From positions 43,925,082 through 43,989,081 of the forward strand of contig OX344751.2 of the NCBI GenBank assembly GCA_947034885.2: a DNA stretch of 64,000 nt. Reading direction: 5' to 3'. A model generated the notes under the pieces. The model was given only the letters and a program-made list of their open reading frames with translations. It did not search any database and was not told where the DNA came from. Below are positions 1-64,000 of the stretch, in pieces. The stretch's first letter is position 1. The number at the start of each line of letters is the position of its first letter. Source of the DNA: Thuidium tamariscinum (taxonomy: Eukaryota; Streptophyta; Bryopsida; Hypnales; Thuidiaceae). The position numbers were made by a program, and so were the translations under genes.

Positions 1-776
1 TAAAGTAATAGGTACATATTAACGTCAATCTCGTTATATTGGAAGATTATTCATGACATCGGTCCTTTTCAAGTCAGATGTCTTGAAACCTAAATTTATA
101 TTGACCCCAGTTTTCAGAGCTTTGTGCAGTTGAGTGTCACAATTTGGAGCACTACTGAATTGGTAGACGGCATGTTGGGTTACAGAATTGTTTTCTCTTG
201 GTGACTACATGAAATTAGATTGACGAATTTTTTCACTTGTCTTTCAGCATTGAAGTGTTGCCAGTCGGGAAGCATTGATCTTAGTGATTGCGTGCGAAAT
301 CGGGAAGAAGAAGGCAGTGATACCGGCGTGAATTGCGTCGGTGTCAGAACCCAAGGAGGAAAACTACCGTTGAAAAGACAAACTAACCAGGTCGCATCGA
401 CTGTCCCCGCAATGTGCCTGAGGAGTAACGCCCACACTTCCCTTCTCTTAAATTCAATACGGCATACGTTTCATCAATTACCACAAATGTCAATATGTGC
501 AGGTCAGGGAATCTGCTGCCATGTTCAGAGAGCTTGAAGACCCCGTTACTTACTTTAGGGTTTAGGGCCTTCACGTTAGGCTTAAGTAATTTCACAAAGT
601 GCGAGATATGGAAAACTAGATTTTTGTAGGGACGAAGTCAAGTTTGAGGGATACAAAAGTAGGGTAGAACTGCTCCATATCTTTTCACTCTATCTTCAAA
701 AACCAATGTTAAATCCTTTAAACTCATTCAATATGATCGCTCGCTAGGGTTTTGAAAGTCGTTTGCTTGTGTGCAG
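1..776. other. Region upstream of the MOK-type kinase
   Basis: No separate gene is recognised here. The region should hold the promoter and the first coding exon or exons of the kinase that starts at 777, because the first exon I can read opens two bases into a codon just after an acceptor (TGTGCAG) and lacks a start methionine. I could not choose among the short ATG openings here. The local base composition is more balanced than in the repeat-rich part of the window. Confidence 0.4.
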
Positions 777-3412
777 AGTATGTTCTGCTCGCAAAGAAGG
801 GCGAAGGTACCTTCTCCGAGGTGATCCAAGCGCAATGCAGACAGACGAGCACATCTGTGGCCGTGAAGTGCATGAAAGGCAGTTTCAAAAGTATAGAGCA
901 GGTCTGATGTGCTGGTCTCCCTTGAATTTCTTAATTCCATTGCAACTCTTGCGTGTGAGATTCGCATAGCCTAATCTAATGATTGCTGGAAGGTGTTGAA
1001 ACATCATAATAGTTCCAGACGGACATTCAAACCATGTATCATACAAGCGAACTCTACATAACCTTGAACACAATGTGTCTCATGCTCTTAACCGCATACC
1101 TTCTTAATTTGTCATTGTCCTCAATCTCAGACATCGTCGTCATCTTTCCGAAGGTTATTCAAGTGGCACTGAACCTCGAGGTGTCTTATATTCGCAGGTG
1201 CCAAAGATGCGGGAGATTCGGGCTTTGCAAAAGCTGTCCCCACACCCGAACATCATCAATCTCCAGGAAGTATTATAGTATTCACTGAACTAGACACCAT
1301 TTGCAAGCTTCTTTACTTACACCGATTCATGAATGCCTTATATTAGATGTCAACACAGACACTATATAAAACTTTCACACAGCTTGTTGAACTTACAGCG
1401 ACCCACCAACTCGGAAGTTGTGTTTGGTCTTCGATTTGATGGAGATGAATGCCTACGATCTCATTCGAGGACGTGACGATCACTTGACCGAAGATCGGAT
1501 AAAGGGCTTGATGTACCAGCTTCTTCTAGGTGACACTTGCCTTTTCTTACTCCGAATTTCAAGTTTTGATGGATCACAGTTTGATGAATTATCAAAGAAC
1601 TTACCATTTTTCTTCCGCAGCTATGGACCACATGCATTGCCATGGGATCTTTCATCGCGATATAAAGCCAGAGAACATCCTTATAACAGGGGATTCATTG
1701 AAGGTATTGCTTCCTCAAAGCCAATTTATAGCAACTCTGAAAAAGTATATTATTAGCTAATTCCATATCAACATTTCCTAATTCACATTCCAGTCTTCTC
1801 ATCGTAAAACTTGAAAACGTGTTGTTGAATCCAATGAATCCCAAGATTAGACCCTACTGGTGTCCGTTCCCAACATTCTTGGATATGTATCAATCAACTG
1901 TGATGATGCATTACAAGATGCAATTTAACATTCAAATTTCATCTCTCGCGGGCGAATAGATTCAAAGAACAACTGTTCCGGTTGAATGAAATCAAGCATT
2001 CTGGGCTGATTTTTGTGGCTCTGTGGTGCGAGGGACACTAGCTTGCGGATTTTGGAAGTTGCCGGAGTATTTACTCGAAGCATCCATACACAGATTACGT
2101 CGCCACTCGCTGGTAATCACGTTTGTTTCACTCTTCAAGGATTCCATTGCTAGTCCTGATGATTTCCTTAGAGAATGGCACTGATATTTTCTATAATAAA
2201 AACACGAGTAGTCTGACTGCGTTGCAATTGTTACCGAAAGTCTAAATCTTATGTTCACAAAAGCTCGGTAGAATGGGTGTGATTTGGGGACAAGGTACCG
2301 AGCACCTGAATGCTTGCTAACAGGTGGATATTACACCTACAAAATGGACATGTGGGGGGTGGGTTGCGTGTTGTTTGAAATAGTTAGCCTTTACCCACTT
2401 TTCCCAGGTTCAAATCCCTTATTTACTTACTTTTTGTCAATGAGTTTTTTTGCCTTTTTTTTTTCTAGAATTCGAATGCATTTCTTATATCGTTAATGAT
2501 TTTGCAACTATTAGGGCTTAGCTTAGATGACGAAGTTTGGGTGGGTCATGTCAGGGAACAATGAGCTGGACCAGATACACAAGATACACCAAATCTTAGG
2601 AACACCACCCCAAGCGCTTCTTGACAAGATGAAGAAGTAAGTCAATTTTCTTAAGGACTCCCTCAGTGCGTTCTGCCTTTTAACACCTCAATGCGTTTAT
2701 TGACGGCAATAGATTCGATTTTGGGTAACTATTGCAAGTCTTGGCTGAAAAGAATACCGGCGAGCAGGAGATCAGGACATGCAAATTTCAATTTTCCGTC
2801 ACTTGATGGCACCGGTATTGCGAACCTGATTCCGCATGCTTCTGCAGCTTGCGTAGAGCTTGTGAACAAGTTGCTTGCCTACGACCCTGCTGAGAGGTAA
2901 GGTACTTTCCCAAATGTTCCTGGCAGCAATTTGATCTTCAACTTGCTCCTGAAGAATATCCACGACTTATCAGTACTAGAGAGATGATGTCAACGAGTGC
3001 TTGTGATTAGGCCAGCCCTTTTAAACCCATTTCACTGACAACCTAAATACTACTAGACTTATGTCAAATTTCTCTCCATTCTCCTATTTAGCTGAATTCT
3101 ATTAGAGAAGTGCCTGCTTCTCTTATGGAAAACACTGTGAATTTCTAATGTTCGTCAACGGAATATTTATGGTAATCTAATCTGGGACTGAGTACTGAAC
3201 CTTTGCAATATTTTGGATTCAGGCTATCAGCGAGGCAAGCACTTGCGCATACTTACTTCCAAGACTTACGAGGAAAGGAGCAACTTCCGGAAGCGTTCCA
3301 TGCTGCCTGTCCTACTCAGAGTCCGGTCGTCTGGGATTCATTGATGTCACCCCGACCGTCCAAAATCTTCAGCTTGTGTCGTGATTGCTTTGACGATGTG
3401 ATCCCGATGTGA
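777..3412 (+). CDS. MOK: MOK/LF4-type protein kinase, nine exons read, 5' end unresolved
   Basis: Serine/threonine kinase of the RCK (MOK/MAK/ICK) group. Exons with GT-AG borders and matching phases: 777-901, 1198-1277, 1399-1529, 1621-1703, 2042-2112, 2295-2407, 2555-2636, 2768-2896, 3223-3412; about 334 residues plus a missing N-terminus. Visible in order: glycine loop GEGTFSEV, beta-3 lysine in VAVKCMK, MNAYDLIRGR hinge region, catalytic loop HRDIKPEN, magnesium motif DFG, activation loop TDY then ATRWYRAPE, DMWGVGCVLFEI, FPGNNELDQIHKIHQILGTP, and AYDPAER before a short tail ending in VIPM. All catalytic residues are present and no exon is broken. The YKMD and ELDQI stretches match MOK better than MAK or ICK. 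In Chlamydomonas the MOK relative LF4 limits flagellar length; a sperm-flagellum role here is inferred. The first exon was not found. Confidence 0.88.
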
Positions 3413-4340
3413 ACATTAAGCTGAAAAGAATAACAAAGGTCAGTACTTTTAACATGCTTTTCTAGTATTTTCAAGGCTTCAAATGTGGTTAAAACCGTGA
3501 GAAACAAGGATGCTCCCCTCGAAAGTATTCACATGCTTCTGCAATAACAGTGGTCTATACTGTTTGCCATCAAGTCCATTATATATTGTCATCATGCACG
3601 GTAACAATCAACGACACTTACGCTTCATTAGGTAGCTTAGAAGTAGTGTAAGTTTTTCAGTTGTGACGAGATTAGGTAGCAAATATGCCATCAATTTGAA
3701 TTCAACAAGCAGTCTCGATTGCACTTCATGTCCAGCATCTCTCAACTTCCCACTGGATCTTTGAATGCCTCCGAAGTTGCAATAGAGGTAACAAATTCTT
3801 CGACCCTGGAATCACATTTGGAAGGACGAAAGATCTAGATTTATAATTAACCCTTCTGGCTCAAGTACATCAAATTAATGTCAATCACGAATGCGTCCGC
3901 TCCGAAAGACCCTTGAAGTATTTCAAATTTCCTATAATGCGATGTTTGATCAAGTGCAAAGATATGAATACTGTGACAAGGCTTACTCACCAGACCTGGG
4001 AAACAGGTTGTAACGTTGGGACAACACGAAGAATTATTTTGTGAAGTGGAAATAGGGTTCCACCTCATGTAAGTGATCCATAGCTCAGTGCCGCGAGCTT
4101 GTGATTCGCGCTCGCATTAGTGTTCCCCGCTCTCCACTCACAGGAGCCAGAAGAAAGGTTTGACAACGCGGTTCTTACAACACTGAATTTATCATGCCTC
4201 ACGAACCGAATTCTCTTTTCGCTTGCTCTTTGTACACACAATCGTAGAAATATCCTGAGACGTGTAAACCCTGTATGTGATCCATATATGTACCTCTGCT
4301 CCACATATACTGTCCAAATTAATCGGGATTGTCAAATTGA
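3413..4340. other. Convergent intergenic region
   Basis: This stretch lies between the kinase stop codon and the end of the PPR pseudogene and probably holds the kinase 3' UTR. I see no coding region, RNA gene or mobile element in it. Confidence 0.5.
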
Positions 4341-6481
4341 TCACCAATAGTCTTTAGAAGAACACAAGCAATTCTTGAAGTGATGAAAGTGATTCACATC
4401 CCTGACCATAATCTCTTTCCTGGTTACTTTGGAGATCAATTTGGATGCAGTATGACAATCTGAACACACCCGAAGGTTCTTGTAGACACGAATCGGTTTA
4501 GTAATAGGTGAGCTGATAAGCCCATACGCGATAGCGAAGGGAAAACTCTTTATCCTTCTCGTCAATATTGTGCAACACAGGCCGGTTATCTGGAAGGTAA
4601 CCTTCAGCCTTGATTTCTCAGTCAAACTGCTCAGCTCTGCATATATCTCCTTTGTTTCTGGGTGAGATGTATCCCCTACAACAAAGGCATGAATCTTGTT
4701 ATCAGCTTCGATCCAGCTACACCCCGGTTCCTTGCGTTTACCTCTTTGCTGCATCATAGTGGACACGAACGATACCTCCTCCCACTTCCCAGCTGCAGCA
4801 TACATTTTGGAGACGAGTACGTATGTCGCGGCATCCTTGGGGTCCAACTTGACCCGCTCTCTGGCCGCAAATTCACCCAACTCCTAATTCCCATAAGATT
4901 TACAAGCACCAAGCAAAGCTTCCCAAAGTTGCTCCATCTGGTTCAACTGACATATCATCAATCCAGAGCTTTGCTTCCTCCAGGCGACCTGCCCGCCCAA
5001 GAATATCCACCATGCAGTTCCAATGCAGCACATTAGGAACGATTCCATGATCTTGCGACATAGCAAGGAAGAGGTAACGGCCTTCATCAACAAGACCTGC
5101 AATACTACAGGCCGATAACCTGTTACAAATGAATACCCATCAGGCTTCACGCCGGCTGCATTCTAGAGCTTCAGACGCATACCCATGTTGTGCAAGTCCT
5201 CCAATCATCGCAGTCCATGTCCTTACATCACGTTGCTCTATTCTGTCAAAACCAGTCGCGCATCTTCGACGCTTCCACACTTTGCATACATGTGGACCAG
5301 AGCATTGCCCACTCGCACATCTGACTCAAATCCCCCGTCACGAGCATAGCAATGAACCTTCTTCACCCACTCCAACCCCCCCTCGCTTGCACATGAATCC
5401 AGGATGCTCATATAAGTGACTGCATCTGGTTTGAAGCCTTCCCGGAGCATTTGGAGAAACAATCGATATGCTTCCTCACCACAACCATTTTCAGCATATG
5501 CGCCGATCATCACAGTCCACGTAATCGAGTCCCGGTTCTCCATTCTGTCAAAAACCAATCACGCATCATTGATACTCCCACATTTCGCAAATAGGTGGAT
5601 TAGAGCATCGCTCACACGCACATCCGTCTCAAATCTCCCTTCACGAGCATGGCTGTGAACCTCCTTACCCACTCCAAAGATCCTGCGCTTACTCAAGCAT
5701 TCCAGGATGCTCACATAAGTAAATGCATTTGGGTTGAAGCCCTCTCGTTTCATCTGGACAAGAAGTTGATATGCTTCTTCACCACAACCGCTTTCTGCAT
5801 ATGCTCCAATCATGACATTCCAGGAAAAGACATCACTGATCAACTTATCAAAAGTTTTCCGTGCATCGTTTACGCTCCCACACTTGGCATATATTTTAAG
5901 GAACGCAGTCCCCACACGCACATCTGATTCGAAGGCACCATGCCAGATTTAGGCATGAACTTCAAGACCCCATTTTAAAGCTGATGGGCTCGCACAGGCC
6001 TTCAGGATGCTCAAATAAGGAACTGCATCCGGCTGCACACCTACTTGGCGTATTTGATTGAAAACCTTCATTGCATCTTTTGTACGACTGTGCAGAGCCT
6101 AACCTCCAATCATTTTGGTCCATCTAAAGACATCCTTCCCCACAAGTTCATCAAACACTCGGCATGCATCTTCCAATCTCCACATCTGATATAAGTACTT
6201 AATAGGTTGTTTTCCACGTATATATTCTGCTGCATTCCACTGTCAATGATGCATTCATGAACTTGCTCGACTGATGTAAGGTCTTCCTGCTTCACGCACC
6301 GCTTCAGAACTTCAGCAAACATGCACGAGCCTGTAGGCATGCTTCGTTGTAGTCGGTTCTTCAAACTATCAACTGACTCACTCGTGGTTTCTTGCGCTGT
6401 GCATGTGCACATTGCCACCGCCAACTTGAACGGATTGCTTTGACTATCTTGCATTGGTGGGCAAAGTGTTTCTTCTTCCAA
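4341..6481 (-). pseudogene. PPR protein of the PLS-E-DYW class, decayed
   Basis: An intronless host gene for an organelle RNA-binding/editing type protein, now broken. Read on the minus strand it gives an N-terminal part with VLKRCVKQEDLTSVEQVHE, then repeated PPR units (WNVMIGAYAESGCGEEAY, TYVSILE, VRVGNALVHMYAKCGSVEDA), an E domain (WEALLGACKSYGN, KLDPKDAATYVL, KEPGCSWIEADNKIHAF) and a DYW domain ending NLRVCSDCHTASKLISKV and KDYW. The frame is lost several times. Stops occur after the first PPR block (about 6105), near 5950, between 5238 and 5150, and at SYGN-stop-ELGEF (about 4880). Frame changes occur near 6175, 5110, 4930 and 4615. At about 4545 the reading KDKEFSL runs straight into AIAYGLIS, so the HSE deaminase motif is missing. 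The start is not resolved. Confidence 0.9.
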
Positions 6482-9400
6482 AATTGCCCTCGGGTAACCT
6501 GACTTATCAATTAACTCTTCATGAGAACAACCTTCACCTTCATATCATGGGGAAGTAAACTCAATCAATTTTTACTAACGAGGATGCATCGTCATATACA
6601 GAACATAAGTCAGAAAGTAATTGCACTTCATATGCACCTAATAGTGATCAGTGAATATCATAAAGAAAGAAAAATAAGAATTTTGCACAAACTAAATCCT
6701 CAAACCAATGTAGGTCACAAGTTTCATGTAGAACATAACAACACAAATGACGAAGTGTAGGTTTGACATTCACCTTCAAATAAAAGCTTCATCAGTAGCA
6801 CAGCTATTGCACCTACTTCTACTTCTTGTCACATAGGGAGACAATTTATGCTCATGCAAATACCTATTTGATTGTACACTGTCTTGAGAATCACTAGTGT
6901 GATAACCAACATGGGATGATGATTCACATTGAGTCACCAACATGAGCATTGCCTTCACCCATATTGGAGTTGACCAACCATCTACCCAAAAAGCTTTCTT
7001 TGTCAACTTGTGTTTAAATTTACATGATTTGGGATAAATCTATTGGTAACATAACATAATATCAAATACTAGAAACCAATCAAGGAATACACATTGTTTA
7101 ACATGAAAGTAATCTAATTAGCCATCACTCCACTCCAAAAAACACTTACAATATGCTTCTTGTTTCTCAAAGTGCACATGACCTTGTATAACAATAAATA
7201 ACCTCTTCATTGCTTCCCTCCGACTTCTAACATCTACTAACTACTAATCGTAGTGATAATCCTAGAGGTACCTTGTAAACTCTGTGGTCCCACCACTGCA
7301 AAGGATTTGCAAAATGCTCCTCCCAAACTTGATGAACGGTCTGTCCTTCGACTGATTCAATAGGACCGTACTTTAAACATGTCAGATCACATTTTTCTCT
7401 TCTTCCTTTTTGAGAGAGATAGGCAGTACCCTCGTCTTTCCATCAAGGCAGGCATCTGATACATACCTGAAGCATTGGTACTCACAGATAGTCCTCTCCA
7501 AACTGATGACGATAAGCACCTAATCTTTCGCTACTCCTTCCTCCACGCGAAGACAAAACCAGAAATGAAGAAAGGTGAATACGTTAAGGCACAGAGGCTT
7601 CAAGAGCGTGATCACAGAGGCATCCTGCTCACACGGATTTCAAAAAAAACGTCAAAAAACACTTTGGTAGAGTTTGAGCATAAGATACATATCAGTACTG
7701 ATATTTGACGCTCAACATTCAACCAACCCAGTTCATGTCCTGTCACTTAAACTTAGATGGAAAGCATAACACCCTAGTCATCAAACATTGAGCTGAAGGA
7801 ACCTAAATATATTGGACACATATGTTTGAAAATTGTTTGGATGAGTATCTTGAACATTTTCCGCCCCTTTTATGTGTTCTATGTCTGCTAAGTGAAGCTC
7901 CTTCTCCAAATGTATGCAGTCTGAAACCTTGAGTAAAAGTTGAGAAAGTAGTATACAAGTATCAACTTCCCCCTTTCTACTGAGTTTTTTCTGTTTTCCA
8001 AATTGCCAAACCTCTAGTCAGGAAGAGAAACCATCCTTGTTTGGTCCACTAACCCCAACCTCAACATTAGCAACATCCAATGGGTACAGCAAGCCTCAAA
8101 AATTAACTTCAGCATAGACACAGAGTACTATGTACAATTGTCAATATCTTCAATTCTGTTCAAAAGCATCTATTCCTTGTCTGTTTTGTATAGCTCCTTC
8201 TCAATATTCAGCAAGAAAAATTTCCACTGTATGCAGCTTCCAGAGAGAGAACCTCTCCCAAAGCAGATCCAAGGCGGCTCCTTAGGAGTACCCGCCAAGA
8301 CCACCTTGACTTCAATCTACACAGGAAGTAACAATGTAAGAATCATTCTCTCTGAGTTCTTCAGCTACCTACCACCTCTGTCTGCACTTCCCTCGAATTA
8401 CTGAAGCCTAATCAAGAAAACTCCAAGCAGGAAGAGAAACCAGAAAAATGTATGCAAACTCTCAATGCATGCAAAAAGTCTTCAAACTTCACATTGTCGA
8501 AGAGAGAGGATCACATGCGCGGCATTCAACTCTGAAAGCTTTCTGCTCCGTTTGCGAAGGTTTACTTGGCAGTGGAGACTCAACGAGCAGAAGCTCGGAA
8601 GTTACATTTCAGTATGCAAAGAGCTCGTGAACGACAGTAGAAGTGAGAGCCCTAAAATCCAGTCAGAGGAGTCCTGTTCCTTATCAAAATGGTGTCTGAC
8701 CCCCGCAGCAACGCCATAACCCCCTGCCTACACACATTTCTGAGAATTCTCACTCAATATTCTGCCCTTCAATGCTCCTTCCCCAGGAGTTACAAGCTAA
8801 AATCCTGGTCAAGCGCACCTTCAGTCAAATTCGTGCCAAAAAAAAATTTTAAACGAGGAGCGATACAAACAAGTCCACGTTCTCTTTGACGAACAAAAGA
8901 ACTGGAGAACGAATTCAATTCAACAGATGCTTGATATTCGCCATCGGCAGTGTTTCTTCAAATGCTCCACGATACTTTACAAACAGGAGTTCGTTAAAAC
9001 TACTAAAGCTGTAACAAAGAAAATGGTGAGGAATCTGAGATTTCTGACGACGTGAGCGCTAAGAAAGAATGCAGCCACAGATACACAATATCAATGAAGG
9101 AATGCATCTCCTTCTCGACATGGCCAAGAACCGTGAGCAGAAACCTCGATGATCCTGGAATTTTTTTGTCAATTGATTCTTTCAAAATATGATTGTAATA
9201 TGAGAGCGCCGGCGGCGCCATTTCATCATTTCGTGGCGTTTCGACGAATTTGAACCAGTATACAAAGAGATTGTTAGCAATTTTTCATCCATTTCTTGTT
9301 ACTTGACCTTCCTTAAAGGATTATGAAGAGTACTTAATTCATTTTGTAATCTTGTGAGTATTTCTCTTCACATGAATTAAAAATTACAGAAAAAAATGGA

Positions 9401-10320
9401 TCACAAAATATGCTATTTTCAATGTATTTTGGGAAGTTGTTGCTCCTTGCTCTAAATCTCAAATTTTATTCCAAAAAAAATGATATTTTTGGAGTTTGAG
9501 ACCAACCAAAAAAATGAGGGTAATCAATTCTAGTTTCTTCCCCAATTGAAATTTTGAAAAAAAATAAAACATAATTTTGAATATTTTATTTCAATTTGAA
9601 CTTTGGATGTATTTTCAAAGTCTTCTGGATTATAGAATGACACTAGAAATGAGTTTACACCATGATGTTTGCCACTAAAATTTCCATACATGGTGAAATT
9701 CTCAAATTTTTTGAGATGATTTTCTATTTAATATGATTTTTCTTCACTTTTTCTTCAAAAATTCTCAGAAAAATCTATTTTCCTAGGAAAATCTAAAATT
9801 TTCAGGAAGTAAAAAAGAGATGTAACTCCATCTCTAAAAAGTAAATGAAAGAATTTTCATACACATCTAGTCTTGAAATGGCAACAAACTAAGTACTAGG
9901 CATAGGGGCATAAAAACAATGGTTATAAGCCCAACATTTAAGGGTTAATTGTAAAGGACCCTACAGTTTGAAAACAACTGTCAGAGGGATATATAACTAA
10001 AAATAACTTAGTAGAAAAGAAACACGGCACCAAACTCCTTAGGACCTCGGTTTGGTATTCCAACAAGTTTAGTCCTATGTTTTTCTCAAACTTTGAGTCC
10101 TAATCTCCCATTACACACATTTTACAATTAAATCTATTATGGAAGGAAAATTTATCAAAATTCAAAATGTTGTTAGGTTAACCTTCAAAAGGTCTGATAG
10201 AGACTATATATATGATTGTGTATTTTACTCTTGGAATACAAAATATGTATTGTAATATGGAAATACATACATAATTGGATTGAAAATTCATTAAGTACCA
10301 TCTTTCATCCAAAGGTCATT
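6482..10320. other. Gene-free region, nothing recognised
   Basis: Only short open frames without family resemblance were found. From 6.5 to 9.2 kb the composition is mixed. A 72-codon minus-strand frame at 9003-9221 begins MAPPALSYYNHILK but has no clear splice partners. From about 9.25 kb the sequence turns strongly AT-rich and stays so up to the TTAA element at 10325. Confidence 0.4.
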
Positions 10321-10324
10321 TTAA

Positions 10325-11250
10325 CCCCTAAAAGTTTTTGACTATGTTTTCACCAAAATTGCTCCAAAAATGTCATTTTTAGGATAACTATCAAATTTTA
10401 GAAAAAAAACATTTTTAGAATAATGTAACCATAGGATCTTAGAGTAAACTAGTTTGAGAGCATGTACAAAAAATTTCAGAAAATTCCGCCATGTAGATTG
10501 TAAGATAATAGGGTTTGAAGTTACAAAAATTCCCTTTTTTATCACTGCGGAAATCCGGGCAGCTGCACTTCAGAAGGCCACATTTGTATGAAAAAATATT
10601 CAAAATGGTTGTTACTCTTCGGATTCATTCTTCAATTCAAGTTGGCTACATGCTCAAAAAATTTCAAATCATTACGAATTGTACAACATGTACAAAAAAA
10701 AATAGTAAGTAGAGAGAAGTAGAGAATGATTCAAAACACTAAATGTTCAACAATTTATTTATTGAATTGAAAAATGCCAATCTCAATGGTTCTAATGTTG
10801 TAATAAACATTCTACACCCAATGTTTTTTGTTTTTTTCAAAAATATTGAAAATTGAGTAAAATAAAGGACTTCAAAGTTTATTTTAGAGTAGAGAATCCA
10901 TAACTACCCGCAAACTAAAATTCTTCATAACTTTTGACTCATTAATCCAAATGGAATGATTCAAAGATTTCCACATATATATAAATCTATTAAACCAATT
11001 TCAAATTTGGGTTTCCAAAAAAAGTGATTTTTTCTGATCTGCCCGAACTGCCTGAGTTGAGAAACAAACAACATATTATGCAATAACTTTTCAACCACGT
11101 AGTCAAAAGTCATGAAAATTGTTGGGCTTGAAAGATACTCCTCGTCCACACCTTCTATTAAATTTTGGTTCCAAAATATAGAAATCTCTAGTCACACGTA
11201 CCTGCCCAAAATCACTATGTTGCCAAAAAAGCACTTTGGTCCTTTAGGGG
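10325..11250 (+). mobile_element. TTAA-flanked MITE, piggyBac-like, copy 1
   Basis: A 926-bp non-autonomous DNA element. The sequence shows TTAA at 10321-10324, then CCCCTAAAAG at the left end, and CTTTAGGGG at the right end followed by TTAA at 11251-11254. The interior is shared with copies at 28099, 35689 and 53638, which lie in the opposite orientation; a shared landmark is GACTATGTTTTCACC just inside the left end. There is no transposase. TTAA target sites with CCC ends are typical of piggyBac-type elements, so that assignment rests on structure alone. Confidence 0.8.
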
Positions 11251-11254
11251 TTAA

Positions 11255-12325
11255 TATCTAAACCCTATTATGTTCAAACATGGAATTGTACTTGTAAAAT
11301 GCTTAGCATTTCGCAACTTCTTCGACATGTAGGACATGCATCATTGAATTTGGCTGGGCAATGCCAGAGCTTATTCATGCAATTTTACATGCAGTTACCT
11401 TGGGGTTGGTTTAATGGCGATATCTCATTACCTAATGGCAAAGCCCAACAGGACACTGTGACACGGCACCGCTCAGGGAGAACAGAACCTTTCCCACCAA
11501 TTGCAATTATGGAATCACCTGGAGACCCACGGCATCATAGAAATTTTTTTTATCATTAATCCATAATGAACCTATATAAATGCAGGTACAATGTGGGAGA
11601 TTTGACTCTCATGTTCAAGATACGTTCAATAAGTCCAAACAATGAACTGTAAGCCGTCTGCTAATAGAGTATGAAGGCTTCAGAGGGCGGTCCCAACGTC
11701 CTAACAGGCGCACGTACCATCACGGTAATAAGGGCAATAAGCTTAATCAGAACTGCACAATGCACTAATCATGAACACCACTTCAAAGTTCAAAATTCCA
11801 ACCCTAGCAATTCCTACAAATGCTCAAATTCATCTTATCACATTCGAAACAACACAATCACTACTGAAGGCATTCAAGAATAAGCTTCGCGACAGTAACA
11901 AAATCATCTCGCTCGCACCGAAATCGATAATGAGACGACTCACAAGCTAGACGACAACCGTACAAGAACATAGGCCAAATGCAAAACCATAATTCCAAGC
12001 CAAGGAGGACAACATGCTTGACGCCCACCAAAGCGACAGACAGGATGACACGAATCAACTCTAGCAAAAGATTCCAGGTACGAAAAGTAAACAAAACTAA
12101 ATTAATATTCACATCGAAAACAAAGAAATACATAGCCATACTCCATTAGACTGTCATAGGAAAGCGAGTTTCAAGTAGCCAAGACCAAGACAAGTATTTG
12201 GAGAATTCACTTCGAATATCATAACCCCCTTCGGAGTATCGAATCACAAGTTGTAATACAATACAAAGATTACTACTAACCCTAAATGACCGAAAAAATC
12301 AAGGCAATACACCTACATCAAGGTA
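11255..12325. other. Flank between the MITE and the tubulin repeat arm
   Basis: No gene is recognised. The part next to 12325 should carry the distal 3' UTR or terminator of the minus-strand tubulin gene. It does not match the corresponding flank of the second tubulin copy beyond 43293. Confidence 0.4.
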
Positions 12326-14383
12326 TACAAAAAGGTTGAAGAACAGTATAATTGCCAAATGAAAGAACATATATCGGGGAATACACCCGGAGCCAAGAAA
12401 CAGAACAGCCTGTTCCAAAAGCGGTTTCCCAAAAACAATCGAACAAACACTAACACTAACCATACGAAATTCTAAGCCTCCTCAAGATCCTCCTCGTACT
12501 CGCCTTCCTCCTCGGCAGAAGCGTCCTGGTACTGCTGGTACTCCGAAACCAAATCGTTCATGTTGCTCTCCGCCTCGGTGAACTCCATCTCGTCCATGCC
12601 CTCGCCAGTGTACCAATGCAAAAAAGCCTTGCGACGGAACATAGCCGTGAACTGCTCGGAAACGCGACGGAACATCTCCTGGATGGAAGTCGAGTTGCCG
12701 ATGAAAGTCGAAGACATCTTCAGACCCGTAGGAGGGATGTCGCAAACAGAAGACTTCACGTTGTTAGGAATCCACTCCACGAAGTAAGAAGAGTTCTTGT
12801 TCTGCACGTTGATCATCTGCTCGTCCACCTCCTTCGTGGACATCTTGCCGCGGAACATCGCAGACGCAGTCAGGTAACGACCGTGACGAGGGTCAGCGGC
12901 GCACATCATGTTCTTAGCGTCCCACATCTGCTGAGTCAGCTCGGGAACAGTCAAAGACCTGTACTGCTGAGAACCACGAGAGGTCAAGGGAGCGAAACCG
13001 ACCATGAAAAAGTGCAGTCGCGGAAACGGAATCAGGTTCACGGCCAACTTCCGGAGATCAGAGTTCAGCTGACCGGGAAATCTCAGGCAGCAGGTGATGC
13101 CGCTCATCGTAGCAGAGATCAAGTGGTTTAAGTCACCGACTGCAACAACAACAACAAAATAAGCTTCAGAAAATACAGAAATACACGCACCGACTCAAGC
13201 ATTGCGGACAGGAAAAAAAAACTCTCCAGCAACAGCGAAGTACTGCAATCCAAATAAAGTGCCTGCACTTAAAATACGAAAACTCACAGGAAGGCGTGAT
13301 CAGCTTCAACGTCCGGAAACAGATGTCGTACAACGCCTCGTTGTCCAAAACCATACACTCGTCCGCATTCTCAACCAGCTGGTGAACGGACAAAGTCGCA
13401 TTGTAAGGCTCCACAACAGTGTCAGAAACCTTAGGCGAAGGGAAAACAGAAAACGTCAACATCATACGGTCAGGGTACTCCTCGCGGATCTTCGATATCA
13501 ACAAAGTGCCCATGCCAGATCCAGTGCCTCCTCCCAAACTGTGGCAAACCTGAAACCCTGCAACGCAACACAAAAACCTCACCACATTCACAAACGAAAC
13601 ACACAAAAATACCTCAACATAAAAAAATCGATCTCAAAAACACGAAAGAAAAAAAAAGAAAATGCCCATAGCCACTCTCAAATGTACCTTGCAGGCAGTC
13701 ACAGCTCTCAGCCTCCTTACGAACCACGTCCAAAACAGAGTCGATCAACTCAGCTCCCTCAGTGTAATGACCCTTCGCCCAGTTGTTGCCGGCTCCCGTC
13801 TGACCGAACACGAAGTTGTCCGGACGGAAGATCTGACCATACGGACCCGAACGCACGCTGTCCATCGTCCCGGGCTCAAGATCCATCAACACAGCGCGAG
13901 GAACATACCGACCGCCGCTCGCCTCGTTGTAGTAAACATTGATGCGCTCCAGCTGCAAGTCGGACACGCCCTGGTACGTACCCGTAGGATCAATGCCATG
14001 CTCCTCGCAAACCACCTCCCAGAACTTGGCACCGATCTGGTTGCCGCACTGACCGCCCTGAATGTGCAATATCTCTCTCATCTTGACAGCACTAACTACA
14101 ACGACCACTCGCAAACCTCCGCGACAGCTCAAGCACACTAAAACACACGGATCGAAGATCCTGGTGAGCCGAGCTCGCAGGCCGGCCAACAGCAGAAACA
14201 AGTATGGCGCGATGCGAAAGGGGCGTCGAAACACATTTGAGCGGGGGAAGGAGCGAGAGAGATAAAGAGGCCCCGTTCCCACTGGATTAGGTTTCTTTTC
14301 GGGCTCATTCTTCAGCGCCGTGGGATCGTTCATCGGGCGGTGGACATCGTCCGGGCAGCCCGGAACTAGCGATCGGGTCCACT
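12326..14383 (-). repeat. Inverted-repeat arm A (beta-tubulin cassette)
   Basis: This 2,058-bp arm is the reverse complement of 41236-43293: paired coordinates always sum to 55,619, so there is no net insertion or deletion. Every reading frame in it, sense and antisense, is the same in both arms, including introns and UTRs. I noticed one mismatch, at 14367 against 41252. Similarity stops at both edges. Confidence 0.95.
12472..14081 (-). CDS. TUBB: Beta-tubulin, copy A
   Basis: Beta subunit of the tubulin dimer that builds microtubules. Exons on the minus strand: 14081-13688 (394 nt), 13557-13288 (270 nt) and 13139-12472 (668 nt), 443 residues. Both introns sit at the usual plant beta-tubulin positions, after CLQ/G and inside TPS/F, with GT-AG ends. 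The protein opens with MREI, the N-terminal tetrapeptide used in co-translational tubulin mRNA autoregulation, has the GTP-binding loop GGGTGSGMG, and ends in an acidic tail [13 protein letters not shown]. The start was chosen at MREI because all family members start there; an in-frame ATG at 14333 would add 84 residues of non-conserved sequence and is taken as 5' UTR. The gene looks intact and is much GC-richer than its surroundings. The predicted protein is identical to copy B. Confidence 0.97.
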
Positions 14384-16418
14384 GCCTGCCGAAGTGCTGC
14401 CGAAGTCCATCTGGAGCCGATGAGCTTTCTCGGACCGTTGGATTGTGAGATCGACGACCGTTAGGCGAAGTGCTCTACTGTAGGGCTTGTGTGGGGTGTC
14501 TCTAAATGGGTGTTTGAATTATTGTTGATATATTCGTACTTGATGTTATTGTTATTGTATGCTTAATTTGATTATTATTAAGGAGAACATATTGAAAATT
14601 TTCAGCTGTGGAAACAGTGGTCTTTGTTAAATTAGAAATAAAGGTTAGTTTTGGTTGTTGAGAAGTGAAAATTATAATATTTCCATAAATTTTTGTAAAT
14701 TTAAATTTTTGGGAGATTTTTTTGGGGAGATTCTCTCAAATTTCAAAGGCATGATGTGAAGAATTTCTCCTCTTGAACTACAAAATGAACTTTCAATTGG
14801 CAAGATTTTGAGTTTATTTTCATTGACCGTCATCTATAACCCTTAGAAGTTGAAAAATTCAAATTTCAAATGATGGAAGACTGCAACTATGTATTGTATC
14901 CACTTAATCTTCAAGCTTCAATCCATCTAAATATTTGGAGGTTCTTGAGTTAGTTTTTTTACATTCATGTTGTGCCAATTTCCATAGGATTAAACTTATT
15001 AATGTATCCATGCCTTAAAATAGGCTATCTATTTTGTTTGTTATGATGAGATTTCAAGGATTGTGTATTTGTTAGTCACATTTTGTTAGTAACATTGGAA
15101 AGCTCTTTGTAATGAAGGATACATAGGCTTTATTTTGTAGTGTTCCAACCTATAGTGTGAAAATTTTAGAGTTTCAAAGTTTTTATGAATAAAAATTAAG
15201 AAAATGACTTTCATTTTTATTTGGATTAAGCAACAACAAAAGGTACAATTCTTTTGCACCTCAAATGGCAGTTTTTCTTGTTTTGTTTTGTTCTATATAT
15301 AACATTGAGATCTTGGGGTTCATTTGTCTCATAATCATGTTTTTTTTACAATTTTAAAGCTCTCTACAAAGAAGGATCAATAGACTTTACTTTATAGCAT
15401 TTCAACTTACAGCAAAAAGATACTGAATTTCAAAGTTTGTATTATCTAAAAAACTAGAAAATCACTTTTACTTTTATTTTGGTTGTAGCAAGGGCAAGGG
15501 GGGAAAAAAATTAATTTGAAAGCGATTTTAGTTTCGAATTTCTATTACAAATGAGGTTATTTGTTTGGTTTGGTTTATTACAATAAGATCTTTAAAACTA
15601 TATTTCCTTAATTGCATTCTTTTTATTGTTGAAAAGCTTGATGTGAGGAAGGATCTTTAGGCTTTGTTTCATGGCATTCTAACTTATAGCAAAAAAATAT
15701 TGAATTTCAATATTCTTATGATTAGAAAAATTAGAAAATTATTTATATTTGTATTTTATTATACTATGGCAACAATACATGGCATACTAGTCCCTTTGAA
15801 TTTATGAAACAATGTGGTAGTATATCTATCCACATGGATATAATCAATGGTTTTTTCTAATTTGTTAGAAAATCAGTGTTGAATAATTATTTTAGTCTCG
15901 ATTTTAGTTTGGAAATTTGAACCCACTTTATTTTTAATCCTTAATCACCCAATCAAGGCCATTATAGAGCTTCTTGAAATTTGGTCTAAATTGAAGAATA
16001 ACTCAAACATTTGATAATTTTTTTTAAAATCATAATAATTAGAAGTGAACATATTAGAAATCTCTTTTAAAAGAAAATACAACAATATCACTAATGGATT
16101 AAAATATTATAATGTTTGATGATGTCTTTCAATCATCTTTTCACATGTCAAATCTAGAAGTGATGTCACGAAAACAGATGAAGTTAAAGGACACAATATA
16201 CATAGCTCTAATCAATTTACAATTTCTTATAAACTCTCGTATAAACTACTCTACAATTTTTTCAAATGGATTCCTAAGATGATTTTTTTCAAGATTGAGT
16301 GTATTAGAATCTCATTTTTAAGAGCCCTCAACAATTTGAAAAGCAATATAATTTGCAATGAACACCTTTGTACAAATTCATAATTAGGAAAATCATTATT
16401 ATTCATTCTCCTAGTAGA
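14384..16418. other. AT-rich spacer 5' of tubulin copy A
   Basis: The first 100 bases or so should contain the copy-A promoter; they carry CCGTTGGAT at about 14434, the complement of a motif found at a similar distance upstream of copy B. The remainder is AT-rich, with no gene. A degenerate tandem repeat occupies about 15020-15830. Confidence 0.4.
15020..15830. repeat. Degenerate tandem repeat, about 270-bp period, three units
   Basis: The same order of short landmarks recurs three times at about 15100, 15355 and 15635: AAAGCTCT or AAAGCTTG, a GAAGGATC-like stretch, AGGCTTT or AGACTTT, a CTTATAGCAAAAA-like stretch, GAATTTCAA and AGAAAAT. Units are diverged, so the array is old. Confidence 0.6.
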
Positions 16419-16784
16419 CAATATAAGAAACCCATGTTTTTTTTGGTGTCAAGCCAAAAACATAACATGTTTAAGAAAACATTATATGTTTTATAGAACA
16501 TTGGGATGTCCAGTGACTGAAGGCTAAAAAAGGGAGGATTTAATTAGATGTTGTAAAAAGTATGCTAAATTATAGCCACAACAAATTGGCATTATTCAAA
16601 ACAATGATGTGGTTTAAAACATGGTTCTTAACATAAAGATGTTTTTAAAATCATCCAAGAAAACATTTATAGCCACATCATCATCATTGGTCAAACTTAA
16701 TTAAAGTAATTAACAAAATATTAGTTCGGTCTAGGTAAAATGATTGACTGGGTTAAAAAAGAAGAAAACAGGTAGGTGGTGTGG

Positions 16785-16885
16785 AAAATTATATGATGTG
16801 GCATCTGACGTGGACCAATGACATGGAAATTATGTGACGTGAACATAGTATGTTGATGTGGCATGCCACATCAGCACCCATGATA
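16785..16885. repeat. Left subterminal motif cluster of the CACTA element
   Basis: Closely spaced copies of GATGTGGCAT, TGACGTGGAC, GTGACGTGAAC and the palindrome TGGCATGCCA occur here. They recur in mirrored layout at 21310-21425. In this superfamily such subterminal clusters are where the transposase binds; that use here is inferred. Confidence 0.65.
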
Positions 16886-18596
16886 GACCTATGTTATAAT
16901 TTTGGATGTTTTTTTAAACGTCATACTAAACATAAAGATATATTTAAAGACATCACTGTTAGCAAAATCATTATTTATTTTTTGCAATTGTAATATCAAA
17001 GCAAATGTTATTCACTATGCAATTCAGAATATAAAAAAGGACAAGCAAACCTTATCCAAGCTATTAGATGTCTTTTTTTGATGCAAGCGTGACTATAACA
17101 TGATCATCAACAAGGGCTTTCATAAGTTGAGAACATCCATATTTTTTCTCTTTCTTCTTGTTGAGCATATTTTTTACTTGATAAAAATATTTTTTTCCTT
17201 ATAATTCCAATTACAATATTTTCTTACTATGGAAAAGAACATCCATGTTTTTCATTATTCAAATTAGAATATTTTTGGTAAAAATAAGAATTTTTTAAAT
17301 TTATTCATGACATTATTTCAATTGAATATTGTCTTTAGGGAACCTAGGATACTTACATTTTTGTGTTATTGTGGTTGAGTATTTTTTTTATTACAAGATT
17401 GAAAAACCCCATTTTTTTATTTCTTTTAGTACAATTGCATGCAAGGGCTCTAAAGAAGAATAACAACATAATTTGTATTTTTTGCACTATTAATTACAAT
17501 TGCATATTTTTCTTGCACTAATAAGAACATCCATATTTTTTTAAATCAAAGGTGAGTATTTTCTTCAATATAAGATTGGAGAATTTCAATTTCTTCCTTT
17601 ATTACAATAGAAAATTCTCTTCAAATTAATTAGCACACAATTCATATTCTTTTCACTATTGAAATTCAATATTGTCTCTTCACAAATCTAAACATCCATG
17701 TTTTTTTTTATAAATTACACATGAATATTAGTAACACCTACATTTTTTTATATGCAATAACTTTAATTTACAAGATTAAAAACGTATATGCCTTTTTCAA
17801 AATTTCAATACATTCAGTAATTAATTTCTTCAAGTGAATATAATAACACCTATATTTTTTCCTTTTTGAAGGCAATTGCTAGGGCAATTGACCTTTTCTT
17901 TAGAAAAAATAAGGGTACCAAATAATCTTTTCATTATTGGAGTTTGACTTTTCTTTTAGAAAATACCAACATTCATTTCTTTCTTGTTGTTACAATTGGA
18001 CAAGACTAAGACACACTCTCTTTATAACAAAGGTGGAATAGATTTTTTATTCAAAAAATTAAGACTTGCAATATTTTTTAGTCTCACAATTGACTAAATT
18101 TCCCTTACTAAAATTATAACATCGTATATTTCTTCCTTCTCTTAGAATTGACAATTGACTACAACTTGGGAAGTTGGGGGGAAGCATTGTTGAAAAACAT
18201 AAGAACAATGTGTAATAAAGTATAAGGTTTAATATATTCATTGCATGTAAAATTTGTTAGCAAATTATATTTATCATAGGGTGCTTTAAAATTGTGAAAC
18301 ATGCAATATTATATATACTATAGAATTAGACATAATACTATAAATTATGTAAAGAGTACATATAAAATAGGATATACAAATATGAATAACTAAAAAAAAG
18401 GTTATAGGTTACAATATGAAGCTTTAAATGTATTCATGAATGGGGTGATCTGTCATAAAATTTGCCCATATTCTAAATAGAATACTTCATTCAAGGTACA
18501 TATGATATATGCAAAAAATACTTTAAAATTTAGTATTTAAGGGAAAAAAATGGGGTGTAAGAAAATATTAGGGTCAATGGGAAAATAATGAGGTAT

Positions 18597-19291
18597 AATC
18601 CCTAAAGGACCAAGGTCTTATTTTTTGTGAAAAAATAAATAAAAATTTCTATTTCTATAGTAAAGAGTACAAAAATTTGAAAACTATTTTTTTTTCTTCA
18701 AATCTAACCATAGTATCTTATACCTAACTAGTATGAGAGTGTGTGGAAAAATTTTCAAATTTTTTGACAATACAGATTGCAAGATCTTTACATTTAAAGT
18801 AAAAAAACAAGTTTTTTAACACATTGTGGGATTGGATTTTTCGACTTTGAGCCTTCTTAACTTTATTTTTTTGCACTATAGAGTTTTGAGCTTTAAATCT
18901 TTGAGGTGTATAATTGAGTTGAGACTCTATGGAAAAAAAAGTACAAAAAAACTTAATTTTTATTCTTTAAAAAATTGTTGTATAGAAGTAGGTATGAAAT
19001 AGAGGGAAAAGTTAAATAATTAATATCTTGAGTTAGAATGCTCTAATTCCACTAGTGGGATTGTTCTAGTAAGAGAAATAAACCCAAATTTTCAAAATTT
19101 GTTTTGTTGCTTGATCTCCCTTATTTTGAGTGATTTTGGGTAGAAATTTTATTCCTAGGCATCAATTGAAAAAACTGTATTCCCATAAAGACAATAAATA
19201 TTTCTATCTTCAAGATTTAAAAAAAAAATTAGGATAAAATTTGAACTTGTAGGTACCTGCCCAAAATTCCATTTGTCCCTCAAAGGGAATA
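18597..19291 (+). mobile_element. TTAA-type MITE, old copy nested in the CACTA element
   Basis: The left end reads TCCCTAAAGGACC and the right end TCCCTCAAAGGGA before ATAAG. The inside resembles the copy at 33128 (landmarks AACCATAGTATCTTATACC and CAAAATTCCATTTGTC). Ends and flanks are worn and no clean TTAA pair remains, so the edges are approximate. Confidence 0.65.
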
Positions 19292-21309
19292 AGTAATATA
19301 TTCTATTTTAAAATGCCCACCAAAAAAATTATAATTACCAATATGATGCAATTAATTAATCACCAACACTTATCTTTAATATAAAAAATACTATGTCTTT
19401 TCATGAATTTTGCAAGGTAAATAGTCCCCTTTTAAATAAGTCATTATTGTAGGTATATGGAAAATATAAGAGAGTGCCACTTCTTAGGACTTCAACAAGA
19501 AAAAAAAATTCCACATTGTTCCCTTTTTTCATAATTATTTTGCAGTTGATTTTTAATAGAGAATAATTTTTTGCAATTTTTTGTTCTTGTTTATAACAAT
19601 TTTTTATCTAACATAGTAATGTACGAGTGTGTTATTTTTAATTCTATAGTGTATTCCATTATTTCAAAATTTTGTAACTAATTACATTGAACAAATAAAA
19701 ATATTGATAATTCCAAACACAAACTTTCAAAGTTGTAAAATCTTTTTATATTTTTAAAGAAGGTAGATTGCTTAAATGTTATGTAAATTTACATATAGAT
19801 ACATGTATATAGATACTTATTTACTTATAGATACTAATACATAAGGAGTACATTTAAATGCTTGAAAAAAAATATGAATAGATTTTACTACTTTGAAAGT
19901 TTATGTTTCAAATTTTTGACATTTTTTCTTGTTTACAATAATTAATTACAAATTTTTCAAGTTAAAAAGATATGTTATAAAGATAAAAAATATTTTCTTC
20001 ATCCCTATATTATATAAGACAAAAATGTTTAAAAATTCAACAAAACATTCTAAAAAATAACTTCATGTTGAAAGTTTATTTTCCTTAATTGTTGATGCAA
20101 TAGTCATCTGAATGTGATCTCTATAACTATTTGAGTTAAAAAACATGTTATTTCAATTCATTTTTCAACCTTTTTAAAAAAAATACCACTTGTTATTTGA
20201 GATGAAAGTTTTTGGCAATAGAAGCTTATAGTTTTTATTAGATGAAGTTCAAAATTGTAGGTTGAAATTCATATTTATTAAGAAGATATATCTTCTAGGA
20301 TGTAGAGATAAAATTCTAAAACAAATGCCTTTGTTTGAATGTTGTGAACAACATGAACATGTCCATTGAGACATCATGTACAACAATGTAACAAGGAAAG
20401 GCATGTCTTCTACAACATCACTAGTTTTGAAAGGATGTTAGATTTAATATTGTCAATGAAAATGTCAAAAAATACCAATGAAAGATATTGCCCCTTCCAA
20501 TCAGTCTCTTAAATTTGCCCATAACTTTTAGTTAAGACTTGAAATCTGAAACAAATTTTTGGAGATGAAACTTACCTTAAATCAACAACTTTTCTTAGTT
20601 GAAAGTATTTTGAAAAAAGTTGCTTTACTATGCCTAAATCTGGTCTAAAAATGCACATGTAACCCCAATTTCTACATTATAGCACAATGTCCCATATGGT
20701 TTGTCTTACCTTCCATCCTCGAACATGTATAAAGAGCTTGAGTTTTCCTCCTTACATATTCAAAAGCAAATGCTTTTTGAGGTGAAATATGGTGTATATT
20801 GTAATGTGTAAATTGTATGGAGTATTAAGTATGGTATATGGCGTGTGTATGATGTATTGTATATGATATATGGAATATTGTAAGTGATGTATGGAATTTT
20901 GTATGCAGTGTACAGTTTATTATATGATGCTTCACTGGACATGACATGCTTTAGTGGACATTTTTACTTGCATTGCATATGTATTTGGTGACTATTTTAA
21001 AATTCATATGTGCATTATGGTGGAGAGATGGGACTGTACATATTGACACCATGTTCTGCATTGCATTCAATTACTAGGGTGTCAAACATGACATCATTTT
21101 TTTCATTGAATTAAATTAGACAATTCAATATGCATTTATTAAGAAATGTCAACATTTAAGTTAACATTGCAAAACATCTCGATGTTCAAGTTGATATCTC
21201 AAAAATCACCTCATAAAATGTGTGGATGTCTAAGCTAACATCCCAAAAATCATTAAAATGTTTAAGTTGACATCTCTAAAATAGTTTGACATTTTCAAGT
21301 GGTACAAAA

Positions 21310-21425
21310 TTGTACTGACGTGGCATGCCACCTCAGCATATTTGGATGCCACATTATTCATTTTTGATTGCCACATGGCATGCCATGTCACTGCCACGTT
21401 ATGTGCCACATCATCGACAGGCAAT
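21310..21425. repeat. Right subterminal motif cluster of the CACTA element
   Basis: It contains TGACGTGGCATGCCACCTCA, GCCACATGGCATGCCATG and TGCCACATCATCG within about 115 bp, mirroring the cluster near the left end. Confidence 0.65.
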
Positions 21426-21693
21426 GGATGAAAAATCTTCCATGTTGGCATTCTCGCACTTAGGTGGCAACCACATGACAAACTTTGAGGCCCCCGTTGA
21501 CTAGTTTTTTTTTTTAATATTCAAGGCTTAACATGTCATGTTTTCATTAGCATAGTATGCTTTTGGCACGTTAAAATTAACGCAAGTAAATCAATGTCCG
21601 TTTTGATGTGGTAAAACATCACACACAACATTCCAATGTCAAATCTGTCGTTTTTCTTGACACCAAAAAAAACACGGGTTTCTTATAGTGAGA

Positions 21694-23645
21694 ATTTTTT
21701 ATGCTAAAATTAGTGTCTTAAAAGAATTTGTGTAAAAAAATTTTTAAATAGTAATTTGGTAAGGTCTTACTTAACTTCAAAGTTTTATCATTCCAAGAAG
21801 TTGGTACCATGGGCATGCAAAGGCAATGCTTTTGAATTTGGATTTAAACTGCCAAATCGCACTAAAAATGAGGTGTTAGCAAATTTCCTTTGCAAAAATG
21901 AAGAAAAAATGGTTGAAGTTGACTATGAATGCACCCTATGTGATATCACAATAGCAACATGATTTTGTAGGTTTTAAAGATATTGTTTGCTATCTATACC
22001 ATAAAACATGTCTATTTGGTTAAGGATCTTGCCATGAAGGTTTTTAAGTCTCTTGAGTAAAATCTTAAAGTGAGCACTTGCAAGACAAAGACTTCACCAA
22101 TTGCATGTTCTTCCTACTATCTACTTTGCTTATTACAGTTGTCCAAAATACTCTCTATAATTGCCTAGTTTTCTTTTCATTCATTCTCCATGATTCCTAA
22201 TCCTTGTACCATACACCTTGACTAATTACCATCACATTTATGATATACAAGGTAATTGAGCATTTGCTTCCTCTATGTCAAATTGCTTCATTGCATATCA
22301 TTAGAAGAGTAGATTAGTGTCAAATATGAATGAAGAGTGTCTATTGGTTTGGCTTGTAATTCCATTAATTACCACTTCCATTTGAATATACAATGCAAGT
22401 TCATAGTTAAGAGTCACAAATCATTTTTCCTCTTCTTTTGTTGAATGTGTTTTTGGATTGAGTGTTTAAAAAATCTTTCTTTGCTTGCTTTAATCTATGG
22501 ATTGCAATAATAAAGAGTTGGGTGAATTTTTACCATGCAAAACAATGTGGGTTGTAATGTTGGCAAAAAAACGAAAGAGTGCTAAGAGGAGTGCTTGCAA
22601 ATCATTGATAAGAATAAATAGGACAAAGAAGATGAATGCATCTGTAGTAGAGAATTTAACTTGAAAGGCAATCAAATAGGCATTGTTGGAGATCAATTCT
22701 ACAAGCACACATGAAACTATTTCAAGGCAACGGCTTGCAATGGTGCTAGATAGACAATTTCATAGTGTACAAATTAGACTAAAGTCTCATGGCTTTGAAG
22801 ATTATTCTTCTATTGATTTAATGTACTAGCTCTCTTTCAACTATTCTACAACAACCATACTAAATATGTATACAAATCCAATTATTACTTTGAAAGTACA
22901 AATATGTCCAAAAATAAGAGGCAATAAAGCTGCAAATTTATTAGTAGCTACAAGATTTTATTTAAATCGCCTTTTTATATAAGACTATAAACATATCCAC
23001 TAAGTACCATTCAATTATATAGAAATGACTAGATCTCACTTGAAAATGCCCCAAACAAATGTTCCACAAGAATTCTAAAATCTAAGCACGTTGAATTTAA
23101 GTACACCATGACAATGTGAACTATACATTTTGCTTCTATGGTAGTCACAAATGGAACCAAAGTCCAAACATCAATTGCCCACTTCCAAATAAAATTGGTC
23201 AAACTTAAAATCAAACATCTTTTTAAAATCTAATATTGTCAATGTACAAGCTTTATACAAAAGCACTTATCTTGACCAACCCAAATTCCTTCATCTTTAT
23301 AAGGGTCAACATATTTTAAAGCTATCCATTTGATTGCACTATGCTTCCAAGGCTACAAACTTTTTGTTCATGTACCACCAAAATACAATGCAATTGCAAT
23401 GCAAAATTATGCCCAATATACTTTGTATATTCATTATATATTACATCATTCTAAAATTCTTCCTCTACCAAGCCACCTCCATAGCACAAAATTTTATTTC
23501 CTAAATTTGCATATTACAAAGATTATTTCTCTTGTGAGTCCATTGATTTAAAAGAAGACAAATATCAAATTCTTTTTAAAAATACTAGTTCATAGATGGG
23601 GAGCTAAACCCCTTATAGTCATTACAACATGAGTACATGGAATTA
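21694..23645. other. AT-rich region, nothing recognised
   Basis: There are no genes or clear repeat borders. A 68-codon frame at 21756-21962, just outside the CACTA element, contains LVPWACKGNAFEFGFKLP but resembles no family I know; it may be a worn gene scrap. Confidence 0.35.
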
Positions 23646-24010
23646 CACATGTGGGTGATTGCAAGAAATACTTGTCCTACTTTCTATCACGAGTTGGATG
23701 TAGAAGTTGTTTTATGCTATAAGAATTGCAAAAATGATCAAATGAATGTGAAATTTGGAATGAAGCTTCCTTAAGTATGAAATAATTTATTTGAATTTTT
23801 TCAAAATTTTCAAAAATGACAAAGTAGAATGGATTGACTTTTGAACATATGTCACATATGCGGTTTTGGTGGGTTTTAGTACTATCGAGTATCTTTTTTG
23901 AAGAATAACATTGTGAAATTTGGTAGGCTAGGTCTTCTAACCAAAATATAGTTTCTCAAGAGATAAATTTCTAAAATCATGTTCTAAGTGTGTTTTATAT
24001 TGGCCTAAAT
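23646..24010 (+). mobile_element. Partial copy of the CATTGCAAGAAA-end TIR element
   Basis: Its start, ACATGTGGGTGATTGCAAGAAA, matches the start of the fuller element at 25100, in the same orientation, and the similarity continues for a few dozen bases. I found no matching right end before the decayed coding region at 24121, so it is either truncated or the left end of a larger composite. The right edge is approximate. Confidence 0.45.
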
Positions 24011-24120
24011 TTTCACTCCAAGGTTTCAATTATATTGCACTCTTTCGAGTTTGGAACGTATGCATTTCTACCATTTGACAGAGTGATTTCTCTTTCAAAG
24101 CCTATTTATGTCTTAAACCA

Positions 24121-24996
24121 TTGCAAAGTTTAAAACAACAATTACTTGATATGGTTGCAATAGTGCAATCCCAAACTACATTTAACTCTAAAACACGAAC
24201 TTCAAGTATTATTAGTATTCTTCATATAGCAACTTCATATCTTAGACAAGACGCGCAAGTTATGCAAGATATAGGTGCATTATATGTCATTCATGAAGAA
24301 GAAAATGTATGCATCCTTGATATTACTAGTATTACTTGCAAGGCAAATGTTCTACCTTCTATTTGACGTTATTCTACATTATCACCACATGAAGCACTAT
24401 TGGCTATGGTAAAAGATGAACAAACTGTATCAAAGTCAATTTCCTAGAAAGTTTCTATAATGCCCAAATAGAATGCTTTAGCATCCAAGGGCATTCTGGG
24501 ATTTTGTAAATATTCATGTGAACAACTTCAAAGACGGTATAAGTATTTACAAACTCAACATTCAATCCCACCATCTTTTAATTTTGATGTTGTTGGTGAT
24601 ATTTCTCAAGACATCGTTGAAGAAGTTGAGACGCTACTCACGCTAGCCAAAGTTGAAATCATAGCAAATTTTCCATCATTGCCTTTGAATGATATGGATT
24701 CTTCACAAATATCAAGTTTATAATCTATATATGAGCCTCCACTTTGTCAAAGTCTTAAAGACATTGACTTGGCTATTGTACCATATGCAGCAAAAGATAC
24801 TCCATATTTTGAAAAAGATAATCAAATGTTTTCATATTTATTGCACCATCAAAACAAAAAGAAACATATCAAACTATACCATCATTCTACAGTTGATTGG
24901 AAAAAGTTTGCAATGCGATGGAAATATTATTGTCACATAGAAAGTTGCTTTGGAAATTTTAATTTCCTCATCGAAGATCAATTTCAATTGAAATAG
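24121..24996 (+). pseudogene. Decayed coding-like region of unknown family
   Basis: For about 290 codons one frame keeps protein-like composition and regular acidic/basic patterning although several stops interrupt it. Readable stretches include HIATSYLRQDAQVMQDIG, ILGFCKYSCEQLQRRYKYLQ, DISQDIVEEVETLLTLAKVE, VDWKKFAMRWKYYCHIES and EDQFQLK before the final stop. I do not recognise a domain. It lies between two copies of a TIR repeat and could be captured host sequence or a relic of the element's own gene. Confidence 0.45.
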
Positions 24997-25099
24997 AAAA
25001 AAAGGATGAAGACGAAAGAAGAAAACAAAAAATTCAGTAGATGTTATATACACTTATGTTAGAATTCATGTGCATTTCATTTCATATATAGTTTATTAT

Positions 25100-25842
25100 G
25101 CATGTGGGTCATTGCAAGAAACGTTGGTCCTATTCTTCGTCACAATTGGAGTGACGGCATTCTTTTCTGCTATAACTTTTGAATCTAAAGATCTAACAAT
25201 ATGAAATAACTATCGGACCTCTCTAACTTGATGGTTTTCACATCCCTTATTTTTCAGAAATTAAAAAAAATCATTTTATATTTAAAAATCATTTTTCTTA
25301 ATTTGTCACAAATTGAGGTTTAGGGTTTTTTACTACGTTCAGAGTCCCCTAATTTAATGATCTAAAGCTAAAATTTTCATGGTGCATTTGTATAGTAATA
25401 AAGCATATTCCTACCAAAGGGAATCTACAAATACATTATTTTATGTCCTCCATATGTGTGCAAACAACACTCCCATTGCATACAATTTTTGAACATTAAT
25501 GATGGTATTAAGATAAAATTTTTGGTAAAATCTCATCACCATCAAGTCTACCCAAATGGCCAATTTTTAGATTTAAGAAAAATAACTTTTCCTATTTTTT
25601 ACGAATTGAAATCTAAATATGCCCATTTTCATGAGTTTTGGCACTTTTCTAATTATCCCACTTAAAGAATTTCCAGCGCTTTTCCCTTATGAGGTGCCTT
25701 CTTCTTAAAGGTATATGCATTTTACATATTTTCATGTTTTTAAATTTTTTTTTTCTAATTAAATAGTATTCATGAAAAAAAAAGCGTCCAAATCTAAAAC
25801 ACTACAAAAATGGACGCCCTTTCTTGCAATGATCCATGTAAA
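25100..25842. mobile_element. TIR element with GTCATTGCAAGAAA ends
   Basis: The left end, CATGTGGGTCATTGCAAGAAA, and the right end, on the other strand ACATGGATCATTGCAAGAAA, form inverted repeats about 740 bp apart. The interior is non-coding and AT-rich. I could not fix a target-site duplication, so no superfamily is assigned. Confidence 0.65.
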
Positions 25843-25849
25843 ACTATGA

Positions 25850-28094
25850 TGATTCGTAGAATTTAGTTGTAATATTCATTCTTCTTAAAATGTTTTGTTT
25901 ATCATTTATGTATATTCCTATTTGAACACATGTTTTCTTTTATACAAATCATAGGACAACTTTCATTGCAATCATTTTGTATTTCCTTCACTTCATTCTA
26001 TAATTTCATTCATTTTCATTTCATTTAGACAATTTCATTCATTGCATAGAATTTTCTATCAATTTATCATTATTGGTTTTTTTTCTTCAATAAGACTGAT
26101 TATTTACTTTTTTATTCTAATTCACAAATTTCCTAATAAAAAAAGAATAAGAATATTTACCATTAAATATATAAAAAATGCATTGAACATTATTTAGAAT
26201 ATTTAATTTTTGAATTTTAAAATTAGATTAAAGATCTATTTAATTATTTTGATAACACTAAAATGATTTAGAAAGTGAATTTAAAATTTTTCTTCTTAAA
26301 TACAAAGATTTCTTTTAATATTTTTAAATTTAAGATTAATGTAAATTTTTAAAATTCAAATTACGAACAACTTTTGAAGCCATGTTCACTTAACCATTCC
26401 ATGATTAATCTATGTATTCTTGTAGTTAAATATATTTTGAATATTTAATCTATAATTATATTTAATTTTATACAAACAAAATTCAATTCAAAATCCATAA
26501 CCTTCACACTCAAAAACCTAATGTACTACACAACTTTTGTGCATTTCTACTCATTAAGAGTTTTTTTGGTATTACTATGAACTAAATAATAGTCTTAAAA
26601 ATTGCTTACAAACGCATTTTTATGTAAAAACAACAACAATACAACATGTGTTGGGTCAAGCTTTCCAATGGTATAAAAAACAAGGTTGATGAGCACAAAG
26701 CCAAGGACATATCAATGTTACAAACAAACAAACTAGAACAAATGTTACCATTTTATTTTTAACTTTTACTTTTATTCAACTTTTACATTGAGGTGAATAT
26801 AAAGGGTGCAAAACCTTTTTGATGATGAATCAAGAGATCAACTCTCTTCTATGAAATATTGATGTTCAAGTTTTGTTTCTAATTGATTTGAAAACTCAAT
26901 TTTTTTTTTTTTTCCTTTTTTAGCTCCCCTTCCCCCCCTTTTTGCCTTTTTATCTACGAAGAGGTCCCGGCCACCCCCTCGAGCCCTCCCCCCAACAACC
27001 TACCCTCCCAACGTCCTCCCTCCTCTCCCTCCACCCAGAGACAAATGTGAGGAATGAGGAAAGAACCAAAATTTTATTTTATTTTGGTGAAGTAAAACTT
27101 TGTTATGAATTTTTGATGAATGGTGTCCAATTCGCCCGAAACAGTCTGTAGACTACTCCAAATCATCTCAAAGTTTTTCCATAATAGTCAACTTACCACT
27201 TAGTAGAATCACAATATATTTTCATAAATGGCTACAAGATTTTCTAACATGGTGTATAACATGTAGGAATTAAAAAATGAATTTGTATGTCAAGTTCATA
27301 CTTGAAAGGTGTAAGTGTCTTATAAGAGTTATTAAGGGAGGCTTAGAAACCGCTCATTTAAGGGTTGGTCTGCCTTTCTCATGTATTTTTTTAGATGGTA
27401 TTATTTTTTGCTCATTTTTTAGTCAAAGAAAAATAAACGAGGAATCTAATACAAGTTGTTTCATAATTGTTGGATCATTTATGAATTACTTATGAATTTT
27501 CAAACAAAATTTGGCATAGGTCTCTATTTATGATTCATAGGCCTTGAAAAAACACATATGCTTGGTTTGGCAAAAAATATGGCTTTGTTCAAAAACTAGC
27601 ATTGCAACATGTAAAAAATAATAGAGATGGTTTCCAAAAGTGACCCTTTCTAAAATTGAAATGAATGCTTGAATCAATCATTATTTTAGATTTTCTAACA
27701 TTTGTAAGAAGGTAGTTGGACTACCAATTCTTATTTTGAATAAAATTAGTAGACACCTATCCACTTAGTTAAGGAAAAAACCCATTGTGGCTCTTAAATC
27801 ATCCATTGAAGAAGTAAAAAACAACTCTAATCATGCTTTGATGTAATCAAGAGTCCATTTCCCCACAATCTTGTATCCATTTCAAAGCCATCTATGAGGC
27901 AATTTGAAAAGTGCACACTATTTTTGAGCCTTCTCCTATAATAACTTCATGACTATCTCCCAATGCATTCATTACGAGCTCAAATCAATCTTATATAGTC
28001 TCAATCCCATTTATTTAAAAACATTTGTGATGGATAGGTATAAGACTCTAATGAAAAGTTGAATAGGGCTTGTCACGGGTGGTTGAATTGTCAT
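25850..28094. other. AT-rich region, nothing recognised
   Basis: No gene, RNA or element border is seen apart from a C-rich low-complexity tract at about 26893-27040. Confidence 0.4.
26893..27040. repeat. T-rich then C-rich pyrimidine tract
   Basis: A run of T is followed by CCCTTCCCCCCC and then CCTCCC/CCACCC-rich sequence. It is nearly all pyrimidine on the plus strand and sharply unlike its AT-rich surroundings. Confidence 0.7.
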
Positions 28095-28454
28095 TTAACC
28101 CCTAAAAAACCAAATTGCGTTTTTTGCCAACATAGCAATTTGGGGCACCTTATTATGCATGAATTTTTTTTTCCCTTTGAAATTTTCACACAACATGTAT
28201 CCCAAGAGTACCTTTAAGGCCCAACAATTTTCATAACTTTTGACTACATGATTGAAAAGTTGTTGCATTATATGTGGTTTTCTTTGATCTTTGGGCAACC
28301 TGGGCACCTCAAAAATCTCTTTACAAAATATTTTTTTAAGAAATTAAATTTTGAAATTAGTTTATTAGATTTTTGTTAAAGTGGAAAGCTTTGAGTCATC
28401 CATTTTGATGAATAAGTGAAGAGTTATGAGGAATTTTAGTTTGGGGTAGCCTTT

Positions 28455-28503
28455 TGTAGTCTAACTTTTTGATCTTTAGAACTACTTTTTTATTTTTTTG
28501 TGA

Positions 28504-28562
<59 letters not shown>

Positions 28563-30603
28563 TATTCTATTTCTAGTATATAGTGGAAATAGAACTATAT
28601 TTTACCATATAAGTGTGAAATGGGTTAAATAAGTAGTAAGTAGTAAACAAATTAGTAATTAGAAAAGATAAAGAAAAAGCAACAAAGATAAAGATGGAGA
28701 AAAAGATAAGGAAGAGGTAGGGAGAAGTTTAGGGTTGCAGGTGTGATTGGAGGAGCTGTGCTAGCGTCTGTTCCGCTTTTGATCACCCCTTTCTCCCCAA
28801 CTTAAATCTCTCTCTCCTCTCATTTTTCCCTCCGTGCAAATTAAAAATTGACTCTCTCCTAGTGCTGTAATCTTTGCTTGTATCATTTGTTTAATTGCAA
28901 TAAAATTGAAAATTATGTATTTGTGTAGTGTGAAATTTGAGTTTCTGTGAATTGTGGCAAAATTGTTTGAATTCTGGAAGTACCGATTGTGGATCCGGAG
29001 TTGATTGTGAATTCGAAGATCTCGGGGAGGTTGGGTGAACTTTTGGTGCGGATCAGTGAAGGTTGTGGGTGGAAAGGTGCGAGCTGGTCGGTGGATCGGG
29101 AGAAAATCAGTGCAGTGCAATGAAGCTGATCGGCGAATCAAAGGGAATCAAAAACTGAGTGAGGTGCGGAGTACTGTGTGCGTCTGGGCAGCCTCGAGGA
29201 ACGATAACGGAGGGCCTGAATTTTCACGATTTGCACTCAATGCTGGAGTTTGTGAAAGCACTCGTAACACTGGGAAGATATTGTTAAGATTCTGGTGGTG
29301 AGTTTAGTGAGGTTTCGATTTGACGAATTGTCCCTGGACCAGTCGATGAAGCGACGATGAGCAAACGAGAGATCAGATTCGGTAGCAAATTCAGAGGCGC
29401 AACAATCAATTTGGCGGCCACAGTGCCAATCAACGAGGACAGTTGGTGAAGAAAGGCATCGGAAGGAAGTTGAACCTATGGTGCCAAATCGGGCCCAAAT
29501 CGAAATTCGAATTCAATTTTGTGTACCTTAGTGTGAATTCTTGTGCATGATTGATCCAGAGCACTAAAAGTATGAAATTGTTTGTAAAATTGGGTTGAAT
29601 TCGGTGTGAAAATTGTTAATTCAGCAACCTACGGGCTGTAAATTGAATTAGGGATTTGGAATGGCAAGGTTGTCCAAAATTTGTAATTAAATTGGAATTG
29701 GAAGTATCAATCTACAGTTTGTAATCCAAAACCTGGTGCGATTACAAACGTGTAAGAAATTGAGTGAAATTGTGTAAAGACTTGAAGAAATCAAACAAAA
29801 ATTTGTCGTCTAAGGCCGACAAATGCAACCGCGGCGCAAACAGTCGAGGTGACGAGCAGACGAAGTCGGTAGGTTGGGGTCATGGTCGGGAATTGGACCT
29901 GGTTTGAAGGGGGGGTTGAGACCCGTTTGGGCACGGTTATCGCGGCTATAGTCTTGGGGTATGGGTATTGAGACAGTCCAGGGTATCAACTGAGTATCGC
30001 ACGGCCATAGGATAGCGACGGATAAAACAAATTAAAATAAGGCTCAGATTTTTCGAAGGGCCGTATCCTTAGTTTGGGTATAGGTCCTAACATAAGTTTA
30101 GAGTATCAATTTTGAAATTGCATATGCATGTTGTAAATAGGAGTTTTGTGTGGGTTTTAGGTAGAGCATACTGATTTGCACATGTTTGGCCATATTGTCC
30201 TCGGTTGTGTGTGCGCGGACTTATTGTGAGTTATTCTAAAACATTAATTCTTATTCTTTTGCTAAATACTAAGAATAACAATACTATTATTTATTTAGTC
30301 TATAAGTCATGCATTGCACATGCATTCACTACAAGTCAGTCCACATTGAACTATTGTCCCAAAACTATTGTCATGAGCCAGTAGCATACTAGACAGGACT
30401 GTGACTGCATCCATCAGTCAATAGCATCTATTAATGGTCAGCTTGAGTGATACCTTGGGTTTTAGTGGGGTTAAGAATGAATCAGTCTCTAAATTTTGCA
30501 CGTTGTAACCTTCAAGCACATTATGCTAGCCTTACATAGTTCATTCCCTGGTGTTCGAACTCGGATTTAGTAAATCAGATTAGTTTCTAAAAAATATACT
30601 ACA
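28455..30603. mobile_element. Solo LTR of an LTR retrotransposon, 2,149 bp
   Basis: It begins TGTAGT and ends ACTACA, the inverted TG/CA ends of LTRs, and is flanked by a 5-bp duplication CCTTT at 28450-28454 and 30604-30608. The duplication is placed by comparison with uninterrupted copies of the host MITE. No second LTR and no internal coding region is visible, so it is read as a solo LTR; a short non-autonomous element is the alternative. Family (Ty3 or Ty1) cannot be told. It is younger than the MITE it entered. Confidence 0.75.
28508..28560. repeat. (TA)n microsatellite
   Basis: An uninterrupted TA repeat of about 53 bp lies near the left end of the solo LTR. Confidence 0.98.
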
Positions 30604-31198
30604 CCTTTGTGGGTAGTTATAGAATCTCTACTCTTGAAAAAAGTTTGAAATTCTTTATTTAATTCAATTCTTAATATTTTTGAAAAAAATTGAAACGTCA
30701 GGTGAAGATAGTTTATTAAAATACTACAACCATTGGAATTGACATTTTTCATTCCTATAAATAAATTGTTTACAATTTAGTATTTTGAAGTATTTCCTAC
30801 TTCTTTCTACTTACTATTTTTTTTCCTAATTATATGTTGTACAATTCCAAATGATTTGAAGTTTTTGGAGCATGTAACCAACTTGCATTGAAAAATGATT
30901 CCAAAAAGTAACCACCATTTTGAACATTTTTTCACACAAATGTGACCTTGTGAAGTACAGCTGCTCGAATTTTCATAGGGATAAAAAAATGATTCTTGTC
31001 AATTTAAATGTTAATATCTTGCAATTTGCATGGTGAAAATTTCTGAAATTTTTTCCATATCTTTTCAAACCACCTACTGCAAGATCCTACGGTTACATGT
31101 GTCAAAAATGTTTTTAAAAAGAAATTTGCACTTGTATTAGAAATCGCAGTTTTGGAGCGTTTTTGGTGAAAACATAGTCAAAAACTTTTAGGAGTTAA

Positions 31199-33123
31199 AC
31201 TCCACAACCTTGAATTGTGAGGATCCTTGAGTAAGTAATGCAAGGCATGATTCATCAACAAGCTTGATTGAAATTAGGGTTTGGGAAGAACTTGTAGATT
31301 TCATTAGTTGAAAGAGGTTGATCATTTCTTTTAGAAAAGCAATGGATTGAAAATTGGTACACCTACAAGTAACAAGATTATGAACTTTCATGAAATATTT
31401 GTAACTATTTTGAAATATAAGGACAATTTGTTCTAAGTTAACATGGTAGATTAAAACTCCAAACATTACATTTGAAACTTATCTTGATAGAGTTTCGAAC
31501 CTAAATATTTTCAATGAGAATAGATGAGTTTTTTTCTTACTATTTTTTTCATCAAACTTTAAATCCATTTAACCTTCAATTATTTTTCAATACATTTTTT
31601 CAATTATTGCGACTAGATCTACTGGATCAGAGATACCCAACCCCAACCTAACTAACAAACATGACTAAGCAAGAGAATGACAATATTGTTGCTAACTTAA
31701 CAGACATGGCAAAGCAAGATAATAACAGTATTAGGGGTAGTCGCGGCTCCTTCGAGCACCGAGATTTCGCAGAAGAATGAGGGAAAACAGGGTCCAATCA
31801 GGAGTCGATTAGCATGAAGGAGCTGTGACCCCCCTTTCGAGTGCGGTGAGCGTGTAGAATCGGAATTGTACGAGATCGGCAACTCCAACGGTGCGATTGG
31901 CAACTTCCGGTAACAACTTCGCTCGCTAACGGTTCTTCACACCGCTTATTCACCTCCGGAGTAGAATAAACAACGCGGCGAAGTCTTTGCCATCGAAGAA
32001 TATTCTGTCGCATGCCGTCTCGCAAGAGCCAACCCTAAGCTGCCACGACGAAAAACGGTGGCGAAGTTCGCCCTGGAGGAAGAGCCGTGACTACCCTTAT
32101 TGTTGCAGGAGACTAAAGTGAGCATAATTTGTGCACACCCAGAAATGTGTTGCATACGTTGCAGATACAGAATGAATGGACAGTCTCAATCAAAACTAAG
32201 TCTCCATTTCAGTAAACAAAAATTCTCAAACTTCAACTAGATCCAACTTTATTGAACCAGATCCATCTTTCACGGAGCCCACAGAAATTTGAATACGCCT
32301 CTGCAGAAGCAAGCCCCTGCAGAAGCGAGCCCTTGTTCTAACATTTTACAAAAGAACTCTAAACCATGATAGTTCACGCAGCTTGAAGACAATCGAGGCG
32401 GGCAAGCGGAGATATGCGCCGGACAGGAGCGTCGGATCAGAGTAGCTGTGCGGGACTCCGGAGGTTGATGGGGGAAGGAGGTCGCTGGAGGGAAGGAGGT
32501 CGGAAGGGGGGAGGTCGCTGGGGGGAAGGAGGTCGCTAGGGGTGGGTCGGAAAGGGGGGAGGAGGAGGAGCTGGCCGGCTGCGGACGGAGAGTTCAAGGG
32601 GGATCCGTAGCAGGCTCAGAACGGTTCAGTTGAGACGGAGGAAAAAACTGCCACTTTGGAGGGGAAGGTTAGAATTTCAAATTTTGAATTCGGAGGGAGG
32701 GAGGGACTGATGAGACGTGCAGCCAGTTTCAAACTTGTGGAGTAAGGTAGTTCTTGCCACTTGGCGTTCCTCTCGCCAAATGCTCCAGTACACAGTAGAT
32801 TATTGAGATAAGTTATACGGGGTGAAGTAAATGTAATAGCTTATAACTGTAGCTGCTATGGTACCAATTTCTTTTTACCTGAGGGCCTGATTACAGCAAA
32901 AACAAACCTGGGTAGGAGCCAAAAGAAATGGAGTGTTTTGATTGGGAACTTTGGGTTAGTACTACAACTATCTTTTAATCAAAACGTTGCATTTCTTTGG
33001 GCACAAAATCAAGATTTTGTTGTATAAAATAGGTCTTGAGCGTGGGTTGGGAGTTGGGGGGTGAAAACTTGTCTCAAATCTCAACTTGAAGAAGAAAATA
33101 ATTTAAATCTGGAAAATCACTCA
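31199..33123. other. Region with GC-richer island, unassigned
   Basis: From about 31690 to 32600 the sequence is clearly GC-richer than its surroundings. On the minus strand, frames at 31946-32155 (with RRGSLGLALARRHATEYSS) and 31798-32025 look basic and poor in acids, and the first runs to a possible donor GGAG/GTGAATAAG. This could be the first exon of a gene for an organelle protein or a gene scrap; no downstream exons were found. Confidence 0.3.
32462..32573. repeat. G-rich minisatellite
   Basis: About seven irregular units related to GGGGAAGGAGGTCGCT lie in tandem. On the minus strand they read as repeats of the type PPSDLLP. Confidence 0.8.
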
Positions 33124-33127
33124 TTAG

Positions 33128-34042
33128 CCCCTAAATGACCTAGGCCTTTTTTTGTCAAAAACCTTTCAAAACTGTCATTTCTGTTGCATTCGCCCAAGGA
33201 AACAAAAATAATATGTTTTTAAGAATCTAATTGTAGGATCTTGTACTTAACTTGATTGAGATCATGTGGCAAAAATTTCATGAAGTTTGACCGTATAGAT
33301 TGAAAGATGTGAGCATTCAAAGTTGGAAATACAAGTTTTTTTGAACTGTGGTCTGCAATTTCAGATGACTTTGACTGGCATTTGTAAAAAAAATTTGCAC
33401 TACAGACCTTGAATTTATAATGTTTTGTGTTAAAAAATTGAGTTTAGGGTCTAGATTAAAAAATTTCATACAAAAAACACTATAATTTTCATTCTTTAAA
33501 AAATTGTTAAATAAATGAAGGTCCAAGATTGAAAAAAAAACTAAATGGTTAATAACTCTAAGAGGGGATTGAAATACAATAATCCCAATGGTGAGATTTT
33601 TCTAGCAAATAAACATAACCTTGTCCAATAATTTTTTTTTGAAAAATTGTAAAAATTGCATTTAGAAATGAATCCTATAAGTTATTTTTTCAAAAAATTG
33701 TTTAGATTGCCCCCAAAACAAGATTGTCCATAACTTTCTCATTATAAATCCAAATAGAATGAATCAAAGCTTGGCATGTAGGCAAAAATATATTATTTTA
33801 GAAAAATTAAATTAAATTTTGAATTTTTGCCAAAAAAATTCTGCCCACTATATGAAAATTTGGGCTTTTTGTGGTATAACTTTCGCTCCCGGTCACCAAT
33901 TGAAATAAAAATTACATTCCCACAAAACTAATTAGTTTTTCTATCTTGTGAGAAAGTTTCAAAGGTTTCGCCAAAAATTGAAGTTATAGAAACTTGCCTA
34001 AAATCCATTTTGTCTCCCAAGGGGGCAATGGTCCTTTAGGGG
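33128..34042 (+). mobile_element. TTAA MITE, piggyBac-like, second subfamily
   Basis: A 915-bp element. The left end is CCCCTAAATG after TTAG (33124-33127, one base off TTAA). The right end is GTCCTTTAGGGG before TTAA at 34043-34046. Its interior pairs best with the worn copy at 18597-19291 and more loosely with copies 10325, 28099, 35689 and 53638. Non-coding. Confidence 0.8.
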
Positions 34043-34046
34043 TTAA

Positions 34047-35684
34047 GCTAGGTACCCCAATACATCTTGAAAATCAATGAGTACCTATGATGAAGAAACA
34101 ATTTGAGAACATCTACCCAAGAATGTTTTCACCCTTCATAACTATTGGACATGGTAATAAATTGTTGTATTCTTTGGTGCACTAGAACCTTTTATTATAT
34201 GCCAACAATAACAAACCAAAAATTCACCAATTTAGTCATATTAAATAGGCACAATAGCAAGAAGTGATGGTTGTTGGGGCACTCATTGGTATATACAATA
34301 CCTCAATGAAAACTACCATTCACTTTTAGGAGGGATTTTATTGTAAAATTAGGATTGTGTTCAAAATTTAAGAGGTTTCCCCTTAATAAGAACTCTAGGA
34401 TTCCCATTCACTATAATTTCAATATTCATCCAATTACAACTTTATTAACTTGTTCTTAATGTTGTTGAATTACTATTGTATTAAAAATTCTGAAAATAGC
34501 TTTGACTTCATCATGTTTAATTTATGCAATTCCCTCCTTCACAACCATTTTTCTCAAAAATTATTGTTTTTTTAGGGCAAGCCCAATACAACCATGAATC
34601 CATTCCATCAATATAATTAAGTGGTAAAAATGAAAGAAAGCATCTTAACATCTACATTTAAAGTGTACATTTTCAAATTTGGATCGATCAAGCCATTTTT
34701 ACATCAAATGAATTGATATAAACCATAAAGGGATATTAAGTTTACCATTCATCACCTACATAGGTGTTATAGTGCTTCATTAATCTTACTTTGCAATATT
34801 GTGCTTATAAAATTATGAATTATGAAATTTTTAATAAGATAAATGTTGATATGGGTTTGGTTTTTGTTTGCTAATTGATAGGTCTTTAATAGGTGAAACA
34901 ACATTTACACATGTGTCAATGTGCATGAAGAGTATTTTGGTGAAGAATGTTGTTGAGTTAGTTGCATCTTATTGGTCTCTTTTTCTCAAGTTCAAAAGTA
35001 CAACGACTTCCAAATATTCTATTTTTAGCCATTTTTTGAATGGAATTGTTTGACTTAATTATTGGTAATATTAATATAAACTACAACAATGAGATTTCTA
35101 TCTAAGCACAAATATGTTGCTCTAGATATAATTGAAAAATGTGTCATCAATTTGAACAGTCTTCAATTTGAGGATCTTTATGTATAAGAATTTAAAATCC
35201 ATTTATTCTAAATTGTTTTGATTAATATCATTTTTTTAGTCCAATCAAACTTTTGTACACTTGTAGTAAACTTGGAAGAAAGGTTGTGAAACAATTCATC
35301 AATAAACACTATTAGACATTAAGACAAGACGTTGGGTCCAAATCTATAAATTCCAACCTCTTTTCAAGAAAGGAAAAGATTCTATAAAAAAAACAAGGTA
35401 TCGTGAACCTAGAAAGGCAAAAAATGTAATGTCTTCTAAGACTATACTTTTTAGGATTATGAAATTTTTCTTAGCTCCATTTTTGTGTCACCTTCTTTTC
35501 TCCCCTATTATTTCTTACAACTTGACAATTGAGTCTCTTGGATTATCAAAGCTTTAGCCTAAAGTGACACATGTCACAAATGCATAGCTATGACAAACAA
35601 ATAAAGTCACACTTCACCAAGAGAATTTAGAAGCCTTGATACCAACTCCAATAACTGGTGACAAAATCAATACAATAAAGGTCT
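34047..35684. other. AT-rich region with a dispersed-repeat fragment
   Basis: At about 34055-34260 lies a fragment of the repeat also seen at 45590 and 48600 (landmark TTCTTTGGTGCACTAGAACC). The rest shows nothing recognisable. Confidence 0.4.
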
Positions 35685-35688
35685 TTAA

Positions 35689-37630
35689 CCTCTAAAGCCC
35701 TAAACTACATTTCTTGGCAACATAACAATTTTGGGAAAATCATTATGAATGGAGTTTTTAATAATAAATAAATAAATTCACACAATATTTTTGCAAAAAG
35801 TATATATAAGTCCCTACAATTTTTATCACTTTTGATTACATGGTTAAAAAGTTATGGCATGATATGTAGTTTTCATTGTTTAGTAAGCAGCTTGGGGCAA
35901 ATAAAAAAGCTTCTTACAAATTATTTTCTCAAAGAATAAAAAATTTGAAATTGGTTTATTAAATTTATATCTATATGTAAAGCTTTGAATCATTCCATTT
36001 TGAGATGAAAGTTATGAAGAATTTTAGTTCAAGGTACTTTGCAAGTAGTTATAGAGTCTCTTACTCTATAAAAAGTTTAAAACAATTGCAATTGACATTT
36101 TTCATTTCTATAAATAAATTATTCACAGTTTAATATTTTGATTAATTTTCTTATTCTTTTTACTTACTATTTTTTTCCTACATTTTGTACGATTCCAAAT
36201 GATTTGAAATTTTTTAAGTATGTAGCCAACTTGCCTTGAAGAATGAATTCAAAGGGTAACCACTATTTGGGTCATTTTTTCATATAAATGTGACCTTGTA
36301 AAGTGCAATTGCCTAGGTTATAGCAAGGATAAAAAAAGGATTTTGTCAATTTGAATACTAATATCTTGCAATCTACATGGTGGAAATTTCTGAATTTTTT
36401 CCACATTTTTTCAAATGAGTGTACTACAAGAGCCTCTAGTTACATGTACCAAAAGTGTTTTTTCCTAAATTTTGTACTTGTATTAGAAATTACAGTTTTG
36501 GAGCGCTTTTGGTGAAAACATAGCATTGGGGGGGCACTCTCACTACATTTGGGGGACCCATGTGCGATGAAGGGGTATTTTTTGGGGGCCTATTTACCTC
36601 CTAGGCAACATTAAAAAGGCCCCCATCATTACCTAATGCAAAAAGATTTCCTATATAATCATATGTATCATTACTTATAATATGTAGGTCAATGCAATTT
36701 TTGTAGCCTATATTTTTTATAAGTAAAAACACTAAATAAAAAACTAAAGAGAAAGTAAAAGAGACAAGGAAAAAATTCATAGAAAAAAGATTCAATTTTT
36801 CAACACCAATAAGCATGAATGAATCAAATACAAAACATTAGAATTAAAAGCAGTAGTCAACAATTAGAAGTCATATGAAGAATGTGTTCAAAAACACAAA
36901 GCTGAAGTCAATGAAAGTACTAAATGTGTAAAGTACTAAAAATGGGCCTCTATATCAAAATGTGAACAAGAAGAAATGTCTGCTAGCAAATGAAAAAACT
37001 ACAGCAGCAACATCCTGCTGTATTTTTGATACACTTATACATTTGAAAAAATTCAATCTACCATTTGCCATACAAAACTCCTGTGTTTAGAAATGCACCC
37101 CAACTGATTGGACTAGCACCTCCCAATCAATATGCAAAATAAAGAAATGACAATAGTACTAAGCTCCAATCATACAATTTGAAGTTATTTGTTTAGTTTT
37201 GACAAGATTAAAACCCTGTGAATTCTGAGAGTGCACACGATTAATAAATAAAATTCGCACCTTCATCCACTAATTTCGAGTTTCATCATGTAACTTTGAC
37301 CTTCAAGTACTATATTGTAAGTCTGACGTAGTACTATACTATAATTTTGATGTAGTACAAACAGACCCTACTAAATACAATTTCTTGGATCCAATTCTCT
37401 TGCCCCTAAATTACATGTACCTAAATGAATGGACCATATTTTTTGGCTACCTACATTACTTATAATGGACTTGCCACTTTTAATGTCCTCTACTTTAAAT
37501 ATAATTTTTTAATAAGTACTTCTAATTATTACCCAAAATGAATTAAATCCACCCTATATTGTGCCGCATGTGGGTTGCTAAAGTGCGGGAAGTGTCCCTC
37601 CCGTGAAATATAGTCAAAAACCTTTTAGGG
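35689..37630 (-). mobile_element. TTAA MITE, piggyBac-like, copy split by a hAT-like element
   Basis: TTAA occurs at 35685-35688 and 37631-37634, with ends CCTCTAAAG and CTTTTAGGG. Without the 1,082-bp insert and its 8-bp duplicate about 852 bp remain. Same orientation as the copies at 28099 and 53638. Confidence 0.82.
36524..37605. mobile_element. Non-autonomous hAT-like element, 1,082 bp
   Basis: It sits inside a TTAA MITE. The flanks AAACATAG (36516-36523) and AAATATAG (37606-37613) are an 8-bp duplication with one change. The ends are CATTGGGGGGGCACTCTC and, on the other strand, CACGGGAGGGACACTTCC, imperfect inverted repeats with 12 of 18 bases equal. An 8-bp duplication with CA..GGG ends fits hAT. 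There is no transposase. Confidence 0.78.
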
Positions 37631-37634
37631 TTAA

Positions 37635-39509
37635 AGAACTTCCTACAAAGAATGTCAAGCCTTTGTTCACTTGATGACATGATCAAATTTCCATAAAAGT
37701 AGAACCACCTATTTCCAACGAGGGACCCATATCCAACTTATAGGATATAGCTATTTCCAACCAAGGCTAGAAGAAATTTCCAATCAAAGCTTGGAATGTA
37801 CTTTTGTTCCATTTTCAAGGTTGGGACTAATAAGGTTATGACACATGTCCCAAAGTGTTATAAAGTGTTTGGAGAATACTGAGTAGGAAAGTATTCCAAG
37901 TTATGATTTGAATTAGAAGACTCCATACATTAACTATGGGTTCAAAGCACTTTTTGACTTTCAAAATTATAGTAATTTGAGTTTTGGGAATAAAATTCTG
38001 ATAAATTCGCAATCTTGATATTTACTATCTTTCTACATATGAAAAATTTGCATAACTTCATATTCTTGATGATTTGTTCTAGAATTCATAAGAGGTTTTA
38101 TTAGGGCTCTAAGAGACTATTTCAGTCTTGTTCTCCAATCTATAAACCAGTCACTGTTGGTCAGATCAAATAATAATAATATATTTAATTTAAAATAATT
38201 TAAATTAAAAAAATATTAGAAAAAATATTAAAATATTGATTAAATATTATTATCTAATGTAATAATCTCTTGGCCACATTAGATCACTTGTGCCGTAGAA
38301 CTCAATGAGTTCTCATAGTTTTTAGTGAATTTCCACAGTCCGGGAACTTGCAGTCTTCCAATGCAGCCAGAAAACCTCTTATGGCTTAAGTAATTGGAAA
38401 CAGGTGGTTCTACCTTAAACCTAATATTCGACAATAAAATGTCTTTGCAATCCCACCCAAGACAGTAGGTGACAAAGAGTTCCCCAATGTTAGGAGATAA
38501 CCATCGGTCACTTCATTATTAGCTAGTAGAATTGTAAAAAAAATGGTTGTACTTTGAAAAAATCATAATCAAAAGAAGAGATTTGGCTTCATAGAAGCCT
38601 ATGAATTCCCATATAGTTAAAAATGTTGGAAACTGTGTTGTTACTACATCTGATGTAGTGACTAGTGAGGAGACAACCATGTTGGAATTTTTTTTTCAAT
38701 TTGAGGTCTATAATTTATTTTTATTTTATTTTATTTATTTTTGGCATTTAAGAAGGTTGACAATAGTCAGTTGTTCCTTCACTATTGCGGAAACTTCAGA
38801 GGGAATTGACCTAAAACAGCCCCTTGTTTTCCAAAATCTCATCTTATGAAAACCATAATAATAATCTATAAAATTTATAATTGGAATAGTATAAGCAAAT
38901 AGAGAAAAATAAATTTGTAATATAAAACAATTCAACATAAAAATTCAAAATAAAACTAAAAAGAAATCATGAATGCTCTCTAATTCAATAATTGAGGAAG
39001 ATTCTATAGTGGAGTCATCATAAAATATATAAAGTTCTACAAAAGTACATTGTTCTAATTTAGTTTTATTATATATTTGACACAAAGGCAATGAATTTGT
39101 TGTAGATGTAAGCTTAAACTAATTTGTCTTCATAGTGGATGCGGCCCTTATTTATTAGTTACACAAAATTATCAACCACAATATTTTGAATCAATATAGG
39201 TTAAAAGTTATTGCACTACTTTATACAATAATAAAATTTTGTAGAGACACTAATATCCACCCACATTGTATTATACACAAATCAATAGAGTTGGTGATAG
39301 AATATTACATCTTAAAATCCAAGATATAAAATATTTATTTTGATTGATTGATTGAGATCATCTACTATCGAATCAATGGTGAAGGGTTAACAAATTATAT
39401 TTCTATATGTATATGTTAGTTTTTTCAACTAGGTATCGCATTAGATAATCTTTTAGGGCTTTAAGAGATAATTTCAAGTCTATTCCCTATACTATGAACT
39501 ACCTATAAG
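37635..39509. other. AT-rich region with a TIR element
   Basis: No gene is seen. It contains the TIR element at 37699-38413 and the left part of its second copy from about 39430. Confidence 0.4.
37699..38413. mobile_element. TIR element with GTAGAACCACCT ends
   Basis: GTAGAACCACCTATTTCCAA at the left and its mirror with one change at the right (GTAGAACCACCTGTTTCCAA on the other strand) lie 715 bp apart. The interior is non-coding. I found no target duplication. Part of the interior recurs at 39430-40035. Confidence 0.65.
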
Positions 39510-40035
39510 TAGGGTTTTTTTTGGTTTTTATAGAAGTGTTAAAGTGGCAACATATGAGAAAATGATAAAGCCAAATATTTTAGTATTCATCTATATTTTG
39601 AATAGAACTATCTTTTCATCTACATATTTGGATGAATTTCATTTAAAATTGACAATTTCATCCAATTTATTAAAAAAATTGGAGCAATTTGGCATTATCA
39701 TCCAATTTTTCTTCAAAATTTTCCTATAGGCTTGGTGCAACCCATTTGTTTTTGAGGCATTTGGGCCTTATGAGGCCCAAAAAAAACATTGCCTATTAGG
39801 TACTAGAATACCATATATTTAAGAAGTTAAAAATTTAGAAAAATTTAAAAACTAGAAATATTCAAATATTCAAATATTCAAAAATATTCAAAATTTTATA
39901 AATATTACGGAGTATTATTTGATGAAGCAATCTCTTGACCATCAATGTTAGATTGCAAATGTGGCACAATTCCTACAATTTCCATAGTTTGAAAACTTGT
40001 AGTCTTCCGGAGCCTTTAAAAATCATTTTATGGTT
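39430..40035. repeat. Diverged partial copy of the 37699 element
   Basis: Landmarks in order match the element at 37699: TAGGGCTTTAAGAGA, then after a 282-bp MITE an AT-rich part, AATCTCTTGACCA, CTTGTAGTCTTCC and a CTTATGG-like stretch. Its ends are not preserved. Confidence 0.55.
39510..39791. mobile_element. Short hAT-like MITE, 282 bp
   Basis: The left end TAGGGTTTTTTTTGG and the right end (other strand) CAATGTTTTTTTTGG lie between CCTATAAG (39502-39509) and CCTATTAG (39792-39799), an 8-bp duplication with one change. The right third matches the MITE at 50895 (CTATAGGCTTG, then TTTTTGAGG). Non-coding. Confidence 0.72.
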
Positions 40036-41235
40036 TTCAATTTTACTACAATACAAATATAATCTATACAAAATATTGTTATTCTAAATATATGCTAGAG
40101 CATTTTTTCTAAGTTTAGCTAAATACTTAATACAAAGGCTATGGTGAGTTCATAACAACCAAAATGATAGTTTTGTAAATTTATCATGTTATTTGCTACA
40201 CCAAAATTTAGGCCACATTACATGTTAATATATTTTTCAATGTGCTCAATATGATAAATTGATTTGCATCTATATTTGAACAATATAGATAATAGAAGTT
40301 GAATTTGCAATTTGCAACTTATCAAGTGGCCATTTGTTATGACTACAAGGTCCTTTATTTTCTTACATCACACTTACATTTATGCAATTATTTGACTAAT
40401 TTTGATTTATATTGCATTCCCAAAAGAGAATATTGTAAGCAACTAAATCTTATAGCAAATCTATAAACAATTAGAGGTCTATATTCTCAAATCCTTTTTT
40501 AAACAATGTTGAAACCAATCCTCACAATTATTGAACAATACTGAATAGTTTGAATTGACAAAGATAGAATTTCCTTTGAGAATTAGTGATTTATAACAAT
40601 CCATTCTTCATAATAAAGGATTCCTATTAGAAAAAATGAACAAAAACAAAAAAACTTTAGAAACTAATCATGAAAGATAGTGTTGGTAGAGACATTGTGG
40701 ATTTAGTACTTTTAATTGTGGCTTGAAAAAACAATGAAGGAGCTCTTGTAGATATAATGTATCAAGAATGAAACCTTGGTCATGTCAATTGACTAGTTTG
40801 AATTGAAAGTTTCAAGTAAGAGTCTTTATAAAACAACATTCTACTGGTAATTGTTAATTCTTCATCTTTATTCCATAAGATAATGAGGACATAAAACCTA
40901 ATTTCATGTTCTAAGTGCACATTCAAGATAACTGAAAACCTTGCGTACGTTACGACAAGTAAGATTCCACATTATTCAATAGTTTTTATCACATCCAGCA
41001 TCCAACTTCTTCTTGACCTAGTGTGAAGTGCACCAAACCGCTCCTCCTCCAATTACAATGCAGAAAACGCCTCGGCAAAGTCTCCATTTCACCAATGGAA
41101 ATTCCCCTTCACAGACCAGGTTGGGCCCTCGAAAAAGGCCTGCAGCCCAGTTACGGGACTCCATCTCCACCGCCACTCTACAGATCCAACGGCCAATACA
41201 GCCTCCTCTGGAAGCGTCCTTTAGCCTCCAGGTGG
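39800..41235. other. AT-rich spacer, then the copy-B promoter region
   Basis: No gene is seen up to about 41000. The last 220 bases turn GC-rich and should hold the proximal promoter of tubulin copy B; an open frame in register with the tubulin starts at 41028 but is not conserved in copy A. GATCCAACGGCC lies at 41183. Confidence 0.4.
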
Positions 41236-43293
41236 AGTGGACCCGATCGCTTGTTCCGGGCTGCCCGGACGATGTCCACCGCCCGATGAACGATCCCACG
41301 GCGCTGAAGAATGAGCCCGAAAAGAAACCTAATCCAGTGGGAACGGGGCCTCTTTATCTCTCTCGCTCCTTCCCCCGCTCAAATGTGTTTCGACGCCCCT
41401 TTCGCATCGCGCCATACTTGTTTCTGCTGTTGGCCGGCCTGCGAGCTCGGCTCACCAGGATCTTCGATCCGTGTGTTTTAGTGTGCTTGAGCTGTCGCGG
41501 AGGTTTGCGAGTGGTCGTTGTAGTTAGTGCTGTCAAGATGAGAGAGATATTGCACATTCAGGGCGGTCAGTGCGGCAACCAGATCGGTGCCAAGTTCTGG
41601 GAGGTGGTTTGCGAGGAGCATGGCATTGATCCTACGGGTACGTACCAGGGCGTGTCCGACTTGCAGCTGGAGCGCATCAATGTTTACTACAACGAGGCGA
41701 GCGGCGGTCGGTATGTTCCTCGCGCTGTGTTGATGGATCTTGAGCCCGGGACGATGGACAGCGTGCGTTCGGGTCCGTATGGTCAGATCTTCCGTCCGGA
41801 CAACTTCGTGTTCGGTCAGACGGGAGCCGGCAACAACTGGGCGAAGGGTCATTACACTGAGGGAGCTGAGTTGATCGACTCTGTTTTGGACGTGGTTCGT
41901 AAGGAGGCTGAGAGCTGTGACTGCCTGCAAGGTACATTTGAGAGTGGCTATGGGCATTTTCTTTTTTTTTCTTTCGTGTTTTTGAGATCGATTTTTTTAT
42001 GTTGAGGTATTTTTGTGTGTTTCGTTTGTGAATGTGGTGAGGTTTTTGTGTTGCGTTGCAGGGTTTCAGGTTTGCCACAGTTTGGGAGGAGGCACTGGAT
42101 CTGGCATGGGCACTTTGTTGATATCGAAGATCCGCGAGGAGTACCCTGACCGTATGATGTTGACGTTTTCTGTTTTCCCTTCGCCTAAGGTTTCTGACAC
42201 TGTTGTGGAGCCTTACAATGCGACTTTGTCCGTTCACCAGCTGGTTGAGAATGCGGACGAGTGTATGGTTTTGGACAACGAGGCGTTGTACGACATCTGT
42301 TTCCGGACGTTGAAGCTGATCACGCCTTCCTGTGAGTTTTCGTATTTTAAGTGCAGGCACTTTATTTGGATTGCAGTACTTCGCTGTTGCTGGAGAGTTT
42401 TTTTTTCCTGTCCGCAATGCTTGAGTCGGTGCGTGTATTTCTGTATTTTCTGAAGCTTATTTTGTTGTTGTTGTTGCAGTCGGTGACTTAAACCACTTGA
42501 TCTCTGCTACGATGAGCGGCATCACCTGCTGCCTGAGATTTCCCGGTCAGCTGAACTCTGATCTCCGGAAGTTGGCCGTGAACCTGATTCCGTTTCCGCG
42601 ACTGCACTTTTTCATGGTCGGTTTCGCTCCCTTGACCTCTCGTGGTTCTCAGCAGTACAGGTCTTTGACTGTTCCCGAGCTGACTCAGCAGATGTGGGAC
42701 GCTAAGAACATGATGTGCGCCGCTGACCCTCGTCACGGTCGTTACCTGACTGCGTCTGCGATGTTCCGCGGCAAGATGTCCACGAAGGAGGTGGACGAGC
42801 AGATGATCAACGTGCAGAACAAGAACTCTTCTTACTTCGTGGAGTGGATTCCTAACAACGTGAAGTCTTCTGTTTGCGACATCCCTCCTACGGGTCTGAA
42901 GATGTCTTCGACTTTCATCGGCAACTCGACTTCCATCCAGGAGATGTTCCGTCGCGTTTCCGAGCAGTTCACGGCTATGTTCCGTCGCAAGGCTTTTTTG
43001 CATTGGTACACTGGCGAGGGCATGGACGAGATGGAGTTCACCGAGGCGGAGAGCAACATGAACGATTTGGTTTCGGAGTACCAGCAGTACCAGGACGCTT
43101 CTGCCGAGGAGGAAGGCGAGTACGAGGAGGATCTTGAGGAGGCTTAGAATTTCGTATGGTTAGTGTTAGTGTTTGTTCGATTGTTTTTGGGAAACCGCTT
43201 TTGGAACAGGCTGTTCTGTTTCTTGGCTCCGGGTGTATTCCCCGATATATGTTCTTTCATTTGGCAATTATACTGTTCTTCAACCTTTTTGTA
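41236..43293 (+). repeat. Inverted-repeat arm B (beta-tubulin cassette)
   Basis: This is the mirror of 12326-14383, 2,058 bp, covering about 300 bp upstream of the tubulin start, all exons and introns, and 146 bp after the stop. One mismatch (41252) was noticed. Confidence 0.95.
41538..43147 (+). CDS. TUBB: Beta-tubulin, copy B
   Basis: Same product as copy A: 443-residue beta-tubulin, the microtubule subunit that binds and hydrolyses GTP. Exons are 41538-41931, 42062-42331 and 42480-43147 with GT-AG introns of 130 and 148 bp. Visible are MREI at the start, [14 protein letters not shown], the nucleotide loop GGGTGSGMG at the start of exon 2, the [10 protein letters not shown] and [20 protein letters not shown] regions, and the acidic tail. 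The ATG at 41286 and the long open frame from 41028 lie in register upstream but are taken as untranslated, since the family always begins MREI. Because the shared arm ends 302 bp before the start and 146 bp after the stop, this copy should have its own distal promoter and 3' end. Confidence 0.97.
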
Positions 43294-45548
43294 CATCTTG
43301 GAGCGAGTTTTAGTGTATGGTTTTGTCTAATTTTTCTTAAACCTGTAAATAATTTTTCTGCCCGATTAATTTGGTGTTCCATTGGCAACTGGCATTTGGT
43401 TAGTTATCCTGCAGGTCTCTTTTTGTTTTTATTGTAATCGCTTTCCGTTTTTTTCTGATTTTTTCTTTTTGTTTGATTCGTGTCTGTTACCGGTCGTGAA
43501 TATGTTAATTTAGATTTACTTTGCATCGGCCTGTGTACTAACCAGCAGTAATGTGGTGTACTTGGATTAGTTGCCTTAGGTCAGTTTATGTCTATAGATT
43601 TATTAGTAATCTTATGTCCTAGAGAACTTGGTTTTTTTCTGATATGTTTGCAAGATGGTGTCTGGATTGCTTTGAGGCTCTTGTATTTATTTTGTATGAT
43701 GATATGGAATGTGGTATTATCTGTTTTTTTGCGATGTTCAGTCCTTCAATTTGAGTACTGAACTTTGTATTGTGGAGGGTTCCCCTGGGTCCTTGCTGGC
43801 CATGTCTTTTACCAGATACACCAGGGCGTGTTCACGAGTTCTGTATCATGTATCGATGCTTGCCCAGTACATCAGAATACCGTTGACAATGTTACAGGGA
43901 AACATTTGTGTTACACAGGAACGGTTTTTTCACTTGCAAGCCTTTTTTCATTATCTGGGCATACCGTACCGACTTATTCATCTGGGTTTCTGGCTGGCAT
44001 TTTGTTTCTAAATAACTCGCTTCTATGCCCGATGTCTTCAGCTTCTTCGGCATTGGATCACGCTTGTCTCTTCACTATAATGAGCATCTGGGGGTTGTCA
44101 GCAGTTTCTTGACAGATTGCCAGGTTTTTACAGTCAGAAGCAGTTGGCTGTGCTGCAGTGGTGACCAGCATAAGAAGAGCAATTCCAAAATGGCGTTTCA
44201 GTATTCTACGTGGGTCTACTTTTTCTCGAGTAAATTTTCGAGACCTCGTGGATTCATTGAGGTTCGAGTTCCCAAGCAATATGCACCAGACTTCCAAATT
44301 TGGAAACTGATAGTGTGAGTTCTTGTGCAGGATATGCTGTGGCTATTTTGCAGAAAGAAGATGCCTGGTGTGGACTACTTATCAGCAATTGCAAAGCAGG
44401 ATTTGTGAGGTCTGGCCCGCCCCTGCTTTGGACACTGTTGTGATACTTTGTGGGTGATCATTGTGAGCGCTGAAATTGTGGGATGCAAGTGTGAGCTTGT
44501 TAAGGACAGGAGTCGGGACAGTCATGTGTAAGTGGCAGGATGTAATGAGGAGGCGGACTCACATGCCCAGATGCAACTCTGTCCCTCCAGGAACCAGAGC
44601 TGGCAGAGCACAGGCAGGGAGGAAGGGCAGGCCCAGGCAGCAGGCAGGCAGGCAGGCAGGCCCAGGCAGGGACAGACAGACAGACAGGAGGGAGCTTAGT
44701 TGGACACACTTCCTCATCATCGCCATCACCAGTTCTCCGGACCCCCTGCACCAGTGGCACCATGTTCGTTTGGCCTTGGCTTGCTGCCGCACCAACGGAT
44801 GATGACAAAGGGGGAGTTATGTATGTAATTCACACTGGATGAGGTACGGTATTGGGCTGGATAGTGTATGGTGATGTTGCCGTAGCACCAGACGATGATG
44901 AGGGAATCATGTTTGTGGCCCACTCACCCCAAGTTGATGTTATTGTCCACAATGTGCAGAGATTTACCACAGCCTCTGAGGCCACCTTTGGCACATTTTT
45001 GTTGAGAATTTTTTTAAGATTGGAAGGGGAATTGGATTTGGATTGAAGGTGAGGTAGTTCTTTTTTTTATTTTATTAATAAGTTATTGGGCAATTTTTAC
45101 ATGTTTTGAACGGGAATTCTATTCCATTGATGTTTTAAGCTCATGAATTATTAAATAGTTTGAAAATGGATCCTATTATTATGATGTTTTAAGCTCATGA
45201 CAGCTGTTGTTGGGAGTCGCAACTAAATCCTCTGAGCATGCATTCTACGAACAGTATTTGATTAAACTATGAATTTTTTAAAGTGTTGGAAATTAGATGT
45301 ACTGTACACACAAACCTCATTATTCAAGCACTCTCTTTCCATGACATTCTCCATTATCATGTACTCTTTCCCTATGGCACACTTGTGTAACACCCAAATT
45401 ATTTAATTTGTACTATGACCTTTTACCAAGTATTCAAATTGTAGAGGGTAGAATGTATCTTAAATTGATCCTTGGTTCTCATGAAAAGAAGCTTTACATT
45501 TTAGTGTAGAAAAGAATATATAGGGGTTTGTTTAGCAAGCAAGGTGTT
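43294..45548. other. Region downstream of tubulin copy B
   Basis: The first part is probably the remaining 3' UTR. Small frames from 43.7 to 44.3 kb have no recognisable content. A GC-rich patch at about 44470-44830 contains CAGG and ACAG microsatellites. A stretch at 44850-44910 with GTGATGTTGCCGTAGCACC resembles one at about 46185-46235. Confidence 0.4.
44631..44692. repeat. (CAGG)n and (ACAG)n microsatellites
   Basis: CAGG units run to about 44671, followed directly by ACAG units, inside a GC-rich patch. Confidence 0.9.
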
Positions 45549-46145
45549 AAGGTGGGTACATTGAAAATTATACCTTGCTTAATCTTGCCATCATTTCTTT
45601 TTGTACATTTCCAAAATCAATATGTACATATGTTGAAGTGATTTTTAAAGCATCTATTAAAGAAATTTTGAACTTTCCTAACTTTTGCATACAATATCTA
45701 TATGTCATGTTCTTTGGTGCATTGGAACCTCCTTTCACGTAGAGAAAATATGAAAATATTGGAGAGAATATGAAAATTTGACTGGTAGCACAAAGTGGCA
45801 GTTTTGGGGTACCCAATTTACCATAAGATAAGGGGTCCTAAAAAGGAGTGGACATTAAAATGGTGCCCTATCTTAAATGTACAACATTTGTACATGCTTC
45901 TTTTTCATAGCCTTCATCAATGTACATTTTAGCTAGGGCACCATTTTAAAGCCCTATGTCCTTTCAACTTCAAAATTTGATAACTAATTCAATAAAGTTT
46001 CAAAAAATATGAAACAACTTGGGATAGATGCCAATTCCACTTGTCTTTCAAGAAAAATATACTGAAAATTGTTTCAAGATGTTTCACCTCCCCAAAATTC
46101 AGTTTCAGCCCTTAGATGGTCCATTACAGGACCCTCTACTTTACT
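45549..46145. repeat. Dispersed repeat, family B
   Basis: It starts TTAAGGTGGGTACATTG and ends near CCATTACAGGACCCTCTAC. The right half recurs at 52455-52775 in the same orientation (GGTGCCCTATCTTAAATGTAC, then GCCCTTAGATGGTCCATTA). The left half recurs at 48600-48800 and, reversed, at 53228-53457. Non-coding; class unknown. Confidence 0.6.
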
Positions 46146-46778
46146 GCTTTGTGGGATCATGAGGTAATTTGGTTGTGTGGAGTGCATCCTGATGTTGCCA
46201 TTGCACCAGTCCATGATAAAGAGAACCATATGTTGTATTGATAATCTTTCTGGCATTCAGCGGCTACGGCCAGTCCGGTCAACATTTTATGCCCATTATT
46301 TGTGTATAAACAGTGCTCTATAATCATGTTGTCTACGATTGTCAAGTCCACCATACAATGATTCATGTGGGGGCAATTTAATTGCACTCTTTCCAATTTC
46401 CAGCACACAGCCATGGATCAGTTTCAGAGTGAGGCCAAAGGAAGCCAACATTTGACCAATAACATGGAAAATAGGGACCTAACATGTTGGCTGGCTATTC
46501 AACAACCCAATAGGAACTCAAAAACTAAAGGCCCTCAACTTTGTTTGCATACTGTAGGTGACAATTAGGTCATGAACCCAATTTTGAGGCTGTTGGGAAA
46601 CAACTGAAGGGGAAAGTTTCTCTCAATTCTCTGTAATTTTTCTCTACCAACATTTCATTGGAAGGGCAAATTCCCACATTTCAACCATTCAAGAGCAATA
46701 CTCGATGAATTGTAGGGTGTGAGAATTTATGGAGCATGAAAGTTTTCCATGCCAAATCCTAAAAATAAATAAAAATTT
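46146..46778. other. Repeat-derived sequence, no gene
   Basis: It contains a stretch related to 44850-44910 (CTGATGTTGCCATTGCACC). Overlapping short frames on both strands look like by-products; no family was recognised. Confidence 0.35.
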
Positions 46779-47010
46779 ATTAATCCTTGAAGGATGGATT
46801 GGTGATTGTGGAAATCACGCATTTTGAAATCGTGTGACATCATCTACTTTGAAAAATCCAAATACATTCATTGGAAGTCAAAGGCCTATAAGAGATCTTC
46901 CCTTTCCACCCCTAATACCGAGATGAAAAGTTGTTATTCTATCCTACAAGGAAAGATTCTTTGTCATTCAGAGGGCACCAAATGTCCGCAACGGCATTCA
47001 AGGGTTAATT
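46779..47010. repeat. Dispersed repeat, family E, uninterrupted copy
   Basis: It matches 50838-51410 in the same orientation (landmarks CTTGAAGGATGGA, CATCATCTACTTTGAAAAA, TTCCACCCCTAATAC, AAGATTCTTTGTCATTCA). It preserves the empty site CGTGTGAC at 46831-46838 where the other copy carries a MITE. Confidence 0.75.
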
Positions 47011-47592
47011 GGACTGAACATGTTTGGAACCAAAAGTGACTACACTATGATTGATAGTTTTAGACAAAGAGTTGAGATTTTTCATCCTTTATTATAGGAT
47101 TTTTTTGAATGAGTTTGTAATGGATGGTGGTAGAAATTCCCTTGGAGATATATGATTGAAATGTCTACATGAGAAGATGCAAAAAAAAGTGGTTGACAAA
47201 AGATGTTCTCTTTGTTCTCTTATACATCCTTGCTCATGATTAGAATTTAGACATTAAAATGATTCTTTTGAAAATTTTAGTTTAATGTTGAAGGTATATG
47301 ATTTCATTTGTAAGAATTGAAACAAGAATCCCACTTATATTTAATTAAAGAAAGAATATTCATATTGAGTTTGAATACACAATCATAGGGGGCATTGTTT
47401 AGGGGAAAAGAATGATGAAGTGTTTATAGGGAGTGATTGTGACTTGTGGCAGTGATTGGTACATTGTGGCAGTTACTGACACTTTTTGTTTCATTGTATG
47501 AACAATGTACCAAAAAGTGGCAATACTACCAATTCTAAAAAACTTAAAATTTTAATTTTGATTTAGTATACTTGGCATGTTCTTACAGGCCA

Positions 47593-47683
47593 AAGAATTT
47601 AAAATTTAAAAATTTTAATTTTTTTTGGATGCACAATCACTGTGCACCCAAAAAAAAATTTAACTTTTAAACTTTTAAATCTT
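47593..47683. repeat. Imperfect hairpin, 43-bp arms
   Basis: Arms meet at GGATGCACA, loop ATCAC, TGTGCACCC; the outer parts are A/T runs. It may be a tiny foldback MITE. It is followed by a run of 14 C at 47694-47707. Confidence 0.65.
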
Positions 47684-47707
47684 CATTTCCCTTCCCCCCC
47701 CCCCCCC

Positions 47708-48599
47708 TCTCCTCTTATAATTTCTTGAAACCAACTTGATTGACAAACATTATGGGACATGTGTTTCTGTATTTGTATTCATATTTGTATTTGTATCTGG
47801 ACTGTATCTAGACCATTTATGGACCGAATCCATATAATCCGTATAATACATGTAGAGTATCCGTATCCGTATTCGTATCTGAACGGTTCAGATTATATCT
47901 TACATGATCAATGGCTTGGGAATTTTTGAGAAATCAACGGTGATTACAAAGGTAAGTTTGTTTGTTTTTTTAAATCAATGGCTTGTAAATTTTTTGAGAG
48001 AGGAGGGGGGGCTAATTAATTGACCTGGGTGGTACGCCACTTTTCGTCACATCGTGACTTCTAGTATTTTCAAAGATTCAATGGAGGGATGTTGGTAAGT
48101 TATTTGGCATGTAGGTAGTTCAATCCTCATCAAAGTCCTATCTGTGCTACTATAGGCTTTTGGAGATAAATATTCATGTTTTAGGTACCAACTTTTGGTT
48201 GTTCTACATCGGTCCCCTTGAAAAGGGACGTTTGATACTTTTGTGCACCTTGATTTTTAGCAAGGCTTATTCATCCTAAGAGTAAGTGATAGAAGCCAAA
48301 CCTTTCTACTTTTGCTATTGGCTAAAAATTTATCAAATAGATTTATAAGATTAGTAAAAGTGACCTTCTGCCATGTTTGAATCTTTGAACAAAGTTTCCA
48401 TAGGAAGCTAGCATGTGATTGGTGCATGTTAGATCAACAAAATTCACAACAAAACATAAATGGCTTCTTTAGTCACCTTTTCCCCATTGCTAAATAGAAC
48501 TTTTTTTTATTGTGAAATCTACTTTCATTTGCATAAGACCAAAAATAAGCAAGGTAGGCACATCCAAATGCACCACTAATCCATAACCATCATCATCAC
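47708..48599. other. No gene; hexamer-like tract at its start
   Basis: At about 47764-47885 GTATTTG- and GTATCCG-like hexamers alternate. Beyond that, nothing is recognised. Confidence 0.45.
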
Positions 48600-49385
48600 T
48601 ATGTGTACTTCTCCAAAATCAATATGTATATATGTAGAAGAATTGATTTGAAAACCTCTATCCAAATATACATTAACCCTTTATAACTTTTGTATACAAT
48701 ATCCGTTTATACCATTCTTGGTGCATTAGAACTTCATTTCACTTGCCAACAAAAATATAAAAACTTGACCAATCTAATAATAAAAACTAAAGTAGAAACA
48801 CCCATTCCTACATTCACTCCTATTCTTAAACCTTAGAGTCACTCAGTTATGTCCCTAGACTTTGATTAATGTGTCGACCAAATGGTTAATTCTGATTTGT
48901 TAATGCATTTGAAGGACACAATCATATTTAATTTTGATTTTTTGATAATTGATTTTTATAGAGTTTAGACTTGGATACACCTATGTGACAATTTCAGTAG
49001 TCTAGGAAGATGATACTTAAAAAAATTATAGAAATTATATATGACATCCAAAAAATTTAGTTTTTTTCCTTCAACCTTAGGTACATTAGAAAATAGTAGT
49101 GGCTTGGCGGTTTGGGTGTAAGTTAGGGTGTCCTCAAAGCAACCTCCAACACAAAGGTATAGTTTTCTTTTTTCAATGTACCAAAAGTGTACATTTAAGG
49201 AGGGGATTGCTTTTAGTAACCACAACATTTCAACTTCAAAAATTTGCAACCAATTCTACAAAGATCTAAAAAATATGAAATAACTTGAGTTAGATGCCAA
49301 TTCCATTTGTCTTCTTCTGAAAATTCACCAAAGTTTGTTTCAAGGAGTTTAACTTCCTCCAAAGACAATGGTCTTTTAAATGGTT
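48600..49385. repeat. Family B repeat, diverged copy with inserted sequence
   Basis: 48600-48800 matches 45595-45800 (AAAATCAATATGTATATATG, CTTGGTGCATTAGAAC), and 49200-49385 matches 45965-46110 (TTCAACTTCAAAAATTTGC, TTAGATGCCAATTCC). Between them lies an old copy of the tandem unit found at 49390-50150. Confidence 0.5.
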
Positions 49386-49389
49386 ACTT

Positions 49390-50150
49390 TAAAGGAGAAA
49401 CTGACCCATTCCCAAACGTGTCCCTTGCAGTGGACTGTAGATTCACCCAATTGCATTAGTAGAATTTCCTTAATGTGTTTGCCACATGCTTGATTCTAAT
49501 TGGTTGGCGCATTTCAAGGACATATATAATTATCTGATCGGCTCACTGCTGATTTCAATAGGGTTTAGTTTTGAAGTGCACCTATTGGAAAGTTTTAGTG
49601 GTTTAGGGAGCCAACACTTTGAAAAATTAGAGAAATCACATACTATAGCTGAAAAATCTATTTTTTTTGGGAATATTCATGATTTTCACTCGCTAATACT
49701 AGAAAAATATCATTTTAAGGAAAAAGATGCCTCCAACTATGCTAAATTCCTTATTGGGACGGTTTTCGGGTGCTTCCACTGTAAGGGTAAAACACCCATT
49801 CCCAAGCCTGTTCTTTGCAATGGACAATAGAGTTCCCTTAATGTGTTTGCCACATGTGTGATTGTAATTGGCTGACGTATTTTCAAGGACACACATAAAT
49901 ATCTGATTGGCTCACTGCTGATTTCAACATAGTTTAGTTTTGGGGTGCATTTATTGCACAATTTCAGTGGTCTAGGGAGCCAACACTTTGAAAAATCAGA
50001 GAAATTACATACCATAGCCAAAAAATCTAATTTTTTTTGGAATATTCATGATTTTCACTCTCTAATACTAGAAAAATATCATTTTTAGAAACAGCTGCCT
50101 CCACCTATGCTGAATTCCTTATTTTGACGGTTTTGGGTGTTTCCAATGTA
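49390..50150. repeat. Tandem duplication, two units of about 380 bp
   Basis: The units at about 49390-49785 and 49786-50150 share long stretches (GTGTTTGCCACATG, GGCTCACTGCTGATTTCAA, GGGAGCCAACACTTTGAAAA, CTAATACTAGAAAAATATCA). A third, older relative lies at about 48905-49065. Confidence 0.8.
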
Positions 50151-50846
50151 TGTTTGGCCACCTTGCTTGAACACTGCAGTAAGTCTTGCCCAAAGTCTCC
50201 CAATGTCAAACTCGTGCTGCAGGGAAATACAGTAAAAGGATGGTCTGCCGCAGGGGTTTTGTCAGAGTCCGCAGACGCATGTTACGCTTGCTGCCACTGG
50301 ACTGGACTCTGGGACTCTGGGAGGGGAGTTCGTCCTTGGTGGGCCCTAAGCTTAGGCCGGAATGATGGACCTTCACTTGAAGTGCCGATTGCAGGAATGA
50401 CGAAACTCCCCCGACTTGAAATGAATGCATCCTGTACATCTTGGGGAGGGAAGGGGAGGGTATGGGTGCATTCTTTCTTGAGGGCACACCCTCTGGCACA
50501 CTCCAGCAGCAGCAGCAAAAGCCCTGCCAAGAGTCACTCTAACGCATTTGCAAACTGGGCCTCAGGTGTGAAGGCAAGGGCACACACTCCATACAGACAG
50601 GGAGTACTAATAATTCTCAGGTCCAAACAACTTTCTGAAATCACTTTAAGGGAGCACCAAGTCCTGGTAACTTGGCGTGGCCGCAGGGGTCGAGTAATGT
50701 GGAGGTTTCATCATAAGCGTATGTATGTATGTGTCATAGTAGAAGAACCCAATATATCAACTGTTGACCTAATACGATCCAAATGTAGGGCCATCATTGA
50801 TTCAATAGTGAGATTCTACTATAGTAGCACATGCCTTAATCCTTAA
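50124..50846 (+). other. 240-codon open frame, no recognised family
   Basis: Apart from the tubulin frames and their shadows this is the longest open stretch. It lies in a GC-rich patch (about 50160-50720) inside repeat-rich DNA. It begins with TTG rather than ATG; the first ATG inside it gives MTKLPRLEMNASC. A low-complexity SSSSSK run is present. No domain, signal or splice pattern supports a real protein, and an open frame is more likely by chance where GC is high. Confidence 0.2.
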
Positions 50847-51410
50847 AGGATGGACTAGTGACCGTGAAAATCATGCATTTTGATACTGTGTGACTAGGGT
50901 GTTTTTTTTGGTTTTCGGACAAATGGAAATGTGGCCTTCCTTTCAAGAAGGTATTAAGTTGAATGGCTCCTAAATTTAGAGGGCTTGAATTCAAGGAGGT
51001 CAATTTTAAGTATATAATTTTGAATATGTAATTTTTGTATGCAATTTTGGCTTTGCATGATAGATGAAATGAGGTTTTAGAAGCATGTTGGCAATGATAC
51101 AGAGGGTTATTATTTCTGTCTAGCATTTTTTGTCACATTTACCCTCATTTTTTCTATAGGCTTGAAGCTGCCCAATTTAATTTTGAGGAAATTGGGCATT
51201 TAAATGCCTAAAAAAAAACCCTACGTGTGACATCATCTACTTTGAAAAAGCCATATATACTCATTCAAAGTCAAAGTATTGTAGAAGATCTTCCTTTTCC
51301 ACCCCTAATACAAAGGATGAAAAGTTGCACTTCTGTCCTATATGGAAAGATTCTTTGTCATTCAAAGGACGCCAAACTTCCGCAGTGGCATTCAATCAAG
51401 GGCTAACTTC
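50838..51410. repeat. Family E repeat interrupted by a MITE
   Basis: Same repeat as 46779-47010, split at GTGTGAC by the 329-bp element at 50895-51223. Flanking landmarks are CCTTAAAGGATGGA on the left and CATCATCTACTTTGAAAAA on the right. Confidence 0.75.
50895..51223. mobile_element. Short hAT-like MITE, 329 bp, with a known empty site
   Basis: The ends are TAGGGTGTTTTTTTTGG and, on the other strand, TAGGGTTTTTTTTTAGG. Flanks TGTGTGAC (50887-50894) and CGTGTGAC (51224-51231) are an 8-bp duplication; the paralogous repeat at 46831 has a single CGTGTGAC. Its right third matches the MITE at 39510. Non-coding. Confidence 0.85.
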
Positions 51411-52454
51411 ACTTATTAGATTCTCATTCTGAAATCAACAAGGGTCCTATATTTTAGTGGTTTTAGGTCAATGGTTGGTATTGGGTTTGCCCACCTTACA
51501 CCTAATACTCACACAAATAAGCAATTCAACTTAGTTCCCATTCTTATATTGGAATTTGTTTTGTAGGGTTGTGCTAGTAGTCGAAAGAGGATTTTAGATT
51601 ATAATAGAGTGCCTTTCTTGAACACTGTATGAATGAACTATTAGTTTACAAAGTGCTAAAAATAGGTGAATTTAAAAACAATCATAGACTTTCATGAATA
51701 GTGGGAGTATATTTTAGGGAAGAATTTGTTGAGTGCAAATTTAGAAAGTGTTCAATTTTAGGTGTACTTACCTTAAGGATTCAAAGCTATTTAGAAATGC
51801 CATAGTTACTTTGTAATTGTGGGATTGCAAAACCTATATTTTACTAAGTATGAGACTGATTGAGTAGGAATACTACAAACAATGGTACATTTATAAACAG
51901 TTACAATGCTCATGCTCTTGTCATTTCAAATTCAAGTGAACCCATTATGGGTAAAATTGTAATGGTGGTGCACATTGAAGTTTAGAAATGTAAACCACCA
52001 ATATAATGTGACCATGGGCCCATTTACCTTGCATTGAAACTGTTTCACGGTTTGATATTGTTTATGATATTCCTACTTTACAACATGGGATCTTTAAGCA
52101 TAAACAATGTGAAGTTCAATTGTTGATGCCATCGAACTGAACAACAAGGTAACCTAACCTAATTGCAACTCGTTTCTATAACCTCTTTCTAAACTACAAG
52201 GAAACTTGACTTGAATGAGAGTTTAATCCTGAAATGCTGTGGCGGACTAGAGAGGTCGAATGGATGACAAGGAATTCTTGCATGTAGGATAGAAATGCAA
52301 TCATTCATCCTTGGTTTTAGGAGTGTAAAGTGGAGATCTTCTATGGTTCTTTGACTTCAAATGAGTTTTTTTGAATATTTTGTTACCAATGATTTCCACT
52401 GTTTTAAAAATCATGAATTTCATAAGACCCCTACATCCTTCTAAGGTAGAAGGC
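51411..52454. other. AT-rich region, nothing recognised
   Basis: No gene or repeat border is seen, apart from GGTGTACTTACCTTA at about 51760, which resembles a family B end. Confidence 0.4.
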
Positions 52455-52775
52455 TCTTAAATGGAGCAGGTTCTAAAATGGTGCCCTATCTTAAATGTAC
52501 AATAGTTGTATATGTTGCTTTTTCATAGCCTTCAGCAGTGTACTGACAGTGTACATTGTAGCTAGGGCACCATTTTATAGCCCTATGCCCTTTCAACTTC
52601 AAAATTTAATAACTAATTCAAAAAAGCTCAGAAAAATATGAAATGATTTGAGTTAGATGTCAATTCTACTTGTTTTTCAAGGAAAGTTTACTGAAAAATA
52701 TTTCTAGAGGTTTTACCTCCCTGAAATTCTGTTTCAGCCCTTAGATGGTCCATTATAGGACCTCTTACCTTAGGG
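52455..52775. repeat. Family B repeat, right half
   Basis: It matches 45850-46145 in the same orientation over about 300 bp with scattered differences (CTAGGGCACCATTTTA, CAGCCCTTAGATGGTCCATTA). Confidence 0.75.
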
Positions 52776-53207
52776 TTAAATTTAGGGTTGATTTCAAGGA
52801 GAACAAAAAATTTCAGCAGTGCAAAATTCATAGTTTATTCACATGAAGTCCAAAAAAATTCATGCTAAGAAACTTCGAATCCCTTTTGGACTCCCAACAA
52901 GAAAGCCAGCAGTGAGGCTGTACAGCATGGAGTCTGCACTCTGGATGATGGCTCATGATCCCTGTACGAGTGTACCAAACTTTTGGGGAGATGCAAGGAC
53001 AATTGGGAAGAACGCAAATTAAGAAAAATCAACTGAGTGGCTGCAGGAACAAGGAACTTACTGCACCAGGCGGGTCTAAAACAAAAAACATAGAACTTGA
53101 GTGTCTTCCATGAGTACAATATTTGGTTGAGCAAAGTAAAAATCTCCATGAGATTTGAATCCATTTCCCTGGTGGGGGTAAAAGTTACCAGTATTTTAAA
53201 TCAAATA

Positions 53208-54927
53208 CTCCCTCTGTCCCACTAATAGCTTCCAAAACTCTTCTCCTTAAGAAATTAACTAAGCTTAAGCATGTTCCGAAAGCATGTTCCAACGCACCAA
53301 AGAACAAAGGATTTGAGTACTGTATGCAAAAGTTATTAGCAGTCAAAGTCAATTTTTGAAAGCGTCATCTACAGTCTGGGTATATGACTGATTTTGAAAA
53401 TGTATGCACATTGTAAATGGCGCTTTAAGGTCAGGTGCCATTGAGGGTGTACTTACCTTATGTTTTTGATGAAAGTGCCAAAAATATATGCATTCAAGAA
53501 TGAAGAACCCATCCCTTAAATCTATGCAAAATTTGGAGCTTAGGCACTATTGTTTAGGCACCCAAAATACAAGTTGAAAGTACGAAATTTAACATATTTT
53601 ATAATTGTTGCCAGCTCTATCATTTTAGATGACTTATTCCCTAAAGCCCTGAACAATGTTTTTTGAGATTATAAATTTTTTGGGCAGCTCACTACTGATG
53701 GAGTTTTTTTTTTATCTTTGAAATTTTGATACAATGTGTGCCCAAGGAGTAGCTTTAAGGCCCAACAATTTTCATAACTTTTGACTTCACGGTTAAAAAG
53801 TTATAGCAGGATATGTTGTTTTCTTTACTCGTCGGGCAGCCTGGGCAGCTAGAAAAACTTCTTCAAAAAAACTTTTTTCTTAAAAGTGAAATTTCAAATT
53901 GGTTCTTTAGGTTTTTATAGACATGTGAAGCTTTGAATCAATCCATTCCGATCAATGAATCAAAAGTTATGAAGATTTTGAGTTTGGGGTAGTTTGCGGC
54001 CAGTTACAGAATCTCTACAGTACAAAAAAAGTTTGAAATTCTTCATTTAATTCAATTCTTCATATTTTTGGAAAAAAATAAAAATAGAAGGTGTAGATTG
54101 TTTATTACAACATTTAACCATTGGGATTGAAAATTTTCAATTCCATGAATAAAATGTTCACAATTTAGTATTTTGGCTCATTTTTTACTTCTTTCTACTT
54201 CCTTATTTTTTCCTGTATGTTGTACAATTCCAAATGGTTTGAATTTTTTTGAGAATGTAGCCAGCTTGCATTGAAGTATGAATTCAAAGAGTAACCACCA
54301 TTTTGAATTTTTTTTCACACAAATGTGACCTTGTAAAGTACAGCTGCCCAGATTTTCTCAAGGATAAGAAAGCAATTTTTGTCAATTCAAATGCTTATAT
54401 CTTGCAATCTATGTAGGGCAGAAATTTCTGAAATTTTTTCCACATGTTTACAAAATACCTTACTACAAGATCCTATGGTTATATGAGTCAAAAATGTGTT
54501 TTAAAAAAAAAATTGCACTTGTAATAGAAATGGCAATTTTGGAGCATTTTTGGTGAAAACATAGTCAAAAACCTTTAGGGGTTAAAGGGTGGTGGGTACA
54601 ATAGGATTCTAATAGGATGTTCCCCAATCTAAGTATCCAAAAATGAATAAAAAGTGGCCCAGTTTATGATCAAATTTTAATAGTGCCAAAGTAGTTACTA
54701 AACAAGTTGTGAACACTACTATTTGAGGAAGCAATTAGTACAAGGTGCCTCATATTGCCATTTCAAGCCAAGCTTGCAATGCCAATGACATGCTCTTAGG
54801 TTGTTTCACTTGTCCCTACAAGGTCATTTAGTGCAACATTCACTAAGCGGTCAAAATCACAAAAAGGAGCTTTTTAGTGGGACAATTTTTTTGCTTGATT
54901 TGGAAGCTTATTGTGGGACATAGGGAG
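53208..54927. mobile_element. Stowaway/mariner-like element with a nested TTAA MITE
   Basis: The ends CTCCCTCTGTCCCAC and (other strand) CTCCCTATGTCCCAC continue into GCTTCCAAA on both sides, and TA flanks both ends (53206-53207, 54928-54929). CTCCCTCYGTCCCA-type ends with TA target sites are the mark of Stowaway MITEs (Tc1/mariner). It is 1,720 bp, of which about 944 bp is the nested TTAA element. The left interior resembles family B repeats in reverse. Confidence 0.78.
53638..54581 (-). mobile_element. TTAA MITE, piggyBac-like, nested copy
   Basis: It ends in CTTTAGGGG before TTAA at 54582-54585; the left end TCCCTAAAG follows TTAT. The whole interior matches copy 10325-11250 in reverse (GGTGAAAACATAGTCAAAAA near the right end, CTTTAAGGCCCAACAATTTTC on the left). 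About 944 bp, non-coding. Confidence 0.82.
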
Positions 54928-54929
54928 TA

Positions 54930-56233
54930 GTATGGAAGTACTGGAAGAAAAAAAAATTCTTTTGAAAAAAAAAAATTCTTTGTCCAAACACCTCATGTAG
55001 TGGATGCGGTGACAAAAGTTTTATATGTGTGAATTTTTATTTTATTATTTTATTATTTTATTTTATTTTCATTTGTTTAATTTTCCTAAGACTTTGTTTT
55101 GGTGGAGGGATAAAGCATTTTGTCCTCGATTTAGATGAAGGAGGTTAGTCCCTTTATTCAATCTTTATTAGAGGTGAGTAGATTTGTTTATTGGTCTTTG
55201 TGTTAGAAGGAAATGATGGTTTTGTTTTTGTCAGAAGCAAATGAAGCTTTTTTAGTAGATGAAAATGATTTCAATACTCATTTTTAGAACGAAATGGACA
55301 TACACTAAATGTTTCAATTTTGTGGGAAGCAAAAGTTAAATTTGCTTGCTTGTGTGGTTTTGAATAATTTCATGACAACAACACTCAAGGACAATAAATG
55401 GATGGTCAATTACTAAATCATGCTACAATCAAGAGACACAAAAGGGTCATTGGACATTTAAAGAATAATCATTCTTTTTAAAAGATCAACAATCTTGGAT
55501 GTAACTTGTATTGTCTCTAATCATGGTTAATGTTGTTAATAGTGAGAGGACTTTGGAGTTTGTTGACCCAAAAACTCCATCATAAGTTTATGTGAAGTGT
55601 GTATAAGAAAATGAAGTGTAGAAGTAGAAGTTGGAATTCAATCATTTGCAACAACAATAGAGACATCTGAGGATCCAAGGATATAAAAAATAGTATGGAT
55701 GTTGCACTATAGATTAGAATTCATACTTGTATTAGAAATTTATAAACCTATGTATTGAAAGTTTTCAATTTATAGAAACCATGAATAAACCTTATAGTTA
55801 GGATCAAGAAATAGGCTCACAACCTATTGCTTTGGATGTGTTCTTACAATATTCATGTTTATTTTCTTAGAGTATTGAAGAATTAAAAAAGTAATCTTCA
55901 AATTTCTATTTAAAAAAATGGTCAATGTGTATACCTTTTAAAAAAGATTGTCCCCTAGAAAGACAAAGCATAGAAAAATTCTCTTAGTAGGAGAGTTGAA
56001 AAAGTGCTAAGTCTTAAGAAAATAAATTCTTCAATGTTCAAATTTGTATAAAATATTTTAAGAAAATTTAAAGTTTTTAGGAAATTGACCATTTGTAACA
56101 ATTCTATAGACATGGTAATTCACCAAAAGAACTCCAAAAGATGATAATTTTTATATTTTGAAATGCAAGCAAGAAGAAGCTCACTTTGTAGAATTCTATA
56201 CAATATACAATTGACTATTTTTTGAATTCTTTT
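54930..56233. other. AT-rich region, nothing recognised
   Basis: No gene, RNA gene or element border was found here. Confidence 0.4.
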
Positions 56234-56236
56234 AAA

Positions 56237-56448
56237 CACTACAAGAGAAAGGGGTGTTTTAAGTATAGTCCTAGAGATAAGATTTTAAGTAATGACCTTT
56301 TTAAGAGATTTTAAGTAAGAAATACGCATCTTTCTAGTAAAATTTTACTAAAAAGACATGTATTTCTTACTTAAAATCTTTTAAAAACGTCATTACTTAA
56401 AATCTTATCTCTAGGACTATACTTAAAACACCCCTTTCTCTTGTAGTG
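56237..56448. mobile_element. CACTA foldback MITE, 212 bp
   Basis: It begins CACTACAAGAGAAAGGGG and ends in the exact mirror of that. Flanks AAA (56234-56236 and 56449-56451) form a 3-bp duplication. Both arms, about 105 bp each, pair almost fully and meet at GTAAAATTTTAC; I count around eight unpaired positions. Non-coding. The near-identical arms suggest a young insertion. Confidence 0.93.
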
Positions 56449-56451
56449 AAA

Positions 56452-57720
56452 TGATAGCTATAAGTTTACTAGAGGACCATTTTCTCCTAATTTCACCTCC
56501 AAGTTCATTTCTTTATTTACTAAATAGTATTGAACTTCTCTAAATTAGCAAGTGTGAGAAAAGTTAGGGGCTATCTTGGATAGTAAAACATTTTTGAAAA
56601 ATGAAAAAGAATAGCTAAAGTGTATAGTGGTCATGATTATTGTACCTATGAATTTTGAGTCATTTAGAGCCTCATCACAAAAGTTGTAGCCAAAAAAAAT
56701 CAACACATAGAGATACAATACAAATGTCTCTTACAATCACTCTAGAAAGATTGGCTTCAAAAAAAAGAGGTCTCTAACATTGATTGAAAACCATTTTTTA
56801 GGAAATCAAAATCCTAAGGTACCATTTTAAATACAACTAGTGTACTTGGCCAGAAACGAAAATGCTTAATTTGATAGCTACTTCTTTGTTGAAAGATTCA
56901 TTTTCATTAGACTTGTTAGTTTTTTCAAATGTTTTTGTTGAAAAAGAAGACTCCAATGCCAAAAAGAATGCTATGTTTGGATACGGTCACATAAAAACAT
57001 CATGAAGGATTAAAATTTTATTAGAAGATATTCAATAGTTCTTTAATTTTTTTAAAATTGTAGTCACATATGATTTAAGAAGATATATGCAAGTTCATTA
57101 CACAATGACAATGAAAGTAGCACTTTTGGATCCTAGGCAATTTGAGTCATTTTTTCTTTAAAGATTTCATTGAAATTAATTTTCAGGTTTATACATGAGT
57201 ATGATGTAACAATTAACTTGTCAAGAATATAGTCAAATAAAAATATATCTATTTACAAAATTTAGGCATTGTCACCCTAATATATTGACCTTCTTATATT
57301 GAATTGGCTTTTGAATCTACAAGCTGATTTTTAATTGATTTTTAAAATTATAATTCTTGTTTCTTCACAGACTTGTAGATTTGTATTTTATAGTTGATTA
57401 ATGCTTTAGGCTTTAGAATAGTCTTAGCCAAGATGCAATAATTCTTCAATTTCCATTCTTAACTTCAATCATACTATGATTGAAATTTGAAGGCATTAGA
57501 AAACAACAAATTATCTTGAATTCCTAGACTATGGAAACATGCCAAATTAGCAATTTGATGTGGAGACACTACCATGTCATAAAATAGTAATTTTTTATTT
57601 CTTAAAATCATTTTTTAAACATTAAAATTTGAGTTTAAAATAATAAATTTTAAGTTTCTTAACACTTTTTGGAATTTTTGGAAAAAAAAATTATTTATTT
57701 TTAATTCAAAAATTTAGCCA
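56452..57720. other. AT-rich region, nothing recognised
   Basis: No coding region or structured repeat is seen. Confidence 0.4.
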
Positions 57721-57724
57721 TTAA

Positions 57725-58294
57725 CCCCTTAGCTCTCTAACATCCATTTTCTGGATGATGCATAGATTGAATGTCAGATTTCTTTCTCATTATAATTTGA
57801 ATGAAAGTTGTTTTAATTTTGAAAGATACATTATAAAGTTATTGTTCGGCAAAGGTTGGATTTGTTGTAACTAGTGTATATATTTGTTTGAAATTACAAA
57901 TGTGGAAGTATGTCAAGTGGTTGACCAAGCCAAAATTGCATTGACTTTAGTTCAATCTTCAAATTGCAAAAATGAGGTCAAAGAATCAAAGAACAAAAAA
58001 ATTCCAAAAGAATCACCATGTCAAGAGATTCTCATTTAAAAACCATTCCAAAAAAATTTACTCAAAAAATGAAAATATTTTGCTTGTAATTGAATTTATA
58101 ATTTTTTTATTTAATATTTATAGAAAATATTGGTGATAGGATTAGTGAATCAAATAGTTTGGATAGAATCTAGAATTCAAACTTTGCAACTTTTGTTTGC
58201 ATATCAATCAATACCAGAATATTCTTCCAAATAGTAGTTTATGATGACTTTTCAGAAACTGTTATTTTTGGAGCTGAGTCTAGACATTTAGGGA
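57725..58294. mobile_element. Possible TTAA-flanked element, 570 bp
   Basis: TTAA at 57721-57724 and 58295-58298 flank ends CCCCTTAG and (other strand) TCCCTAAA. The interior does not clearly match the main TTAA family, so this may be a distant relative or a chance pairing. Confidence 0.45.
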
Positions 58295-58298
58295 TTAA

Positions 58299-60480
58299 GG
58301 GCTGATTTATTATTTTAGGAAAATACAAGGAAGAAGTAGGTAAATAATTTTGAAATGGCCCTCCTTTGCCCTCAAATCTTCTCTAATGCTTCACTTTCTA
58401 CTTCAAGAGAAGACTATATTCAATCAAATATCATGTAGATAGGTAGTTTTTGCTCATAACTTTTGCATCTTTTGTCTTTTGGCTTGAAATTTGGAACACA
58501 AGTACATGCAAAAGTTTTAGTCATTGATGAATTTTATAATTTTTTTTCAAATCAGTTTACTATTTTTAACTTACCTCCAATTGGATATCTACCTTGGCCA
58601 TTTGGGGGGATTTTAGTCCTATATTTGATCCAAAAATCCAAATTTGAAGTTACAAATTGGACAAGTTAAAGGTATACTAACATTATAAGGATTGACAATG
58701 AGTTCTTATGAAAACATGTCTTTAGCGCACATGGGGTCAAAGTGACCTTCCTTTGTACAAAGGCTACAAAGAGGGAAAAAAAATTCCCAAAGGAATTCTT
58801 TATTGTGATGTGAGTACAATCCTATCTTGAGAAATGAATTTTTTTTGAATTACTAAGAGTAAAAAGGTCCACAAAACCCTTTTCTACTATTTTGTTCTAA
58901 TATTGGCCTCAACAGTGCTTTGTAGCACTCTAGTATTCCATACCACTCCATAGTACTAAATTGATAGTCAAGATCCACAAATGCTACAAAACCGCAATTC
59001 AACGATATAGATATGCAAGTGCACTATTGACATGTAGTATCAGTAGAGTAGTGTAGTATTGCCAGTATTGTAGCCAAAAACTACGTTTTTGAGCCAAAAA
59101 TGTAAAGTGTTTCTTGCAATCATTGTTTTATATCTCTAAATGGGAACCAAATCCCCTTACTCTATCATATATTTTATAGAATCCATGTTATTAAATCATA
59201 TGGAATCCTATTTTTTATAAGATGTTGTAAGTGACATAAATATAGAAAACATATTTTACATGCACCTTTTTAAAATCTCGATGATGTTGTAAATAGGTGC
59301 TTGAGTTGCTCGCTTAAAACTTCATTAGCATGAAATTGTTTAATTTTACTATGCAAACCATTGACATTGACTGCATAAAGGGAAGCTTACTTCATAGAAT
59401 GCATTGTATCAAAACATATAGAATGCTAAAATTTGGAGGATTCAACAAGCTTTTGATTGAGGAATATATTTGCAATGAAAAAAAATTCTAATGATCCACT
59501 TATTTAAGAGCGCTTCAAAAATATACTTGATTTAATAGTTGAATTTTAATTACTTGTATACAATATAAAAGCTATTTCAAACTATTCTAAGCTATATTAC
59601 ATACAAATAATTAATTTACAAAACTTTGGAATTCAATATCATTTTGCTTGTGAGTCAAAATGCCACAAAATAAAATATGTGCTCTCCTTGTAGACTTTTT
59701 TCTCATAGTACCAAGATTGTAGCCAAAGGAAGTACAATTTAGAATCTCATTATATAAGACAAAATAACCAACCTCAATTAAGAATATGCTTTGAAGATGT
59801 GCTGCTATACATGTCATTAGTACATCTAATAGATTTTAGTCTTCATCATATTAGCAAGTGAACCTATTCTTGACATCATAATTTGAGCTTTATCAAAGTC
59901 TATTAGACCTTGGAAAAATGTACAAATCATTTTTTTTGAAGAATTATCATTTTCAATTTTTTTTAAAACAATATAAAATAATTTTCAAATAAAAACCCAA
60001 TGGGCCATACAAACTAATTTTTCCCTATCAAGATTCTCCATGAGCCAATTTGGGCTAATATATTTTACAATTGCACTTTTTTTTTAAATGACCCTCTTAA
60101 GGCCTAAAGTTTCTATATTGCAAAGGGTAGCGCAAAAGAGGCCATGACTTGTCTAAATTTATTTATTTTGATTTTAGTAAAAAGACTTATACAATTGATT
60201 CTTGTTTTTTGTCATTAAATTTTAATTGAAACTAGAATTGAAACAAAATTATTACATATCATTTTATTCTATGACAGGTTCAATGTGAGTATTACTTGTG
60301 GCATAGAGGACTCAAAGAGTCAAATTATATTGATTGAATCATTTTGCCTTCACATCCACTCAAATTTGATGCAACTATTTTTTGCACGGTTTTAGGTCCT
60401 TAGAACTCATGGTTAATTGGTTATAGATCTTTACTTTTCAAAAACTTTAAGATTTAAAAAAACTTTACTTGAAACCCAAC
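58299..60480. other. AT-rich region, nothing certain
   Basis: No gene is seen. TTTCTTGCAATCATTG at about 59110 resembles the right end of the TIR element at 25842, but no partner end was found. Confidence 0.35.
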
Positions 60481-61206
60481 CCCGGGGAGATCACTCCTTG
60501 TAATTCAAAGTATATACCCCAATAAAGGGGGTACCCTATTTACCTTCATTAGAATATTTAAGATGATTGTATTTTTATATATAAAGATACCAAGGATATA
60601 TTCTTAAGATACTATGATTTTTTTATAAATTGAGTTCTGTGGTTTTTATAGTTGATCTATCTAGTATTCAATACTTATATGTCTAATTTCTTCATTACCA
60701 TATACAATTCACACCATAAAACTAATGTCTTACATATACACTTATTTATTTTTTATATATGCACTATTAGTATTGTAGTACAATTTTAGATGACAAATAA
60801 CATGATGTTACATTCTTACATGTTCTTGCATTGTTGGCACACTTACAAAAGGATTGGCTTGTACATGCTAGAATTATTTGACAACTGCAACAAATCTTGT
60901 GAAAAAAATCTCTAGATTTACTAGATTGTATAGGTTTTATCATCCACTTAAAAAAGTTTGTCCACATCTACATTCATTGTACAACAACAAATTTGTACGG
61001 AACCTATTTGTGAAGGCTAATGTATTAATAAGAATTCCTACTAAATGATGTTTTTATATAGCCTAATTTATATATGATAGGGTACATGTGGCATTTCAAA
61101 GACCTTATAGTAGCTCTACATTTTACATAAAATATTTTTCCTTGGAATTAAATTGACCCTATCTTTTAATGCATGTAGTTTTCTAAAAATCAAGAGTGAT
61201 CTCCAT
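60481..61206. mobile_element. hAT-like element, copy 1, about 726 bp
   Basis: The left end CCCGGGGAGATCACTCCTTG and the right end (other strand) GGAGATCACTCTTG are inverted repeats. Its two halves match 61388-61715 and 62530-62877. No target duplication is preserved and no coding region is present. Confidence 0.7.
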
Positions 61207-61387
61207 GAGAGAAACGGTCACTTGACTCACTTATCAACAATTGCTCTCTGAATCATTCATTTGAGATTTTTGACTCTTCCAAATGTTGCATCAACATCTT
61301 CAAGTCAACTCAACAATGTGAATCGTGTTCAAGCATGATGGCCACTTGCAAAGGAAAGTGATTTGATATTATATCATTTCTTCTAAT

Positions 61388-62877
61388 CTCGGAGAGATCA
61401 CTCCTTGTAATTTTAAGTATACCCCTGAGTTCAGAGGGTATTTGATATGGGGCTATTTCCCTTCATTTTAGTAATTAAGAGGATCGTATTTTTACATATA
61501 AAGATACTTAGGGCATATTTTTAATATCCTATGATTATTTATAAATTCAGTCATATGATTTTTATAATTAGGCTATCTTATATACAAAACTTACATGTTT
61601 AATTTTTTCATACCTATATACAATACACACCATAAAATTAGTGTCTTTCATATACACCTTTTTTTTTTATATATGCACTACTTGTGTTGTAGTACAATTT
61701 CAAATGACAAATAAAAATGTGAAATGCAACATTAGTTTTAAATATTTCAAAATTCTATGCCATGTATTCTAAACAACCTGAAATGGTGAACAAAAAAGAA
61801 CATGATGAAAACATTAAACATAGCTATGATGATGAAACTAAGAAAAACACCAATATTAGCAATACAACATGAATAATATGAGAAATTGACACTCTAAAAA
61901 CAGTGTAGATTAACACAAGAATATGACCTCTATTGTAAGATAGAAACTATATATTTTATCTATATATATATGCATTTGCAATGGTTTTGAGTTTTGAATC
62001 AAAAAATAAAAGAGTGTTTATAAAACACTAGTAAAAAGAAGATGATTCTAAACATTTACAAGCACATGTACAAGTAATTGAGACAAATTTAGAGTTTATA
62101 GTGTCAAAGCATGGAAAAGATTCTATACAATTGTTGTAGATCGACAACTTCTATAGATCAACAGTTGTTGTAGATAAGTAGGTCCATCAAAAATAGCACC
62201 TTCAAGGCTCTAATTCATAGATCAATAGTTCTTGTAGATAAGTAGCTCCACCAAAAATAGCACCTCCAAGGTTCCAATTTATAAATCAACAATTGCTGTA
62301 GATAAGCTCCACCAAAAATAGCACTTCTAAGGGTTAAATTTATAAATCAACAGTTGTTGTAGATAAGTAGCTCCACCAAAAATAGCACCTCCAAGGTCCA
62401 ATCTACACCAAACCTTTGACCACACATGTTGTATGTAGTAGCACCAATAACCAATAACCAATAACCCATCTCTTCTCCAAAGTAAATATAGTACAGTAAA
62501 TTTACAGCTTAACTCTTTTGTCTTGGAACAATAGATTCTTACATGCTATAATATAGTTGGCACACTTATAGAAAGATTTGTATGTATATATTAGATTGTG
62601 TAGGTTTTATCATTCACTTAAAAAAAATTGTCTACATTTATATTCATTGTACTACAAAAAATTTGTATAGACCATATTTGTCAAGGCTAATTTACTAATA
62701 AAAATTTCTACTAAATGGTGTTTTTATATAGCCTAATTTAAATATAATAGGATATATGACATTTCAAGGACCCTATAGTAGTCCTATATATTATATAAAA
62801 TTTATCCCCTTTGAATTAAATGGACCCTATCTTTGAACTCACGTAGTTTTCTAAAAATTGTGAGTAATTTCCCCGGG
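61388..62877. mobile_element. hAT-like element, copy 2, enlarged by about 0.8 kb of extra sequence
   Basis: An 8-bp duplication CTTCTAAT flanks it at 61380-61387 and 62878-62885. The ends are CTCGGAGAGATCACTCC and (other strand) CCCGGGGAAATTACTC. The halves match copy 1; between them, about 61715-62528, is extra sequence absent from copy 1 that includes a minisatellite. Confidence 0.78.
62150..62402. repeat. Minisatellite, four units of about 60-66 bp
   Basis: Each unit carries ATCAACAGTTGTTGTAGATA, then CTCCACCAAAAATAGCACC and a CCAAGG-like end; the third unit is shorter. Confidence 0.9.
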
Positions 62878-62885
62878 CTTCTAAT

Positions 62886-64000
62886 GTCATATCTTACCAA
62901 TTCCATTTTTCATAATGGTAGTTTGCTTTGAACAAATAAACTTGGTCTAATCATGCTAGTATTTTTGTTCCTTTGTGTTGATTGTTGCCTCAACAATATC
63001 TCATGCTTTGCCAAACATTTCATTGGAGTATAACCTTTAGTGCGTTACAAAGCAATCTTTTCTTAATAGGGACAAGTCTCCCCCATGCTCATGTCTTTGT
63101 TTCCTCTTACTTCAACCATATTGAATTCACAACATAGAAACCATCTACAATGTCTTAGTATTGCTACCAACAATTCTTCCCACAACACATATCATTCTAG
63201 TGGAGCAATAGAAGCATGAGTGTGGGCTCAACCAATGTCTCTCTTGGATAACCCATTTATTAATACCTAGTCCATTTTTATATGCATCAATGCTCTTGTT
63301 TGGATCATTGTTTGTGCAAATCTTGACTCTAGAAGAGTTGTCCTACCTTCTTGCTAGCTTGTATTTGAAATTGAGTATATGTGTCTCTTGCTTTCAAGTA
63401 CCAATCCACAACTTTCTTCTAAACCTCTCCTAGCAATTTTTGTTCTTGTAATGTAGGTATTTCCAACTTCGGTCTCAAGCCTTAAATGTATAGCTAGAGT
63501 TTGTTAACATCAGAAGGTTTATTTGTACTTCTTGCACTACAACTCATAATGTTCAAATTCATCATTGTACATTTGGAGGGCGAATTTTAATACCACCTTT
63601 TTAGTGCCTTAAGAGTCATTTACAACCTGAAGCATCAAGTTGTCAAACTACCTTCTTATTTATTCCTAGTGCTTTAGTGACCATCGTTACATAGAATCCA
63701 AAAGTAGCTTAGCCTTTCTCCTTTGCCACTTACTTTATACTACAAATTAGATCGTATTCTATAGCCTCTTTCCACTTCATTAGGAGGGATTTGAGGGCTC
63801 CCAAGGGTTGTTTCAATGTCTCTTCCTGAAACTGTTCGGGAATTGTTGGCTGTTCGCAACCAACAATTAACTAACTAAATAAATAAATATGAAAAAAAGT
63901 CTAAAAATTAAACAAAATTATAACGTGGCAATCGCTCGACCACGTAAGATTCCTGCAAAACTATGTTCCCGCAGCAAAGTCTACGTTTTCAAGCTGTCGG
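62886..64000. other. Terminal region, nothing certain
   Basis: No complete gene is seen. On the minus strand around 63735-63850 a short frame reads PEQFQEETLKQPLGALKSLL and MKWKEAIEYDL, protein-like but interrupted and of unknown family. The last 80 bases are GC-richer and may begin something beyond the window. Confidence 0.3.

Follow-up and report, generated by a model that had tools for sequence, protein, structure and literature searches.

The window, by which we mean the whole 64-kb stretch of DNA that was analysed, contains two beta-tubulin genes, A and B, arranged as an inverted repeat around a 26,852-bp spacer. The earlier note had described the genes as near-identical, with arms of equal length that differ at one position, introns and UTRs included, and this description is borne out by a base-by-base alignment. 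Arm 1 (12326-14383) and the reverse complement of arm 2 (41236-43293), 2058 bp each, agree at 2057 of 2058 bases; many intron differences were not found, and the sole mismatch (14367 opposite 41252) lies 17 bp from the arm end. Each arm spans both introns, reaching 302 bp upstream of the ATG and extending 146 bp downstream of the stop codon, and with one mismatch in 2058 bp the neutral sequence of introns and UTRs is as similar between A and B as the coding sequence. The coding sequences themselves are identical and intact in both genes (three exons; 443 aa encoded by 1332 nt, stop included), and all 60 best PDB chains of the 170 matched bear tubulin or beta-tubulin names. Gene A reads to the left and gene B to the right, so that the pair points apart. 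The features are as follows.

12326..14383, minus strand: arm 1 (copy A), whole beta-tubulin gene unit, leftward transcription; 2057/2058 match to arm 2, coding sequence equal to that of copy B
12472-13139, minus strand: copy A exon 3, mirror of copy B by arm symmetry
13288-13557, minus strand: copy A exon 2, mirror of copy B by arm symmetry
13688-14081, minus strand: copy A exon 1, mirror of copy B by arm symmetry
14367..14367, no strand: only mismatch inside the arms, partner base 41252 (arm comparison)
14384..41235, no strand: AT-rich spacer, 26,852 bp, holding dispersed repeat copies (arm comparison, GC)
14435..14443, minus strand: distal promoter element ATCCAACGG of copy A, 362 bp upstream of the ATG, outside the arm; two copies per window
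41184..41192, plus strand: distal promoter element ATCCAACGG of copy B, 354 bp upstream of the ATG, outside the arm; two copies per window
41236..43293, plus strand: arm 2 (copy B), whole beta-tubulin gene unit, rightward transcription, divergent pair (arm comparison, genome search, coding sequence)
41538..41931, plus strand: copy B exon 1, ATG at 41538 (spliced coding sequence, one terminal stop)
41932..42061, plus strand: copy B intron 1, identical in A, diverged in paralog C
42062..42331, plus strand: copy B exon 2 (spliced coding sequence)
42332..42479, plus strand: copy B intron 2 (spliced coding sequence)
42480..43147, plus strand: copy B exon 3 with stop, including tract codons 320-392 (coding sequence, comparison with C)

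At the arm edges, identity gives way to no homology very suddenly, a pattern that a new insertion would likewise produce: directly left of arm 1 (12276-12325) 20 of 50 positions match, and at 14426-14475, likewise outside the arms, 16 of 50. The window contains no N. A target-site duplication above background was not found in the flanks, which share at most 3 and 5 bp, nor was a terminal inverted repeat above background in the arm termini, which share 3 bp. The earlier claim that the arms lack bordering transposon ends is thus upheld, and a transposon-borne or retrotransposed copy was rejected because both introns are retained and terminal repeats and target-site duplications above background are absent. 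A DNA search of the same genome (363 Mb, 19 contigs; best candidates scored) returned two full-length copies, namely the arms; no third near-identical copy was found among the candidates scored, the next match being about 90% identical and in pieces.

No Pfam domain was found in the spacer at 28.7-33.7 kb on both strands or at 20.0-28.7 kb on the plus strand. Beyond the arms, Pfam scans that covered parts of the window detected a protein kinase and a PPR-DYW gene, the latter of a kind typical of land plants, and no other Pfam domain in the parts scanned, of which 49.4-53.0 kb and 20.0-28.7 kb were covered on the plus strand only.

A third gene of the cluster, paralog C, is found 22.5 kb past arm 2, outside the window, at about G000:C3:43990881-43992914. 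It encodes the same 443 aa as A and B and differs from them at 78 of 1332 coding bases, every one synonymous, including 53 of 191 fourfold sites; its introns have diverged, and so have its UTRs. Because the same protein is retained despite these differences and the introns have diverged, C is taken as an old paralog under strong protein constraint. In exon 3, codons 320-392 depart from this pattern: 67 consecutive codons capable of synonymous change carry no difference between A/B and C, a run that was reached in none of 20,000 permutations. Over the same codons A/B differ from the paralog on contig C2 at 31 of 62 and from that on contig C9 at 35 of 61 codons (the control used these two paralogs; the one on contig C4 was left out). 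The run is a conversion tract rather than the product of nucleotide constraint. Since A/B and C agree throughout a stretch in which the C2 and C9 paralogs differ at about half of the codons, conversion does occur in the beta-tubulin cluster. Inside the A/B pair, no unconverted homologous part remains for comparison.

The sequence beyond the arms bears on the age of A and B. Upstream of the ATG, the motif ATCCAACG recurs at -362 in gene A, at -354 in gene B and at -346 in paralog C (distances by hand), in both A and B beyond the identical arms. The count of ATCCAACGG in the 64-kb window is 2, against 0.27 expected, and the window contains three matches to the plant MSA consensus YCYAACGGYY (0.63 expected), none of them farther than about 85 bp from the arms. 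A colinear 8-mer common to the flanks of A, B and C was obtained in 1 of 5000 shuffles; the A-B 9-mer by itself was reached in 129 of 5000. Alignment of the 5' flanks of A and B is weak, its score being reached in 17, 10 and 19 of 300 shuffles (120, 200 and 400 bp), and no similarity of the 3' flanks was found (142, 240 and 67 of 300 shuffles at 60, 120 and 400 bp). These results suggest that each of A and B possessed a promoter of its own, related to that of the other, before the gene bodies became identical; an old promoter homology beyond the arms is supported but not proven.

Similar inverted pairs were detected by genome search in the alpha-tubulin, actin, rbcS, light-harvesting complex (LHC), elongation factor and 14-3-3 families. 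The DNA was compared for 14 inverted and 5 direct combinations, whereas inverted HSP70 pairs and an LHC pair near 50.5 Mb of contig C1 were judged by scores only. Six of the 14 inverted combinations reach an identity of 99.1% or more across the best match, namely beta-tubulin, alpha-tubulin on C7, LHC on C1 (112/136 kb), rbcS, EF1A 2-3 and EF2. For rbcS, which has two copies among the matches listed, the 99.4% identical match includes the gap between its two exon matches and stops at the stop codon. Other inverted pairs are mosaics. The alpha-tubulin pair on C1 has 1.0 kb at zero differences and up to 34 per 100 on either side; codons 20-371 of the 395 compared are identical and 18 codons outside them differ, those at the extreme tail including an unaligned length shift. 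The LHC pair on C6 has 1.5 kb at zero and then 13-34 per 100 on one side, and the actin pair 0.6 kb at zero and up to 35 per 100 on one side. The LHC pair on C9 is weakly mosaic (0.5 kb at zero), and the EF1A 1-3 and 14-3-3 pairs are patchy. A clear tract was not found in two of the 14 inverted comparisons, LHC on C10 and LHC on C1 at 46.9 Mb. Among the direct combinations, LHC copies 2-3 on C4 are 99.4% identical over 659 bp and the remaining four 93.6-97.3%. Because the direct EF1A 1-2 pair is a mosaic as well, conversion acts between direct copies too, and homogenisation is not confined to inverted ones. The best PDB matches of the LHC protein were a fused chain, 9vfj, followed by 7xqp_a and 8htu_U, which we take to be Physcomitrium patens chains; further chains scored nearly equal. 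The plant from which the DNA comes is probably a moss.

The location of the few remaining differences was analysed in the three inverted pairs that are at least 99.8% identical, namely beta-tubulin, alpha-tubulin on C7 (5005 bp, 99.96%) and LHC on C1 at 112/136 kb (2704 bp, 99.89%). When these pairs are pooled, all 8 of 8 differences fall in the outer 10.5% of a half-arm. Four of them lie within 7 bp of an end and may be alignment overrun; with these dropped, the remaining four are still in the outer 10.5% (P = 8e-05), a value to be read with the fact that the clustering was spotted post hoc, that the pairs were chosen after inspection and that the beta-tubulin arms supply one difference. The rbcS, EF1A 2-3 and EF2 pairs contain 4, 7 and 21 differences, respectively, which are spread and not edge-clustered; the EF2 and EF1A 2-3 pairs are longer than the beta-tubulin pair.

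How did two whole genes 27 kb apart come to be identical? We consider it likely, from these comparisons, that A and B are old members of a local family that includes C, that they stand in inverted orientation and that intrachromosomal gene conversion keeps them identical. The shared promoter element, the tract shared with C within the cluster and the mosaic inverted pairs elsewhere are the reasons why conversion is favoured. A recent inverted duplication, in which replication template switching or an ectopic repair insertion copied a 2-kb unit 27 kb away with little time elapsed since, we regard as rather unlikely, although several observations fit it: the edges are sharp, the flanks are unrelated or nearly so by ordinary alignment, there is one mismatch in 2058 bp, a target-site duplication is absent, as template switching would leave it, and the differences in EF1A 2-3 and EF2 are spread over the arms, as in ageing duplicates. 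It fares less well with the promoter element that stands outside both arms at nearly equal distance from the ATG, with the edge-clustered differences of the three most identical pairs, and with the similar inverted pairs elsewhere whose flanks are old and diverged. The earlier note had left the choice between recent duplication and conversion; conversion is now favoured, yet the A/B flank alignment is weak, so that the choice is not decisive.

Near-identical inverted copies are prone to misassembly, and a single gene placed twice has to be considered, but this is very improbable: all four flanks differ, there is no N and there is one mismatch; similar pairs of graded identity occur on seven other contigs (C1, C2, C4, C6, C7, C9, C10), and several of them show mosaic divergence, which an artefact would not produce. 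Even less credit is due to strong selection at the nucleotide level, in place of recombination, as the force that maintains identity. The protein is extremely conserved, C having the same 443 aa, which would suit such selection; introns and UTRs, however, are identical in A and B yet diverged in C, and within codons 320-392 the C2 and C9 paralogs depart freely from A/B. Largely because of the identity of the A/B introns, this explanation was rejected.

Returning to gene conversion, we infer that it, rather than duplication, accounts for the identity of A and B. In the repair pathway that we envisage, a break or nick in one copy would be repaired by copying the other, and the tract would cover essentially all of the remaining homology, from 302 bp ahead of the ATG to 146 bp beyond the stop codon. 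The inverted orientation presumably confers a survival advantage. As is generally expected, a crossover between inverted copies would only flip the spacer, whereas one between direct copies would delete one gene; near-identical pairs should hence survive best when inverted, because an inverted crossover deletes no gene. In a wider version, inverted pairs at wide spacing would be the general arrangement of housekeeping genes in this genome, because very active conversion could then homogenise the copies without loss of either; this we put forward tentatively, and doubt it more than we believe it.

Such arrangements have precedents. Palindromes on the human Y, a sex chromosome that lacks a partner to recombine with, consist of inverted copies that arm-to-arm conversion keeps nearly identical; these repeats share inversion and near-identity with the beta-tubulin arms, and their arms are much longer. 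In the dipteran hsp70 genes, according to the excerpted text of PMC3071340, an inverted pair is the basic unit, its coding regions are homogenised by gene conversion, and homogeneity declines away from the coding sequence into diverged flanks. The present pair resembles that system, as far as the excerpt describes it, in its inverted arrangement, homogenised coding sequence and diverged flanks; unlike it, the gene is a plant housekeeping gene, the copies are 27 kb apart, introns and both UTRs are included, and similar pairs recur across several families of one genome. For Physcomitrella, the excerpt of PMC3045890, citing Lang et al. (2008), describes tandem genes as highly similar and takes this to suggest gene conversion, and excerpts of two further papers report high homologous recombination in Physcomitrium (PMC13120521, PMC3729371). 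Local genes are likewise highly similar here; they are inverted, an orientation that the excerpt (PMC3045890) does not mention. In titles and abstract openings among the matches listed, we found no report of inverted housekeeping gene pairs in a moss, and a literature search combining beta-tubulin, gene conversion, inverted paralogs and introns gave no match. A and B are an ordinary gene pair with a known mode of evolution that is unusually complete: they would represent concerted evolution that bridges 27 kb in a plant and takes in an entire housekeeping gene together with its introns and UTRs.

The pair is possibly an entry point to a genome-wide habit. We counted neighbours at most 150 kb apart in families that were hand-picked after the first pairs, with rows typed by hand. 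Eight housekeeping groups gave 22 inverted and 8 direct neighbours, compared to 8 and 35 for P450 and UGT (Fisher 3.5e-6); restoring the pairs omitted from this first count, namely an inverted P450 pair and three direct pairs whose scores were weak or mixed, changes the numbers to 22 and 11 vs. 9 and 35 (5.8e-5). The P450 arrays are mostly direct with unequal scores, in a search that scored 92 of 547 candidates; the DNA comparisons covered the housekeeping families. Histones and mitochondrial carriers, counted by eye, added 8 inverted and 5 or 6 direct pairs, one direct Mito_carr pair being ambiguous and taken as direct in the combined total; a possible direct histone pair on C10 (22845553/22948158, differing match ranges) and weak or single-exon match rows were left out. 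For housekeeping, histone and carrier genes combined, 30 of 47 neighbours are inverted, a share that does not depart significantly from an even split (P = 0.08). Equal-score housekeeping neighbours of the first count were inverted in 14 of 18 cases (P = 0.03).

For tandem arrays elsewhere, the excerpt of PMC2547482 gives parallel orientation as the rule (about 80% in Arabidopsis, 88% in rice and 72-94% in vertebrates) and describes most arrays as having two members. Compared to the ~80% parallel in Arabidopsis, where arrays are defined differently, 30 of 47 inverted has P = 8e-11. Like the arrays of that excerpt (PMC2547482), the pairs here are local duplicates; unlike them, these hand-picked housekeeping families lean inverted. 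Because the families were chosen post hoc, some neighbours come from different subfamilies and only the best candidates receive a score in the search, the inverted bias is an interesting lead rather than an unbiased census. If it holds in an unbiased count, it would help to explain how duplicates persist under strong homologous recombination, and near-zero divergence of paralogs would be unusable for dating duplications in this genome. If the inverted-pair habit is true, orientation would be a genome-wide record of recombination-driven duplicate survival, the reverse of the parallel tandem rule.

Spacing was also considered. In the first set, 11 of 22 inverted neighbour pairs are spaced 20.8-26.6 kb apart; with this range fixed beforehand, none of 8 inverted neighbour pairs in two further families, assessed by eye, fell within it, and a modal spacing of ~23 kb was dropped on this retest. 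An inverted histone pair whose members are not neighbours (C1 12321359/12347070) lies 25.7 kb apart.

Inverted pairs were found in the source genome of the window (G000) for rbcS, actin, LHC, EF1A, EF2 and 14-3-3, across contigs C1, C2, C4, C6, C9 and C10 (stretches L018-L037), and the inverted EF2 copies are 99.1% identical over 2455 bp despite a separation of ~131 kb. The alpha-tubulin arms on C7 are 5005 bp long, with an identity of 99.96%. A third beta-tubulin gene, located outside the window, encodes the same protein as the window pair, with diverged introns.

G000:C7:16510662-16515666 (L011) and 16526199-16531202 (L012), alpha-tubulin gene arms, inverted
G000:C3:43990881-43992914 (L009), third beta-tubulin gene

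A spacing of 20.8-26.6 kb was seen in 11 of 22 inverted neighbour pairs (≤150 kb apart) from eight hand-picked housekeeping gene groups, and in none of the eight such pairs from the histone and mitochondrial carrier families. This clustering probably reflects chance or the choice of families.

The window also contains the following features, including a dispersed repeat of ~0.88 kb whose copies are 75-83% alike.

785-2415, plus strand, protein kinase exons (Pfam match)
4344-6134, minus strand, PPR-DYW gene (Pfam match)
10320-11166, dispersed repeat copy
28164-28449 with 30606-31199, dispersed repeat copy in two pieces, interrupted by 28450-30605
35777-36029 with 36077-36523, dispersed repeat copy
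53705-54586, dispersed repeat copy
56237-56448, short palindrome (212 bp, self-complementary, 94%)
62152-62396, tandem repeat (period 64, ~3.9 copies)
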